In this document: piece by piece, positions 1 to 64,000 of the stretch | How positions within the stretch are numbered: the first letter of the stretch is position 1 | Layout of the letters: the number at the start of each line of letters is the position of its first letter | From: Candidozyma auris | Taxonomy: Eukaryota > Ascomycota > Pichiomycetes > Serinales > Metschnikowiaceae | Direction of reading: 5' to 3' | Length of the DNA: 64,000 bases | NCBI RefSeq assembly: GCF_003013715.1 | Contig: NC_072813.1 | Location: 2,170,001 to 2,234,000, forward strand | Program-made: the position numbers and the translations under genes | The notes under the pieces: model-generated | Database searches by the model: none | What the model was told of the DNA's origin: nothing | Seen by the model: the letters and a program-made list of their open reading frames with translations, nothing else

Positions 1-2707
1 TTCTTCATCACATTTACGGCTGAGTGCATCGCAACTAGGAGTATGCCTTGTGCTTCCTTGGAGCTGTACAGCAAACAATAATGTAAATGTACGATGCTGC
101 CTCATCGTACTACTCCTTATGTTTCACAGAAGGTTGGCGAAAAAAAATCTCATTCACTGATTTCTGGCAAAGAAGGTTTAAACTTTTCGCCGATACAGTA
201 TGTCGCCATGATTCTTGAGTGAAGCGTCGTCTAGTGCAAATTTCTGGATAACGGAATCGGGCCACAACTTGGATATATTGACGTCAAGGCATTGCATCGG
301 AGGCGCAAGGCACCTGTGTTGCAGCGATGGCAAGAAGAGCCGTACAAAGTAATGCAAAGGGCTGGATAGTGAAAATCATCCACGCATAATCGCCAATTGA
401 GAAAGGCGCTTTCGGTGTTACATCTGTAGGTCACTTCCAGACTTTCCATTTTCAGAGAGACCTTTGCATGAATGCAAGGTATGAACAAACCTTCTATTTC
501 TTACAATCAAGGGGTGATCTGCCTTTATGAACGGCACTCTAGACCCCACGATATTGTCTATTTTATCCACAAAAAAGACAACTTTTACAGGGAAACCTCA
601 AAGTCATGTATAGCTTACAACCTCACTGACGGCCCGATGTAGCCAATAGGCAGCACTAAATAAAGTTTAGGTTCGATGCACCGAGGGCTCCGAGATGAGG
701 TCGTAAAGATGCATCCTTTGGTAAAAGCGTAGGAGCACGAAAGTCTGCATTGTTCGTGAAGTTCACACAAATGGTATTGACAACGCAAATTGCAAACAAT
801 AGGCGTCGATCGTCTGATACTGAATGTACGATAAATTCCATTCTGTCGTTTACAACAGCATTGTTCATACTCAATTTGCCCACTTTCGACTCTTATTTCC
901 GGTTTATATAAATTTATTAAAAATTAATAACAAAGACAAAAGGGCACCAAAGCGGATCTTCATTTGCGTGATCAGCTTCCTTGTTCGCTCTCTTGGGTGG
1001 TGAAGATTTTTCCGTAATTATCGTGACGGAAAATACCGTCAGGATACTTATCAATTCATACAAGAATTCACCCAAAAAATTTTTAAGATAAAATTCTTGT
1101 GAAGGCAGCTTTCGTAAAAACTTCCTTGCGAAGAGTCTTCTGAGAGAAGCGACATCGTTTGCAGTGTTTGAATGATCGTCTATACTTGTGGCAAAAGACG
1201 CTGGATAAAATTTAAACTTGCGGCTATAAAGTTTGCCCGGTAAGAGCTAATTTTTAATAGCAAGCGAGATCATAACGAACCATTGATGCAGTTGGAAAGA
1301 CTAAGTTTGCGTACCTTTTATTTAGACCTTTGTGTACTTTGCATTCAAGTTTTACTTGAAGGAGGTTTTGTGGAACACGAGAATCTAGGTCATAAATTCG
1401 ATTTTAACCGCTTGTTTCTCGGCACACGTCATTGTCGAATTTTCTGAAGAAAGTTCGCTCGGGCTACGTCTTGTGTTCTCGAGATGCATGTAATTTCCGT
1501 TCATTAACTACAACGTGTATTCAAACGATAAAGAATTCCTCATTAGATAGCCGAAATATCTTTTTAGAAGGATTGTCGATCGTGAATAGCTAAATAGGGA
1601 CAATTGTTTAAGCGGCTTTTTGAGGATCTCACCGGTGGAAGTAGATAAGAGAAGCATCTCAAGGAAATGACTACTTCCGCCTCAAAATCGTCAGCATTTC
1701 AAGGTGGTATTATTAGCATCGTCAACTCTGTTGTAGAAGACTTGCAACATAGAGCTACTCGAGATCTTTATGGACGACCGACTTTAAGGTCTTGGAACCA
1801 ATGTGAAACACAGGAGAAGCCCTAAACATGTGGAGAATATTGAAAATTCATGTACACGATCGATATCTACAGAGGATCTGATCGCTAGTTTCCATTATAC
1901 AAGTACTTCTCCCACACTGAATATGTCTTTGGTCGCCCCCCACTTTTTCATGTAGTGTCTAAGCACATGCTGCGAACAGAAAAGAGCACCCAGTAGAATG
2001 ACTATATTGATCACCTCTAAAAGAGAGAGAAAAACAAGAATAAGGAAAAATAAAAGAAGGATACAAAAGAAAAGCAAAAACTAATTAAACACCCAAGTCA
2101 TCTAATAAATGTCTGTCTCTAACTTTTCTTCGATTTTCCAACCATCTTTAGTTCTTCACTATGCTGGCCGTGTACCTCGTGGCTGCGCCGAGAATGTACA
2201 CGGCAGAGAAGCGGTTGCAAAACGCACTAAAAGACGAGAAGGCCCATAAGATTCACACAAGTTTACTTCGAACTTAGCCACATTTTATTGGACCATTCAA
2301 ATCTCCGGGCCAACTTTCGGAGGCACTTTTCTTCGTAACACCCAAAATTGATCCTTTTTTCTCGAGAACCATCATCCTTCTTTCTGCCTCCTTGCGAAAC
2401 ACATATTTCTTGTTTGGGAGCCGCGACGCGCTCCACTCGGCTTTTTCAATCAAAGATATTTTTGTTTCTCGTCTCGGGATCCACATCTTCGAAATAGACA
2501 GAAAGGAAGTCAGTCAACTTTCGTTACTGGGGAGATTTCTACATCCAAAAAGACAAAAGAAAAGGAATTGTCCGTGAAATCTTCTCGATCTAGTCAAATT
2601 CCCCCCACCTCATCGTCCATTCGCTGCATTATCTTGTTTCATATTCTACGAATCACTCTCTTCGAAGAGACATCCCCTTAGCTTCGTCAATTCCACTTCA
2701 ATTGGCC
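1..2707. other. Gene-free left flank, includes CLA4 upstream region
   Basis: No ORF longer than about 85 codons is present and none resembles a known protein. The sequence is AT-rich with short homopolymer runs. The part next to CLA4 (about 2100-2707) presumably holds its promoter. A partial match to the recurrent promoter element of this window lies near 2180 (TGGCTGCG without the A-run). No tRNA A/B boxes or transposon ends were seen. Confidence 0.6.
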
Positions 2708-5062
2708 ATGACGTCGATCTACACCTCAGACTTGAAGAACCACCGTCGAGCTCCTCCGCCCCCAGGCACTTCTGCCTCGCTGGGGGTCACCTGGAACCTC
2801 TCCAATAGACGCCAGGCGGGCTGGGTGCATTTGAAGGAGGACACATTCACAGCGTTCCGCTGGAATAAGCGGTTTATGGTGATCAGCGACAGAACCCTTA
2901 ACTTCTACAAGCTGGAGCCTTCTGCGGACATGTCGCAGCCCAAGGACTTGGATATGCTGTTTCCGTTGAACTTGATTGGCGCCATCAACTTGAAGTCCAA
3001 TTCCGGCTCGAATAAGGTCAACTCTTACCCCATCATCGAGATTGTGCCGAAAAACAATGCCAATACCCTCTTGGTCTCCATCAGAAGCAACACAGAGTAT
3101 CACGACTGGCTTGATACCTTCGCTACTAAGTGCCCCTTGATAAACATTGGTAATGGCGGCTCGTCTACTATAAGTGGGGCTCTGGGTGTATCTAATCCTA
3201 TCAACTTCACCCACAAAGTTCATGTGGGTTTTGACCCTGCCAGTGGAAACTTCACTGGATTGCCTGAGGCGTGGAAGAGCATGCTTCTGAACTCTGCAAT
3301 CACCAACGAAGACTGGAAAAAAGACCCAGTTGCCGTCATCGAGGTTTTGGAATTCTATTCAGACATCAATGGGTCCAACGCTAATACTCCCGTTGCATCC
3401 CCGGCTTTAAATTCGGGCCAGGGAAGCTTGAACTTCCAGGAATGGACAAAACACCCAGTTCCCAAGTCCTCGTCTACTCAGCACGACATCCAGCAGAAAG
3501 ACTTTAAGCCCACCCGAGCTGCCCCAAAACCACCAGCCCCTTACCATACCACACAGAAGAAGGACAATGCCTCGCCTCTAATGAACTTAATGCATGCACA
3601 AACGCCAAAGAGTGATGAATCTCTCCCAAAGAAGGCGGGACCTGGAAGCTTAATCCCCGCTAGACGTGCTCCTCCCGTTCCTGGCCAGCCACAGAAACAA
3701 CCTCCCTTGCAGCCTCAACGGGAGGCACCTCAGCCATATCAAAATCAAAGCCAAGTACCTTCACGCAAACACCCTCCATTGACCAGCGACCAGCTGCCAA
3801 GCCATGCTGAGAATAAAGTTTCGAGAATTTCCAGCTTGGGACCTAGCACCCAAGCACCAAAGCAGGCGCCCCCACTGTTACCTCGTAACGTCCACCCTGA
3901 CGTCAAGGTACACTCTGACCATGTCAAGCATACTTTGGCGAAAGTAGACCAGCATAAAAAGTACCACGACGATGTTCCAGATCTTAAGCCTCTCAAGTTG
4001 AAGCCAGCACACGAGACACAAAAATCCGAAAATGTGCCTCCACGTACCGTTGACCCAAAGGCACAGAAAACCCAAATCAAGCCAGCTGCTGGCCCAGGTG
4101 GCTCTGGGAAAACAACTAAACAAATAAAGAAGGAACGTGAACAGCTCAATGAGAGACAAGTGATTGCCAAGTTGAAGACAGTCGTTAATAACAAGGACCC
4201 TTCGACGTTATTCCGCATCATCTCCAAGGCTGGTCAAGGTGCCTCTGGAGAAGTCTACCTTGCTGAATCTCTCATACCAGGAGAAAGAGGGAAAAAGGTT
4301 GCAATCAAGCAGATGGACCTTAAAGTACAACCACGCAAAGAATTGATCATCAACGAGATTTTGGTGATGAAGGACTCACAGCATGACAATATTGTCAACT
4401 TTTTGGACTCGTACTTGAGGGGCTCCAGCGATCTTTTGGTGATCATGGAGTACATGGAGGGCGGTTCCTTGACAGAAATTATTGAGAACAATGAAGGCAA
4501 ACTTAACGAGCATCAGATTGCAACCATTTGCAAAGAAACACTCAAGGGATTACGCTTCTTACACAGAAAGCATATCATACACAGAGACATAAAATCAGAT
4601 AATGTTTTACTTGATTCTAAGGGAAATGTGAAAATCACAGATTTCGGTTTCTGTGCTAAATTGACCGACCAAAGAAGCAAGCGAGCCACAATGGTCGGAA
4701 CACCGTACTGGATGGCCCCCGAGGTTGTTAAACAAAGGGAGTACGACGAAAAGATAGACATTTGGTCCTTGGGTATCATGTTGATCGAGATGATCGAAGG
4801 TGAGCCTCCATACTTGAACGAGGAACCATTGAAGGCACTTTATCTTATTGCAACAAACGGCACACCGCAATTAAAGAACCCTGGAGCTTCAAGCCAGAAA
4901 ATGAGAAACTTTTTGTCGGTTTGTTTGTGTCTCAATCCTCTGTCGAGAGGAAACACCGATGACCTTCTAGAGCACAAGTTCATCAAGGAAGAAAGTGGGC
5001 GAATCGAGGAGCTAGCACCATTACTCGAGTGGCGGAAAAATCAAGAATCGGGTCAGGAATGA
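2708..5062 (+). CDS. CLA4: PAK-family Ser/Thr kinase Cla4 (PH-CRIB-kinase)
   Basis: A p21-activated kinase acting downstream of Cdc42 at sites of polarised growth, needed for septin assembly, budding and hyphal growth in relatives. The order is diagnostic: an N-terminal PH domain (about residues 35-150), a CRIB/PBD motif beginning ISNP-like at about residue 160 with conserved H-x-x-H-V-G-F-D, a long proline-rich linker with several P-x-x-P stretches (SH3 ligands), and a C-terminal kinase domain from about residue 500. Visible kinase motifs are GQGASG (P-loop), HRDIKSDN (catalytic Asp627), DFGFCAKL (Asp645) and VGTPYWMAPE. The PH domain separates Cla4/Skm1 from Ste20. Length 784 aa is normal. 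The ATG at 2708 gives the conserved start MTSIYTSDLK; a longer frame exists only through a TTG. A CTG at 2912 sits where PH domains usually have Ser. Confidence 0.96.
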   Translation: MTSIYTSDLKNHRRAPPPPGTSASLGVTWNLSNRRQAGWVHLKEDTFTAFRWNKRFMVISDRTLNFYKLEPSADMSQPKDLDMLFPLNLIGAINLKSNSGSNKVNSYPIIEIVPKNNANTLLVSIRSNTEYHDWLDTFATKCPLINIGNGGSSTISGALGVSNPINFTHKVHVGFDPASGNFTGLPEAWKSMLLNSAITNEDWKKDPVAVIEVLEFYSDINGSNANTPVASPALNSGQGSLNFQEWTKHPVPKSSSTQHDIQQKDFKPTRAAPKPPAPYHTTQKKDNASPLMNLMHAQTPKSDESLPKKAGPGSLIPARRAPPVPGQPQKQPPLQPQREAPQPYQNQSQVPSRKHPPLTSDQLPSHAENKVSRISSLGPSTQAPKQAPPLLPRNVHPDVKVHSDHVKHTLAKVDQHKKYHDDVPDLKPLKLKPAHETQKSENVPPRTVDPKAQKTQIKPAAGPGGSGKTTKQIKKEREQLNERQVIAKLKTVVNNKDPSTLFRIISKAGQGASGEVYLAESLIPGERGKKVAIKQMDLKVQPRKELIINEILVMKDSQHDNIVNFLDSYLRGSSDLLVIMEYMEGGSLTEIIENNEGKLNEHQIATICKETLKGLRFLHRKHIIHRDIKSDNVLLDSKGNVKITDFGFCAKLTDQRSKRATMVGTPYWMAPEVVKQREYDEKIDIWSLGIMLIEMIEGEPPYLNEEPLKALYLIATNGTPQLKNPGASSQKMRNFLSVCLCLNPLSRGNTDDLLEHKFIKEESGRIEELAPLLEWRKNQESGQE

Positions 5063-6212
5063 TAAAAAGGACATCCTGGGGACCAGGCTATTCCCTGCAT
5101 ACGGCCCGTGGGTGGACCCTGGCAACAAACTACATTTTAGAAAAAGTGGTGAGAAAAGAATATGGTTCCTCGCGCGATGCAGGAATCCTCATGCAATCGA
5201 TGCATTACGTGCAGGAGATACACGCATGTTCCTTGCAGGCATCGAGGCTCAAGAAATCCAGTAATGTTTCCTTTATACTTATAGAGTTTCTACGCGCCTA
5301 AATGTTTGAAGAAAAACGACAAGCACGGACAGCCAAGCCATGTTTATTTGGGTTTTGCTTACTGTGTCAATTGAATTTTAAAAGTCTTTGCTATGGATTC
5401 TGGACTTCCTGATGTTTTTTGGGTGCTTGCTAATCGAACTATCCGCTTGGTGACTCTGTGCGTAAAGGTTGGGCATCGTGCCACACCAAATATTGTGATT
5501 TCTCTCTGTCTGTGACCTCCCCAAAGCCTCACGCTTTTGTCATTTGATAAGGCTGGATAAATTCTGTCTATGCTTAAAATCCCTGCCTCGAGACTCGTGG
5601 GAGGAAAAAAAATTTGGGTGTATTTGGCGTCTTGCCATACACAAAGATGATGAATCACTGCAAGCAACCTCAGAGAGCTAGCTTCAAGTTGATTTTCAAC
5701 CGGTACCATGTCGAGCTTGATTCTACTCGTAAATCGACGAGCCTTTATATTTGCTACCGTCAGTCCTGAAGAGCTTTGCCCGCATATGAGCCCAAAAAAA
5801 AATACAAGGAAACTTCTTCAGGAAACGTCAGGGTCCCTCGTTTCAGACCGGGGTCCTTGAAACAGAAATCCCAGCAACTATAGTATATACTGCATCATCT
5901 ATTCGGAAACACCAACGCCGAACTATCTATTTATGAGATTTATCGAGTGTATTAAAATAACATCAAAAGCAAAGTAGCTCAATGCATGAATAAACTACAA
6001 TACCAACGTTTCATTAACGTAGCGGTAGATGCTTCGCAAGTCAAGCCCAATGAGGCAACTGTTTGTTGTCATTATTTTTTTAATTTGGGATGTGGAGATT
6101 ATGACACGAAGGCAATAGATTATATCGACGGTGAGATGCATGGAACAACAGTGAATGGAGCAAACCAACGCATAGCACATTATGTACGACGAAATAGAGC
6201 CAAAGACCCCCC
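5063..6212. other. Convergent intergenic region CLA4 / WOPR gene
   Basis: About 1.15 kb between two 3' ends. A 116-codon ATG ORF on the minus strand (5359-5709) has no recognisable similarity or composition and is judged fortuitous. The rest presumably holds both 3' UTRs. Confidence 0.55.
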
Positions 6213-7529
6213 TTACGATAATCGAAATATTCTATCATCCTGTCTCTCTTTTGTGGAGTCAATGTACCCGTAGTGCTCGTCCTGCTGAAACACCTCCGTG
6301 TCAGGTCTCCTTTGCACTGGAGGCACCTGATACGAGTAGCTTTGGTTGTACAAGTTCTGATAAGGCGGCAAGGACTGGGGCTGTGGAGTCAAGGAGTACT
6401 GCTCACCCATGGGAGGGTTGGGGTTGGCCACATTAAAATATGGATACGGAGCCAGTGCAGGCCCAGAAATGCTGCTAGGCCCACTGACAGGACCCGAGAT
6501 GCTGCTTTGGTTGCTGGTCTGATCCGTGGGGGGCGGAGGCGGTTTGTTCTCGTCGTGGTGAAGAGGAACGTAGTCAGTATGATAAGGATTGGGGAGCACC
6601 AGAGGCACTTTGGGAGGGAATAGCTGGGAGTAGGAAGAGTTGAGCGGCTGCTGAGGCGGGTAGCTCTGGGGAAAATTCTGCGGGAAGTGATGAGGCTGTT
6701 GATGTGGCTGGAGAGGCTGCGTGTGGGACTGGTAGGCAGCTGGCGGCGGCTGCGGGTGGTGAAAGGGCAGAGACAGCGGTCTTTGGCCCGGCAGCAGAAC
6801 CAGCTGCTGTCTGTCTCTCATGAGCACCAGCATGTTTTGGAGTTGATAGTTGGAGTCCAAGAAATACAGGGCTTCGTCCTCGATGGGGATTTTTCCGCCC
6901 AACAGCAGCTTTTGCACGGCGTCCCACAAGTCGGGGGATATAGGCATGAACTGGAGGTTTGTATGAGAAGGCCGGGACAATTTGCCCAGGAGAACGTCCC
7001 CCGCCAGGTAGTACGACACCAAGTGGACGGTTTGTTTGATGTTTTTCGCTGTGGTGGCGACAGAAAGCGTTTTTTTGATGAGGCCGTAGTCGGGATAAAA
7101 AGAAGAGCCCGACGTTGACGTCGACGTCGAAGGCAGCGAAATGTATGGATTACTGGGAGAGCCGTGGGCCAGCAAGTTCAACTGGGGGCTATGGCCGCCT
7201 GCTGCCGCAGCCGCTGCTGCCGCTTTTGCAACCGACCGTTTTCGCCTTCTCTTATCGTCACCCATGGCGCCCCGGTCCAATTCTCGGTAAACTAAAAACC
7301 GGCCCAAGATTCTCGACGGCGACCAGGCCACTCCATCAGTCCAGCGCTTGATGCCCAGCTGCTCCTCGATGAACACGAAAACATGGCCCAGGCGGATCAA
7401 TTCGGCGCGTTCTCTTTCGTGGGGCCTTCTGTGGACAGAATTGAGTTCCTGGTTGAGCACGCCTTGGATCACTAGCACGGCGTCCTTGGTCAGGCCAATG
7501 TACCCTGAGTAGGTGGGAGTCAAGGACAT
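6213..7529 (-). CDS. WOR1: WOPR-domain transcription regulator, Wor1-like
   Basis: A Gti1/Pac2 (WOPR) family DNA-binding regulator. In Candida albicans Wor1 is the master regulator of white-opaque switching; relatives control morphogenesis or virulence. The WOPR domain is in its usual two parts. WOPRa (residues 5-84) contains PTYSGYI, RRPHERER, GIKRWTDG (60-67) and WSPSRILGRFLVYREL. WOPRb (about 148-190) starts GLIKKTLS and contains HLVSYYL. They are separated by a basic stretch (93-99), an eight-alanine run and a Ser-rich loop. The C-terminal half is rich in Pro, Gln and Tyr, as in Wor1 activation regions. The ATG at 7529 puts the WOPR domain immediately at the N terminus, as in Wor1; an upstream in-frame extension is not needed. 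Length 438 aa is shorter than C. albicans Wor1. The family paralogue (Pth2/Mit1-like, YHR177W-like) is the alternative; RRPHERER and the huge upstream region favour Wor1. Confidence 0.85.
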   Translation of the reverse strand: MSLTPTYSGYIGLTKDAVLVIQGVLNQELNSVHRRPHERERAELIRLGHVFVFIEEQLGIKRWTDGVAWSPSRILGRFLVYRELDRGAMGDDKRRRKRSVAKAAAAAAAAGGHSPQLNLLAHGSPSNPYISLPSTSTSTSGSSFYPDYGLIKKTLSVATTAKNIKQTVHLVSYYLAGDVLLGKLSRPSHTNLQFMPISPDLWDAVQKLLLGGKIPIEDEALYFLDSNYQLQNMLVLMRDRQQLVLLPGQRPLSLPFHHPQPPPAAYQSHTQPLQPHQQPHHFPQNFPQSYPPQQPLNSSYSQLFPPKVPLVLPNPYHTDYVPLHHDENKPPPPPTDQTSNQSSISGPVSGPSSISGPALAPYPYFNVANPNPPMGEQYSLTPQPQSLPPYQNLYNQSYSYQVPPVQRRPDTEVFQQDEHYGYIDSTKERQDDRIFRLS

Positions 7530-8680
7530 GCGAGGAAGTTTGTGTGGAAGGTTGAGGATGGATGGGGTCAAAGTAACTAGAAAGTAGTAGATTCCCAACC
7601 TAGAGTGACTTGCTTAAACTATGCCAATATATACTTAGATTTTGCAAGGCGCCTGATCATGGAAACAAGGTTCTAGGTTGAAGAAAGCTTTTGGGTGCAA
7701 AATGATGCCTGGGGCAAGGGTAACGTGATGACCACAAGAGGGTGGGAAAACGAAGCGCAGGGAAACAAAACACACAGCGGAACAGATGCTGGATTAGTAG
7801 GGGATTTTGAAAAAAAAAAAATAATTAAAGATTAGATATTAGTTCTCTGGGGGTGTGAATTCAGCGGCTTATATGGGCCTTGGAACAAGATAGGGAGTGT
7901 ATGCAGTGGGGAAATAGAGGTTGGAAGCTTTTTTTGTGGGAAGAGAGGAAAGCTTAAATAGTTATACTGGGGCTAGGGTTTGGGTGCGGCTTGTTCCGAT
8001 GGAACGATAAGATGGCTGGGTGACGAGAGGGAGGTAAAGATGGGTGAATTTGTGTGGGGAGGGGGCGCTTAGACAAAAGAGGAAAAAGCAGATTCGAGAG
8101 ACGCTGTCTAGGGCCCTTCTGCACTTGTTGCTTCCGTTTATGTTCCTCGGATAAATAGCAGGGGAGTGTTGATTCTCTTACTTTTCTTTTTTCCTTTTTT
8201 TTTACTAGGAGCGGTGGGTCCATGTGTTGGTTAGGAGCACAAGCCCGCTGCTGCTGGGTGATCCAACGCATGCTGCCATGCGGACTGCTGCACAGACGCA
8301 CAGGGTGTGATGTGGCCGCATGCGGCGCGCGCATGCCACTGCAGCACCACTTCCCCCCTCCGCGCCTCCCCACAGGATTCACACAATGCTAAGCCCTGAG
8401 AACAGTGACCAATGTTATCAATTCCCTCATAAAACTTCCAGTTGTCACTCCGAGGATGCCAGTTTTACGTGTCATCTTGCTCAAACTGCTGCTAGGGTAA
8501 TGGCACTTAGAGCTTTGACCTGTGTGCAACCCCGGGAAATTGCGGTGCAGTCTGCGCATTGACCTCTGCTGCACCTCCTACGCATGAGTGCCTAAAGGGT
8601 CTTTGCTTGCAGCACCACTCATGCCTCGAGAAATGGTGCTATGTCGTGGATTTCGCCATACTGGAGATCAGGGTCTAGGA

Positions 8681-8690
8681 TTTGCAGCCA
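8681..8690 (+). promoter_or_regulatory. TTYGCAGCCA element, WOPR-gene upstream region
   Basis: Exact TTTGCAGCCA inside the long gap, about 1.15 kb upstream of the WOPR start codon. Its meaning is inferred only from recurrence of the same decamer upstream of other genes here. Confidence 0.4.
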
Positions 8691-10036
8691 ATGAGACACC
8701 TCCCGGGAACCACCGGAACACCCGTACACCAGTCGTTGGCTTTCTAGCTCACTTCCAGAATCCTTCTGCCTAAGACGTTCTAAGAAATTCGAGGCTTCTG
8801 TGGCGAGGAGGGGAAAAGTGGATGGTTCAAAAGCGTGTATTTTCGAAGATGTGACAGCGTGGTGTACGGAGCTTGCATGGTCCACTCGGGTTTCCAAGTG
8901 CTATGTTTTCGAGTAAATTGGCTTTGAAAATCGAAGTTTAATCCTGCCAAAAAGGTTTCTAAAGAAGAAGGTTCCTGAGAGCTCTCTCATGCGGAAAACT
9001 CTATTTGTCCTGGTCCTCTTTTGAGTGAGCATGGTCAGTTCGCAAAGTGTGCACTTGGCGCAACCCCCAGGAACCAAGGGGGAGGGACGTGGAAGCCACT
9101 GGGAGGAAGCAAATCAGGTTGGAAAATGGTGTGGTGGAAGAAGATTACGTAAGCTAGTGCCAGCGCTTTACGTAAGCATGGCACTCTCAGCAGCCCCATT
9201 TCCAGAAACTCTCCTTGTAGCTTGGTTTCCATCTTGATATTCACATTTTGCTATGTATCTCCCATATTCTCCAGTTCCATCATATCTCCACCCTTGTAGC
9301 CTCTAGCTTCCTAGACTACCACCTGCAAGGCGTTCGTTTTGATTATGCCGTTTCGGAGCTCCAACCCACTCGAGAGGTAACCGTAAATAGCCACCACACG
9401 TAACTACATCCAAATTTAGGTCGCCCCCTTTTTTTGTTTTTGGTGCTGTCCTGAAAAAACTAAATCTTCTTCTTCTCTACTAAACTTTATTGTATCTTAA
9501 AAATCACCAGGGCGAAAACCTAATCGTGGTGGTGACCAAACAGGCAATTGCGATTAAAGCCACCAGTCAAGGCCATTGATCAAGAAAGAGCGGAATAACG
9601 AACAGAAAGAGGCAACTACCTCCAGAGGCTGTGAAAGCAGCCACTCGAACTATTCTTCTATTTTTATGCTCCCACTCAATGCCTACAGAATCGTAATTGA
9701 CTTGATTTCTCCAGCGGCCACAAGCACCTCAGAACCCAGTAAGCCTCCCCCTTTCTCAAACATAAAAGCACTTTGGCAAAGTCAATCTGGCGTCAATAAT
9801 TCGGCGCCGTGCCTCTCATAAACCTTAACACACGTGAGCTGGCTCTGAGAAAAGTCATTTTGCAAGCAAAAGGCACGACAAACGCTCTCGACTACCCCTG
9901 GGCCCATTTTTCCCCAGGGTGACGGAGGCGGTTTCCGAGATGACGTTTATAGAAAAAACCACTGTGAATATTTTTTCTCTTTGTTTTCTTTGTTTTATCG
10001 TATATTGTTCCATTGTCATCTTCTCAACTAGATCAT

Positions 10037-10046
10037 TTTGCAGCCA
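10037..10046 (+). promoter_or_regulatory. TTYGCAGCCA element, WOPR-gene upstream region
   Basis: Exact TTTGCAGCCA, about 2.5 kb upstream of the WOPR start codon. It is followed by GG rather than the more usual TT. Confidence 0.35.
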
Positions 10047-12674
10047 GGCGGGATCGACTTTTCCACCGCGAGAGCGAAAAATGGGCCGACTTTCTCGCGG
10101 CCATAGAGCCGACGCCGTCAAGATAGGCAAAATCAAAAGATTCGAGGAGGGGAAGAGCAGAAGGAAAGGAGAAAAAGGAGTTTTTGCTCAATTGCTGGAG
10201 AGGAAGTTTTACTTTAGGTTTTAGATGAATCTGTGGTGTCAGAGAGCGTGGTTTGTCGTCATTTGCATGAAGTCATTTTTCTTTAGTCTTTCCCCTTTTT
10301 CCCCTGGCGCTTGTAGCGGTAGACATGGATCACTTTGAAAGTAGCTGAGACTCGAGAGATCGGCCATGACGGTGGCTGGGATAGCGCTAAAATTGATCTA
10401 AGCCAATTACATCATGGCTGGTTGGCCCTTTTCTCTGGCGATTGATGCCTCGTATGGTGATTGCAGAAAAACCGTACAATTCAAAGAATTGGACTCTGAA
10501 GATCACCTCGCAAGTGATTGGCTCGCTAGCGGTGTATAAAATTGTACTTCAGCCTTCCTTTTTGGGGTGTGGTGGTTGAATCGTAGCGCTATAGATAGAC
10601 AAATTTGACTTCAACACAGCACCTTGATATTGTTGACGCCTCTATCACTGGACGGTAAAAATAAAACAACCGCTGGCATTGTTGCCCCTGGAAATCAAGC
10701 TTTTTGATCTGCGTTGGCTGCAATTTAAAAACAACTGCGCCAGATAGACTTTTCAGTATGGTCAGCTCTTGCCTCAGGAGTGAATGCTATGATGCTGGCC
10801 GAACTCCGAAACGAGTCATTGGCTTTCTTCTTGGTTGTTCCCGTCGTACCCTCGTATTCCCAGTTTTGGGGCCTCAGCTCAATGTGTCCTTTTTTTTTTT
10901 GGGAAAAGCACACTCGTTGGAGTTATATATCATTTCACCGATGATTTAGTTCTAAGAGAGAACTCGCCGGTAATTCTGTTCAACAAAATGTCAACAGGAT
11001 AGCATATCCGCTCCGCTGGCTATATGTTCATTTGCTCTGCTGTAGCTTCAAATCGGATGAAAAAAAATTCACCGACGCTACTGGCCTGCTTATGAAATAT
11101 GATTGGGCAATATCATCCCATGACTCGAATCCTCCTCCTCATCGCCTCGGGTACTGTGTTCATTACCTGCGATAACCAAATTACAAAAACAGGCAGCGAC
11201 TTTCATAAAGCAGTCGGCGACATGAAAGTCCCTTTTTGGTTTTCCTCAAGAACCACAAAACCAGCCGTCGGCTCACTTCCTTCTTCAGATAATACCTGGT
11301 ACATTCAAGCAAGAAGATCGCTTCGGTCCCTCCATGCAACGTTTGTTCCATCCAAGGATTACGGAATTTCGGCAACCTGTTCTAGGACAATAGCATACTA
11401 CGTCACTGGGAGATTTCTCCATGGCTCGCAACTAGCCCTTCTGTCAACCCCAGGATGCGGGGATCCCTCTGTTGCTTGAGGTAAACCACGTCTGCAGCTT
11501 CCATGCTTGGTGGGCAAACTCTCAAGAACAATTTTTTTTTTTTTTTTCAGAGCAGAGTGGGTAAGGAGTGATTGATGTTGCTCTGTCAAAGATGTTGGCA
11601 GTGCAGATTGAATTTGACATGAATCTTTGACCGTTGAACTAATTCCGTTAAGCATAACGAATCGAGCCCTGCTCCATTTTGAAGCACGTAACGAACCACT
11701 TTTTTTCCCGATGTTTCGTATATTGCGCTCAATGTTCAGTCCATTTTCTAGACTTCGATGCATCTTTACTGCTGTTTTCCGTGGAAAACTGGAATTAAGT
11801 CTCTTCTGCAGAAGCTCTTAAGTAGCTCCACCTTCTTCACTGGCTACACAAAATTCCCACCCACATTCTCAGACAGGATTGACTGAAGCCTAGAGCAGAG
11901 TGTTAAATTGCCGTAGATAGGTGCGGTGTAAGGTGCTACTCGAGCTTAATGCGCAACTTTGTTATCATTGAAATTATGATATAGGCAAGGCGGTTGAATA
12001 ATTTTTATACTTCTTGTTGCTGTTGCATTTAGCGAGATTACTTTAGAAAGTTTACGTAATTAGTATCTGCGTGCCGTTTGTCCTCAATCAGGGCCCCATA
12101 ACCACGGTGCCATTTCGTTCAAGGAAGTTTTTGTTGGTGGCTATGGCAGGATGTTGGGCGACGTTTCTTTGCAACTTAAGCTTTCCAAAACAGCGTAAAT
12201 GTGTGTCTTTTGAGACGTAACTAGCAACCTAAGACTAATCGCAGAAGAACTATGAGGTTGAAGAGAACTTTGGATGGTAAAGGGCTTTGACGAAATATGA
12301 CCTTATTGGTCCATCGCATTCATAGAATGAGATAGATTCTTTTAGCAAACAAATTTGCCCTCTCAATATTTCGCTTATAGCTTCAGTCTGCGTCCATCGC
12401 GTCTTGAACAAAGCAGTTAAGCGATGGTTTTCGCTTCTGACCCGCAGATGAGATATATGCCCTTCAATATCCAACTGATGCAAAGCGAGATGTCGGCATT
12501 TAGGGCATAAGTGCATCATGTAAGACTCTACATCTTCTTCCATTTTTATACATTATACTTCGACGCCGTAAGCTTGTTGAGCCTCAAGTTTCAGAGGTTG
12601 CGCAGACAGCGTCAACAACACCTATTTCAAATGGTAACCTCTTACGGCTATTTCAATAAAATTGGTTGAGTTGA

Positions 12675-12688
12675 GTTAAACTTTTAAC
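12675..12688. promoter_or_regulatory. Palindrome-like GTTAAACTTTTAAC, candidate WOPR-protein site
   Basis: A near-palindrome with an AAACTTT core flanked by GTTAA/TTAAC. Wor1-type proteins are known to bind A/T-rich sites with an AAAGTTT-like core, so this may be an autoregulatory site about 5.1 kb upstream of the WOPR gene. Other copies of the heptamer core lie at 9482, 12047, 12849, 14762 and 14947. The assignment is from memory of the motif and untested. Confidence 0.3.
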
Positions 12689-14377
12689 GAGTTATCTTAT
12701 TCATGATTTATTTGGATTACGTGGAGACAGGAATCCGAAAATCTGGAAGTAGGGAAAATGGAGCTGGCTGCTACTGGCCGATTGAACGTAGAAGCAATTT
12801 TTCTCAATAGAGGTCGTCAATTCAAATGTTTTGAAGCATTTGCCCAAGAAAGTTTTACGTGTTTACTTGAAGAAGAAGTTGGAAGAGTGTAAAAGAAACG
12901 AACCCTGCCAAAGGAAAAGAAAAATTAAAAAAACAAAAAAGGAAAAAAAAAAAAAAAAAAGGAGCCAAGTTGATTTGTCAACTCACGTCTCAAAATTGGT
13001 GAACTTATGGCCCGAATATCCGGTAAGCACATTCTGCAATATGTATCAATTTAAACGTATGTGATAGCCTATCATGGAGCTTTCTTCTAGTAGATCTGAC
13101 AATGGTGAGAGCAGGTGCAGTCATTGAAACAGAACCAGACTAGAATCTAGTTCCTAATCAGGTCTGAAAGTCTTACTTATTAATCACTCCGTCTTAATGG
13201 TGAGACTTGCCCTCGAGTTTTAGAGTTTCGTTGGCAAAATGACCATAAGCTCGTTCTCGCTCTACACAATGGCGTTCAAGCGAGTGGCGCAAATCATCTA
13301 GTTGGTCTATTGGAGTTATGATTGCGTGGCAATTTTCCAACCCGAATGTGAAACCAAACGAATGGCGAAGTTACTCAAGAATAGGACAAGTACCTGGCTT
13401 GCTTTATTTTTTCAATCTCTAGCAGCCTAAACCAACCTGGCAATAAAATTTTTATGGGTCTCAAATATTACTTTCCTTTCAATATAGATAATTTGAGGTA
13501 GATGTGTAACATATTTGATTTGGAATCCACCTTCGTATTTGACATATCATCCATCATGACAGTGAAATGTGTTTAGACTGCGAAATAGTGGAACAAGTAC
13601 TAAAAAACGTGGTCTCTGTAGGTACTGCGGTCCTTGAACCCGAGAGCCTGTTTCGAATTTAAACATAAAGATTGACATCTACCAGCCAGGGCCTAAACAC
13701 AGCAATAGTAAAACATCTGCGTCCACAACGAGTACTTTTTAAAAGGAAGTCCTTCCATCGATAGGCTCTCTTACACTAGGCGATGGACACATTGAGAAGA
13801 GTAACTGGAGTTCAACAGCCATCACCACTTCAAGATCGTAAATGTTATGATAGTTGCAACTACGCTTAGCACGTCTCAGTGAAGCATCACAATGAAAATT
13901 ATTAAAGCCCATTGGTCTGCGAGTTAATGACTCGAGTTCAACGCATCAAGATTGACCAAGGTGGTGAAACGGCAAAAATCTTCTAGTTTTCCATTAATTT
14001 AGTGCACTGGTATAACTAGCAAGAAGACGGTGTCTTATCGGTGCCATCAAAAGTTAATATCTATATACTTAACTATCAATAAATGGGGACCACTGCTAAG
14101 AGCCCAAGATCAAATTTCAAGAGGTTACTAGAAGCGCTCATGATTAATCCAATGCGCTGTTTCTTGACCTGCAAGAGCAAAAATCTTCAATAAAAATACT
14201 CAAATTCCACTTCTCTACTGGAGCCGTGCGTAGTCAGGTTCTTCCCAAATCGGGTAGAACCGATTCGCACTAGCGCAGGCGACCAGAGCAATTGGAGCAA
14301 ATAAAAGCAACAGCGATCGCAACTGCCTACGCAACATCTAAGCGCAAGCACAAAAGATCAAACTAGACAACAACTAG

Positions 14378-14428
14378 AAAAAAAAAAAAAAAAATTAAAA
14401 AAAATTAAAAAAAATTAAAAAAAAAAAA
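14378..14428. repeat. A-tract array with TT every ten bases
   Basis: A run of A interrupted by TT at about 10-bp spacing three times, giving a small tandem array of AAAAAAAATT-like units. Phased A-tracts at helical periodicity can bend DNA or exclude nucleosomes. It lies about 1.1 kb upstream of the F-box gene and 6.9 kb upstream of the WOPR gene. Confidence 0.7.
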
Positions 14429-15493
14429 GTGGAAGATGCAAATATTCCACGAAACAAAATCACACAAGTTAATTTCTAATCACCAGACCCACAACTGTAA
14501 CATCACAAAGTCCCCTTGTAGCCTCCCTCCCGCAGTCGCCTCACAACTTCCTCACTGCTGCGTCGCTACCGCCAGACCCTCAGTGGTCTCACTGCCTCTG
14601 CCCCTATGCCCAGCGATCTCACCGCCTCGTCGGCGCCAGGGCCACTCCCCACTCGGCACCGCATCCACCGAATTGTTCCGAAATTGCAAGTTTTACTCGA
14701 GTCCTCCGTCCTCCGCTCTCTATTTTTTTTTTCCTTACTGTCGCTCTCCACCACTCCCTAAAAGTTTCTTTTCCTGCCGTGCCCACTGGGCCAACTCTCT
14801 AACACCGCCCTGGCTCGCGCGATAGGGGCACTAAGCTGGGGCGAGAAAGCGACTCACCTCGCCTGCAGTGGGTGCGACGAGAGCAGGCGCCTTGGCCAAG
14901 AGCCAAACACTTTTATACCCTCGCACTTTTATGAACATTGGCGAGGAAAGTTTGGATTTGTTGTAAAGTGGCGGTGGAATTGAGCTCTAAATGTGAACTA
15001 TCCACGTGACTGGTCTCTTGTTCTGTGAATTTGTGCATTTTCTTTCATGGCGTTTCCTTGGTCTCGTGGGCTCCTGACGGTCTCCCCTAGGAGGCTGATT
15101 TCCTCGCCTGTTGCCCACAGCAGTGCCCAGTGTCTTGTGCACCGTCAGACGCACCTGCGGCTTGCATCTATCACAATACTGTTCGAGGAAGCAAACGCTT
15201 ATATATCCCCCCTCTCCTTGCCCTTGTGGGAAATCTGTCACATTTTTTTTTATATTTTCTTGTTGTTGTTGTTGTTTTTTTTTCTTGCTGATCTTTGAAC
15301 AGCACTGATTCTTTGCTTGTTGTATTATATTGTACTTCTGCTGCCTATTTATTGACGTCGCTGGATCCCTGTTTTATCCCTTGTTTCAACTCCCATCTCC
15401 AGCACTACCTTTCAACTTTTCCACCTATCAAGCTAGAAACCTGTCTTGCCTGTTCCGCCTAGCGCTTGAATCGCCCACAGCACAACATTTTTG

Positions 15494-17308
15494 ATGGAAG
15501 TGGAGTTCCGCAAACACCTCCCCCCGTATCGGTCTCTCGTCGACCCAAACGCTCAGTATGATTACAGAACCCACCTGTTTGTCCACTTGTCCCAGCTGGA
15601 CTTGTCCAAGATCTTACTGGGCTACCAGCTTCCGCAGATCAGACGCTCCTCTTTTAAGATGAAGTATAAGCTGTTGCTCTCGGATGTCTCCATGAGGGCG
15701 TCGTTGCTTCTGCGGAAAGTGCCCAGCGTCAATGGGAAGGTATCTACACCCAATTCCCCTGCAAGGGCTCAGCTGGCAAGGAAGCTGCCTTCTCCGCCAC
15801 CTGCTACCTTTAATGACCTTCCTGAAGAAATCCAAATCCGAATCTTTGATTTTGTCAACGATAAGGCCTCCTACCAGAACTGCCTCTTCACAAGCAAAGC
15901 CTTCTACCGCATGGCCGAGCCCTTCTTGTTTCAAAACGTCTCCTTCACTTCCACTTACAGATTCGCCCAGTTTATCACCTACTTACGGGTCAATTCCGCC
16001 TTGGGGCTGCACGTGCTTGAAGTTGACTTGTCTCAATTGAGGCCCGGCAACTGGGAATTGGAAGCCCAGAGCGATGATGATCAAGATCTGGATACCGACC
16101 AAGACGAGTTTAGTGACATATCGGCCATATGGGCCGGCTGGCGTGATTGGAAGTTTGCCAACAATCCCTTGTACACTTTGCACCCATTGCCAGCAACGCC
16201 ATTGACCAAAGTAACCCTGGTGACTTCGCCTGGTGCGTTTCCACCATCAAAGAAACGGAAATTTCTGAGCTACTTCAAGAAAAGAAGACGCTCCACTGTC
16301 AGACCAGAACTCCCGGACGGTCGCAAGCCTCCTCACCAAAGGCATGTGTCGTGGGCTCTTCAAAATTCAAGTCACCCAAAGATCAATAAGTTCTTGATGA
16401 ACTACTCGTCTCTGAAAGACTTGCCCATCGGATATATTGTTCATTTAGTCAACTTGTGCCCCAACTTGCGTTCCGTCAATTTCGGCAACTTGTCTCTTTC
16501 CACAGACTACATGATTTCGCCCAAGATGTCTCAAAAATACCAAAATTTCGATATCATGAATAACTTCTCCAAAGCGATGATCGAGAAAATTGACGGCTTG
16601 TATCCGATGTCAAACTCAGATCTAGGGTTGCTTACTGGCGAGCCCACTATTCGCAGAGCGCATGATCTTGCTTCTTCAGCTTCGTCAGTCTTCTCCATGT
16701 CAACAATGTCAAAGCCTATTCGCAAGTATAATAGCTTGCTCCCGCCCCTCCCAAAACTGGTTCGTGATATTCTGTACCTTTCAAAGGGCGATGGAATTGT
16801 GTTTTTGAGTGACTTGAATTTGAAGTCGATCAACAGCGCCCATTTGGAGGCGATCAGTGAAGCTGAAATCCTTGATTGCATGCGAAAAAGAGCTGGAACT
16901 TTGCAAAATATAAATTTGTGCAGCATGATTTGGATCAACTTGAGGTTGGTAAAGCAGTTCATTTGGGACCTTCTTGCAGATGATATTGAACAAAAACGAA
17001 TTGATGGAAAGGACTACTTTTTATTTAAGAACAACTACTTCTCTCCTCTTGAGCCTCTTGACGACGAAGACGATGATGAAGATATGGATGAGGCCAAGTT
17101 CAAACAATCCAAGTCATTGGTGCTTGATCTCAGCAACTCTGGAATGAGCAGAAACCTCCGCTGGGCGCAAAGGATTGATCTTGAAACTACCAAAGGTAAG
17201 AAGCTTGTTCACAAGATCTTGAATGATGAGTTGCTTTCAGTATTTGAAGAGAGGATGTTTCGTGAGCGCATGAGAATGGGAAGACCGGGAGAGAACTACT
17301 TTGCCTAA
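15494..17308 (+). CDS. F-box protein, probable SCF substrate receptor
   Basis: Residues 106-148 form an F-box: LPEEIQIRIFDFV followed by a C-x-x-x-S-K-x-F-Y-x-M-A segment. F-box proteins bind Skp1 and recruit substrates to the SCF ubiquitin ligase. The remaining 450 residues contain Leu-rich segments (for example around LCPNLRSVNFGNLSL) that suggest degenerate leucine-rich repeats, a basic patch near residue 255 (KKRKF..KKRRR), and an acidic run DDEDDDEDMDE near residue 525. Length 604 aa. The ATG at 15494 is used; one codon upstream is only TTG. I cannot assign a named orthologue; uncharacterised yeast F-box proteins such as YDR306C are candidates. It is divergent from the WOPR gene across the 8 kb gap. 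Confidence 0.8.
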   Translation: MEVEFRKHLPPYRSLVDPNAQYDYRTHLFVHLSQLDLSKILLGYQLPQIRRSSFKMKYKLLLSDVSMRASLLLRKVPSVNGKVSTPNSPARAQLARKLPSPPPATFNDLPEEIQIRIFDFVNDKASYQNCLFTSKAFYRMAEPFLFQNVSFTSTYRFAQFITYLRVNSALGLHVLEVDLSQLRPGNWELEAQSDDDQDLDTDQDEFSDISAIWAGWRDWKFANNPLYTLHPLPATPLTKVTLVTSPGAFPPSKKRKFLSYFKKRRRSTVRPELPDGRKPPHQRHVSWALQNSSHPKINKFLMNYSSLKDLPIGYIVHLVNLCPNLRSVNFGNLSLSTDYMISPKMSQKYQNFDIMNNFSKAMIEKIDGLYPMSNSDLGLLTGEPTIRRAHDLASSASSVFSMSTMSKPIRKYNSLLPPLPKLVRDILYLSKGDGIVFLSDLNLKSINSAHLEAISEAEILDCMRKRAGTLQNINLCSMIWINLRLVKQFIWDLLADDIEQKRIDGKDYFLFKNNYFSPLEPLDDEDDDEDMDEAKFKQSKSLVLDLSNSGMSRNLRWAQRIDLETTKGKKLVHKILNDELLSVFEERMFRERMRMGRPGENYFA

Positions 17309-18098
17309 ACTATGATCTCTTTTTAAAGAAAGTCAATAAGACTGATATTCCAACATTCAGGTCATCACCGTTTCATGGATCAGCTCGTACCCTGAGGGCA
17401 GGCGACCTCTAACAGCGATGGTTTTAGAGCTGGTTTCACTAAAATGTGTTTATCTTGGAAATCCCGCACACAAGCACCGCCTAGGCTCTGCTCAATTGAG
17501 CCGTGTTAATGCCTTGGCGACGGCGAAGGTGCAAGAGATCCTGGAGAAGAAGAAGGAGATCGAGAAAGTGTCGATGAATTTTTGGTGCGACGGGAGACCC
17601 GCCAGAGTACTGGTATATGCACGACCCACGCTTACTTCCATCAGGGCTTGATCTACCGCCGCCATCAATCGACACGAGCCATGTCTTGCGACGATGCTGG
17701 TCATTGTATCACACTTCATGGCATGATAACATCATGGCAAGGTCATCCTCGAGTGATGTGCTGCTGACATGATAATTGTTTGAACCTGATGTAATGTAAT
17801 ATAGCATACTGACAAACCCCACAGCAAAACAGTGAGTCCCTGTGATGGGCCCTGAGACTAATGGCCGCCTCATGCTTATTCACCACCTCTTGAATCTCCT
17901 TTTGTAAGCGTACGCCTTATTCTCTTCGAATTTGCAACTTCTACACCCGTACACCGTGCAATTCTCATACATCAAGAGGCAAAAATCTACCCTCACTGAT
18001 CTCCTTTTCAAGGCAAGCTTCTCCTTCAACAACCCACATACAACTTCCCAGACACCACCTGACCGTTCCCATTTACACTACTACACCAAACACACAGA
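17309..18098. other. Intergenic region upstream of TFA2
   Basis: 790 bp. Overlapping short ORFs (for example 17418-17651 on plus, 17492-17719 on minus) are present. The plus-strand one contains a charged stretch (ILEKKKEIEKVS) but is not recognised. No clear regulatory motif was seen. Confidence 0.5.
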
Positions 18099-18944
18099 AT
18101 GTCTGATCTCTCGTCGCAGCTTTCGGCATTCAAGTCACGAATCAGAAGCGGGCCTTCTGTGGCAGTCAGAAGAGCAGTCACCCCAAAACCGAGCCAGTCC
18201 ACTGAAGCGCAGCAAAATGGGAATCTGACTACCAGTTATGAAAATAACGACAAGAAACGCTTTGCTCAGGACTCATCTTTTTCGGGCAAAAAGCATAAGC
18301 TGAACATCAGCATGTCTGGGTCACACCTCTCGACAAGGCTCCACTTGGCTGTGGAGTATATAAAGCAGCAGGACAAGCCAGTTCCCGTGGGTCAGTTGGA
18401 AAGTTACTTGGGTACAGACGTGGCGGAGGCGCTTCTCCCGTTGTTGAAGGAGATTGACCGGATCAAGTACGACCAAGGGACGAACACGTTGGAGTACATG
18501 TCGTTGCACAATATACGCAACGCCGACGATTTGCTCAACTTCCTTCGTCTGCAGCCAACGTTCAAGGGAATCCCCGTTAAGGAACTCAAGGACGGCTGGT
18601 CCGGGTGTATGGATGCAATACAAAGCCTTGAGGAGAGCAACCAGATCTTGGTGCTCAGAAACAAAAAGGAAAATGCCCCCCGACTTGTGTGGGCGAATTT
18701 GGGCGGGGAAATTGGGACGTTGGACGACGAGTTTGTTGATATGTGGAACAAGATAAAGATTCCTGAGCCAGACAACTTGTACCAGGCGTTGGTTGACCAG
18801 TCATTGAAGCCCACTGGCGCAGATCCAAATGTTGCGAAGAAGAAACCTAAGCAACAAGAGAAGAAGCAGAAGAAAGCCAGAAGAGGCAAGATCACAAACA
18901 CCCACATGAAGGGTATATTGAAGGATTACTCTCAGCTTGTTTAA
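18099..18944 (+). CDS. TFA2: TFIIE small (beta) subunit Tfa2
   Basis: The beta subunit of general transcription factor IIE, which with Tfa1 recruits and stimulates TFIIH at RNA polymerase II promoters in the nucleus. The 281-aa protein has the family layout: a variable basic N terminus, then tandem winged-helix regions (about 75-145 and 150-205) with HLSTRLHLAVEYIKQQ and the conserved GIPVKELKDGW segment, then WANLGGEIGTLDDEFVDMWNKIKIP, and a Lys-rich C-terminal tail with KKARRGKITNTHMKGILKDYS. This tail is strongly conserved in TFIIE beta. The ATG at 18099 follows a CA-rich leader. It lies between the F-box gene and NTF2, all in the same direction but with separate promoters. Confidence 0.95.
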   Translation: MSDLSSQLSAFKSRIRSGPSVAVRRAVTPKPSQSTEAQQNGNLTTSYENNDKKRFAQDSSFSGKKHKLNISMSGSHLSTRLHLAVEYIKQQDKPVPVGQLESYLGTDVAEALLPLLKEIDRIKYDQGTNTLEYMSLHNIRNADDLLNFLRLQPTFKGIPVKELKDGWSGCMDAIQSLEESNQILVLRNKKENAPRLVWANLGGEIGTLDDEFVDMWNKIKIPEPDNLYQALVDQSLKPTGADPNVAKKKPKQQEKKQKKARRGKITNTHMKGILKDYSQLV

Positions 18945-19449
18945 GACAAGCGTTGAGATAATCTTTAAATTGAGGAGCAAGAGACTAAGAGCGATGGAGT
19001 TTTAGAAAATAACAATCACGACACCTGCTATCGAGGCGTTTCCTGGCTTTAGTAGACATACTGCTGTTTCTAAAGTATTACATTTCACGCTTCGAGCTTC
19101 ATTTACTTGTTGGCTTGATAGACAAAAAAACAGAAACTGGGAATATTAGAACGTTACAGACATGTGAATGGAATCAAACTGGAATTTCCTTCCGTTGTCT
19201 TCATTCGTTCTTCGTCTGCCGAACATAGAATAAATACGCCATCTTCCCAGGCGACACTTGCATTGAAGAACACTTGAATAGCTTGATTTTAACTTCTATA
19301 GCTATGACATTTAGTAATTCTGGAGAGCACTGGTAGAAGAATCGCTTCGTAATTTGGTTTCTATCATAAATGTGACCTGCATCCAATGCCCACACACCTT
19401 CATGAGAGAAGGAAAAAAATGCCATCTCCATCATTCCATTACAATAAAC
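18945..19449. other. TFA2-NTF2 intergenic region
   Basis: 505 bp holding the TFA2 3' end and the NTF2 promoter. No credible ORF and no copy of the TTYGCAGCCA element. Confidence 0.5.
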
Positions 19450-19975
19450 ATGTCTGGTATGTAAGAGTAAGGCAGGCTGATTGTAGCCTACAGAACTTCG
19501 TTAAATCAGCTCGATCAGAGCTTATTTTTCGTGGAACAATCGGTTATCTCTATGAAGAACTGACCGACCTACACCAACTTCTTATCATAGGTATACTAAC
19601 AGCCGAGTAGACTTCAACACCGTTGCTACCGAGTTCTGCAAGTTCTACTACGAAAAGTTCGACAGTGACAGATCCCAATTGGGTAACCTCTACAGAGAGC
19701 AGTCGATGTTGACCTTCGAGACCTCCCAGGTTCAAGGCACCAAGGACATCGTGGAAAAGTTGGCCGGCTTGCCCTTCGCCAAGGTCGCACACAGAATCTC
19801 CACCTTGGACGCCCAGCCAGCATCTCCTCAGGGTGACATCTTGGTGATGGTCACTGGTGAGTTGATGATTGACGACGAGCAGAACGCCCAGCGTTACTCG
19901 CAGGTGTTCCACTTGATTCCAGACGGAAACTCGTACTACGTGTTCAACGACATCTTCAGATTGAACTACTCGTAA
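19450..19975 (+). CDS. NTF2: Nuclear transport factor 2 (two exons)
   Basis: Ntf2 carries Ran-GDP into the nucleus through nuclear pores. Exon 2 (19611-19975) encodes nearly the whole protein, including [28 protein letters not shown] and the invariant [22 protein letters not shown] ending. Exon 1 is inferred to be only ATGTCTG (19450-19456). The intron (19457-19610, 154 nt) starts GTATGT, has a perfect TACTAAC branch point at 19594-19600 and ends TAG. Splicing gives [11 protein letters not shown]..., which aligns with the known Ntf2 N terminus. The product is 123 aa, the normal size. The CAG directly after the branch point is too close to be the acceptor and leads to an in-frame stop. Confidence 0.93.
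19457..19610 (+). other. NTF2: NTF2 spliceosomal intron
   Basis: 154-nt intron with a GTATGT donor, a TACTAAC branch point 10 nt before the acceptor and a TAG acceptor. It is phase 1, splitting the Asp3 codon as G|AC. It is the only intron I could support in the window. Confidence 0.9.
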
Positions 19976-20981
19976 GCGATGTGGAGTGGGAGTGTTCTGG
20001 AGAGGGTCCCTGGGGTATAGCCCCTGAGGTCCGGCCGGGTGTAGTGCTCTATAGAATAAGGGCCGTGCGGCTAATAAAGGTGTATGCAATAAAGTGTAGC
20101 AGTAATTGAGTTGCAATTGGTGTGGTTGGTGATGACGTAGTATTGCAGATGTTCTTATTCTGCCGGTAGAGTAATTCTTGCTGAAAAGGTGATATCATAT
20201 ATGTGGGCGAGGTACTTCAGGTGACACTCTTCGAAATACAAAAAGAAAAGGTTAAGGCGAGTTAATTTTTCAACACTATCCGTGACTTACATGAATCATG
20301 TTGGCAATAAAAGTATCCGTCTATTTCGAACGATGTTTAAGTGGGCTTGAGAGGGGTCCATCTTCAATTTCCGAATTTCAGATGCCTGATAAGGGTCTAT
20401 TTTTAAATTTCCGAACTTCAATTCAACTGCAAAAACCCACCAAAATTGTGTGGAGGAAGTTTCAGTTTAAAAAAAAAGGGCTTTCATTGAAACCTGGATG
20501 AATTGTTCAATCCTTGTTACGCTGCTGCCAATCGTCAGTGCACCTTCCCAAATGGCTGCAAAATATACCTATCGAGGATTCAATGTGCTGAACAATCTAA
20601 AGCACAGACTCAAGAAAGCATAAACAAAGCTGATGGTGTCAATGCTCGAAAATCTTCTACTATCAACGCATTTGAAACATTTTTATCTATACATATGCTG
20701 AAGACAGTACGGGCTTCTTGCCCTAGATATATCATACACACGAGCAGTAGAAGGAGTTGACAGAAACTACCTAAAACTGTCATGATAAGTCGCCAGTCTC
20801 AAACACCTAACAGGTCTAGATGCTTTCATCATCTTACAGTGTTCTAATCGTCTTCTTTTAATTTTTCGCCGGTGGCTCTATTTGGGACTCCTGGATACAG
20901 CGTAGGATCATAAACAGAGTGTACCCCAGCATTAACGCACTAAGAACACCCACATAAAAACACCAACACATCACACTTGCT
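19976..20981. other. NTF2-AIM21 intergenic region
   Basis: About 1 kb. Short ORFs at 20298-20501 and 20503-20760 have no recognisable similarity. The region contains one TTYGCAGCCA element on the minus strand (20553-20562), about 420 bp before AIM21. Confidence 0.5.
20553..20562 (-). promoter_or_regulatory. TTYGCAGCCA element upstream of AIM21
   Basis: TGGCTGCAAA on the plus strand, within AATGGCTGCAAAAT, 420 bp before the AIM21 ATG. Confidence 0.5.
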
Positions 20982-23576
20982 ATGCTGGACACACCTGTGC
21001 CTGTGATACCACGGAGACCCGAGCCAGGTCTGAGGAAGTCAGGTGCTCCTGCTGACTCCGATCAGGCGCCAATTGCACAGGAGACTGAACAACCCTCTGC
21101 TGATACCGCTTCTCTGGCTTCGACTCCCGTGATTCCACCGAGGCCACTGAAGAAGTCAGAATCTGGAAAAGGGAATGGTAACGGAAGCGAAGAGAGCCAA
21201 GAGGCTGCTGACTTCGAACAGCCAAAACCTTCGCCTGCACCGGTGGTGCCTAGCCGGCCAAAAAGCCTGGGCTCCAGCGAAACAACTCCCCCCGTGCCCA
21301 GTAGGCCAAAGAGCCATGGCGAAGAAATCCCACAGATTCCAAGTCGGCCCAAGAAGAGCAAGGAGGTGCAATCCCGTGCTAATTTAGTTGAGGAGCCTCA
21401 CAATGCTGAGGATGCAGAGGAGGTTGTTGACACTGAGGCTGAGGTTGTGGAAGAACCGGTTTCAATTAAGAAGGAAGAGCATGATGCAGATGAAATGCTT
21501 GAGTTGGCTCAGGAAAAGGCAATTGATGAGGATGCGACACCTCGCAAAGATGAGAAGGAGGATATAAATGCTTCTCAACAATCCGAGAAATTCGATGTGG
21601 TGCCCTCTCATCCTGAGGAATCTGGGGAGGAGGAACCCAATACTCAGAACGATCCTGCTGATGCGGCAAATCAAGAACCTCAGGAAGAAGTAACGACACG
21701 ATCCACCGACGGTGGAGCCGAGGAATCTAAGGAAGTAACTTCCTCTGACATCATCACCAAAGAACCTTCTCCGGATGACTTAGCTGAGGTTGTGGGCAAC
21801 AAAATCAAGGAGCTGCGAGAGATCTCTGGGGTAGACATCAAGAATGCAGCTGCTAGCCCTACTGAGACGGTGGAGGTGGAAACAACATCTCCAGCGGATG
21901 AAGTAGAAGAGATTGATGTCGGTACTTTGAAGAATGAGCATGGGGAAGGCGCTCCTAGAGACTCAAAAATAGCAGAGGAAAATTTGACGACTAGAAGCGA
22001 GCCTTCTGAGATCGAAAGCAAAAGTGAGGCAGAAGTTCACAAATCTAAACCAGTCGATTCAGAAGCAACCTCGAAGAAACATGATCAAGAGGAAGATGTT
22101 CAATTACCATCAAAAGAAAAAACCCCTGAGGTAGAATTCGCCGAAGATCTTACCGATAAACAGTCAACCAGTGAGATTACAGGTGCTGAAGAGAATACTA
22201 CAAGTAAGGAACAAGCTGAGGAGGTAGCTCCCAAGGAACAAGAAGACAATATCCACCACAAGGATAAATCTCCAATAATGCCTGTGATACCACTGCGCCC
22301 TGGCAAACCCAAGACTGTTGAGTCCGGCTCAGATACGCAGACGGAGACCGGCGCCACTCCGAGCATCCCGGCCAGGCCACCCAGACCGTCTAGTAAAGAC
22401 AAGCCCAAAGCTCCTCCTCCAAAGCCAAAGAAACTCTCGTCCAAGATCGCTGCTTTTCAGCAAATGTTTAACCAGCCAGCCACAGAGGCGCCCCAACCAC
22501 AGGAGAGAAGTGTTCCTGAGCCCCGAGGCAAGTTGTCCTCTGACAAAACAAGCTTTGCTGCCAATTTGCAGAACATGATGGGGCCAGGCATCGCTTTGCC
22601 CGGTATGGCCAATCCAGAGTTGTTGAAAAAACTAGCGCCGGCTAGCCCTGAGAAGGAAGAGTCTCAAAGCAAGCCTGCTCCTGGTTTGAAGGGTGCCCCT
22701 AGAAGAGCAAAGGGCCCAAGAGGAAAGAGGCTTCCTAAATCCGTTACAGATGCTAAGATAGAGGAATCTTCCGACTTGAAAACAGCATTCTACGAAGTTT
22801 GGGAGATTGATTTCAATAAATCTACGGTTGCTGGCGATTCAGTTAGTGACCCTATCGAGGCTAAAGATATCGACGACAGCAAGCCATCGGCAGCAGATGT
22901 GGTTGATGGCGCTTCTGATGATATTGATGAAGTGAGAAAGAAGGATGTGATAAGCTTTGCAATACCTGTTGCCGACAAGAGTGCTGAAGGGGGTGAGGAG
23001 GACGATGATGAAGTGGAATCTCAACCTATTGCAGAGAACCCTGAAGTTCCTGACACGCAGCCTGATTCAAGTAAACCTGAAGCTTCTCACACATTGCCTA
23101 GTGCAAAGGAATCAAAGGAAGATTTGGGTATTGAGACGAGACCTAGATTAGAAGAGTCGCAACAACCAGTCGACCCTGAGGAGGAGTTAAAAAAGATCGA
23201 GCAAATCAACAAGGCATATGAGAAGCCAACTGAACCCTCATTGGACAGAGACAAACCAAGCGATCTTCAAAGCGACGTTGAACCTGACTACGAAATCGTG
23301 GGCAAGGCACCCCATACCGAAACGCCTAAGGTCGCTGGCAATTCAGACACTGATGAGCTAGACGACAGCGGATTTGAAGAGGCCCGAGAGGCGTTCTCCA
23401 GCCCAAAGCGATTAGACGATGTGTTGCAAGCGCTGGCTACTGTCGATACAGAGGAAGATCCGACCGCTGAAGTGGAAGAGCAGCTTCGTGAGTTGTCGGA
23501 GATTCTTCCCAGTAAAAAGGTAAGGGCTGATGATGACCAGGATCCAGTTCTTGTTGATAAGGAGACCGCCATCTAG
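20982..23576 (+). CDS. AIM21: Aim21-like actin-patch protein, SH3-ligand rich
   Basis: An 864-aa, highly charged and largely disordered protein. Aim21 in Saccharomyces cerevisiae sits at cortical actin patches and with Tda2 controls barbed-end assembly during endocytosis. Visible support is repeated SH3-binding motifs of the form P-V-I-P-x-R-P (residues about 5-13, 49-56, 85-92, 100-107, 115-122, 430-437, 452-460). A conserved block also reads KAPPPKPKKLSSKIAAF near residue 480, and KGPRGKRLP follows near 590. Long Glu/Ser/Lys-rich stretches separate these. S. cerevisiae Aim21 is shorter (about 680 aa). It converges with CWC21, the 3' ends being 55 bp apart. Confidence 0.82.
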   Translation: MLDTPVPVIPRRPEPGLRKSGAPADSDQAPIAQETEQPSADTASLASTPVIPPRPLKKSESGKGNGNGSEESQEAADFEQPKPSPAPVVPSRPKSLGSSETTPPVPSRPKSHGEEIPQIPSRPKKSKEVQSRANLVEEPHNAEDAEEVVDTEAEVVEEPVSIKKEEHDADEMLELAQEKAIDEDATPRKDEKEDINASQQSEKFDVVPSHPEESGEEEPNTQNDPADAANQEPQEEVTTRSTDGGAEESKEVTSSDIITKEPSPDDLAEVVGNKIKELREISGVDIKNAAASPTETVEVETTSPADEVEEIDVGTLKNEHGEGAPRDSKIAEENLTTRSEPSEIESKSEAEVHKSKPVDSEATSKKHDQEEDVQLPSKEKTPEVEFAEDLTDKQSTSEITGAEENTTSKEQAEEVAPKEQEDNIHHKDKSPIMPVIPLRPGKPKTVESGSDTQTETGATPSIPARPPRPSSKDKPKAPPPKPKKLSSKIAAFQQMFNQPATEAPQPQERSVPEPRGKLSSDKTSFAANLQNMMGPGIALPGMANPELLKKLAPASPEKEESQSKPAPGLKGAPRRAKGPRGKRLPKSVTDAKIEESSDLKTAFYEVWEIDFNKSTVAGDSVSDPIEAKDIDDSKPSAADVVDGASDDIDEVRKKDVISFAIPVADKSAEGGEEDDDEVESQPIAENPEVPDTQPDSSKPEASHTLPSAKESKEDLGIETRPRLEESQQPVDPEEELKKIEQINKAYEKPTEPSLDRDKPSDLQSDVEPDYEIVGKAPHTETPKVAGNSDTDELDDSGFEEAREAFSSPKRLDDVLQALATVDTEEDPTAEVEEQLRELSEILPSKKVRADDDQDPVLVDKETAI

Positions 23577-23631
23577 AAATGTCTGTAGCATTGACAAACA
23601 CAAATAATGAATGAATTGAAATGAACGCATC

Positions 23632-24165
23632 TCATCGATCGCCGTAGCGTGGCTTGTAGTTGTATGAAGACGTTACTTGCTGCTCTGGTTGCTTTGGAAC
23701 GGCAGGCTTCTTTGTCGAAGTATTAGTCCCCTTCGTGTCCTCGGCATCTTGTTCGTGCAAGTCGTTCACTTCATTCACTATATTGTCTTCACCCTTGATC
23801 TCGTTCTTGTCATCAGAACCCTTAGCCTTTTTCGGCTGCTCTTCCCTCTTGGTAAGTTTCAAGCGTAGCTCGGCCACTTTCTTCTCTATAACCGCCTCCT
23901 TCTCATCTTCGTCCTCAAGCTTGTCTCGTAGTTCAGCACACTTCAACTCAATTTCCCTCTTCCTCTCATGCTCTCTGATATCCTCTCCAACACTTCTTCT
24001 GGACTTCACCTGTCTTTCTTTAGCTGCTTTCCTCTCAGCCTCCTCCGCCTCCCTCTCTCTCTTTTTGCGATATCCTTGAACCTTCTTATCGGCAAGGTTC
24101 TTCTGCACATAGCCCGACGTGCCGGTGCCTCTTGGAGTCTGGAGGCCAATGCCGTTGTAAGACAT
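23632..24165 (-). CDS. CWC21: Pre-mRNA splicing factor Cwc21 (cwf21 domain)
   Basis: A spliceosome component that binds Prp8 and Snu114 at the catalytic centre and is related to human SRm300/SRRM2. The start MSYNGIGLQTPRGTGTSG is the diagnostic N terminus; it continues YVQKNLA. A cwf21 helix follows (about residues 60-115: REHERKREIELKCAELRDKLEDE and the repeat AELRLKLTKRE). The C terminus is Lys/Glu-rich and disordered. Length 177 aa; the S. cerevisiae protein is about 135 aa. The ATG at 24165 is chosen because it gives the conserved start; an in-frame ATG 60 nt upstream would add an unconserved leader. Confidence 0.93.
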   Translation of the reverse strand: MSYNGIGLQTPRGTGTSGYVQKNLADKKVQGYRKKREREAEEAERKAAKERQVKSRRSVGEDIREHERKREIELKCAELRDKLEDEDEKEAVIEKKVAELRLKLTKREEQPKKAKGSDDKNEIKGEDNIVNEVNDLHEQDAEDTKGTNTSTKKPAVPKQPEQQVTSSYNYKPRYGDR

Positions 24166-24594
24166 GTTGATGAGATAGGAGATGAGTGCGAAGAAAGGTG
24201 TATCTACCTTATAGTGAGGCTCCACTGGTAGGTGATGAAAGATGGTAACAATTGTTTAAGATTCACGAAAAAGAATACAATGAGCATCCTTGGGTCTACC
24301 TATGTTATCATAAACTTTGAAAGACTTCAGGTTCTGGCTTTTCATGATTTGAGACAGCATGCTGTGTCGCCTATGAGATTTTCACTACACACATCGGTAC
24401 TACCATTAATAATAATCACTGCAAAGCGTATAACACATATTAGGTATAATTAAACAAAAAGAGACATGATCTGAAGAATAGGGAGTTTAGTGCTTCGACT
24501 ATTAGTGATCTTGGTGAAACGACCCTAATAGGTCTAGTGAAAGAATAATAATGTCGATTTCGTGGTTCACGCATTTTCAGTGCACACTTGCATT

Positions 24595-24604
24595 TGGCTG
24601 CAAA
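24595..24604 (-). promoter_or_regulatory. TTYGCAGCCA element, CWC21/acid phosphatase
   Basis: TGGCTGCAAA on plus, within TTGGCTGCAAAAT, 217 bp before the phosphatase ATG and 430 bp from the CWC21 ATG. Confidence 0.5.
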
Positions 24605-24734
24605 ATGTCACCCACAAACACATCCCGCTAGAATCTGCGTGTAATTTCAAAAAATAATCATATTATGTCTTTTTTCGAGTTGACTCTTATTCAGTGTCTG
24701 CGCTTAGACAAATATCGACCGTCTTCAAAACACT

Positions 24735-24744
24735 CCCACGTGGG
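24735..24744. promoter_or_regulatory. CCCACGTGGG, Pho4/Cbf1-type E-box
   Basis: A perfect 10-bp palindrome containing CACGTGGG, the high-affinity Pho4 core known from PHO5/PHO84-type promoters. It lies 77 bp before the acid phosphatase ATG, where an upstream activating site would be effective. Cbf1 also binds CACGTG. Confidence 0.6.
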
Positions 24745-24820
24745 CGTAATACATCTTAGTAGCAATTCTGCCATTTATCAAACTCTTCTTTACCACTATT
24801 TCTCTTCGTCAGTCTCCCAG

Positions 24821-26203
24821 ATGAGGTTGTCATTGTCGATTGCTACGGTTCTTCCGCTAGCCCAGGCCCTAATCTACCCCCAACACTACCCGCCCGCCGA
24901 TAGCCCCATAACAAATCTAGATAAGGTATTCAGTCCAGCTCACGGCACCAATGGTGGTATCTACAGCTTGGAACAAGAAAATGATAACTATGGTGCTTAT
25001 AATTTCTGCAACATGCCTCATGTGAGGAAATCTGAGTATAAGGTGCCTGATGGGTACAAGCTAGAGTATGTGGAGGTGATCCATCGTCACCATAAACGGA
25101 CCCCATATGCTTCCAATGTGTTTCCCAAGGAAGACATTCCCCTACTGTGTGATGGTGTAATAGACTTTTACTATGGGCAAGTCAAATCAGAAAACTCCAG
25201 TGCTCTTGTAGGCTGGAACTTTTATGTTGATCCACAGAACCCGTTTGCAGCCCAGTATGGATTCAACGGGTCTTGTCAATTTCCACAGCTTAGTCAGGGC
25301 GGCCTCGAGGACTCATTTCAGCACGGAAAAGATCTCTATGAGAACTATCACAGCAACCTTGGCTTCTTGCCTGAGAGCTACGATTCAGAAAAAGTCAAGT
25401 TTTTTGCAACAAACAACGTCATCACTTCACAGGTTGCTGGCGCTCTCATTAGCGGAATGTTCAGAGATCTTGATGGCAACAACGTTGAAGTTTCTGTCCA
25501 ACGTGCAGCCTCCGATTACCTTGAGCCCAAGTATTCGTGCTCTGGTGCTGACCAAGTCAAAAAGTACATCTTAGCCTCAGACCCTTGGGAAGAGCACCTT
25601 CGACGTTCCAAAGGGCTCTTCAGCGAGCTAGACGCAATTTCAGGGGTCAATCCAGATGACAGGGGCTGGCATGTTTCTTGGGACCACTATTTTGACAACT
25701 TGGCTCACAGGAAATGTCATGGTCTTCCCTTACCTTGCAAAATTGGTGAGCCAGAAAACTGCATTTCTGAGGAGCAGGCAGAGCAAGTTTTTCGCTTGGG
25801 GGATTACGAATACAGCTTCCAGCACCGCCTTGCCTCACAACTGACTTACTATCTGGTAGCCAGGTATGGTGTATTTCTCCAAAAGCTTCAGCAACACTTG
25901 CAAGAAGCTATGGCACACTCATCAAAGGTTATTTACCGCCACAACGTTGCTCATGATGGGTCTGTGGCCCCATTGTTGGGAACACTACAAATTGAAGAGC
26001 TACGTTGGCCAGGAATGGGGGCTGAGGTAGTCTTTGAGCTCTGGAGTAGAGGAAATGATCACTTCATAAGGGCTCTTTACGGTGGGCAGGCACTTAAAAC
26101 ACTGACAGAGCTCGGTGTGTTGGATATGGTGCCAGTGGAGAAGTTTTTTGATTACTTGGATCTGTTTTTGAAAGACAATAATGTTTATGAGTTATGCCAA
26201 TGA
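24821..26203 (+). CDS. Secreted histidine acid phosphatase family protein
   Basis: Histidine phosphatase superfamily, branch 2, probably releasing phosphate from organic phosphomonoesters outside the cell. The N terminus MRLSLSIATVLPLAQA is a signal peptide. The catalytic motif R-H-H-K-R-T-P is at residues 89-95 (nucleophile His90) and the proton-donor His-Asp pair is in AHDGS (378-379). Several Cys (FCNMPH, CDGV, CQFP, YSC, CHGLPLPCKIGEPENC) suggest disulfides, and there are N-glycosylation sequons. Length 460 aa. The ATG at 24821 directly precedes the signal peptide; the in-frame ATG at 24665 would add 52 residues and overlap the E-box at 24735. The sequence is not close to S. cerevisiae Pho5, so I give no symbol. 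Confidence 0.88.
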   Translation: MRLSLSIATVLPLAQALIYPQHYPPADSPITNLDKVFSPAHGTNGGIYSLEQENDNYGAYNFCNMPHVRKSEYKVPDGYKLEYVEVIHRHHKRTPYASNVFPKEDIPLLCDGVIDFYYGQVKSENSSALVGWNFYVDPQNPFAAQYGFNGSCQFPQLSQGGLEDSFQHGKDLYENYHSNLGFLPESYDSEKVKFFATNNVITSQVAGALISGMFRDLDGNNVEVSVQRAASDYLEPKYSCSGADQVKKYILASDPWEEHLRRSKGLFSELDAISGVNPDDRGWHVSWDHYFDNLAHRKCHGLPLPCKIGEPENCISEEQAEQVFRLGDYEYSFQHRLASQLTYYLVARYGVFLQKLQQHLQEAMAHSSKVIYRHNVAHDGSVAPLLGTLQIEELRWPGMGAEVVFELWSRGNDHFIRALYGGQALKTLTELGVLDMVPVEKFFDYLDLFLKDNNVYELCQ

Positions 26204-27220
26204 GAGCATCACGCAGAGTCGTTGTCGGGACAGCTCTGACAATGAACACATTTCCCATATAAAAAAGGCAGTGCCAAGAGGGGGTATCACAATGATCTCC
26301 CACGATGTTCAGGTACCAAGTGTGTAGACACTTTATCAGTGGCCGATCTGTAAACCATGTGTGAAGGCGGACAATCATCCACAACTGAGTTCCTACAAGA
26401 TGCTAACTTCATAGGTCAAGCACAATACCTCACCCGAATATTCTTTTGAAACGGTTGCAAAGTCGTATTTGAGGTGTCATGCTCTCTTTCCTGGCTAAGT
26501 TGGAGGCAACATTATTCAGAGATAGACAAATTTAAGGATCATAACGAATTGAGAGCATCCAATAAGAAGACATCACTCAGACTTGCATTGCAAGTGGGCA
26601 CCATGCTTCACCTTCTGAGTTGGTTGTCTAGAAAATTGCCCGACCCTACATCGCTGAAGCTTGTCTCTCTGTAAGTGTTAAAAATTTGAAAGCCAAACGA
26701 TGAAGGACTTGTCAACCTCCTAAAATTTGTAAGTCATAATTTATCAAATTTTTCGAAGTGTTTGTGTAATGTTCCATCGCCAGACCTGTGCATCAACATC
26801 CTCGCAGCCATATTCCTGATCAACAGTTCCCACTAAAAATACTACGTCCCAACCAAAAGCAAGAACAGCTTCAATCGACTCCAGAACATTGAGCACTTCC
26901 ATCTGCTGTCTATAAATGATTATATAGATGTCCTGGCTCAGACAGATACGGGCGTTGCCGCTGAAGCCTGCTTCCAACGATATCCTCAAGGTCGAATACC
27001 TCGATGTCAACTTAAACAACTCTCGCAAGCTCATGGGCAACATCTCAAGTCTTTCTGTGGAAACAAAAGAAGTCACGGAACTGCAAGAATCTACGGTGGA
27101 GGCAATGCTTCCGTTGAAGAGCATACGTAATGAACTCAGCTGGACCGACAAGGTTATGGACTGAAAAGTGTGTATTGAATCTATAAAATTGCAAAAGAAT
27201 TAAATGATGAGATCGCTCGC
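26204..27220. other. Region between acid phosphatase and DMT transporter 3' ends
   Basis: About 1 kb between two convergent 3' ends. The only plausible coding stretch is the small ORF at 26928-27164. A TGCTAAC followed by TAG near 26396-26410 resembles a branch point and acceptor, but no matching donor or exon could be supported. Confidence 0.45.
26928..27164 (+). CDS. Small uncharacterised ORF (78 aa), possible gene
   Basis: An ATG-initiated 78-codon frame with normal-looking yeast codon use and no low-complexity bias. The peptide (MSWLRQIRALP..., ending WTDKVMD) has a helix-compatible stretch around VETKEVTELQESTVEAML. I do not recognise it. The frame on the other strand starts only at TTG and looks less natural. 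It ends 56 bp from the stop of the DMT gene in a convergent arrangement. It may be a small conserved protein or chance. Confidence 0.3.
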   Translation: MSWLRQIRALPLKPASNDILKVEYLDVNLNNSRKLMGNISSLSVETKEVTELQESTVEAMLPLKSIRNELSWTDKVMD

Positions 27221-28321
27221 TTACGAGCTTTCCTCGTCGTCGGTGACGATGAAATTGTCTAAGTCAATGTCGGTTGGAGCCGCGTACTTGCCGCCTTCGG
27301 CCTCCAAATCTTCGACAGGCTGGTCTGAGTTGGCAGGCTTGTACTTGATCACAATCGACGCATTAAGCACAATGAGCCCAGTTCCCAAGATACTCAAGAG
27401 ACCAGGAAGATGACCCCATATTGTCAAGTCCCAGATCAAGGCGTACACCATGGAAGAGTAGATCATGAGAGAGGATTTGCCTGCTTTTTCCCTTTGCAAG
27501 CCAGCAGTCAAACAGAACTGCATCAAGAAACCCGAAACGCCTATTAGAGCAAATAAGAACCACTGGTAGCCGCTGCGAGGAAGAGCAAACGACACCGAGG
27601 GAAGCACAAGGGTACTGACAAAGGTCACTACGCAAGTGGTTAATGCAAAATAGCTGACCGAGATGAGAGGATGAGCCAGTTTGCCGATTTTCCTGAGCAA
27701 GATGTACACTGCAGAGGCACCACAGACGCCTAGGAGCCCGACACCAGTGCCTAGGAGTCTGAGCTCAGTGGATGAAGATTCTGTGGATTCGTTCTCGTTG
27801 CCTGAGTTCAGTCTAGCGCCAAATATGAATTCAGGCTTTGCCACAAGCACCACGCCTGCCAACGAGAGCAACGCACATACTCCTTCTAGAATGGAGTAGC
27901 GCTCGTGCAAGAAGATCCAAGCAAAGAAAGGGGTCACCATGGGGATCAAGAACGTGATGGAAACAGCGTCAGAAAGACTCAAATACTGCAAGGAGAAGTA
28001 CAAACCGTAAACGCCAAAAAAGCCCAAGATCCCTCTGAGCACCAAAAGTACCCTCTGGTCCCGGGGCCCCCAGGGAGCATGATCCACCGACCTCGTCGTG
28101 ACCATGTAAACCAAGCAAAGCACGTAGGTGATACACATTCGGATGAACAAGATTTGCATCGGGTGGATGGGCTTATCCTTGTTCTGTGGGTCTGTCTCCA
28201 ACAACTTGCAAGTGACGATCATGATGGAGTTGAAAAACTGAGCCACCAAGAGAAGCAGCACCCCCAAATTCGGGAGCACGGTGGCAGTGTAGAAGTCGTG
28301 GGCTCTTTCTTTTAGACTCAT
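27221..28321 (-). CDS. DMT/EamA-family membrane transporter
   Basis: A polytopic membrane protein of the drug/metabolite transporter superfamily, resembling the uncharacterised S. cerevisiae pair YMR253C/YPL264C. About ten hydrophobic segments are seen, in two EamA-like halves. The first half includes VLRGILGFFGVYGLYFSLQY followed by SLSDAVSITFLIPMVTPFF, the second a matching SLMIYSSMVYALIWD. A Ser/Glu/Asn loop (SGNENESTESSS) lies between halves and the tail is acidic (TDDEESS). Length 366 aa. The ATG at 28321 gives MSLKERAHDFY before the first membrane segment; an upstream extension has no ATG support. The substrate is unknown. Confidence 0.88.
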   Translation of the reverse strand: MSLKERAHDFYTATVLPNLGVLLLLVAQFFNSIMIVTCKLLETDPQNKDKPIHPMQILFIRMCITYVLCLVYMVTTRSVDHAPWGPRDQRVLLVLRGILGFFGVYGLYFSLQYLSLSDAVSITFLIPMVTPFFAWIFLHERYSILEGVCALLSLAGVVLVAKPEFIFGARLNSGNENESTESSSTELRLLGTGVGLLGVCGASAVYILLRKIGKLAHPLISVSYFALTTCVVTFVSTLVLPSVSFALPRSGYQWFLFALIGVSGFLMQFCLTAGLQREKAGKSSLMIYSSMVYALIWDLTIWGHLPGLLSILGTGLIVLNASIVIKYKPANSDQPVEDLEAEGGKYAAPTDIDLDNFIVTDDEESS

Positions 28322-30117
28322 GCAAAAATAATCTGAAGACCAGCAAAGGAGAATGAAGAATCCGTGAAAAAGAAGAAGTAGTTTCAGGGAGTGGAAAGTA
28401 ACGTTTCTCCCATGCCTGTGGAGTCGGTTCCGGGCCGATGTGCAAGCGCAGTGAAAAAAGATGGCTGCGGGTGCCGCACCTTGAGAAGCCGTTCGCAACC
28501 CCCCGGATAAGGATACTCAGAGATCAGAGATAAAGAACAAGTTGGATGATCAATTGTGCGATTTAAGCTGAGCATGTGAAATTCTCTTTCTTGGTCGTTG
28601 GCAGAACCCACATTTAAAGCTGAGAGAAGCTGGGGCGAAAACACTTGTTGGGATGAGACAGAGCTCAGAGCTTGGAGATCTGGAAGGTTGCGATTTCAAG
28701 GGTGCGAAGCTTTGTCAGCGGCGCACATGAACAATGTTGGAGATGATTTTGCAAAAGGAGAGGCCTAAATTGAAGACTGACACTTGCTTAGGAAGAGCCT
28801 AAAGAGAGCACAATTACTTTCACCTTGAATTGGGGTACTTATTCTTAGCGAAGAATGATTCGCACCCAGAATACTCTTCCTGGAACTTCCGCAGCTTCTA
28901 AGAACTTAGTCAGCTCGCACTCTGCCAAGGAAGCCGGACACTGATTGGTTGACTCTACTGAATCAGCAATTTTCCAACTCCTGAGAAAACGACCGCGATC
29001 GACTCTTGAGTGCTAACGTAGTGTGGACCTCACTTGTGGCTTGGCTTTCAATGGGGAGTGGCCGGAAATGCTGGGGCAATTCCGTGAGGGACACGCTCGG
29101 GGCTCCTCGGCGCACCTCGGACCTCCTCGGCGATGTCACCAGAGTGATGACTTTTGGCATATTTTTTTGGGTCACGAGCAGTTCTGGAAATCAGAATGTG
29201 GAGGCGCCAGTGTGGAGTTCGTGTGGGGGTCCACCGCCTAGGTTGCCAGAGCATTTCAGCGAGGTTATGAATTATGTGATGATGTATTTATTTATATGGG
29301 AGGTGCGTTGCAATTGCTTGTGTGCCCTTGCCGCCTTGAGAATTAGAGGCAGCTCAGCACTTTACTAGCCACAATCGCGACAGGATGAAGCCGGAATCGA
29401 GAAATTTCTGGTGTTTCATGAACCCTCGTGGACTGCTTTGCACTTAAAGTGTCATCAGTGTCCTTATCATTGGTCTGGGAAATCAAATCTCATAGAATAA
29501 GTGTCTAAATCTTGCGCAATGGGTTTCGTGAAGTTAGGTAGGTAGAAGGTGTTGGATTTTGCGTTCACCCTGGAACCTCGCTTCTCTTCTACGCAATGTC
29601 CTAGTCGGAACGTTTGATTCCGAGAAGCCGTTATCAAGATTGGTGTGGTTGTGTGGGTTACTCATCTCGATATGCACCCTGATTATTAAGTGCTGCGAGC
29701 CTGGCTGAAATGGCTGCAAAATACCCATACTCACTCTAAGCTTCTTTGGAAGACCGAGCTCTATATCGAAAGTTGCAGAAGTGGTAAAATAAATATTAAA
29801 AGGCATGTATGTTGCTGACATTCTCGAGATATTTTCAGATTTCTGACACTTACCCTAGCGCCTTTGCACGGCTGAGACCCAGCTTGGTGGAACGACATCA
29901 CCACTGGCAAACGTGAACTTCCCGCGAATATTCCGCCTTGAATCACAAAGTCCTAGCAATGATCACGTAAGGATCTGATTAGCGTGGGCTCTACCACATT
30001 GTCGCCTCATCAGCAGTACAGCAACTAAAGCAGCATCGTCTGAGGTCTGCAGGAATAAAGCAAATAAATACGCCCTGGCTTCGCTTGTACCAGATCTGTT
30101 CTCTACAATTGCCAAAG
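28322..30117. other. Divergent region DMT transporter / DUF4336 gene
   Basis: 1.8 kb between two start codons. Small ORFs around 29.0-29.4 kb on both strands lack ATG starts or natural composition. It contains one TTYGCAGCCA element (29711-29720) and a weaker ATGGCTGCGG at 28461. No RNA gene seen. Confidence 0.5.
29711..29720 (-). promoter_or_regulatory. TTYGCAGCCA element upstream of DUF4336 gene
   Basis: TGGCTGCAAA on plus within AATGGCTGCAAAAT, about 400 bp before the ATG at 30118. It is the same 14-mer as upstream of AIM21. Confidence 0.5.
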
Positions 30118-30930
30118 ATGGGGTATCCCGATCCATTGAAGGTGTTCTCGAGAAAACTCACCGACAACGTTGTTGTCAGCTCAAGCGGGTTCAAGCGGTT
30201 CGACAGAATCAACTTTGGTGCTAGAATGGCCCTTTTCAACTACAACGACACCATTGTCGTGTGGTCGGCGTTGCCCTACAGTGAAGGTGTCAAGGAAGCT
30301 CTTAAGATGTCGTCTGGAGCCAAGGAGCCCAACGTAAAGTACGTGGTGATCCCGGACCGAGAGCACACGATGGCTGCAAAGTCGTTCAAGGAGCAATTCC
30401 CGCAGTTGAAGATCATCGCCATGGAAGGAGTGGATTTGGGCAAATCCGTTCCAATCGACTATGTTGTGACGCTGAAGTACAAGAACCAGTTGATCGATGC
30501 CCAAAAGCTAAAGGAGATTGGTATCAGCGATCCCGTGATCTTGGACAACTTTGAGTTTGTGTACCTCCCATCCCACGCCAACCTGGAGCTTGTGATGTAT
30601 GACAAGCAGCTGAGGGCGTTGTTCCAGGCAGACTTGTTGTTCAACTTGAAACAAGGCGACGGTAACGAGCAGTTCTCAAAGCACTGTGGCCACGAAGGTG
30701 GCAACCCTTTCTCTGGGTTTTCGTACTTGGCTCGCTTCATGCACCCAGACAGCAAATTCGGCCGGTTCTTCATGAACAAAGCGGTCAATAGCGGTGCAGC
30801 AGCCGAGGGTCTTCAGAAGATCTACGGGTGGGATTTCGAAAAGGTGGTGATGTGTCACGGGCTGATCATCGAGTCTGGTGGCAGAGAGGTGTTCAGAAAA
30901 GTGTTTGCCTCTGCGATAGATAAGAAGTAA
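30118..30930 (+). CDS. DUF4336 family protein (metallo-hydrolase-like)
   Basis: A 270-aa fungal protein of the DUF4336 type, whose fold is related to metallo-beta-lactamases but lacks the full classical HxHxDH motif. Recognisable features are the RINFGARMALFNYNDTIVVWS start, the segment VKYVVIPDREHTMAAKSFKEQFPQ, YLPSHANLELVMYDKQLRALFQADLLFNL and VVMCHGLIIESGGREVFRKV near the C terminus. No signal peptide is evident. The ATG at 30118 follows an AAG context and gives MGYPDPLKVFSRKLTDNVVV; the longer frame starts with TTG. The function is unknown. Confidence 0.8.
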   Translation: MGYPDPLKVFSRKLTDNVVVSSSGFKRFDRINFGARMALFNYNDTIVVWSALPYSEGVKEALKMSSGAKEPNVKYVVIPDREHTMAAKSFKEQFPQLKIIAMEGVDLGKSVPIDYVVTLKYKNQLIDAQKLKEIGISDPVILDNFEFVYLPSHANLELVMYDKQLRALFQADLLFNLKQGDGNEQFSKHCGHEGGNPFSGFSYLARFMHPDSKFGRFFMNKAVNSGAAAEGLQKIYGWDFEKVVMCHGLIIESGGREVFRKVFASAIDKK

Positions 30931-31190
30931 AGAAGAGGCAACGACAGGTGAGTACAGGTGAACGTAAGATATCGAGGATAGGTATGGGTGATGTAGCAAG
31001 GAGTATGACGAAATAGTCAGTCAAATGGTAGTCATGGTTTTTTTTTTTTTTTTTCTTTTGATGTTTGGGTGATCGCAACTTGCAGTCTCTTCCTTTACAA
31101 CATATTAGCTAGTGTGGTATAATTGGTCTTTGCTGAGACATCTTCCCCCGGCAAATACAGAGTTGATCAAATCTATGGATTACCCGCAAT

Positions 31191-31200
31191 TTCGCAGCCA
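31191..31200 (+). promoter_or_regulatory. TTYGCAGCCA element, thioesterase distal copy
   Basis: TTCGCAGCCA within AATTTCGCAGCCATT, 240 bp before the ATG at 31440. Confidence 0.55.
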
Positions 31201-31385
31201 TTATACGTAATGTAGATGAGGACTCGATTGTTGAATCCCAAGAACAAAAAAAGGTAAACTCTTAATAAAACCAAGTGCAGAGCATCACTTGAGCTACATC
31301 AGTCACACTGGCTTTTGCTCGCCAACTAAATTAAACACCGATGTTTGTTCGTATCTGTGCGCCTACATATATAATCCTCGGTAAT

Positions 31386-31395
31386 TTCGCAGCCA
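31386..31395 (+). promoter_or_regulatory. TTYGCAGCCA element, thioesterase proximal copy
   Basis: A second identical 15-mer, only 45 bp before the ATG, so it is probably in or next to the transcription start zone. Confidence 0.55.
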
Positions 31396-31439
31396 TTGTG
31401 GGGTCGCGATATTTCTTTATCTCCTAGTGCTCATCACCA

Positions 31440-32171
31440 ATGACTCAAGGCGAAATCAGAAAAAGCCACCCCAAAAGAAGCCTGGGTCTTGTGGCAGACG
31501 AAAAGTACGCCCAGGTTTTGTATAGTCACAAAATTTACCAGTACTACGAGTCGCTCAGCGAGAATCACGCTCAGTTGAACCCCAAGTGTGGTGAAATCGA
31601 CGAATCCATTTGGCCCACCTTGACTGGTGAAACACTTATAGGCCCAGAAAAGGTCGGGCTCCGCTCTGCATCGTTCTATACTATTGATGATAAGTTTTTG
31701 ACCTCCTTTGAAGATATTGAAGAGCTTCAGGAGGGAGAGAACAATTGTGGCTATACGTTTTTCCACTTGGGGCTGAAGATCACCGGACACCCGAAGATCG
31801 TACACGGGGGGCTCTTGGCTACGTTGTTGGACGAATTGACGTGCCGCGTCGCCTTCCAGAACTTCCATTCAAAGAAGGGCGTCACGGCCAACTTGAACGT
31901 CAAGTACTTGAAGCCCTGTTTCGCCAATAGTTATGTCATGATCAAATGTACCCTTGTGAACAAAAAAGGCCGCAAGTGCATAACCAAGGGCCAAGTCTAC
32001 AAGGTTGATCTTGATGAGGACTTTGAGGGTAGTGTACCAGAGTTTGTGGAGAGAAAGGAGAATTTGTTGACGGAGGCAGAGGTTCTCATGATAGAGCCCA
32101 AGTGGGTGGAGGAGCTTCACAATCAGGCGAAAGAAGCACACCAGGCTCAGCTGGCACAGCCAGCCGCTTAG
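31440..32171 (+). CDS. PaaI/hotdog-fold acyl-CoA thioesterase family protein
   Basis: A 243-aa protein with a hotdog thioesterase domain at about residues 105-205. The family signature is KIVHGGLLATLLDELTCR, followed by GVTANLNVKYLKPCFANS and VNKKGRKCITKGQV. Such proteins hydrolyse acyl-CoA thioesters; several yeast members (for example Fmp10/YER182W) are mitochondrial. The N-terminal 30 residues contain Lys, Arg and Ser but are not a textbook presequence. The C-terminal tail is Ala/Gln-rich. The ATG at 31440 is the only reasonable start. The gene converges with the asparagine-synthetase-like gene 28 bp away. Substrate and location are inference. Confidence 0.85.
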   Translation: MTQGEIRKSHPKRSLGLVADEKYAQVLYSHKIYQYYESLSENHAQLNPKCGEIDESIWPTLTGETLIGPEKVGLRSASFYTIDDKFLTSFEDIEELQEGENNCGYTFFHLGLKITGHPKIVHGGLLATLLDELTCRVAFQNFHSKKGVTANLNVKYLKPCFANSYVMIKCTLVNKKGRKCITKGQVYKVDLDEDFEGSVPEFVERKENLLTEAEVLMIEPKWVEELHNQAKEAHQAQLAQPAA

Positions 32172-32199
32172 ATCTATTCTATTTTTATAACACTATTTA

Positions 32200-34143
32200 T
32201 TAAAAAGACACTGTTTCAGTTCCTTTTGTCTTGCTGTTTCCCACTTCTAGCTTGGCTGACTTAGCACCAAACTGGATAGCCCTCTTGACCTCGTCGGCTG
32301 CCTTGTCCAATCCAAGACACCTAGCAAGCTCACGTAATATGTACTTTCGTGAGTAAAGCTTTGTCCGCTTCTCTCCTTTTTTGGTCTTCACAGTAGTCCA
32401 GTCGAACTTCACTTTGTAATGTGGATCAATACAATTCGTCGAAAATTCCACAACGTCGTTATCCAAGTAGGGATAGCGTAGCTCCTTGCCCCAGCTGGAA
32501 ATGGCTCTATCATCTCTGCCGAGGTTCCTCTCGTAAATTATCGTAATGTCGTGAAGAAGAGACTTAGAAAGCTCATCATACATACCGTGTATAATGCCTT
32601 CATCAGAATCCTCCTCTAATGTGTCGAAGATGCTCTCATGCCGCGAGTAGCCACCATAGAGTTCATCAGCACCCAAGCCAGAGAAGAGAACTTCTGTTGC
32701 GGAAGTGTAATCTTCCTCCTGCTCTACATAGTTCGCTTTGGAGGCTTGAAAGTCTGACCACGTCGTAGCGTCTTTGAAATTAGCAGACATTTTCCAGCCT
32801 GTCGTCTTTTCGGGCTTGCTGGCAAAATAAAATGCAATGGCGATGGAAAGGTCCATTTCAGTTGAAGTGGGATGTATCAAGCTCAAGACTCTCCCACGGT
32901 GAGCAAGCCAATCAGCATAGTGCACATCCACCTGGACCAATCTAAATGCAACGTTCGTACTATAGAATTTTTTGGAAAGCTCGTACCACGATCTCTCGGA
33001 AAGCTGTCGATCGGGTGACTCCAGCGCTGACGTTCCTGTTCGTGGATTATCAAAGCCGACCGTGAGAAGATCAATTGTCACAGCGGCATCCTGACCTGTG
33101 TAATTCTCTCCTATAAGCGCCGCTAGCACAGTACAGTCAAGGCCACCGCTGAAAAGAATAGCTACTGTTGCTTTATGAGGATGTAGCGGACGTACAGTTT
33201 GTTGCCTGACGGCACAAGCTTTCCGTAAATGCACATGTAGCTGCTGGACAAGTTGCTCCGTAAACTTGTATCCGGAACAAAATGAGGAGCCAGTTTTGGG
33301 AGACAAATGCAAAGCATTCTTGTAAGGCCTTTGGAAAATGCTCTCGCTATTGATATCGTAGCTGTAAAGAAGGCCAGGCTTACATTCATGTAGCATTTCC
33401 GTAGACTTATGACCTAGTAAAGAAGCCACCGTTAATCCCTCATCCAGGGAATAAAGAAGCGAGCGTTTACCAATATGGTCTTTCCCAAAAAATGCCCTAC
33501 CCTTGTGCTTGTCAACTAGGACAAAAGCAAATTCACCATCGAACTTTCCCAAGAGGTCAACAAGAGCCTCCTCCATGTCTTCAGCGGCTTCAATTGCCTT
33601 GCGTATACGTTCCACGGCGTACTCTCCATCGTTCCCATCTAAACAATCGTCATTATAGAGTTCACCATTGAACTGAAATATGTACCGTTCATCCATGAAT
33701 GGCTGCTTTGAAAACGGCTGTCGAAGCGAAAGCACCGATCCGAGAGCCCAAAGCGACCAATTGTCCCCTGAATATTCGACCAGACGAGCGTAGTCTGGTC
33801 CTCTTGCCATGATATCTATAAGGGTAGTGTCCAATGAGGGCCCAGCTGATTCAGATGAACCAGGACGCCCTGGTAAGCCTGAAACAGAAGAAAGCTCCTC
33901 GATCTCATTTTGAATGAGCTCTCTTCGTATCCGGTGGTTCTTCACGCTAAGCTGACTAAGTTCAGCTAGCAAGTGTCTTATTCGGTCGGCGTTTTTCACC
34001 TTCACCAAGTCTCCAGAAGTAAGCGTTGCCTGAGCACTTAGACGCTCCTCCATGAGCAGCTTGATCTCGTCAGCCTCATACTCTTTGCACGGGAGCTGGT
34101 GCTTCGGAAGCGCTTTGGCTATAGTGAAGAAAATGCCGCACAT
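32200..34143 (-). CDS. Asparagine synthetase domain-containing protein (ASNSD1/YML096W-like)
   Basis: A class II glutamine-amidotransferase plus asparagine-synthetase-like protein, 647 aa. After Met1 comes CGIFFT, so Cys2 can act as the glutaminase nucleophile. A long insertion follows, then FNGELYND and GEFAFVLVDKHKGRAFFGKDHIGKRSL. The C-terminal half has the PP-loop ILFSGGLDC, EVLFSGLGADELYGGYSRH and YPYLDNDVVEF. This matches the poorly characterised S. cerevisiae YML096W and human ASNSD1 rather than true Asn1/Asn2. The biochemical role is unproven. The ATG at 34143 is required to place Cys at position 2. Confidence 0.9.
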   Translation of the reverse strand: MCGIFFTIAKALPKHQLPCKEYEADEIKLLMEERLSAQATLTSGDLVKVKNADRIRHLLAELSQLSVKNHRIRRELIQNEIEELSSVSGLPGRPGSSESAGPSLDTTLIDIMARGPDYARLVEYSGDNWSLWALGSVLSLRQPFSKQPFMDERYIFQFNGELYNDDCLDGNDGEYAVERIRKAIEAAEDMEEALVDLLGKFDGEFAFVLVDKHKGRAFFGKDHIGKRSLLYSLDEGLTVASLLGHKSTEMLHECKPGLLYSYDINSESIFQRPYKNALHLSPKTGSSFCSGYKFTEQLVQQLHVHLRKACAVRQQTVRPLHPHKATVAILFSGGLDCTVLAALIGENYTGQDAAVTIDLLTVGFDNPRTGTSALESPDRQLSERSWYELSKKFYSTNVAFRLVQVDVHYADWLAHRGRVLSLIHPTSTEMDLSIAIAFYFASKPEKTTGWKMSANFKDATTWSDFQASKANYVEQEEDYTSATEVLFSGLGADELYGGYSRHESIFDTLEEDSDEGIIHGMYDELSKSLLHDITIIYERNLGRDDRAISSWGKELRYPYLDNDVVEFSTNCIDPHYKVKFDWTTVKTKKGEKRTKLYSRKYILRELARCLGLDKAADEVKRAIQFGAKSAKLEVGNSKTKGTETVSF

Positions 34144-34764
34144 GGCATGGGTTCATCTCGGGTCAAAAGAGCCGATGGCATCGCGAAAGGTGGAGGATCC
34201 TACGATCCAGTGTGTGGAGTGAGCGCTAACTAGAGAGGAAGGGTAAACAAAAAATTTCAGGTTGTAGGGTGATCTCGCAAAAACTCAAAAATTCCATGAT
34301 GCGAGGGGCATTGCCGTAATTCTAATTTTGACACACACAGATTCAGGGGTCAAACGTGTAATGTGTAGTGACAGAGTGTCCCAGGCCTCTCAGAAGTCTC
34401 TCGGTCTCTAATGTCTCAAACCACATTGAGCAAATCAACAACGCCCCCGTAGAATGCAATTAGCTCTCTACCTTCTTCAATGCTACTAGAATATACATTC
34501 AAATGAACATCTCGTGAAAAAAATAAAAGAAAACATCAGCACAGTAGATCTAGCCTGCAAAGAGCAAAAGGAAGCCTGTCGGCATTGGAGCCACCTTTTC
34601 CCCTCGGTCACAGATGCCTCAAATGACTCTCGTCCAACGGTTGTGCTCATTTAACCGCCATACCAGCACACCTCCAAATGGCACCATTGCTTCCAATTCC
34701 GGGTCGCTTTCGTTTGGCGGCAATGCAGTTGCGGAAGAGCTATTTCTTCGGGTATTGCGGCCAT

Positions 34765-34774
34765 TTCGCAGCCA
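34765..34774 (+). promoter_or_regulatory. TTYGCAGCCA element, glucoamylase/ASNSD1-like
   Basis: TTCGCAGCCA within ATTTCGCAGCCAAA, 355 bp before the glucoamylase ATG and 620 bp from the other gene's ATG. Confidence 0.5.
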
Positions 34775-34978
34775 AATGAAAAAGGCTCTCTAACCCATTG
34801 GGAGCGGTTCGGTGAGCCCCAGGAACCGAATTGACCCTCCACGCCGAATGACGTGAGCGGGGGCCGGTTTCATGTCTTCCCACTGCTCACTCTTTTCGGC
34901 ACAATTTTCCCCATTCTTGCGAGCTGTTTTTCCGCCATCTCACGTCCCCCCACACACTAGACTATTGCACAATGGCAT

Positions 34979-34988
34979 TGGTTGCGAA
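34979..34988 (-). promoter_or_regulatory. Variant element TGGTTGCGAA, glucoamylase promoter
   Basis: TTGGTTGCGAAAATATGCCC, one base off the common element, 140 bp before the ATG. A very similar block ending ATATACCC precedes the phospholipase B gene. Confidence 0.35.
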
Positions 34989-35128
34989 AATATGCCCCTA
35001 GGTGCTGCAAGGAATCTACCATGAGCAATGACCGCAAACGGAGCCCTTCGGGCTAGAATTCATCCCGCTTTCGAATAAATAGTGCTTCTTTGGCTCGAGT
35101 CTTTTTCAACTCCAGTATCTAAAGCCAC

Positions 35129-38100
35129 ATGAGGTTCTCGTTGCTTGTGTCTGCTGCCGGGGTCGGAGCTGCTGCCTTAAACGGCTTCAACTCCACCGGC
35201 TCTCAAAACTCCTCCTTTGTCAATGAGCTTCTAAAGGCCAATTCGACGGCGGCTCTGAACACTTCCAACTCGTTCCCCGAGGAGTTAACCTTGGGCGTGT
35301 CGCAGCTCCCCAATGTGTTGAACGAGTCGGCTGTAGACGCTAATGCTGAGGCCAAGGGCTACCGCTTGGTCAATGTCTCGAGAAACGCCTGTGGGGTTTC
35401 TGGATTTTTGCGCTTACAGAAGGAAACAGACATATATGGCTACGACTTTGACGTCTTGAAGTTGAAGGTCGAGCACCAGTCGAATTCGAGACTCTCGGTG
35501 CATATCGAGCCTCAAAACCTTACTGACGTGTACAAGCTCCCCTCGGAGTTGGTTCCGAAGCCCGAATCGTCAAATGTGTCCTGTTCTGGTCTGACTGATT
35601 TGCTTTTCAGACACTCGGGGGTCAATGAGCTGTTTTGGTTCGAGGTGGTGAGGAAGAGTAACGCCGAGGTCTTATTTTCCACCAAGGGCAACCCATTGGT
35701 GTTCTCCAACCAGTTTGTTCAGTTCAATTCGTCTCTTCCTAAAGGTCATGTCATCACTGGCTTGGGTGAGGCCATCAAAGGTTTCACAAACCCTCCTGGC
35801 ACTGTCAGAACACTCTATGCTAATGACGTCGCTGACCCTGTCGACGGCAACATCTACGGTGTCCACCCATTCTACATTGATCAGAGATACGCCAACTTGA
35901 ATCAGACAAACGTTCACACCACACCTCTCAACGAGACTCGCTTTCCTGGAGTGCTGTGGGGCAACCAGAGCAACAGTACCGTCTCACTGTCGAACTCGAG
36001 TTTCTACGAGGAATACTCTCCTTTGAACAAGTCCTACTCTCATGGTGTCTGGTGGAGAACATCGGCTCCTCAGGAGGTCATCATTGAGGAAGAGGCTATC
36101 ACCTGGAGAGCTCTCAATGGAGTTATTGATCTTTACTTCTTCTCTGGTCCCACTCCTAAGGATGTGATCAAGCAGTACGTCTCTGAAGTCGGAAAGCCTG
36201 CTCTTCAGCCCTACTGGGCCTTGGGCTACCACCATTCTCGTTGGGGCTACAGCACAATCGACGACTTGCAAAATGTCGTTGACACTTTTGCTGAAAAGGA
36301 TCTTCAGCTCGAGACCATCTGGAGTGATATTGACTACATGGACTCGTTCAAAGATTTCACGAACGACCCTCACAGATATCCTCTTGACAAGTTCCTGGAT
36401 TTCCTTGATCAGCTTCATGACGGTGACCAGCATTATGTTCCCATTGTCGATGCTGCTATCTACTATCCTAACCCTAACAACAAAACCGACGCCGACTACC
36501 CTGCCTTCAATGATGGCAATGAGACCGATGTCTTCTTGAAGAATCCGGACGGATCCCTCTACATTGGAGCCGTTTGGCCCGGTTATACAGTGTTCCCCGA
36601 CTTCTTGGCCAATAACACTTTTGAATGGTGGAAGAAAACATTCAAAGACTGGTACGAGCAGATCAAGTTCGATGGTATTTGGCTTGACATGAACGAGGTA
36701 TCTTCTTTCTGTGTGGGCTCTTGTGGCTCAGGAAAAGTGGAGAAGAACCCAGTGCATGCTCCATTCCAGTATGGTGGTCTTCAGGAGCAGTTCCCAGAAG
36801 GTTTTGCCACAAGCAACGCTACTGAGTACAAGCAGTTCTTGCAGTTCATTTCGGCTTCTTCAAGTTCTTCCTCTAGTGACTCCTCGAACGACACTAAATC
36901 GTCTTCAGAAGAGTTCTTCAACTGGAAAGCTCCAGGTAAGGGCAACATCAACTACCCTCCTTATGTGATCAACCATGCACAAGGAGATCATGACTTGGCC
37001 ACCCACGCTGTTTCGCCAAACGCTACTCATGCTGACGGCACCTTGGAGTACGATATCCACAACTTGTACGGGTATTTTCAGACCAACGCTACATTCCATG
37101 CTCTTCAGGATGTTGCCCCAGGTAAAAGACCCTTTATCATTTCCAGATCCACCTACTCTGGCTCTGGTGCGTACGCTGGCCATTGGGGCGGCGACAACTG
37201 GTCCAACTTTACCTACGCCTACTTCTCAATTCCACAAGCTCTCACGTTGGGTCTTGCTGGAATTCCTTTCTTCGGTGTTGATATCTGCGGTTTCAACGGC
37301 AACAGTGACTTGGAGTTGTGCTCGAGATGGATGCAATTGGGTGCCTTCTTCCCATTCTACCGTAACCACAATGTCTTGGGTGCCATTGACCAGGAGCCTT
37401 ACGTGTGGGAGGATGTGTTGAGTCATTCGAAGGTCACCATGGATATCCGCTACGCTCTTCTTCCATACTTCTACACCTTGTTGCACGAGGCCTCCGAAAC
37501 AGGTGTTCCACCTTTAAGAGCACTCTCGTGGGAGTTCCCTGACGACCCAGCTCTCTCTGATGCCGACAGGCAATTCTTTGTGGGCGAGGCTCTTTTGGTG
37601 ACTCCCGTTTTGGAGCCCAACGTGTCCACTGTCAAGGGTGTATTCCCTGGCGCCAACGTTACCGATGTCTACTACGATTGGTATACCCACGAGAAGGCCA
37701 ACTTCACCGACGGCAAAAACGAGACTTTGGACGCCCCTCTTGGGCATATCCCTCTTCACATCCGCGGCGGCCACATTATCCCAATGCAAGACCCCGGCTA
37801 CACTGTTGCTGAGTCTAGAAACAACTCGTGGAACATCATTGTGCCGCTTGGAATCGAGGGCACTGCCAGTGGTCTGTTGTACTACGACGATGGAGACTCT
37901 TACCCTATTGTCAATTCCACCACCGTTGACTTTGTTGCTTCTGAGGGCTCTCTCTCTGCTTCTGCTTACGGTTACTACAGAATCGAGCAGCCTTTGTCGA
38001 GTGTTTACATTTTGGGCGTGGAAGACGAGCCTAACTCTGTGAAGTTCAACGGCCAGTCGGTAAGCTTTGAGTTCGCCAACAATACGATCGAGGTGACTGA

Positions 38101-38161
38101 GTTGGAGGATCTCACAGAGAAGGGCGCCTTCTACCGTGATTTCACGCTTACATGGAATTAA
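35129..38161 (+). CDS. Secreted GH31 alpha-glucosidase / glucoamylase
   Basis: A glycoside hydrolase family 31 enzyme of the yeast extracellular glucoamylase type (Candida GCA1/GAM1-like), releasing glucose from starch, maltose and maltodextrins. The signal peptide is MRFSLLVSAAGVGAAALN. An N-terminal trefoil-like region precedes a galactose-mutarotase-like domain and the (beta/alpha)8 barrel with LQPYWALGYHHSRWGY, then IWLDMNEVSSF (nucleophile Asp520) and HWGGDNWSNF (acid/base Asp689). Later motifs are GADICGF-like GVDICGFNG and FFPFYRNHN. Many N-x-S/T sequons fit secretion. A Ser-rich insertion (about 572-590) interrupts the barrel. Length 1010 aa, near the usual 950. Exact substrate preference is not visible. 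Confidence 0.95.
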   Translation: MRFSLLVSAAGVGAAALNGFNSTGSQNSSFVNELLKANSTAALNTSNSFPEELTLGVSQLPNVLNESAVDANAEAKGYRLVNVSRNACGVSGFLRLQKETDIYGYDFDVLKLKVEHQSNSRLSVHIEPQNLTDVYKLPSELVPKPESSNVSCSGLTDLLFRHSGVNELFWFEVVRKSNAEVLFSTKGNPLVFSNQFVQFNSSLPKGHVITGLGEAIKGFTNPPGTVRTLYANDVADPVDGNIYGVHPFYIDQRYANLNQTNVHTTPLNETRFPGVLWGNQSNSTVSLSNSSFYEEYSPLNKSYSHGVWWRTSAPQEVIIEEEAITWRALNGVIDLYFFSGPTPKDVIKQYVSEVGKPALQPYWALGYHHSRWGYSTIDDLQNVVDTFAEKDLQLETIWSDIDYMDSFKDFTNDPHRYPLDKFLDFLDQLHDGDQHYVPIVDAAIYYPNPNNKTDADYPAFNDGNETDVFLKNPDGSLYIGAVWPGYTVFPDFLANNTFEWWKKTFKDWYEQIKFDGIWLDMNEVSSFCVGSCGSGKVEKNPVHAPFQYGGLQEQFPEGFATSNATEYKQFLQFISASSSSSSSDSSNDTKSSSEEFFNWKAPGKGNINYPPYVINHAQGDHDLATHAVSPNATHADGTLEYDIHNLYGYFQTNATFHALQDVAPGKRPFIISRSTYSGSGAYAGHWGGDNWSNFTYAYFSIPQALTLGLAGIPFFGVDICGFNGNSDLELCSRWMQLGAFFPFYRNHNVLGAIDQEPYVWEDVLSHSKVTMDIRYALLPYFYTLLHEASETGVPPLRALSWEFPDDPALSDADRQFFVGEALLVTPVLEPNVSTVKGVFPGANVTDVYYDWYTHEKANFTDGKNETLDAPLGHIPLHIRGGHIIPMQDPGYTVAESRNNSWNIIVPLGIEGTASGLLYYDDGDSYPIVNSTTVDFVASEGSLSASAYGYYRIEQPLSSVYILGVEDEPNSVKFNGQSVSFEFANNTIEVTELEDLTEKGAFYRDFTLTWN

Positions 38162-38471
38162 GCAAGGTGAAAAAAAAAAAAAGATAAAATATCAAATCAA
38201 TTTGGCCTTTTGTTTTCTGATCGTCTCATAATTTTCGGTTGTACTTAGTAATACCCTTAGTTCCTTTAATGATTGTTCTGTAGATGTCCCGAATAGTAAG
38301 AAAGGGAGATCATATTCATGATCTATGGGATTATTCATCGAATGAAAATTCCGTTTCTCTGAATGGCAATTTATGTGTTTACATGAACCCAGAGTGCTAC
38401 ACTGGCGAATTTCGCAGCCATTCCTGTCCTCAACTGATTACTTCGCATCATTTACAATTTCTTCATCAACA
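38162..38471. other. Glucoamylase 3' end and CDC26 promoter
   Basis: 310 bp, with an A-run just after the glucoamylase stop and a promoter element 52 bp before CDC26. In-frame sequence upstream of the CDC26 ATG is open but judged untranslated. Confidence 0.55.
38411..38420 (+). promoter_or_regulatory. TTYGCAGCCA element upstream of CDC26
   Basis: TTCGCAGCCA within AATTTCGCAGCCATT, the same 15-mer found twice before the thioesterase gene; 52 bp before the CDC26 ATG. Confidence 0.55.
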
Positions 38472-38678
38472 ATGTTTCGGCGCCCAGCTACAACGATCAA
38501 GTTGACGCCAGAGGACGTTCTAGAATATGACGATTCTGTGGCTGTGCCAAAGACTCAGTTGCTGGGAGGGCATATTGATCTGAACCAAGAACTTGAAACA
38601 TCTCAGGCGAACCTCCCCATCAAGGAGCCCTCAGTACAGGGAAGAAACGAGAGAATGGGGGTTACGATTGGTCATTGA
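38472..38678 (+). CDS. CDC26: Anaphase-promoting complex subunit Cdc26
   Basis: A 68-aa protein whose first residues, MFRRPATTIKLTPEDVLEYDD, fit the Cdc26 signature M-x-R-R-x-P/A-T-x-L-x-L-x-x-x-D-V. Cdc26 threads its N terminus into the TPR subunit Cdc16/APC6 and stabilises the APC/C ubiquitin ligase that drives mitotic exit. The rest (to VTIGH) is variable and disordered, as in other family members. The ATG at 38472 is chosen because it places Met at the position that is bound by Cdc16; the longer in-frame ORF from 38373 would bury it and overlap the promoter element. Confidence 0.8.
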   Translation: MFRRPATTIKLTPEDVLEYDDSVAVPKTQLLGGHIDLNQELETSQANLPIKEPSVQGRNERMGVTIGH

Positions 38679-38780
38679 CCTGGTGATGATGATGATTTCT
38701 GTCTATGCAAATTGGGTGAAGCTGGGCTTCAATAATATACAAGGTTAATTATGCTAATGTAAGGCTTGTAGAGTAGAGGC

Positions 38781-39410
38781 TCACTTCCTTTTTAACGATT
38801 CCCTGTTGAGCCAGCTATTTTTGCTTTCTAGGACTTTAGGGTCTGCTTTAGGAACAGTCTTCTTCTTCTCCCCGAACGTTTGCACTTGGACGTTAACAGG
38901 CCCCTTCTTGACCGCCAGAGTTCGCTGCTGCTTGAGTTGCTTCAACTTTTCCAACTTGGCCTTCTTTCTCATCTCTGCAAGTTCACTCTCGAGCTCCTCC
39001 GATCTCAAGTGTTTACCCTGGGGAAGTTGTTTCTCCTTCTTACGTTCCTCTTCAACACTCTCTATTAATTCATCTGGAAGAAGATCAGGTAACTCGGACG
39101 ATGCAAGTATTTCTTCGAGTTTCTTCTTCTTTTCCTGTTGTTGCTGCTGGTATAAGAGATCCTGCTCTTTTCTTTTCTGTTTCTCTTTCTTCTTCAACTC
39201 CTGTTCTAGTTGCTCTTGCTCTTTTTGTTGTTTCAACGTCCTCGCTTTTGATGCAGATATCGACTCCTCTTCGGGAGCCTCGTCAGAATCTGACTCGCTT
39301 TCTGATTCTGACTCGTCACTCAGCTGTTTTTCAACGGCTGGCTCAATTACTGCTGACATTCCGTCAGGAAGCTCGCCATCCTCGGAGAACTTGATCTTTT
39401 TGGGCCCCAT
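38781..39410 (-). CDS. BUD21: U3 snoRNP / SSU processome protein Bud21 (Utp16)
   Basis: A nucleolar component of the small-subunit processome that processes 18S rRNA. The 209-aa protein is highly charged: an acidic Ser/Glu block (SDESESESESDSDEAPEEES), a long Gln/Glu/Lys coiled coil (about 55-105) and a conserved C-terminal module with VNVQVQTFGEKKK, PKVLESKNSWLNRESLKRK. The C-terminal S-x-x-x-x-L-N-R-x-x-L-K-R-K is the family hallmark. S. cerevisiae Bud21 is of almost identical length. A CTCATCG (PAC-type) site lies 59 bp before its ATG, fitting ribosome-biogenesis regulation. Confidence 0.88.
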   Translation of the reverse strand: MGPKKIKFSEDGELPDGMSAVIEPAVEKQLSDESESESESDSDEAPEEESISASKARTLKQQKEQEQLEQELKKKEKQKRKEQDLLYQQQQQEKKKKLEEILASSELPDLLPDELIESVEEERKKEKQLPQGKHLRSEELESELAEMRKKAKLEKLKQLKQQRTLAVKKGPVNVQVQTFGEKKKTVPKADPKVLESKNSWLNRESLKRK

Positions 39411-39468
39411 TTTTGTTCTGTCCGGCCACTTAGTTTATTATCAACTTTGATGCGACGTTAGATGGCAT

Positions 39469-39475
39469 CTCATCG
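39469..39475 (-). promoter_or_regulatory. PAC-type site (CGATGAG) upstream of BUD21
   Basis: CTCATCG on plus reads CGATGAG toward BUD21, 59 bp upstream. It is followed by CAATTTTCGG, an RRPE-like A/T-rich stretch. PAC and RRPE mark ribosome-biogenesis genes across yeasts. The site lies in the 106-bp gap between BUD21 and the DIA2 stop. Confidence 0.5.
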
Positions 39476-39516
39476 TAGTGCAATTTTCGGTCGTGGCGCA
39501 CACATATAATGTCCCG

Positions 39517-41694
39517 TTACCATGGCTCTAAAGTATTCACGCCCTTTTGTTTCCAAGAAGTCTTGGACGGATCGTGAAAGACTTTTTTGACAATTCCTTT
39601 GTTTATAAGCATATTTATTGTGCTTTTGTGGATATCAAGGCCATCAAGAACAAGTTCATCAAGCATTAGGACTTCTGACTTGAATGGTTGCGAACTCGAG
39701 TAATTGAGAAGGTTCATGATTCCAATCCCGCTAATCATGTGGCAGAATGAGATGTCTAGCCTCTTGAGCTTAAAGTTGTCGTAACCGCAAACATCTGCGA
39801 GATCCTTATGTAAGAACTTCATTGATACGTTGTCTAAATCCATCTCATTTAGGTAAAGCGTATGGAGCTGTGGCACGATGCGGAAGATTTGGGAGAACTC
39901 TAGCACATCACGGCCAACTGCAAATTGATCTCGCCGCAAGTACACATTTTGGCATTTGCCAATATTGAGTGTAGAAAGTTGTTGACCAGTGTTCGCAATA
40001 CGGAGCAATTTAAGTAAACCTTTGGATGATAAGAAGGACCCGTAGATATCGAGATATTCTAATGAAAAGAGACACGGTAAGGACTCAGCATCGACATCAC
40101 TTAAGTTTGAGTGTCTCTGATCACCGATTTCCCTGAAGGTAAGTTGTCTTAGCTGAAAGCCAGGACTAAAGAGGAGCAAAACTTTCACAAAATCTTTAAT
40201 CAGAAGTTCTGCATTATCTTCCAAGTATAAGCTCCGAAGTGACGGAATTTTGGCCAAGAACTCCCCAAAATGATGTACTCGGTTCTTGAAGTTGAAAGCA
40301 ACCAAAGTGAGTCTTGTCAAAGATGGAAATTCAAATTCAAGAATCTTAGGCTGAGCAACAAGTCTTTTCTCAATATACTTCGAATGGCTGATGTAGGAAA
40401 AGGCGTTAAGATTACCATATGAAATGTTGTCTTCCAGAGCTCTGAGGTATTGCTGATATTTCTCTGACTCTGATGGAGTGAGTGCATCAAAAGATGATTC
40501 TACGAGATCATCAGCTACCACGATATCTAGATCCGTGAGTCGGGGATAAAGATAAAGAAGCAATTGCGGATGCAAAATGGGCCGGTTGATAAGAAAGCGC
40601 AATTTCTCGATGCTTTTAAGGGTATCCAAATCCCATTTGCATTTCTCAAGCTTGTTCAAAAGAAGTTGTAGGCTGAAATCTCTGTTGACAATCTCTAAAC
40701 GTTTCAATTTGAGTGTTCTGTCTGTCACCAAGCTCTCCAAGATTCTTCCTAAATGCATAGTATTGAAAGTCGACCACACACGAACAGAATGGATGGACTT
40801 GTCGTACAGATACTGGGCGACTCTTTTCATAAGTCTCAAGCCTCCAGAGTATTCGGAAGCAGTAGCTCGGTGTCTCAAAGAGAACTTATCGTTATACAAC
40901 GAGGGAATCGAAATCAAAATCCAGTACCACTCTTTCGAGACCAAATGGCACCTGAGGAGGCTTCTTATCGGCAAGTAGGAAAATACATGCTCAATGACAT
41001 CAACGGGTAAAAGGCGCATTGGGTCAAGGTCACTCTTGCGTTTCTCCATAGTCAGTTGCTCCAGAGGAGCAGTAGACGAACGAGGAAGAGGCAACATCTC
41101 GTCTAGTCTTCGTTGAAGACCAGAGGCGGAGAAACTCTTTGCCCTTTTCACGCTTTGATCAGGTTCAGGCGAGTCCTTCAGGCCGCTTTGTCGTTTCAAC
41201 TTGAGCTTACGATTCAACTCTTTGTATTTAGCCTTGAGGTTTGCCAATAGCGACTCAGAAACAGGCACAGAGTGCTTCTCGCATGCCTTTTCAATAGTAT
41301 ATAGTCCTCTTTGCAAAATCTTATAGGCATCAACCTCCTTCGACTCTTTCATGTACACTTTGGCTGCTCGTAGATAACCTTTTGGGTCCAATGGGTCCAA
41401 GGTCATAGCTCTCTGAGTATCTTTCAAAGCCCTTGGCAAATTGCCCAACTTCTCAAAAGTAGCTGCCCGTTGATCAAGCACCAGTAGTAGCTTTGGATGA
41501 CAAAGCACCCCCAAAAGTGGTTTAGGGCTCAAATCATAGTAACGTCTCACTTTGGTGAGCTCAGCAGGAGCCTTGTCTGAAAGCTCTTTTATGATTTCAT
41601 TGTAGATTGTGAGGCACAGAGTGTAGTCTTTCTGTTTGAAGTACAGCACTGCTAGTTCGATCCGGTCGCTGAGCACAATCTCGCCCACTTCCAT
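39517..41694 (-). CDS. DIA2: F-box protein Dia2 (TPR - F-box - LRR)
   Basis: The substrate receptor of SCF-Dia2, which disassembles the CMG helicase at replication termination and safeguards replication. The order TPR (about residues 8-130, with RIELAVLYFKQKDYTLCLTIYNE-type helices), NLS-like basic patch (about 161-186), F-box (226-265, MRLLPVDVIEHVFSYLPIRSLLRCH) and C-terminal leucine-rich repeats is characteristic of Dia2 and S. pombe Pof3. Length 725 aa compares with 732 in S. cerevisiae. The ATG at 41694 gives MEVGEIVLSDRIELAV. It is transcribed in tandem with BUD21 but has its own upstream region with a promoter element at 41920. Confidence 0.93.
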   Translation of the reverse strand: MEVGEIVLSDRIELAVLYFKQKDYTLCLTIYNEIIKELSDKAPAELTKVRRYYDLSPKPLLGVLCHPKLLLVLDQRAATFEKLGNLPRALKDTQRAMTLDPLDPKGYLRAAKVYMKESKEVDAYKILQRGLYTIEKACEKHSVPVSESLLANLKAKYKELNRKLKLKRQSGLKDSPEPDQSVKRAKSFSASGLQRRLDEMLPLPRSSTAPLEQLTMEKRKSDLDPMRLLPVDVIEHVFSYLPIRSLLRCHLVSKEWYWILISIPSLYNDKFSLRHRATASEYSGGLRLMKRVAQYLYDKSIHSVRVWSTFNTMHLGRILESLVTDRTLKLKRLEIVNRDFSLQLLLNKLEKCKWDLDTLKSIEKLRFLINRPILHPQLLLYLYPRLTDLDIVVADDLVESSFDALTPSESEKYQQYLRALEDNISYGNLNAFSYISHSKYIEKRLVAQPKILEFEFPSLTRLTLVAFNFKNRVHHFGEFLAKIPSLRSLYLEDNAELLIKDFVKVLLLFSPGFQLRQLTFREIGDQRHSNLSDVDAESLPCLFSLEYLDIYGSFLSSKGLLKLLRIANTGQQLSTLNIGKCQNVYLRRDQFAVGRDVLEFSQIFRIVPQLHTLYLNEMDLDNVSMKFLHKDLADVCGYDNFKLKRLDISFCHMISGIGIMNLLNYSSSQPFKSEVLMLDELVLDGLDIHKSTINMLINKGIVKKVFHDPSKTSWKQKGVNTLEPW

Positions 41695-41919
41695 GGAGAC
41701 TTAGAATGTGACAAGAATTGAGTATGTAACGCGGTCGCGTATACTAGAGGAGAGAGAGAAGTAGAAGAGTGTGCAAGAAACAAATAAAAGTAGCGTACTT
41801 TTTCAAGAATCAAAATTTGTGAGGCTTCAAGTGTTCCGAAACCTAGTTGAATCCCTTCATTTATGCCGTTTGTCGGTGGAGACTGGAAGAAGGAGGTCCA
41901 TCTTCAAAAGCTTGAGTTT

Positions 41920-41929
41920 TTCGCAGCCA
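41920..41929 (+). promoter_or_regulatory. TTYGCAGCCA element upstream of DIA2
   Basis: TTCGCAGCCA within TTTTTCGCAGCCATT, 226 bp before the DIA2 ATG. Confidence 0.55.
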
Positions 41930-42398
41930 TTGGTCAAGGTCCCACAAATTATGCTTATCTGGCGCCGGAAGGCTCAAAGTCGTATAACTCTACCTGATTA
42001 CTCTTCAATAATTCAGACATGAAATTCGGTTGAAGTTCGACATCTTGCGAACAGCTGAAACGAATTACGTTTCAGACGTCTAATACCTGGATCAATTCAG
42101 TAGAAGGAGTTACTTAGATTTATGGTTGCATCAGGAAACCGCATAATTTGTAGGATGCTGAGTAAAGAATTGGTGGAAGCATGGTCAAACTTATAGGCGG
42201 CGTTTTAAGCAATTTGCGTGCACCGATTTAACAACCAGAAATTTGTATCTATCCAGGTTCATCTTCGAAGATTCCACAAATATAGACACAGACCTTCAAA
42301 TCCAGTTGAAAACCCCGAGAAAGCTCCAAATTTTTGGCAACCACCTATGTAACTTGCACCTCCCACTCGCCCTTCTTAATGCGACTCTCGTACCTCCA

Positions 42399-42408
42399 TT
42401 TGCAGCCA
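42399..42408 (+). promoter_or_regulatory. TTYGCAGCCA element upstream of ATX2
   Basis: TTTGCAGCCA followed by TAAT, 273 bp before the ATX2 ATG. Confidence 0.5.
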
Positions 42409-42680
42409 TAATAATTCAATCCCACGTCACATTGAATAGAATTTCCAAACAGCGTCTGCAAGAACGTCTCAAAGTACTTTCTACTCAGAGTAATTTCCAC
42501 TTGCAAATTTCATTCCCAGTGGCATTTTCCTTTCGCCCCGTATCGGACACCTTGTTGGCCCTTGGCATCCGTTATTACCCCAGACTGAAAATCCGCGCTG
42601 CCACATAATAGATTGTAATCTAGCACTTGAACAGTTACATCAAATTTCCTGACCTCGATCGAACCATTGGAATACGAAGG

Positions 42681-43535
42681 ATGCCTGACTTGCTTGCCCT
42701 TTTCCTATTGGCCGTGCTCATGGCAGCAACGTCTTTTGCTGCTGGCTTCTTGCCCTGGAAATTCGGCCTTCCGCTTCATCAGCTAGACACCGTGATCGCT
42801 TCTAGTATGGGCATTCTTGTGGGCACTGTGTTGGTGTTGGTGATCCCCGAGGGGGCAGAGACACTTTTTGAAGGGCGTGCCGAGGACCATCACTTCTTGT
42901 CGACGTCGACAATTGCGGGCGTTTCGCTTCTCACTGGGTTCATGATCATGTTCATGGTTGACCAATATACGGTGGTGAAAGACTCTACACCTTCTTCATA
43001 TTCCGATGAAAGTTCATGGAGAGCACTCTTTGAGAGCACGCTTCACTCAACCTTGACAATTGGGTTGATGCTCCACTCGTGCATTGACGGCATTGCCCTC
43101 GGACTGTCGTTTTTCCACCAGAAGAACTCGTTCCACATGTTTTTGTTTTTTATGATTATCATCCATAAACTCCCCACTGCTTTCAGTTTGGCGGTGGTGC
43201 TTCATACAGAAGGTTTTTCAGTGACAGCGGTGAACTTTCATCTCTTCTTGTTCGCTCTTTCTACTCCAGTCTCCTCCCTCATCACCTACGGCGTCATTTC
43301 GATCTTAAAACTAGACAACCCCTTGGTATTGGGGATCTTGCTTCTATTTAGTGCGGGCACGTTCCTATATTCTGTAATTCACGTCATGATGGAAGTCTTG
43401 GAGAGGAAGCTGCAAAAGACAAGTTACGAGCCCGAACTGAAACCTCCGGTGCATGCCTTTTCAAATACAGAAATGGCCTTGACAGTCGCCGGTATGCTTC
43501 TTCCTGTCATTTTCTCACTAGCGGGAGCCCATTGA
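42681..43535 (+). CDS. ATX2: ZIP-family Golgi metal transporter Atx2
   Basis: A ZIP transporter of the Atx2/ZIP9 type, moving manganese (and related divalent metals) between Golgi lumen and cytosol. The 284-aa protein has about eight hydrophobic segments. The core ZIP helices read HSTLTIGLMLHSCIDGIALG and FFMIIIHKLPTAFSLAVVLH, with the conserved His/Asp metal ligands, and an early VLVLVIPEGAETL segment. The usual long His-rich loop is reduced to EDHH. The ATG at 42681 begins the first membrane helix; the longer frame starts at TTG. Its stop is only 8 bp from the convergent lipase gene stop. Confidence 0.87.
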   Translation: MPDLLALFLLAVLMAATSFAAGFLPWKFGLPLHQLDTVIASSMGILVGTVLVLVIPEGAETLFEGRAEDHHFLSTSTIAGVSLLTGFMIMFMVDQYTVVKDSTPSSYSDESSWRALFESTLHSTLTIGLMLHSCIDGIALGLSFFHQKNSFHMFLFFMIIIHKLPTAFSLAVVLHTEGFSVTAVNFHLFLFALSTPVSSLITYGVISILKLDNPLVLGILLLFSAGTFLYSVIHVMMEVLERKLQKTSYEPELKPPVHAFSNTEMALTVAGMLLPVIFSLAGAH

Positions 43536-43543
43536 TCAATAAC

Positions 43544-46344
43544 TCACTCACAAGGGTAGAATTCCCCCTCAGAATCCTCATCAGCGTTTCCTTTGGGCTC
43601 AACAGGGTTAATCTCTCCATCTACATCGTCACTTGCGGGCTCGTTATCGGACAGTCCTTGCTCACTGACGTCTTTCGACGGGCCGCTTGTATCAGGATCA
43701 CTCACCTCCTTGCCAAAAAGAGGTATGCTTTTCGGAATGTTCGGACTTCCCATACCAGGGCTTCGGTCAAAGTATGCTTGGTTTCCCGCTGGACCCAGGA
43801 GTGAACGCGAGTGATGACGCTGGCGCATCGACAGCAGCAACCGAGGTTTCGACAACAGGCGCCTCAAGTCTGGCGCGTTGAGAGTTTTCATTGACTCCAA
43901 CACCTCGGTGTCGTATTCGCGTTGTACCAACGCATTGGGAGTTGCCAGAGAGCCGTATGAAAATGACGATTCTCTCAGTCTAGTGAGCCCAAGGAGGTTT
44001 CCACTGCCTGACGACCGTGGCAAGTTAGCCCTCTCCCTAGTTTCCAAGCTCTTTGGTTTCTCTTGCTTCCTTCCGGGTGTCCCATACAAAGACGCTAGTT
44101 CGCCGTAGTCGGAATAGTGGACAGACTTCTCATCCTTTGGACTCGTACGAAGCTTAACTGGGCTGTGTGTAAGGGAGTCGTCGTTAAGCTGGAAGTTTCC
44201 GGAACTTACAGCCTTGCGAATCCTGCGACCATCATGGTTCGCTGCCATTGAATATCCATACGCTTCGATACCTTGCAATGTGTTATCATTATTGCCAAGT
44301 AGCCCAGATGAAGGCTCACTTGCACCACCGCGATCAAGCCTTCCATTCATGGACAGCAAAGACGTAGTGGATTTGCCTTTAAGTATCCCTTTAGCTTTCT
44401 CTCCAGAGAACATCGAGACAAACTTGTCCCTTTTCTTCTGCTTGGGGATCCGTTCACCAGTAGAATATATGCTAGCATTTGTGGTTGTGTTGTGCCTTTT
44501 GATCTGTGGGATTTGAGGGAGTTGTTTGTGATCATTCTCCAAGCGTTTGGACCGATTAAATACAGGGTAACTTATCAAGTATGAATTCATTTCCCCATTC
44601 TTCAACATGTCTGACGTAGTGCCATTCATCGCAGTACTTCCGTATGTGATTCTGTTGTTAGACGAAGCAATGACTCTTCCCCGAAGCTTGGTGATTGCTT
44701 TATCCAAGGCGAATTCAACACCACAGTGGTTGTTTATAAGACTGATCTTTGGCCAGCAAGCACGGGCACCTCTTAGCAAGAAGTCTAACAAAAACTCTGG
44801 TCCTGGATTCTCAAATACTTTCGTGAAGTCTGTGAAGTGAAGGTCAGGTAAAATAGTGACATCACCTGAGTATTGTTGTGATAAAAGGGAGATTGCTTTC
44901 ATTGCCAAGTTCTTCGAGACATCCATCTCGTGTATGACTTGCAAGTAGTGGATGATCTCACTAGTGACGAAGTCGTAGCAATTGTTCAAAATACCTCTCA
45001 CAGCCTCTCTTAAATCGTTATCTAGTGGACCAGAGAAGGAGCCCACAGAGAACCTCAAAATGGGAGACACATGCGGATTAATTTGCACTGCAATGATATG
45101 ATCAACATTGAACATCTCAGACAAGCGCAAAATGGGAAGATCGCCATCAACAGAGCCATCGACGTACTTCAGAGAGACGTCGTTGTTCCACTCGCGGATC
45201 TCACCAGTTCGTGGGTTCTTTTCGTAGATCGTGGAGGAAGGGAAAATGCCAGGAAGGGAGCATGAGGCACTCACAGCAGACCAGATAAGACAATTTGGAG
45301 CAGACAAGTAATTTAAGAGTCTCGTTTGCTCATGCATTGAGGCTGGAGATACCGTGATATTGAGAATCTTACCGGTTCTATTGTAGGCTTCTCTAAAGGT
45401 CAAGTCGCCCACGAACTCCCGCATGGTTTCTTGGAGGCCCTTGATGTCAAAAAAGGTACCAAACTTGAGCATATGGCTAACCCGTTCCAAGAATTTTTTG
45501 AAGGTGCTCTCTGTCGGGTCGGACTTTCCGAAAATGTTGAGCTTTTGCTCCGTAATCAGCGCCAACAACGCAGCCATCTCCTCGTTCGTATTGCAGCACA
45601 ACATACTGGCGAAAATGGAGCCCGAAGAAGAGCCTGAAATGATTCTTGGCATCAAATTAGCCTCAAGAAGCGCTATCAACACCCCCACATGTGAAACGCC
45701 GAAGGTTGACCCACCAGAGAGCAAAAGCGCCGTTCGGCCGATATTCTTACGTGTTTGTATGAGCATCCCCAAAGATAGCGGTCGTCCAAGTTGATCTCGG
45801 GATCGCTCACCAAGTAATCGAGCGACTGCTGGCACTCATCGATGAACTCCTCAATGAGCTTCTTAGTTCCCACATGCGACTGCCTATACAACCTGGCATC
45901 ACCCATGTTTCCAACATTCCTTGTCAATTTCGTCCGTATCAAATAGAGCAAGAGTTTATGATCCTTAGCCATCCGTGCATTTTTCAACTCTTGCATATTT
46001 TTGTAAACGTTGTCGTGATCATAGAACGGCAGCTGAGGGTCTAGCTTCCACATGTTATTGCCCAAGAGCTCATCCAACTCTGCCGAAATCGCATACCACT
46101 GCTTATACGTGACGGCCGTTTTTTGCTGCAGCTTCAACTTCTCAATAAGCTCCTTCTTGTGGTTTACCGCAGGCACTACCTTGCCCACAACGGGTAAAAG
46201 GCGTAAAGCTGAGAGCACTCTGTTGCGGTACGAGGCCATGGATTCGTAGACATCCTCAGCATCTCTTGGTCTGAGGTGTGGATTTTGGGCCAAGATAGAC
46301 TGGATGATCTCGGCGTGAGCCGAAGACGACGAAGGCTCGGTCAT
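43544..46344 (-). CDS. TGL4: Patatin-type triacylglycerol lipase (Tgl4-like), frame broken by one base
   Basis: A lipid-droplet triacylglycerol lipase of the Tgl3/4/5 family. The first frame (46344 to about 45772) encodes the conserved N-terminal region up to NLDDRYL. The second frame (about 45772 to 43544) continues without loss of conserved sequence: TRKNIGRTALLLSGGSTFG (oxyanion loop), GSSSGS (G-x-S-x-G lipase motif, Ser near residue 240 of the joined product), and YVDGSVDGDLP with the catalytic Asp. Joining requires one extra T in a CTTT run at 45771-45773, giving about 933 aa, close to S. cerevisiae Tgl4 (910). The Ser-rich C-terminal third fits the kinase-regulated Tgl4 tail. The break is either a sequence error or a recent mutation; no decay is seen elsewhere. 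Tgl5 is the alternative name. Confidence 0.85.
45770..45774 (-). other. TGL4: Apparent one-base deletion in lipase gene
   Basis: The plus strand reads CCCCAAAG. One more A would read through from DDRYL into LGMLIQTRKN in the family-conserved frame. The site is a homopolymer next to another homopolymer, a typical place for indel errors. No canonical X XXY YYZ slippery heptamer is present. Confidence 0.75.
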
Positions 46345-47276
46345 GCCTAGTTTCTGTTGAGGTTATAAAGGAAGGGACTAGTTAAATGGAAGAAGAGATT
46401 AGTTGTATAATATGGGTGCATACGGGTGCGAAATGAAATCTGGGGAAGGCCTGTGAAAAGGAACGAGACGGGCGGGCCCGAGGCGTAGATAAAGGGAGGA
46501 AAAAAAGTGTATGATAAGGTGCAGTTAAGAAAGTAAAAAAACAACAAAAAGGTTACTTTTTTTTCGTGATTCTATTGTGTTTCGCCTTTGGTTGGTCTTG
46601 AAGTTATCCGATGGCAGATTCGGGTGCAAAGTGTGTACATATTCGGCTGATGCAGGCAGAAATGGAACACAAGAAAGTGGAATGCTCTGTTCGACACAAA
46701 GAAAGGGAGACGGAGACGGAGGAGAAGAAAGTTAGAAGAAACTTCGTTTTAGATGCTTGAATGCCGAGTTCAGATATACTGTGGCTCGTGCCTGGGTGTG
46801 TAGATAGCGGTCTGTTTTACGATACTTTTACGAGACTGCCTTCTAGAAGGACTTATTGTGCGCTCCATGTGATAAACAGGTGCAAAAAGAATCTCAATCT
46901 GAGACGCTCTACTGGGTTCAGGTGACTTTGAGTCATATTCGTGATTATACTAGTACAACATAGACGGCGAGTTTCACATACAAGAAACCGTAGAGATACA
47001 GTAGAGGATGGGGATACGCTAATAAAGGTATCATCAAGGCTAGCTTGAAATGCCAACAACAACTTGGAGACCACTAATCTGCAAGTTGCTGAGTCCAAAA
47101 GATCCCTGTCAGAATTATGCAAATGAATGGGCCTGCTCAAAAATTAAGGTCAATAAGGTCTTCCAAAGTTCGTCTTTTCCAAGTCTTTTGCAGCCATTTT
47201 TTTTAGCATTTCCAGCGTTTGCAGCCATTTTTTTCAGCATTTCCAGCGTTTGCAGCCATTCGCATCCAGACTCCCA
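46345..47276. other. Lipase upstream region / PLB 3' end, with tandem repeat
   Basis: 932 bp. The half near the lipase ATG is A/T-rich with poly-A runs (46536-46570). The distal end has a 31-bp tandem repeat carrying three promoter elements. No credible ORF. Confidence 0.6.
47187..47260 (+). repeat. 31-bp tandem repeat carrying three TTYGCAGCCA elements
   Basis: Units of TTTGCAGCCATTTTTTT followed by AGCATTTCCAGCG repeat at 47187, 47218 and (partly) 47249, spaced exactly 31 bp. It ends 16 bp before the phospholipase B stop codon and lies 843 bp upstream of the lipase ATG. Confidence 0.85.
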
Positions 47277-49181
47277 TCAGAGCCACAGAAAGAGGCTCTT
47301 CAAGCCCTTCCACAAAAACCCGAGAATTCCGCCTCCCCCGCTGTTTCCCTTAGTCACAACAATCGAATTGTTGCCCCAGAGCGTCATCAGGCTGTTGGTG
47401 AGCCCGTCTATGGTGTAGTTCACAGGGCGGTAGTAGTCAGCACCTTCATACACCGACCCATCCCAGCAGTACTTGTCAAAGCACTTCTTGCACTGGTCGC
47501 TCTGCTCAATCCCCTGTCTCTCCTGGTCTCTACGTACCACCGCACACGCCACACATGCTCCCCAGTCGCTGTCGACAGTGCCATTCATCTGTGTAGCAAT
47601 ATCGTAGCCATTCTGGATGGTGGCCTTTTTCTCCAGATCTGAGTATGTCAATTGGAGCGTGGACTGGTTGGAGAAGTACTCGAACGGGCGGTTGGCCAAG
47701 TAGATGACAAGAGGAGGCGTGACCCCGTCCTTGGCAAGCGTCGACTGATTTTTGGCGTCGCAGCCAAAGAAAACCGGCCGGGCAGTCAAATTGTGCGCTG
47801 CAAACGTCTCTTCACCAGGAACATAGGGGCAAATCACCGACTGGCCCTCGTAAGTCTGCGAGCGGCGGTAGGCGTTGACTATAGAAGCGCCGTCGGGCCA
47901 CAGGGCCGGGTTGTTGTCGAAAGCTAGCACTGTGTCCACCTTTCTTCTGGAGTTCATCAACGACGACAAGGGAAGGTACTCGCCGCCAATGCCACCGTCC
48001 ATGAGGAAAAGCGACTCTGAGCTCAGCAAGTTGGAAGAGCCAGCGTGCTCAGACCCATAAAACGGGTTCGGGTTGTAGATGGCAATATCCTCCTTCTGCT
48101 TGGACATTCTCTTCAAGAGGCTGCGAACAACCCACTTAACGGGCCCAGGAAGCTGGTCGCAATTGGGACACACCAAGGTGTCGAGAAATTGGTTAAAGAG
48201 TGACGACGAGGTGCCCACCACGAAGGCCGCGTTGTCAAAGCCGCCAATGCACGTCTCGTTCGTCTTGCCATTGAACACTCTGGTGCCCAAGTACTTGGTA
48301 GGGGCAAAGGAGTTGATGGAGGTATCAAAAGAGCCCATCTCGAGGGGGTTGAACTCCACCACGGGCGAGTTCAAATCGTACACTAACGAATCGGGTCTTC
48401 TGGCCAACGCCAGCACCAAGGGGAACGGCATCGTGTGGTTCTTGAACCCCAGAGATTCCTGGAGGTCTGACCACACCACCAGATCAAAGTAATTGTCTAC
48501 GCTAGGGAAAAGCTGGTGCGCCAATGCTCTGCCCCAGACATCTGTGATTGTCGTATAGAAGCCAGCATCCTCCTTGGCCTTGATATCGTCGCCAATTCCC
48601 GTGCCGTTGGCGTTTTTCCAGTACCGCACATGCGTGATGAGCTTCAGGTAGCTGTTGGTGATAGCAGCCCACGCAAGGCCGAGAAAGTCCAGAGTGTCTA
48701 CGATACTATTGGCGTCTGTGTTGTTCCACATGGAATCCCGAAGCGTGACAACCTCGGGCCAATCTTGCACGGCCACCAGGCCCAAGAGCCAGGCACCACC
48801 AGAGAGACCGGCAATGTATGTGCTCAGTTGCAAAATTCCAGCGACAGGCAGATCCTCTGAGCGAGCGTCGATGGCTGCGAGCTCCCCAGCACCCACAAAC
48901 ATGGCTCTGTAGCCGCCGCCGGAAAACGCCGTGGCGAGGCGAACCGAGCTGTTTTCAATGTCAAAGTCCTCTTCGGGCAAATTTTTTTGCAAAAACTGGG
49001 CGAGGGCCTCGTTGGCCTTGGGCTGGCGATTTTGCACCCATTCCTGCTCGGCGTCTGAGATCAGCTCCCCCAGGCGTAGAAGGGAGCCCTCAGGGCAGGA
49101 AACCTTGACTGGAGCGTAGCCGCCTGAAGGAGAGATCGCCGCGGCCGCACACCAGAGACCAGCAAAAACCAGCCAGCGCAT
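47277..49181 (-). CDS. Secreted/cell-wall phospholipase B
   Basis: Fungal lysophospholipase/phospholipase B, which removes both acyl chains from phospholipids outside the cell and is a known virulence factor of pathogenic Candida. The 634-aa protein starts with the signal peptide MRWLVFAGLWCAAAA, followed by VSCPEGSLLR. The cPLA2-like catalytic domain has LATAFSGGGYRAM (oxyanion site, about 82-94), AGLSGGAWL with nucleophile Ser127, and SLFLMDGGIGGEYLPL with the catalytic Asp. The C-terminal Cys pattern C-x-x-C-A ... C-x-x-C-F-x-x-Y-C-W is typical of the family. A Gly/Ser stretch and short hydrophobic tail could be a weak GPI signal. The ATG at 49181 is chosen for the signal peptide; an earlier in-frame start would add an unconserved leader. 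Confidence 0.95.
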   Translation of the reverse strand: MRWLVFAGLWCAAAAISPSGGYAPVKVSCPEGSLLRLGELISDAEQEWVQNRQPKANEALAQFLQKNLPEEDFDIENSSVRLATAFSGGGYRAMFVGAGELAAIDARSEDLPVAGILQLSTYIAGLSGGAWLLGLVAVQDWPEVVTLRDSMWNNTDANSIVDTLDFLGLAWAAITNSYLKLITHVRYWKNANGTGIGDDIKAKEDAGFYTTITDVWGRALAHQLFPSVDNYFDLVVWSDLQESLGFKNHTMPFPLVLALARRPDSLVYDLNSPVVEFNPLEMGSFDTSINSFAPTKYLGTRVFNGKTNETCIGGFDNAAFVVGTSSSLFNQFLDTLVCPNCDQLPGPVKWVVRSLLKRMSKQKEDIAIYNPNPFYGSEHAGSSNLLSSESLFLMDGGIGGEYLPLSSLMNSRRKVDTVLAFDNNPALWPDGASIVNAYRRSQTYEGQSVICPYVPGEETFAAHNLTARPVFFGCDAKNQSTLAKDGVTPPLVIYLANRPFEYFSNQSTLQLTYSDLEKKATIQNGYDIATQMNGTVDSDWGACVACAVVRRDQERQGIEQSDQCKKCFDKYCWDGSVYEGADYYRPVNYTIDGLTNSLMTLWGNNSIVVTKGNSGGGGILGFLWKGLKSLFLWL

Positions 49182-49544
49182 GAGTAACAAGGGAACGTAA
49201 GGGAAACGAAATAGAAAAAATGAAGGGAAAGCTGCCTGGTTAAGCAAAGTTTAATGAGCTTGGGAATCGAGTGTTTTTGACTATTTATCCTTGCACCTGG
49301 GGCTCGGGGTCTTTTGTAGGAATTCACGGCACTGGGCTGCCTGAGGCCGCGAATGCGGTTGCCTAAATGAGGCATCTTGGGTGTGGGGACAAAGGCCATG
49401 AAGGGAAGAGATAGGGTAAACTAAAATTGATGAGCGAGGGGGGAGACAATGAGAGACTATTATAGAGACATGACGTCAAGGAATTGAGCTGGAATTTGCG
49501 TTCGTTGGTCATTTTGGGCGGAACTGGCGGGTTTTCCCAATGGC

Positions 49545-49554
49545 TGGTTGCGAA
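49545..49554 (-). promoter_or_regulatory. Variant element TGGTTGCGAA, PLB promoter
   Basis: GGTTGCGAAATATACCC, 364 bp before the PLB ATG, closely resembling the block in the glucoamylase promoter. Confidence 0.35.
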
Positions 49555-51614
49555 ATATACCCTCTCTCACAAAATGGCCCAGGGCGAGCACGGGGCCCTG
49601 GAGCGAGCACGAGGCCCTGGGGCATGCTTAGGGGCCCAAGAGCCTGCTCGGTTGTTTCCGCACAAGGCGCTCAAGGGCGCCCTTGTTTGGCATCTGGTTG
49701 CATTTCGTAAAGCTCTTGCTTGTTTCGGCGACATTGTTCCTTTTTTGAGATGACATCGATGCGGTTCGGTTGGAGCCGAGTTGACCGTCGATTTTCAATA
49801 GCCCAGTGCCTGTCGAAATCGTGGCTTCACATGTAAGCCTGGAAGGTACGAGCTATGGAGAGACTACTATTGAGTGAAAGGAAGTTAAATCCAGTTAGAT
49901 ATGGTGTGATATGTGAAATGTCTTTCTTGAATGCTGCACGGGCCGAGATTTCTTGATGGGTGCAAAATGCGACGCCGCTGGACCAAACGCACGGCGTCTT
50001 AACAAGACGATGATTTACGATGATTTTGTACAGAGATATGTAGGTGAAGGGAATTCTCATGATGTGAATTGCAAATACCTTTGGATGTTGTGTGCTATTC
50101 AAATAAAGTCAGTAAAGAGTGCTTCGTTTTGGATCTCAACCACTTACATGAGGACTTCATTTTCGACAAAGTAATGATGCCAATATGCATGAGACACAGT
50201 GTGGGAAAACATTTCTTGACGACAAGGTTCGTTCGATAATAAATCTTGAGGGTTGTTGATTAGATGCGTAGTGTATCTCTTCTGAGAATCCAATAGACTC
50301 TGGGTTAGTGGGATGATGTGTGATGGGACGCTTCAAACTTGGAGTCATGAAGAAAGGCAGCCTCTCGAAAGAAAGTAAATCAACAAAACATATTTTGGTT
50401 CATTCTAATGTTTATTACCATCACACAATTCTAATTGCTACGGCAAGTACATGTGCAGCTTAGCTACTTCCAGTAGCATGTTTGTGGGGTTTCTGGATCA
50501 ATTTCTTTTCAATATCCAAGTAGGCCAAAACTCTTTGAAATGACTCGTGGGTATTTGAACTCACTTTTCTCTTTTCTAACATTAATAAACTTTGGCTTCT
50601 TCCCACATACTTTCTTTCACTTTGCTTCGTCTTTGCAATCCTTATTTTGGGATTAAAAAGACTATATTTTGTGAACGAACGTGGGAGTTTTCAAACGCAT
50701 CAGGTTGATTAACTTGAAGAGGGGTTTTTGAGCCATAAGTATTGAATTTGATAGATAGAACAAGAAAACGAGAACAGGTGAAACTTTCCATTTTCTCGAT
50801 CAGGCCCGAATCTAAAGAACTTCACAATAGACACAAAAGTAAGGCTACCCCAAAGATCCTATGAAAACTTCTCCTAGAAGTATTTTCAGGACAAGTAGAG
50901 GAGTAGAATAGGAACAGAGTTTCTCCTGAGTACGTGTATCGAATAATTAATGAAAGACAGGAAGAAGAATAGCCATGTCTCGTACCATGTTCTCGTTTAA
51001 GGCCATTTTTAGTAGCCTTAGAGATACGATGCACAAAACCGCTCTTTTTTTTTTTGCCTTTGAGTTTTTGGAGACACCTTCACTCATCAGACTACAATCC
51101 ATTTCAAAGAAAATAGATAATCGCTAACATGAGGGATGTTTGTGGGTCTCGGGTCTCATTTAATAGTATACCCAAATCTGCTTATGTCAATGAATTGCAT
51201 CTGTTTCTCTCAAATTCTGTTGACATGAATGAAAAGGTTCCTCAATGCTTGCCGGGAACTCCACAGAAAAGGGTTCGATTTCACGAGGAGTAACTAAGGT
51301 TTTATAGTGGCACATGATTCGGAATAATTGGGGCATGAAGTAAACAGGCTTATTTACTAAGTTTGCATTACCGATTCGTTCTAAAGATTTATCCCAAGGT
51401 GTATGTAATCTTTTCACGCCTGGTTACAATCGATATATAGCGAAAGGATAGGTGCAAGTGAACATCATTTGCCTTGAAGGCCGAAATGAAAATTTGATAA
51501 AGTGTACAGCTCAATCCATTTAATCGGACCACTTGAACCCGGATGACAGACTTCCTCCGATCTTCTGCCTTCTTAAGTAGCATGGTTTGAGAAACATCTC
51601 GAAAGCCTGTAAAA

Positions 51615-51624
51615 TGGCTGCGAA
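51615..51624 (-). promoter_or_regulatory. TTYGCAGCCA element upstream of TRZ1
   Basis: TGGCTGCGAA on plus within AAAATGGCTGCGAAAAT, 302 bp before the first TRZ1 ATG. Confidence 0.55.
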
Positions 51625-51925
51625 AATCACTACAAAACCCTGAAGCACTCGAACTATATAGTCTGCAAAAGGTTTAAGGCTCTATCAGAGAGTCAGTCAA
51701 GTCCTCTCCGTAACTTCGCTAGATTCTCTTTTATGTACATATTTATTCATTTTTTTCATTTTTTTTTTTTTTTTCTATCAAACAAAACCCAGCAAAGAAG
51801 CTTCGCATCACTTTGCCTTCCATCTCGTTACTCTCATCCTCCATCTATACCCTGGCGCGAAAGCCATCGCCCAAATGAAGCACCTGCTTGAACCTCCTCC
51901 AAAGTTGCATTGTTGACTCATCTAC

Positions 51926-54703
51926 ATGAGTCATGCCCTGAAAGTGACTCGACTACCTAAATCCACAATTCGAATCTGTCTCCGACACCTCCATTACAAA
52001 AGGAAGCGCTCTACCAAATACGCAAGAGCCAGCGACCTTCCTCCAAGACTCTTCACCTCATTCCAACAATACAAAGACTTCTACAAAAGGTTCCTTGACG
52101 TTAACAACTCTTCATCCTCCATGTTCACCTTTACCACAGTGTGCCACAAAACCAGTGATACGCATCATCCTCTTGTGATGCTCCAGACGAGAGAGGGCTC
52201 CAAGTACCTTTTTGGGAAAGTCCCTGAAGGAGCGCAAAGAACGCTTAATGAAAACGGCATGAGGCTAGGGAAGCTCAGATCAGTCTTTATGACAGGCAAC
52301 TTGCAGTACTGGTCGGAAATCGGCGGCCTTCCGGGGTTGTTCTTAACCACTAGTGATGCTACGAGTCGTGGCCTAGATGTATTCACCAATAGCAGCAAAG
52401 TGCTCTCTTACATTGTGGCAACATGGAGATACTTCGTGTTTCGAAAGGGCATTGAGCTCAACATCTTGGAGCCTCCAAAAGGGCACTTGATAGGCGATTC
52501 CTCGGTTATGATACTCCCTGTAAAGATACCCAGTAGCATACAGAGTCAGCCTGTGAATGAAGATATTCTGGCAAAGTTTCAAAGCCAGCTACGCAAGATT
52601 ACGTCCCTCATGTTTCCTAGAGACACATCTCAAGTAAACAGCGATGATCCTGATTCTTACAAATCAGATCCTTCGGAAACCGAGGTCCAAACTCACGTTT
52701 CTCTTCCCGACCCTACAGACAATTTGGGTGTGGTGGACCAGCCGTCGCTTTCGTACATTGTGAGACTTCTACCTGTGAGGGGTAAGTTTAATCCAAAGAG
52801 AGCCGTAGAGCTTGGTGTTAAGCCTGGAATAGCATTTCGTCAACTCACTCAGGGTGAACGAATTCAAACTCAAGAGGGGAGGTGGGTTGAGCCCGCAGAG
52901 GTGCTAGAGCCTCCAAAAGAATTTCTTAAAACCGTGTTTTTAGATATTCCTAATCAGCACTATCTTCATAATACTATCACAAGTGATGCGTGGTTTGCTA
53001 AGTCTGAAGAGAATGGTAACGAGGACGTGGGTCTAGTGTACCATTTTTTAGGTGACGATATTGACTTCCGCCTGCAGCAGTACGCGGACTTTATTTCGAA
53101 ATTCCCTTCACACTGCAAGCATGTTATAAGTCATGCAGATTACTCGGACAACTCTCTAGTGTTCACCACATCCACTATCCATCATTTAAAACTTAAAACG
53201 TACCTCAACGACAATTTTTGTCTTCCGCATATTGCTTATAAAGAGCTGCCTGAGGAGAACTTGCATAAGCTCAAACTGCTTCAATCATTCACGGTATCTC
53301 CATCAGAAATTGCAAATGACGAGTCCAATGTCATCAATGAGACCTGGTCTACATTATATGAAAAGCACGTTGCTTCATTAAATGATGATCCTGTCTCTTT
53401 GAACTCTTTGTTAAAGAAAGCTATTATACCCCTATCTCCTTTGCAAGAAGCCTCGTGTTTGAAAGACCACGTCCAGGTTTTCACCCTAGGAACAGGTTCG
53501 GCACTTCCAGCCATTCACAGAAATGTACTTTCGAACTTAGTGAGAGTTCCCTACATCGATGATACTACTGGTGAGATTCGCTTCAATTCGATCATCCTCG
53601 ATGGTGGAGAGAATACGTTGGGTACTATGCTTAGAATTTTTGGTCACAATGATGGAGAGCAATATAGGCAGATCTTCAAGGAGCTCAAACTCATTTATTT
53701 GAGTCATTTACATGCTGACCACCACCTTGGCCTTGTCTCTTTGATTAATGCTTGGTTTGCCGTCAACAAAGAGACCGACACCAAGTTATACCTAGTCTTG
53801 CCTTGGCAATTCGACCATTTCCTCAATGAGTGGTTCAAATTTGAAGGCAACTTCACGCAAATTGACAGAAGCCGACTTGTTTATCTCAGTAATGAGGTCT
53901 TCAATGCTCGCAGAGAGGCGGAGTTCCAACAACAAGATATCGAGTCGTTTGAGCACATGTACGACTGTGGACAATTGAGTACCCGTATACCGAGAAAGAA
54001 CTTGGGATCTCTTCCCCATGCGGAGATCCAGGAGCTTTACAAGGCCCTCAATTTGGTGAATATTGAAACCGTTCGTGCAATTCATTGCTACTGGGCTTAT
54101 TCTGTGACCATGACTTTCTCAGTGTCATCAGACGAAACCTTCAGATTGTCGTTTTCAGGCGATACCCGACCAAATCCAGCATTTTACAGAAGCGGTATGG
54201 ACACAGATCTTTTAATCCATGAGGCATCGCTTGACGACGATTTAATTGAAGAGGCACTCGCCAAGAAGCACACCACTTCCACTGAAGCCATGAGAATGGC
54301 ACAACTCATGAGATGCCCTAAGGTGCTCTTAACTCACTTCAGTACAAGAAATTCGGAAAGACACGCGTTCGTACAAAGCGAAGAGCAGTACGAGAAGCAA
54401 TGTCAGTCTCTCAATGAGTATTTGGGCAGTGCTGTTGAGAACATCATAGCGCACGATGTTGATCCAGACTTCGGCTTTAACGATATGGAAATTTGCTACG
54501 CTTACGACACAATGGCGGTACGCTACAGAGATATGGGTTGTCAGAAAGCGCACTACGAGGATATTTTGGCCCTTTCACCCAAGGATCAGCCTGAAGAAAG
54601 GCAGCTCAAAGAGCAGATGAAGATGTACGACAAGAGACAACAGAAGAGAGAGAAGAGGCTTCTGTACAAGAAGATGAAGATGCAAAATAGAGATTCATCA
54701 TAG
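51926..54703 (+). CDS. TRZ1: tRNase Z, long form (tRNA 3'-end processing)
   Basis: The endonuclease that removes 3' trailers from precursor tRNAs in nucleus and mitochondria. The 925-aa protein is the long (ELAC2-type) form: a degenerate N-terminal metallo-beta-lactamase half beginning MFTFTTVCHKTSDTHHPL (residue 66), and an active C-terminal half with VFTLGTGSALP, the zinc motif HLHADHH (594-600), SGDTRP and LLTHFSTR. The 65 residues before Met66 are rich in Arg/Lys with few acids, like a mitochondrial presequence. Starting at 51926 would give a mitochondrial form and at 52121 a nuclear form aligned with the S. cerevisiae start. The C terminus is a Lys/Arg-rich helix. Confidence 0.95.
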   Translation: MSHALKVTRLPKSTIRICLRHLHYKRKRSTKYARASDLPPRLFTSFQQYKDFYKRFLDVNNSSSSMFTFTTVCHKTSDTHHPLVMLQTREGSKYLFGKVPEGAQRTLNENGMRLGKLRSVFMTGNLQYWSEIGGLPGLFLTTSDATSRGLDVFTNSSKVLSYIVATWRYFVFRKGIELNILEPPKGHLIGDSSVMILPVKIPSSIQSQPVNEDILAKFQSQLRKITSLMFPRDTSQVNSDDPDSYKSDPSETEVQTHVSLPDPTDNLGVVDQPSLSYIVRLLPVRGKFNPKRAVELGVKPGIAFRQLTQGERIQTQEGRWVEPAEVLEPPKEFLKTVFLDIPNQHYLHNTITSDAWFAKSEENGNEDVGLVYHFLGDDIDFRLQQYADFISKFPSHCKHVISHADYSDNSLVFTTSTIHHLKLKTYLNDNFCLPHIAYKELPEENLHKLKLLQSFTVSPSEIANDESNVINETWSTLYEKHVASLNDDPVSLNSLLKKAIIPLSPLQEASCLKDHVQVFTLGTGSALPAIHRNVLSNLVRVPYIDDTTGEIRFNSIILDGGENTLGTMLRIFGHNDGEQYRQIFKELKLIYLSHLHADHHLGLVSLINAWFAVNKETDTKLYLVLPWQFDHFLNEWFKFEGNFTQIDRSRLVYLSNEVFNARREAEFQQQDIESFEHMYDCGQLSTRIPRKNLGSLPHAEIQELYKALNLVNIETVRAIHCYWAYSVTMTFSVSSDETFRLSFSGDTRPNPAFYRSGMDTDLLIHEASLDDDLIEEALAKKHTTSTEAMRMAQLMRCPKVLLTHFSTRNSERHAFVQSEEQYEKQCQSLNEYLGSAVENIIAHDVDPDFGFNDMEICYAYDTMAVRYRDMGCQKAHYEDILALSPKDQPEERQLKEQMKMYDKRQQKREKRLLYKKMKMQNRDSS

Positions 54704-54853
54704 ACAGTGGAATTGTATATATAATGATGGACTTGTATATATAGTAATGCAGCCGTACATATATCGTGGACATGTACATAATGATTGTGGATGAAAATCG
54801 AAGAGAGCGACTATGGGGGCATCGGTATCGCGACTTAGTGAACTCAACTGTTG

Positions 54854-55465
54854 ATGCACCCAGTTCCATTACTTCCTCCATGGCTTCTAGAGTCTATAAA
54901 TGACGTGGTGCAAAAGCAGTCGATATACAGCAATCCGCTAGTAAAGAAATTATTTGTCCACTACAAGGGACAAGGCAAGGTGAACGTGAGAGCCACTCCC
55001 TTATTAAGAGTACTAGGGTTCTGCAAACCAACCAACGATGGCGGGCTTACCGGGATTCTACACGACCAAGACCACAAGATTCTAGTTACATTTGATAGAA
55101 GCTGTATTGAAGATTTCGAAGTGAAACACTTGAGAAGACTCACAAACAAAACGGTGGAGTCCATCTTCCTCGTTGAAAGAGCGAACCTCAGATTCATCAC
55201 GATCTTGGAATTGCGGGATAAATTTGGTCAATTGCCCGGTTTGAAGATCGAGCCAGGCCTCGGGATCTTGATTTTAGAGATTTTCAAAGTGCAATGGTTC
55301 ACAAAGCAGCAGATCAGCGTGGCTGCAAAGGAAGATGCTATGTTGCCGTATATCTATAATGATGAGGAGTATATCGCGATGTGTAAGGAGAATCCAGACT
55401 TGGGAGACTTGACGAAGCTGATACGGCACTTAGAGGGAGGAATCATGTCAGAGGACGAAGTTTAA
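54854..55465 (+). CDS. EST3: Telomerase regulatory subunit Est3 (TPP1-like OB fold)
   Basis: Est3 is a small OB-fold subunit needed for telomerase action in vivo and related to mammalian TPP1. The 203-aa protein aligns across its centre with S. cerevisiae Est3: ATPLLRVLGFCKPTNDGG, ILHDQDHKILVTFDRSCIEDFE, LTNKTVESIFLVERANL. A hydrophobic-acidic N terminus (PPWLLESINDVV) matches the Est3 W-L segment. The ORF is continuous, so no +1 frameshift is needed, unlike S. cerevisiae. The ATG at 54854 is used (a TTG precedes it). It follows TRZ1 by 150 bp in the same direction. Confidence 0.78.
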   Translation: MHPVPLLPPWLLESINDVVQKQSIYSNPLVKKLFVHYKGQGKVNVRATPLLRVLGFCKPTNDGGLTGILHDQDHKILVTFDRSCIEDFEVKHLRRLTNKTVESIFLVERANLRFITILELRDKFGQLPGLKIEPGLGILILEIFKVQWFTKQQISVAAKEDAMLPYIYNDEEYIAMCKENPDLGDLTKLIRHLEGGIMSEDEV

Positions 55466-56055
55466 GCGACGCCAAAGGATGACAGGTCAAAGTGACTAAG
55501 TACATCTTCGACCTGGAAGTCACCAAAGTGACTCCAAGTAGATGCTATTGTGTACACTCTATCTTATGATAGGACCAAAAGAGGGTAAATGTTTTGGATT
55601 TCAGAGTTTCTCTGTGAAGGGAAGGTGGTGCACGAGAGGATCTCGAGGTTTAAACGAATTATCGATTGAGCGGCTTCCACCCGGGTGTTAACAGCTTCGA
55701 ATTAAGTTTGCTCCTTAAGCAAGCGACTGGCTGTACTCAATGGTTGACTACAAATGCTTCATCTTGATAACTAAAGTGAAGTACAGAGAACACTAATGGA
55801 CAAGCGATACTTGATCCAAACAAAGCAATAAAAAAAAAAAAAAAAAAACACCATGATTGACATCAAAAGATTCAGACACTGCTTTGCTCGATGGAGTTTT
55901 TTAATAACGCTTCATCTTTCATTTAGCTCATGTCCCTCGCCTTTCATAGACGCATTGTTAATGGGTACTCCCCCCCACAATTCGCATTTTGCAGCCATTT
56001 CCACCACCGCTCCATTTCATCCCATCAACAACTTTCCTCCACATTTCCACCTACC
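55466..56055. other. EST3 3' end and upstream region of next gene
   Basis: 590 bp with an A-tract at about 55829-55848 and a promoter element 59 bp before the ATG at 56056. An in-frame ATG at 55930 is upstream of that element and is judged not to be the start. Confidence 0.55.
55988..55997 (+). promoter_or_regulatory. TTYGCAGCCA element upstream of 56056 gene
   Basis: TTTGCAGCCA within ATTTTGCAGCCATTT, 59 bp before the ATG. Confidence 0.55.
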
Positions 56056-56664
56056 ATGGTGTTTTTCAAGCCCCACTTTCGTACTCTAAGTGAGCAGCTT
56101 GACCATCTCGCCAAAACGGCGTCGGCTATAGCCCCACCCTCCAGAGAAGACGACATTGACTACGATCTCGAGGCCCAGCTCCCAAGGAACCCATTGTCCA
56201 GCACAAGCTCATTCAGGTCGCTCCACAAACCGTTCAAGAGAACTTACGGTGCTGCTGGTGACGACGCTGCATCTTTCACTTCAATTCGCCCATTACACTC
56301 TGCTTTCGGGCCTCGTTTAGACACACCCGTGTCTGCTCACACTGACCTCCACAGCTTGTCCACAGTGGAGTCTACGGTACCTAGATCGCCCCAGGCATCC
56401 TTTGAGTCATTGGCGCCACTTGCTCCCAGACTGCCTTGGGCTAGAATCTTAGCTTATTTGTGGAAGTCGGGCCACCCAGAGGGCCAGCGGACGTTGAGCA
56501 GATTCCATAAGTGTTTGGCAATCTTGGCAGTTACAGCAGTCGGAGGAGCTGGTGTTCTCGTTGCTACAGGCCATAGTCAGTATTTGTTGTCGACAGTGTC
56601 GTCAATTTTGTGTTGGGTCGAGGACCAGCTTGGGCTTGACCTGTTGCCATTTTGCCAGAAATAG
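56056..56664 (+). CDS. Uncharacterised protein with C-terminal membrane segment
   Basis: A 202-aa protein I do not recognise. It starts MVFFKPHFRTLSEQLDHLAKTASAIAPPSREDD. The middle is Ser/Pro-rich and disordered with acidic DDIDYDLEAQ. Near residue 155 comes a hydrophobic stretch (about CLAILAVTAVGGAGVLVATG) that is probably one transmembrane helix, followed by a short hydrophobic tail ending FCQK. The layout suggests a single-pass membrane protein with a cytosolic N terminus; which membrane is unknown. Coding is supported by length, codon use, a well-placed promoter element and tight convergence (68 bp) with RML2. It may be clade-specific. Confidence 0.65.
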   Translation: MVFFKPHFRTLSEQLDHLAKTASAIAPPSREDDIDYDLEAQLPRNPLSSTSSFRSLHKPFKRTYGAAGDDAASFTSIRPLHSAFGPRLDTPVSAHTDLHSLSTVESTVPRSPQASFESLAPLAPRLPWARILAYLWKSGHPEGQRTLSRFHKCLAILAVTAVGGAGVLVATGHSQYLLSTVSSILCWVEDQLGLDLLPFCQK

Positions 56665-56732
56665 GCCGGCCTCATATTTACATCAGAATTTACGCATTTG
56701 TCCAGATATGTATGTAATGACTCTATGTACAA

Positions 56733-57830
56733 TTAGACGGTGTCGGTTCTTCTCGGCCTGTCGACGACCTTGAACCTGTTGACATTCTTGTGCTTTCTTG
56801 TTCTCACGAACTTCTTCAATCCCCATGGCGACTGCGACAACTTGTTCGACTTGGACTTACCACGACCACCACCGTGGGGATGGTCATTGGCGTTCATCGC
56901 CACACCTCTGACCTTGGGCCTGAACCCTCTGTGCCTGCTTCTACCGGCCTTACCCCAGTTTATCAACGCATGTGCTTTGTTGGAAACAGTTCCCAATGTG
57001 GCGCAACAGTTCAAACGAACGTAGCGCTGCTCACCAGAACTGAGTTTCACAATGGCTCTGTTCTTGTCCACCTCTTTGGTAAGCAAACGGGCAAAGGTCC
57101 CCGCTGCTCTCACCAACTGGCCGCCTCTATGAGGATGCAAGGCAATATTGTGGATGACGGCGCCCACGGGCATCATGCTCAAGGGCATACAATTGCCTCT
57201 TTGCATAATACGAGCGTTCAAGAGCGCATCGTCAATTTCTCCGTTATTCGTTCTCTTCATCTCTTCAAGAAAGTCTGCGGGCAACCCAGAGCGGAGCGAC
57301 TCCACATAGTCTCCAGCTCTCACTCCTGAAGGAGCCAAAATGTATGAGAGGTCTCCACTGTCCTCGTTCTGAAGCAACGCAATATGCCCACTTCTGTTGG
57401 GGTCGTACTCAATACGAAGCACTTTTTGTCTTCCAGGAGCGACTCGGTGGAAGTCCACAAGTCTCACACGACGCTTGTGACCCCCACCACGCCCTCTCAC
57501 GGTGATGTGACCTGTTTGGTTTCTTCCTGCGGTCTTTTTGAGTGGGACCGTCAACGCCTTGACTGGCTTGCCCTTATAAAGATGCTCGTGGATGGGTTTT
57601 CTAAAATTTGTCGACCCCGGTCTCTCAGGTCCCGCAGCATAAGACTTGATCTTGATTTGCGCTGACAAGAGGGCTCTTTGTCTATTGTATGTTTCGTCTC
57701 TCTTTTCGAGATCTGTTCTGGCCTCCTCGGAGAAAATGCCTGCTGACGCCTTGGACGCAGCAGCAGTACTCTGGAGTCTTAGGAAATGGCGGGACATGGG
57801 CGCCCACAGCCATTTCGTTAGAGAGAACAT
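56733..57830 (-). CDS. RML2: Mitochondrial large-subunit ribosomal protein uL2m (Rml2)
   Basis: The mitochondrial homologue of bacterial L2, a core protein near the peptidyl-transferase centre of the 54S subunit. The N terminus (MFSLTKWLWAPMSRHFLRLQS) is a basic, Arg/Ser presequence. The body contains the uL2 hallmarks: GRNQTGHITVRGRGGGHKRR, RIEYDPNRSGHIALL, NALHPHRGG-like IALHPHRGGQL and the near-invariant VRGVAMNANDHPHGGGRGKSKS with the functionally important His. Length 365 aa from the ATG at 57830; a second ATG 33 nt downstream (MSRHFLRL) could also serve. The ORF upstream of 57830 begins only at TTG. Confidence 0.96.
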   Translation of the reverse strand: MFSLTKWLWAPMSRHFLRLQSTAAASKASAGIFSEEARTDLEKRDETYNRQRALLSAQIKIKSYAAGPERPGSTNFRKPIHEHLYKGKPVKALTVPLKKTAGRNQTGHITVRGRGGGHKRRVRLVDFHRVAPGRQKVLRIEYDPNRSGHIALLQNEDSGDLSYILAPSGVRAGDYVESLRSGLPADFLEEMKRTNNGEIDDALLNARIMQRGNCMPLSMMPVGAVIHNIALHPHRGGQLVRAAGTFARLLTKEVDKNRAIVKLSSGEQRYVRLNCCATLGTVSNKAHALINWGKAGRSRHRGFRPKVRGVAMNANDHPHGGGRGKSKSNKLSQSPWGLKKFVRTRKHKNVNRFKVVDRPRRTDTV

Positions 57831-58083
57831 TGGCAAGGTTAGGACTTAGAGGTGATAGTGAAAAAATGAGTGTGTAAAAAATTGGTTGGTGCGTGGGTGC
57901 AGGAGAGATCAAGAAGTGCAAGTAAAGTGGTGAAACCAGGATGGCTTCAGTGTTGGTTAAAAGTGAAACAAAAAAAGATGGCTTATCATGTTTCTTTAGG
58001 ATATCATTGCGTTGCCAATGATCTTGCAGTTTCTTGTTAGTTATGTTGTGGTAAGCAAATGGGGTGGTGAGGGCTAGTACTGA

Positions 58084-58093
58084 TGGCTGCAAA
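58084..58093 (-). promoter_or_regulatory. TTYGCAGCCA element upstream of RML2
   Basis: TGGCTGCAAA on plus within GATGGCTGCAAAATG, 254 bp before the RML2 ATG. Confidence 0.55.
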
Positions 58094-58401
58094 ATGAGAA
58101 TACAAAGGGAAGACACAAGAAGGCACTGGGAGAACTATGAAATGTACTCCAAGATAAGAGTCTTTCATCTCTTTTAAAGCTGTTGGTCGATATTGAATCT
58201 GGTAAAGGTTCATGGAATCAATAGTTCCGCTTATTCAGGTGAAAAACATTTAAATTCAAGTATCAGCATGATTTAGTGTTGATCTAGCACACGCTGAGCG
58301 CCTCTTGACAATCTTCGGGTATTATGTCAATCTCCTCGTTGTGACTGTAAATCCTACCATCCTTCCATCCACTGCACTCTTATTCCCCAGCCAGCTCCGA
58401 A

Positions 58402-58411
58402 TTCGCAGCCA
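58402..58411 (+). promoter_or_regulatory. TTYGCAGCCA element upstream of ATP5
   Basis: TTCGCAGCCA followed by TTAA, 302 bp before the ATP5 ATG. Confidence 0.55.
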
Positions 58412-58712
58412 TTAACTGACCTTCATTGACTTGTAGTTTTTCCATCAAGACACCCCCCTACGTTTATTAAAAACCAAAGAGTCCGTAACTCTCTCTCTTC
58501 AATACTCAACAGAATCAAGAAGCTTCAAAAATCAACAATTCATGGTGTCTTTTCAAGGGCTCCTTATCTAAGTGTGCCACACTCCTTATGAACCTCGCAC
58601 TACCCGGTTGTCCAATCATGCTCCATACCAGTGTCGGTGCGAAAAAACCAAAACCAACCTCTGTCTACATAGTCAAAAAAACACAGACTCCTAAACACAT
58701 CTTCCTGCAATT

Positions 58713-59333
58713 ATGTTGGCCTCCCGTGTTTTCGCCCGTACTATGGCCGCCGCCGCCAAGTCTGCCAAACCTCCTGTGCAATTGTTCGGCGTCGACGGAA
58801 CCTACGCCAATGCCTTGTACCTGGCTTCCGTGGAGCAGTCTTCGGTGGACACATCTTACCAGGGATTGACCAAAGTGGCTGACTTGATCAAGCAGGACCA
58901 GAAAGTGGCTGATTTCTTGACTAACCCAGCCTTGGGCAGTGAGGACAGAAAGACCGTCATCGACACCATCTCCAAGTCTTTGTCCTTGGACAAGACCGTG
59001 CACAACTTCTTGGGCGTTTTGTCTGAAAACAACAGATTGGCCCAGTTTGACTCGATTTACAAGAACTTCGGCACTTTGTACGAGGCCTACCAGGGCGTTG
59101 TTGAAGCCAGAATCACCTCAGCCAAGCCTTTGGACAACAAGACCTTGAAGAGGTTGCAGGCTGCCATCCAGAAGTCCTCTTTCGTTGGCGAGGGCAAGAC
59201 CCTCAAGATCAACAGTTTGGTTTCTCCAGAGATCTTGGGTGGTTTGGTTGTTGAAGTGGGCGACAAGACCCTCGACTTGTCCATCTCCAGCAAGGTTGCC
59301 AAGTTGAACCAGACCTTGGGCGAGGCTTTGTAA
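58713..59333 (+). CDS. ATP5: Mitochondrial F1F0 ATP synthase OSCP subunit (Atp5)
   Basis: The oligomycin-sensitivity-conferring protein, which joins the peripheral stalk to the top of F1 in the inner membrane. The 206-aa protein starts with an Ala/Arg presequence (MLASRVFARTMAAAAKSAKP) followed by VQLFGVDGTYANALY, the conserved OSCP start. The C terminus has the delta/OSCP signature SPEILGGLVVEVGDKTLDLSIS and KVAKLNQTL. Length matches yeast homologues (about 212). Codon use is strongly biased (TTG Leu, AAG Lys), as expected for a highly expressed gene. Codon 37 is CTG; relatives often have Ser in this ALY-x-A position. Confidence 0.97.
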   Translation: MLASRVFARTMAAAAKSAKPPVQLFGVDGTYANALYLASVEQSSVDTSYQGLTKVADLIKQDQKVADFLTNPALGSEDRKTVIDTISKSLSLDKTVHNFLGVLSENNRLAQFDSIYKNFGTLYEAYQGVVEARITSAKPLDNKTLKRLQAAIQKSSFVGEGKTLKINSLVSPEILGGLVVEVGDKTLDLSISSKVAKLNQTLGEAL

Positions 59334-60243
59334 GTTTCTCCCGCTGCATCGCTAGACGTATTTAAATGATGACGTTAAGACAACTGTTGTAGTATTTGTA
59401 GGTCCCGCATGGAAGCGAAGCGTAGTCGACTGAAACGATACGTGGACGAAGGTCGTAGACTGGATGAGCATACATGCGAAATGCCATGGACAAATTTGTC
59501 ATAACCTCTTTAAGAGTACTGGATATTCAGAGTTGTGAAATCTACGTGGAAGCTATAGTAGCTCAGCCAAAGATTCCTGCTTAGAGACAGTTCGTTGGGG
59601 ATCGATGCAAGCTATTGTTAAAGGCTACAAAGATTATAAACATCAACTAAATCTCACAAGAAACCAAAATGTTTCAAAAACCGCATGTGCTAAATTCAAG
59701 CAAATCAAGAGATTGAGCAGTGGGCTTTTCCAGTGTACGTGTAACTCTGGATCACAGCCCCTATAGGTAACTTTTCATATGATGCGCCAGTGTATAATGG
59801 AGTTAGCGTCTTCATTGCAAAACGTCCAATTTTATATCAGCTTTGAAAATAATCTACAGCTGAAATGATGTTTACTCGATCCCTTCTGGTCGTACTTCGT
59901 CAATTAATCACAGTTGAACAACGCACAGTGACCTGAACCATCTGTCGAAGAAATGGCTGCGAAAAATGACGGTACACATTACATAGCAGTTGTAGCCAGC
60001 GGTTGTGAAAACGGTTACCATATCAAACAGCAGTTTACCAAACAGCCTCAGCCATCGAAAAAAAGGTCTTCAATTGAGCCTCAAGCAAACATCATAAAGT
60101 CTGCAATAAAACGCTCAGCTCGATTTGCCTCTTCCCGTCTTCACATATCAGCTCACCGCCTCGTCTCCTACACACAACCTGGCTACAACTTCACTTCGTC
60201 ACTTCGTCACTTCTCTCCACCTTCTTTCTCCAACAATTCGTTG
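59334..60243. other. ATP5 3' end and TED1 upstream region
   Basis: 910 bp. It contains one TTYGCAGCCA element (59954). The reading frame of TED1 happens to be open back to 59953, but that would translate the promoter element itself and no signal anchor is then at the N terminus. Confidence 0.55.
59954..59963 (-). promoter_or_regulatory. TTYGCAGCCA element upstream of TED1
   Basis: TGGCTGCGAA on plus within AAATGGCTGCGAAAAAT, 281 bp before the TED1 ATG. Confidence 0.55.
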
Positions 60244-61677
60244 ATGATTGCCAGACTCCGCTGGCTCGTCACGGCTGTGGCGGTAGCCCTCAACTTGTTT
60301 GTGTACTTTTACCCTGACCTCGTCAATTCTCCCGGTCAGTGCCTGTGGAAAGGTGAGATCGTGGAATCCAAGTACCCACTCTTGAACGAGTACTTGCCTT
60401 TGGACAATGTGTATCTCCAAGCGTTGCTTCTCAACTTTCCGTCACTTCGAGCCCCAAGAAACAATGCTACACACAACAACGACAAAGTTGCTGATATACA
60501 CATGCTAACGTTCGGAGACCCGCAGATCAATGGAAACTGGGCATCTACAAAGTACATTAAGAGACTCGACAACTACGGAAACGACTACTACTTGGGCCAC
60601 ATCTACAAGATTATGAAGGCAAGGTTGGAGCCTTCGCACGTGGCGGTCATGGGGGACCAGTTCTCGTCGCAGTGGATTCTTGACTCGGAATTCTACAATC
60701 GGACGTTGCGTTTTGTAGAACGTCTTTTCCCCAGAGATGACGACTATAAGAGCACGGTGGTGGAGACCTGGGCAAAACACGAGAACTACGACTGGCAGGC
60801 GTGGCTCGAGCGTGAAAGGAACATGGATTTGGGTGTGAGATTTAACCTGAGAAAGTACGACGATGTCTACGATTGGGTGCATCCAAATCAGAAAGAGCTC
60901 AATTTGCAAAATCCGTTATTTATCAACTTGACAGGAAACCATGACATCGGGTACAGCGGAGACGCAACGTGGCAGCATATGGCCAGGTTCCATCATCTTT
61001 TTGGACAGGATAATTACGTTATCACGTACAACAAGGGCGAGCCTGAAGAGTGGAGGCTAGTCGTGCTCGACTCTCTTACGTTGGAGGGTCCAGCTTTGGA
61101 AGAGGACTTTCTCAAATTTACTTGGTCTTTCTTGGAGCACTTGAATGAAACAAACAGGGACTTCAAAGGCTCTACAGTTTTGTTGACTCATATTCCCTTC
61201 TACAAGGAAGAAGGCATATGTGTGGATGGGCCAGAGCATAGATATTATGAGAACTACGAAAAAGAACCTTACAAAAACGGCAAGCTTCGTTCACAAAACC
61301 ACCTTCTTCACGAAACGTCTCAGAAAGTGTTGAATATTGTATTTCCCAACACTGACAAAGAAGGTCTCATCTTGACTGGTCACGATCACGAAGGATGCTC
61401 ATCCTACTATAATCTCGTGGACGGAGAATGGGTGGCTTCTAAAGAGCCTATCCAGGATGGTGCCGCTCGACCGATTCACGAGGTGGTGGTAAGGGCAATG
61501 ATGGGAGAATACGATGGTCAGACTGGTCTCGTCACTGGTCAGTTTGACTACGACAGACAAGAGTGGAAGTTCGATTTCAAGTACTGCTCGTTTGTGGTAC
61601 AGCATTGGTGGTGGGCTTCGAGAGTCGCTGCTCTAGTAGCGCTTCTTGTTCACCTGATTGCATTTTTAACGAAGTAA
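60244..61677 (+). CDS. TED1: ER GPI-glycan remodelling phosphoesterase Ted1 (PGAP5/MPPE1-like)
   Basis: A calcineurin-like metallophosphoesterase that removes ethanolamine phosphate from the second mannose of GPI anchors in the ER, allowing export of GPI proteins. The 477-aa protein has an N-terminal membrane anchor (about residues 6-24) and a C-terminal membrane segment (about 455-475). The metal-binding blocks are in order: TFGDPQINGNW, VMGDQFSS, LTGNHDIGYSG, LLTHIPFYKEEG and LTGHDHEGC. Length is close to S. cerevisiae Ted1 (473). The ATG at 60244 is chosen because it puts the anchor at the N terminus. It converges with DOT5, the stops being 95 bp apart. Confidence 0.93.
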   Translation: MIARLRWLVTAVAVALNLFVYFYPDLVNSPGQCLWKGEIVESKYPLLNEYLPLDNVYLQALLLNFPSLRAPRNNATHNNDKVADIHMLTFGDPQINGNWASTKYIKRLDNYGNDYYLGHIYKIMKARLEPSHVAVMGDQFSSQWILDSEFYNRTLRFVERLFPRDDDYKSTVVETWAKHENYDWQAWLERERNMDLGVRFNLRKYDDVYDWVHPNQKELNLQNPLFINLTGNHDIGYSGDATWQHMARFHHLFGQDNYVITYNKGEPEEWRLVVLDSLTLEGPALEEDFLKFTWSFLEHLNETNRDFKGSTVLLTHIPFYKEEGICVDGPEHRYYENYEKEPYKNGKLRSQNHLLHETSQKVLNIVFPNTDKEGLILTGHDHEGCSSYYNLVDGEWVASKEPIQDGAARPIHEVVVRAMMGEYDGQTGLVTGQFDYDRQEWKFDFKYCSFVVQHWWWASRVAALVALLVHLIAFLTK

Positions 61678-61772
61678 GGCCCTCGGAGGCACCTACGCAT
61701 AGCATCTACACTTGTGCCATTACATAAAAATTATCATTGAACTTTTCGAATTGCAATTTCCCGATTGAACGT

Positions 61773-62516
61773 CTATTTTTCTTCGTCCTTCGTCTCAGAC
61801 TCCTTTGAAGTGGCTTCTGAGGCATCTTCCTTTGGCTCTTCCTTGGATTCTTCCTTTGGTTCCTCCTCAGGTTCCTCCTTGGGTTCCTCTTTCGATTCAG
61901 TGGCGTCCTCTCCATCTTCCTTCTTTGGCTCACCTTCATCCTTCTTACCGCCGTTCTCTGCGACGAACTTTTCAATGTCCTTCATTGCCGTGGTAAACGA
62001 ATCCTCCGGTGAAACCTGCACCTTCTTTACGGCAAGCTTGCCGTCAACAAAGATCCAGTGAGATCTCTTGGTTCCCGAAGGCGATTTCTTAGCGCCCAAA
62101 AGACCAATTAACTCTCTCTTTGGATCAGACAACAACGGGTACTTCAAACCCTGCTTGGAAACAAAGTTCTGTTGGGCCTTGGGGCTGTCTGTGGACAAGC
62201 CAAAGACCTTTGTATTGCGGTCGACAAAGTCTTGGTATGACCTCTGAAACCCACACGCCTGTCTAGTACAACCAGGGGTCAGGGCTTTGGGGTAAGCGAA
62301 GATCACCAAGTACTTTGACTCCTTAGCTACTTTTGCCACGTCCACTTCATTCTCCTTCTCGTCCAAGAGCGTCAACGAAGGAAGTTCATCGCCCACTTCC
62401 AATTCGGAGCCACCAGTTTTCTCAACGGACTCCTCCACAGGCTCTTCAGTTTTAGGCTTTTTGGCAACAGGCTCTTCGCGAGAAGCGACACGAGCAGAAC
62501 GACGAGGAGCAGGCAT
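61773..62516 (-). CDS. DOT5: Nuclear thiol peroxidase Dot5 (PrxQ/AhpC-type)
   Basis: A peroxiredoxin that reduces alkyl hydroperoxides in the nucleus; its overexpression affects telomeric silencing in S. cerevisiae. The 247-aa protein begins with a basic, nuclear-type tail (PAPRRSARV, AKKPKTEEP), then the thioredoxin fold from about residue 40. The peroxidatic and resolving cysteines are Cys83 and Cys88 in TPGCTRQACGF, the PrxQ spacing, followed by VFGLSTDSPKAQQNF and PLLSDPKRELIGLLGA. After about residue 192 there is an unusual acidic Lys/Glu/Pro tail with KEEPKEEP-like repeats (about 55 aa) absent from the compact S. cerevisiae protein. Confidence 0.94.
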   Translation of the reverse strand: MPAPRRSARVASREEPVAKKPKTEEPVEESVEKTGGSELEVGDELPSLTLLDEKENEVDVAKVAKESKYLVIFAYPKALTPGCTRQACGFQRSYQDFVDRNTKVFGLSTDSPKAQQNFVSKQGLKYPLLSDPKRELIGLLGAKKSPSGTKRSHWIFVDGKLAVKKVQVSPEDSFTTAMKDIEKFVAENGGKKDEGEPKKEDGEDATESKEEPKEEPEEEPKEESKEEPKEDASEATSKESETKDEEK

Positions 62517-63979
62517 TTCAAACGATACTATTCAATTGAGTAGTTGAAAGTTCTGTGAAAAAAGGGCTACTGACTAGGGTGAAGTCGAGTTGTCTGCTGG
62601 GAGCCACAGAAGTGCCGAGGGAGGACAGAAGGCGGCAAGCACGTCAGCGGCAATTGGCTCGACCGAGACTGCAGAGCAAGCAAGGAATAGGGGGCCACAA
62701 ATCGGGGATTGACACAGAAATTCGAAGAAAGAGAGGTGAACTCAGGGTGAATGGGGTCACTTTTAGAAGTAAAGTTTCGCTATTTTTTGCAATTGACTCC
62801 TGGTCGTAGAGATATGGTGGATAGTTTGGATTGCTGAATTTGCTATGGGTGGTGCGGAATCGGTGGAATTTCGCAAAATGCTCAGCGGAGAGAGCCCCTG
62901 GAAACAATGTGATAGAGTAGTAGGATGAGTTTATGGAAATGTAGAAAGCGTAGAGCTCAAATCAGATTGAATTGTGAAATTGACACCGTTTGATCAGAAT
63001 AAATTTGCACTGGATCTGTTAGACGGCTTCAGTGAGTCTTGTAGGTTAGACGGGTCCCAGGTGCACCCAACCTTGCTAGCCGAGGCGATGAAGAATGCGA
63101 GTTAAACGAGGCAAAACTGTTACTTATCTTGCTCATGTTGCCATAAAATAAACGAGGATGTTTTAAAGAGTAAGCATTTTGCTAGAAGGATTTTCAGTTG
63201 AGGCAGCTCAGCGAATAATCAGCACTGGCCCTGACATCTTGTGGTGCTCTGGAGCGTTGACTGATGACAATTTGCAAGTTAAACAGATTGTGGGACTTTG
63301 TACCTTGCTGAGTGGGGTGCCTGGGTTTGCCCCCAATGTGCCAAGCTCGCAGTATACTTTGGTTCAGGTGAAAGCAGGAAAGCTAACAAGAAATCTGTGA
63401 TGTAGAAGTCCTCGAGCTAGACTTGTTTCGTGAGGTCCAAGGTTGCAAACAGAAAACAGTGACAAAAAAAAAAATAAAAAGAAAAAAATTTTTCCCTCTT
63501 CGATTTCAAGACCATCCACCTTCTATGAGGTTGAAGAAAATACTTGACTACGCTCATGGAACCGAAACATTACCGGACCACTTACAGAGACGAGAAAGTC
63601 ACCATGCGAGGTTGCAACCATTTCAAACCAGCCCTGAGGCAACGGGGTGCAGCAAAAATGGCCACACTTTGCACCTAAAATCAGCATCACATAGAGCTAT
63701 TCGGACTTGGCAAAAATCTGGATTTCCTGCTAAAGCGATCAAAAATTCATCGGTTTTCAATCTTCCTTAGTTGGTATCCCATTCCCCACTGTTTTTAGTA
63801 TACATCGCACTTTGTTCTCTTGCAGAAGTACCTGGTGGCAGCAAAATTTCTCACTCCCCACAGTGAACGTAGCCCGAACGTCCATCACGGTCTGTTTCTC
63901 CGTCAACCCCGATCTCTCCGTCTACTCCGTCCCGATTTAACAACAGATTATAATCCCAGAAGAAAAGAAGAAAAAAAAA
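62517..63979. other. DOT5 upstream region and right-edge intergenic sequence
   Basis: About 1.46 kb. ORFs around 63179-63400 and 63423-63770 start at TTG and show no similarity. There is an A-run at about 63468-63486 and CT/AC-rich sequence at 63880-63960 that looks like a leader just before the ATG at 63980. No TTYGCAGCCA element was found. Confidence 0.5.
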
Positions 63980-64000
63980 ATGAACCAATTACCCTCAGAT
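63980..64000 (+). CDS. Possible start of a gene cut by the window edge
   Basis: ATG preceded by a run of A and a pyrimidine/AC-rich leader, followed by six open codons (MNQLPSD) to the window end. Nothing can be said about the product. It is the first open plus-strand frame with a good yeast start context after DOT5. Confidence 0.35.

Follow-up and report, generated by a model that had tools for sequence, protein, structure and literature searches.

Results

The window, the 64,000-nt stretch analysed here, contains 21 copies of the decamer TTYGCAGCCA, together with eight variants carrying A or C at position 7 (0.58 expected), three of them within ORFs (Table 1). The initial annotation had listed 19 non-coding and two coding copies, and every coordinate proved exact, the second coding copy, which had been put near 55323, lying at 55320. 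Its chance expectation of below one also stood: 100 shuffles contained a mean of 0.40 copies and at most 2.

Table 1. Occurrences of TTYGCAGCCA and of its position-7 variants in the window
Element	Coordinates	Strand	Context
TTTGCAGCCA site	8681..8690	+	exact match
TTTGCAGCCA site	10037..10046	+	exact match
TTTGCAGCCA site	20553..20562	-	419 bp upstream of ORF 20982 (AIM21 per initial annotation)
TTTGCAGCCA site	24595..24604	-	60 bp upstream of ORF 24665 (histidine phosphatase family)
TTTGCAGCCA site	29711..29720	-	397 bp upstream of ORF 30118
TTTGCAGCCA copy	30371..30380	-	within ORF
TTCGCAGCCA site	31191..31200	+	239 bp upstream of ORF 31440
TTCGCAGCCA site	31386..31395	+	44 bp upstream of ORF 31440
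TTCGCAGCCA site	34765..34774	+	divergent gap; 621 bp from 34143, 354 bp from 35129
TTCGCAGCCA copy	38411..38420	+	convergent gap (exception)
TTCGCAGCCA site	41920..41929	+	divergent gap; 225 bp from 41694 (DIA2 per initial annotation)
TTTGCAGCCA site	42399..42408	+	272 bp upstream of ORF 42681 (ZIP transporter)
TTTGCAGCCA copy 1, 31-bp tandem repeat	47187..47196	+	
TTTGCAGCCA copy 2, 31-bp tandem repeat	47218..47227	+	
TTTGCAGCCA copy 3, 31-bp tandem repeat	47249..47258	+	
TTCGCAGCCA site	51615..51624	-	301 bp upstream of ORF 51926 (tRNase Z family)
TTTGCAGCCA copy	55320..55329	-	within ORF
TTTGCAGCCA site	55988..55997	+	58 bases into ORF; ORF start probably leader
TTTGCAGCCA site	58084..58093	-	divergent gap 57830/58713; 253 bp from 57830 (mitochondrial-type ribosomal L2)
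TTCGCAGCCA site	58402..58411	+	divergent gap 57830/58713; 301 bp from 58713 (ATP5)
TTCGCAGCCA site	59954..59963	-	complement provides first ATG of ORF 59953, probably leader
TTTGCACCCA variant	7692..7701	-	upstream of ORF whose start ends at 7529
TTCGCACCCA variant	28859..28868	+	upstream of minus-strand ORF starting 28321
TTCGCAACCA variant	34979..34988	-	upstream of ORF 35129
TTCGCAACCA variant	49545..49554	-	upstream of minus-strand ORF starting 49181
TTTGCACCCA variant	49957..49966	-	same gap as 49545 variant
TTTGCACCCA variant	16177..16186	+	within ORF
TTCGCAACCA variant	39685..39694	-	within ORF
TTTGCACCCA variant	49031..49040	+	within ORF

The description of the copies as lying upstream of ATGs holds for most of them, but not for the one at 38411, between convergent genes, or for those at 47187, 47218 and 47249, which form one 31-bp tandem repeat 18-80 bp past the stop codon of a phospholipase. 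Two copies counted in ORFs, at 55988 and 59954, fall within the first 70 bases, and the N-terminal ends of these two ORFs are probably 5' leader. Sites occur in both orientations, at densities per kb of 1.00 in divergent gaps, 0.62 in tandem gaps and 0.24 in convergent gaps, this last value representing 1 site in 4.2 kb. A mild peak lies 150-450 bp upstream of ATGs; counted up to 700 bp from ATGs, the excess of sites falls short of significance (p = 0.15). Among 107 scored genes, 40 have a site within 800 bp and 67 do not. No site lies within 800 bp upstream of the F-box gene, TFA2, BUD21 or EST3, in agreement with the initial annotation, which had also named CLA4, NTF2 and DOT5, genes outside the scored table.

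Genome-wide, TTYGCAGCCA is present in 2,049 copies in 12,249,773 bases (~12.25 Mb), compared to 120 copies when A6 is changed to T, and the window is about twice as dense as the genome average (21 copies versus 10.7 expected). In a 264-kb sample, with ORFs of 120 aa or more counted as coding, it is the top-ranked non-simple 10-mer of intergenic DNA, with 38 copies in 86.1 kb, far above shuffles. ORFs hold 12 copies in 177.9 kb, so the scarcity in genes that had been claimed is real relative to non-coding DNA, where density is 6.5-fold higher, but not relative to chance, which predicts 1.1 copies in ORFs. The organism translates the CTG codon as Ser and falls within the Candidozyma group.

Alignment of the 38 intergenic sites extends the word to a 13-bp consensus, WTTYGCAVCCAWT, with T/A ahead of the core and W then T behind it. 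The decamer thus survives as the core but had been drawn too narrowly, in that the flanks are constrained and position 7 also tolerates A (12 intergenic copies versus 0.8 expected) and C (9 versus 0.6), while core substitutions other than Y3 and V7 remain at background level across the 264 kb. Allowing V at position 7 raises the intergenic count in this sample to 59, compared to 1.35 in shuffles, and the count inside ORFs to 18, which is also above chance (3.1 in shuffles), for a 6.8-fold enrichment in intergenic DNA over ORFs. Outside the 13-bp consensus, the 38 aligned sites have no flank similarity, which argues that they do not belong to a dispersed repeat, and no repeat family was found around copies in the 264 kb.

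The initial annotation could match the word to no known factor, and in the same sample the Abf1 word (8 copies versus 10.8 expected), the Reb1 word (4 versus 3.9) and the Rpn4 word are not enriched. Nor are CACGAC (19 versus 21.4) or YY1 words (0 and 1 intergenic copies; preferred ATGGCGGC among the words tried). RTCACGTG (10 versus 3.4) and ACACCCRYACA (3 versus 0.1) are enriched and far rarer than TTYGCAGCCA, and the plain Aft word YRCACCCR reaches only 2.1-fold. TTYGCAGCCA is not described in the accessible text of the literature searched by text and topic, including PMC2897762, PMC7559329, PMC4161868 and PMC3904162, with preprints, subscription papers and supplements outside the search.

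One candidate for the binding protein is G000:C2:2309098, a conserved glutamine-rich protein of the AFT/FAR1 type with a predicted helix-turn-helix. Its AFT domain scores 27.5 bits in a profile search (cut-off, 21.6), and those of relatives score 25.5-39.9 bits. In the predicted model of its Clavispora relative, a WRKY-GCM1 zinc domain that resembles Aft2 precedes a helix-turn-helix-like domain of three helices; the fold and the conserved Cys/His set agree with an AFT/WRKY-GCM1 protein. Aft2 is matched by sequence profile only at an E value of 0.26, and the helix-turn-helix matches may reflect a common arrangement. A glutamine-rich protein of C. albicans with a FAR1 domain aligns with the candidate at 73% identity over 51% of the query; this protein may be Rbf1. 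That name appears on no entry among the database matches; going by protein architecture, the candidate may correspond to Rbf1 of C. albicans. No Rbf1 binding motif was found in the accessible text of the literature searched.

Discussion

The chromatin of promoters is set up by general regulatory factors, and in other yeasts Reb1, Abf1, Rap1 and Cbf1 help keep promoters nucleosome-free. We consider it probable that an abundant factor of this kind, sequence-specific in its binding, recognizes WTTYGCAVCCAWT in the present yeast lineage, a reading drawn from the letters of the genome. The initial annotation had proposed as much, and copy number, a near-invariant core, enrichment in promoter gaps, use in both orientations, mixed targets, flanks that differ from copy to copy and the lack of a similar role for any classical word tried all speak for it, but the proportion of scored genes with a site restricts the term "general" to mean widespread, not universal. 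A protein would bind WTTYGCAVCCAWT and, once bound, would help keep promoters nucleosome-free, so that transcription would be permitted or raised. The strength of TTYGCAGCCA makes the question of the factor directly testable.

A dispersed repeat or compositional artefact, to which the three copies in one local 31-bp tandem repeat might point, is highly improbable, as the aligned sites are alike only within the consensus and the excess is lost with a one-base change and not reproduced by shuffles. Slightly more credible, yet still very unlikely, is an element of replication or chromosome architecture with no more than a preference for intergenic DNA. Such elements also sit in promoter gaps, but convergent gaps are poorer in sites than gaps that bear promoters (with the convergent count being a single site in 4.2 kb), and where a yeast usually has a few hundred origins, the word has some 3,000 copies. 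That same number is high for one regulon, which weighs against the unlikely but more serious reading in which a regulated activator, and not a constitutive general factor, binds a broad element of respiratory and growth genes. Genes with sites do include NDUFA12, a succinate dehydrogenase iron-sulfur subunit, ATP5, mitochondrial-type L2 and PIF1-type, Lon-type and DUF155 genes, and respiration is reduced in C. albicans rbf1 mutants according to the accessible text of PMC3904162. The targets, which had been called functionally unrelated, are indeed of mixed families, including many without such a role (formin, G-alpha, CTU2, GH3 and tubulin cofactor D-like genes), but they tilt toward mitochondrial functions (5/13 versus 4/37 in the C1 contrast, p = 0.04), under labels that were assigned after the list had been seen and that move p between 0.02 and 0.18 if single ones change.

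The identity of the binder is a separate matter, and we see an even chance that it comes from a family other than that of the candidate above: a C2H2 zinc-finger protein, a Myb protein or the true Aft protein at C1:1360574. Matches in the genome number 78 for C2H2 fingers and 20 for Myb, and the complement of the word, AATGGCTGC, resembles the YY1 site, AANATGGCNGC, with which it has ATGGCTGC in common. However, the four-finger set of YY1 has no counterpart among the fingers inspected here (30 of the 78 C2H2 matches and one stretch), and the YY1 words are not enriched. We put forward the AFT/FAR1-type protein at C2:2309098 only tentatively as the putative binder of WTTYGCAVCCAWT, by likeness of fold and motif, with the resemblance between candidate and word confined to the rarer V=C form (TTTGCACCCA with TGCACCC). 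Its two DNA-reading domains, WRKY-GCM1 and helix-turn-helix, would suit a rigid 13-bp site. If an AFT/FAR1-type protein does bind, it would bring a new protein family into the general-factor role. A shade more speculative is the broader proposal that the foremost general factor at promoters in Candidozyma, and conceivably throughout the CTG-Ser yeasts, might be an Rbf1-type protein that combines WRKY-GCM1 and helix-turn-helix domains and has a transposase-like ancestry. Such a protein, and not a Myb or bHLH one, would fill the role of Saccharomyces Abf1/Reb1 and would read its rigid 13-bp site at between two and three thousand positions.

Among known systems, the iron-response site of Aft1 and Aft2, with its yeast Aft1 core TGCACCC, is contained in the V=C form, but the commonest form here has G at that place, both flanks are constrained, and iron genes are not among the targets scanned. 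The RPG box, ACACCCATACATTT, has CACCCAT in common with the same V=C form; C. albicans Rbf1 is reported in the accessible text of PMC3904162 to be glutamine-rich and to bind this box. The sites of the general factors Reb1, Abf1, Rap1, Cbf1 and Tbf1 are, as here, rigid words of ~10-13 bp that occur in thousands of copies and in both orientations in promoters, there of unrelated genes and here of mixed ones, and none of these words matches TTYGCAGCCA. A further comparison is CACGAC, described in the accessible text of PMC2897762 as a general factor site specific to C. albicans: a different word and likewise a clade-specific candidate, it was found from sequence and chromatin, whereas TTYGCAGCCA was found from sequence alone. 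The same source, in the text accessible, describes general regulatory factors as having been exchanged between yeast lineages (PMC2897762).

Abundance and anatomy of the word

Judged by its sequence statistics, the decamer TTYGCAGCCA is a real, strong promoter element that behaves like a general regulatory factor site, as the initial annotation had proposed. All 21 positions listed there for the word were confirmed, and its estimate of less than one chance copy in the window agreed with 100 shuffles (mean, 0.40; largest, 2). Across the seven contigs of the genome (12,249,773 bases in total), we counted 2,049 copies, divided between the strands as 1,015 and 1,034, and 641 copies of TTTYGCAGCCATT, while the reversed patterns occurred 17 times and once, respectively. 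As reversing the pattern introduces CpG steps, the one-base-changed TTYGCTGCCA was run as a fairer control and gave 120. Word density in the window, which spans C2:2170001-2234000, is about twice the genome average. Between the open reading frames (ORFs) of a 264-kb sample (the window plus C1:1000001-1200000), the word is the top non-simple 10-mer, behind poly-A and TA repeats; TTCGCAGCCA occurs there 21 times against 0.22 expected, and TTTGCAGCCA 17 times against 0.47. The literature searched yielded no description of the word.

Substituting every position in turn and counting copies against expectation between the ORFs of the same sample showed that position 3 is a pyrimidine (C, 21; T, 17; A, 2; G, 0) and position 7 is V (G, 38; A, 12; C, 9; T, 2), with all other substitutions present in 0 to 2 copies each versus 0.2 to 1.0 expected. 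The base before the word is T or A in 32 of 38 sites, the base after it is W in 32, and the next is T in 24, giving a consensus, WTTYGCAVCCAWT, found 14 times in the window against 0.09 expected. Multiplication by a dispersed repeat family is argued against by the flanks of the 38 sites, which have nothing in common outside this consensus. Genome wide, TTYGCAHCCA has 1,220 copies (reversed control, 112); position 7 in the first 100 listed is A in 49, C in 31, and T in 20, which implies very roughly a thousand more sites of the A and C forms and, by extrapolation, a V-form total of about 3,000.

Placement, orientation, and neighboring genes

With genes taken as ORFs of at least 120 amino acids, the 86.1 kb of sequence between ORFs contains 59 V sites (shuffles: mean, 1.35; largest, 5) and the 177.9 kb within ORFs contains 18 (mean, 3.1; largest, 8), so ORF copies exceed chance as well. 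Two of the ORF copies in the window probably lie in leaders, and three in the C1 stretch share one ORF. In gaps with an ORF on both sides, density per kb is 1.00 in divergent (26 sites), 0.62 in tandem (30 sites), and 0.24 in convergent gaps (1 site). A site lies within 800 bp of 40 of 107 genes. Distances to the nearest ATG peak at 150 to 450 bp (25 of 56 sites versus 17.2 expected; P = 0.02), and the excess within 700 bp is nonsignificant (42 versus 37.9; P = 0.15).

Sites run with the gene in 38 cases and against it in 18 (P = 0.01), or 26 and 8 inside 450 bp and 12 and 10 farther out. The complement of the word, AATGGCTGC, contains an ATG, and sites near ATGs favor the orientation lacking it; a simple cause of this bias would be that leaders avoid start codons ahead of the true one. 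In one ORF, the complement supplies the first ATG, so automatic calling would misplace the start.

Among 24 site genes on C1, 17 were scanned and 13 given a family: Lon protease, tubulin cofactor D-like, polyol-type dehydrogenase, DUF155, G-alpha, deoxyhypusine synthase, NDUFA12, CTU2, GH3, PIF1, formin, 2-hydroxyacid dehydrogenase, and a 2Fe-2S/4Fe-4S protein of the succinate dehydrogenase type. Families of genes without a site (57; 46 scanned, 37 assigned) include transporters, kinases, and transcription factors. By our own labels, 5 of 13 site genes are mitochondrial versus 4 of 37 others (P = 0.04, shifting between 0.02 and 0.18 on changing single labels), a preference that is suggestive at best.

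ATP5 shares 93% protein identity with a cluster that takes its name from Candidozyma haemuli var. vulneris, followed among named relatives by Metschnikowia and Clavispora (75 to 77%). Translated ORFs carry CTG codons where serine is expected. We assign the genome to a species of Candidozyma, family Metschnikowiaceae.

Coordinates of individual features
Location	Feature	Observation
Window 6213-15494	Gti1/Pac2-family (WOR1-like) gene, then about 8 kb with short ORFs only	Word sites 7692, 8681, 10037 in the short-ORF stretch
Window 43544-45766, minus	Patatin-domain ORF	Overlaps the next in a different frame; the two look like parts of a single lipase gene
Window 45676-46344, minus	DUF3336 ORF	
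Window 47187-47260	31-bp tandem repeat, 2.4 copies	Three exact copies of the word
Window 55930	ORF start	Word site at 55988, 58 bases into the ORF, whose start is probably leader
Window 59953	ORF start	First ATG from the complement; automatic calling would misplace the start
Window 61773-62516	Peroxiredoxin-like ORF	Example of CTG where serine is expected
L008:7628-8338 (piece of the C1 stretch)	236-aa ORF	Three copies of the word; no Pfam match
C6:242419-242577	Zinc-finger match, 296-aa ORF	Score and ORF length equal to the next, which suggests a duplicated gene
C6:388210-388368	Zinc-finger match, 296-aa ORF	

Comparison with known factor words

The AFT/FAR1-type glutamine-rich protein is one good candidate for the binding factor. 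Between ORFs of the 264-kb sample, the words that we take to represent Abf1, Reb1, Rsc3, Rpn4 (both kinds), PAC, RRPE, MCB, SCB, HAP, Ume6, YY1, Crz1, and the Candida albicans CACGAC word occur no more than about 1.3 times as often as expected. Others are enriched and rarer than TTYGCAGCCA: RTCACGTG (10 versus 3.4 expected), ACACCCRYACA (3 versus 0.1), TGTACGG (13 versus 4.7), and TACCCCAG (10 versus 1.5). Separately, the Cbf1-like TCACGTGA occurs 14 times between ORFs (2.1 expected) and never within them, and GGTGTACGG 5 times between ORFs (0.2 expected). The Aft word YRCACCCR reaches 34 against 16.2, in part because the C form of our word at position 7 counts toward it.
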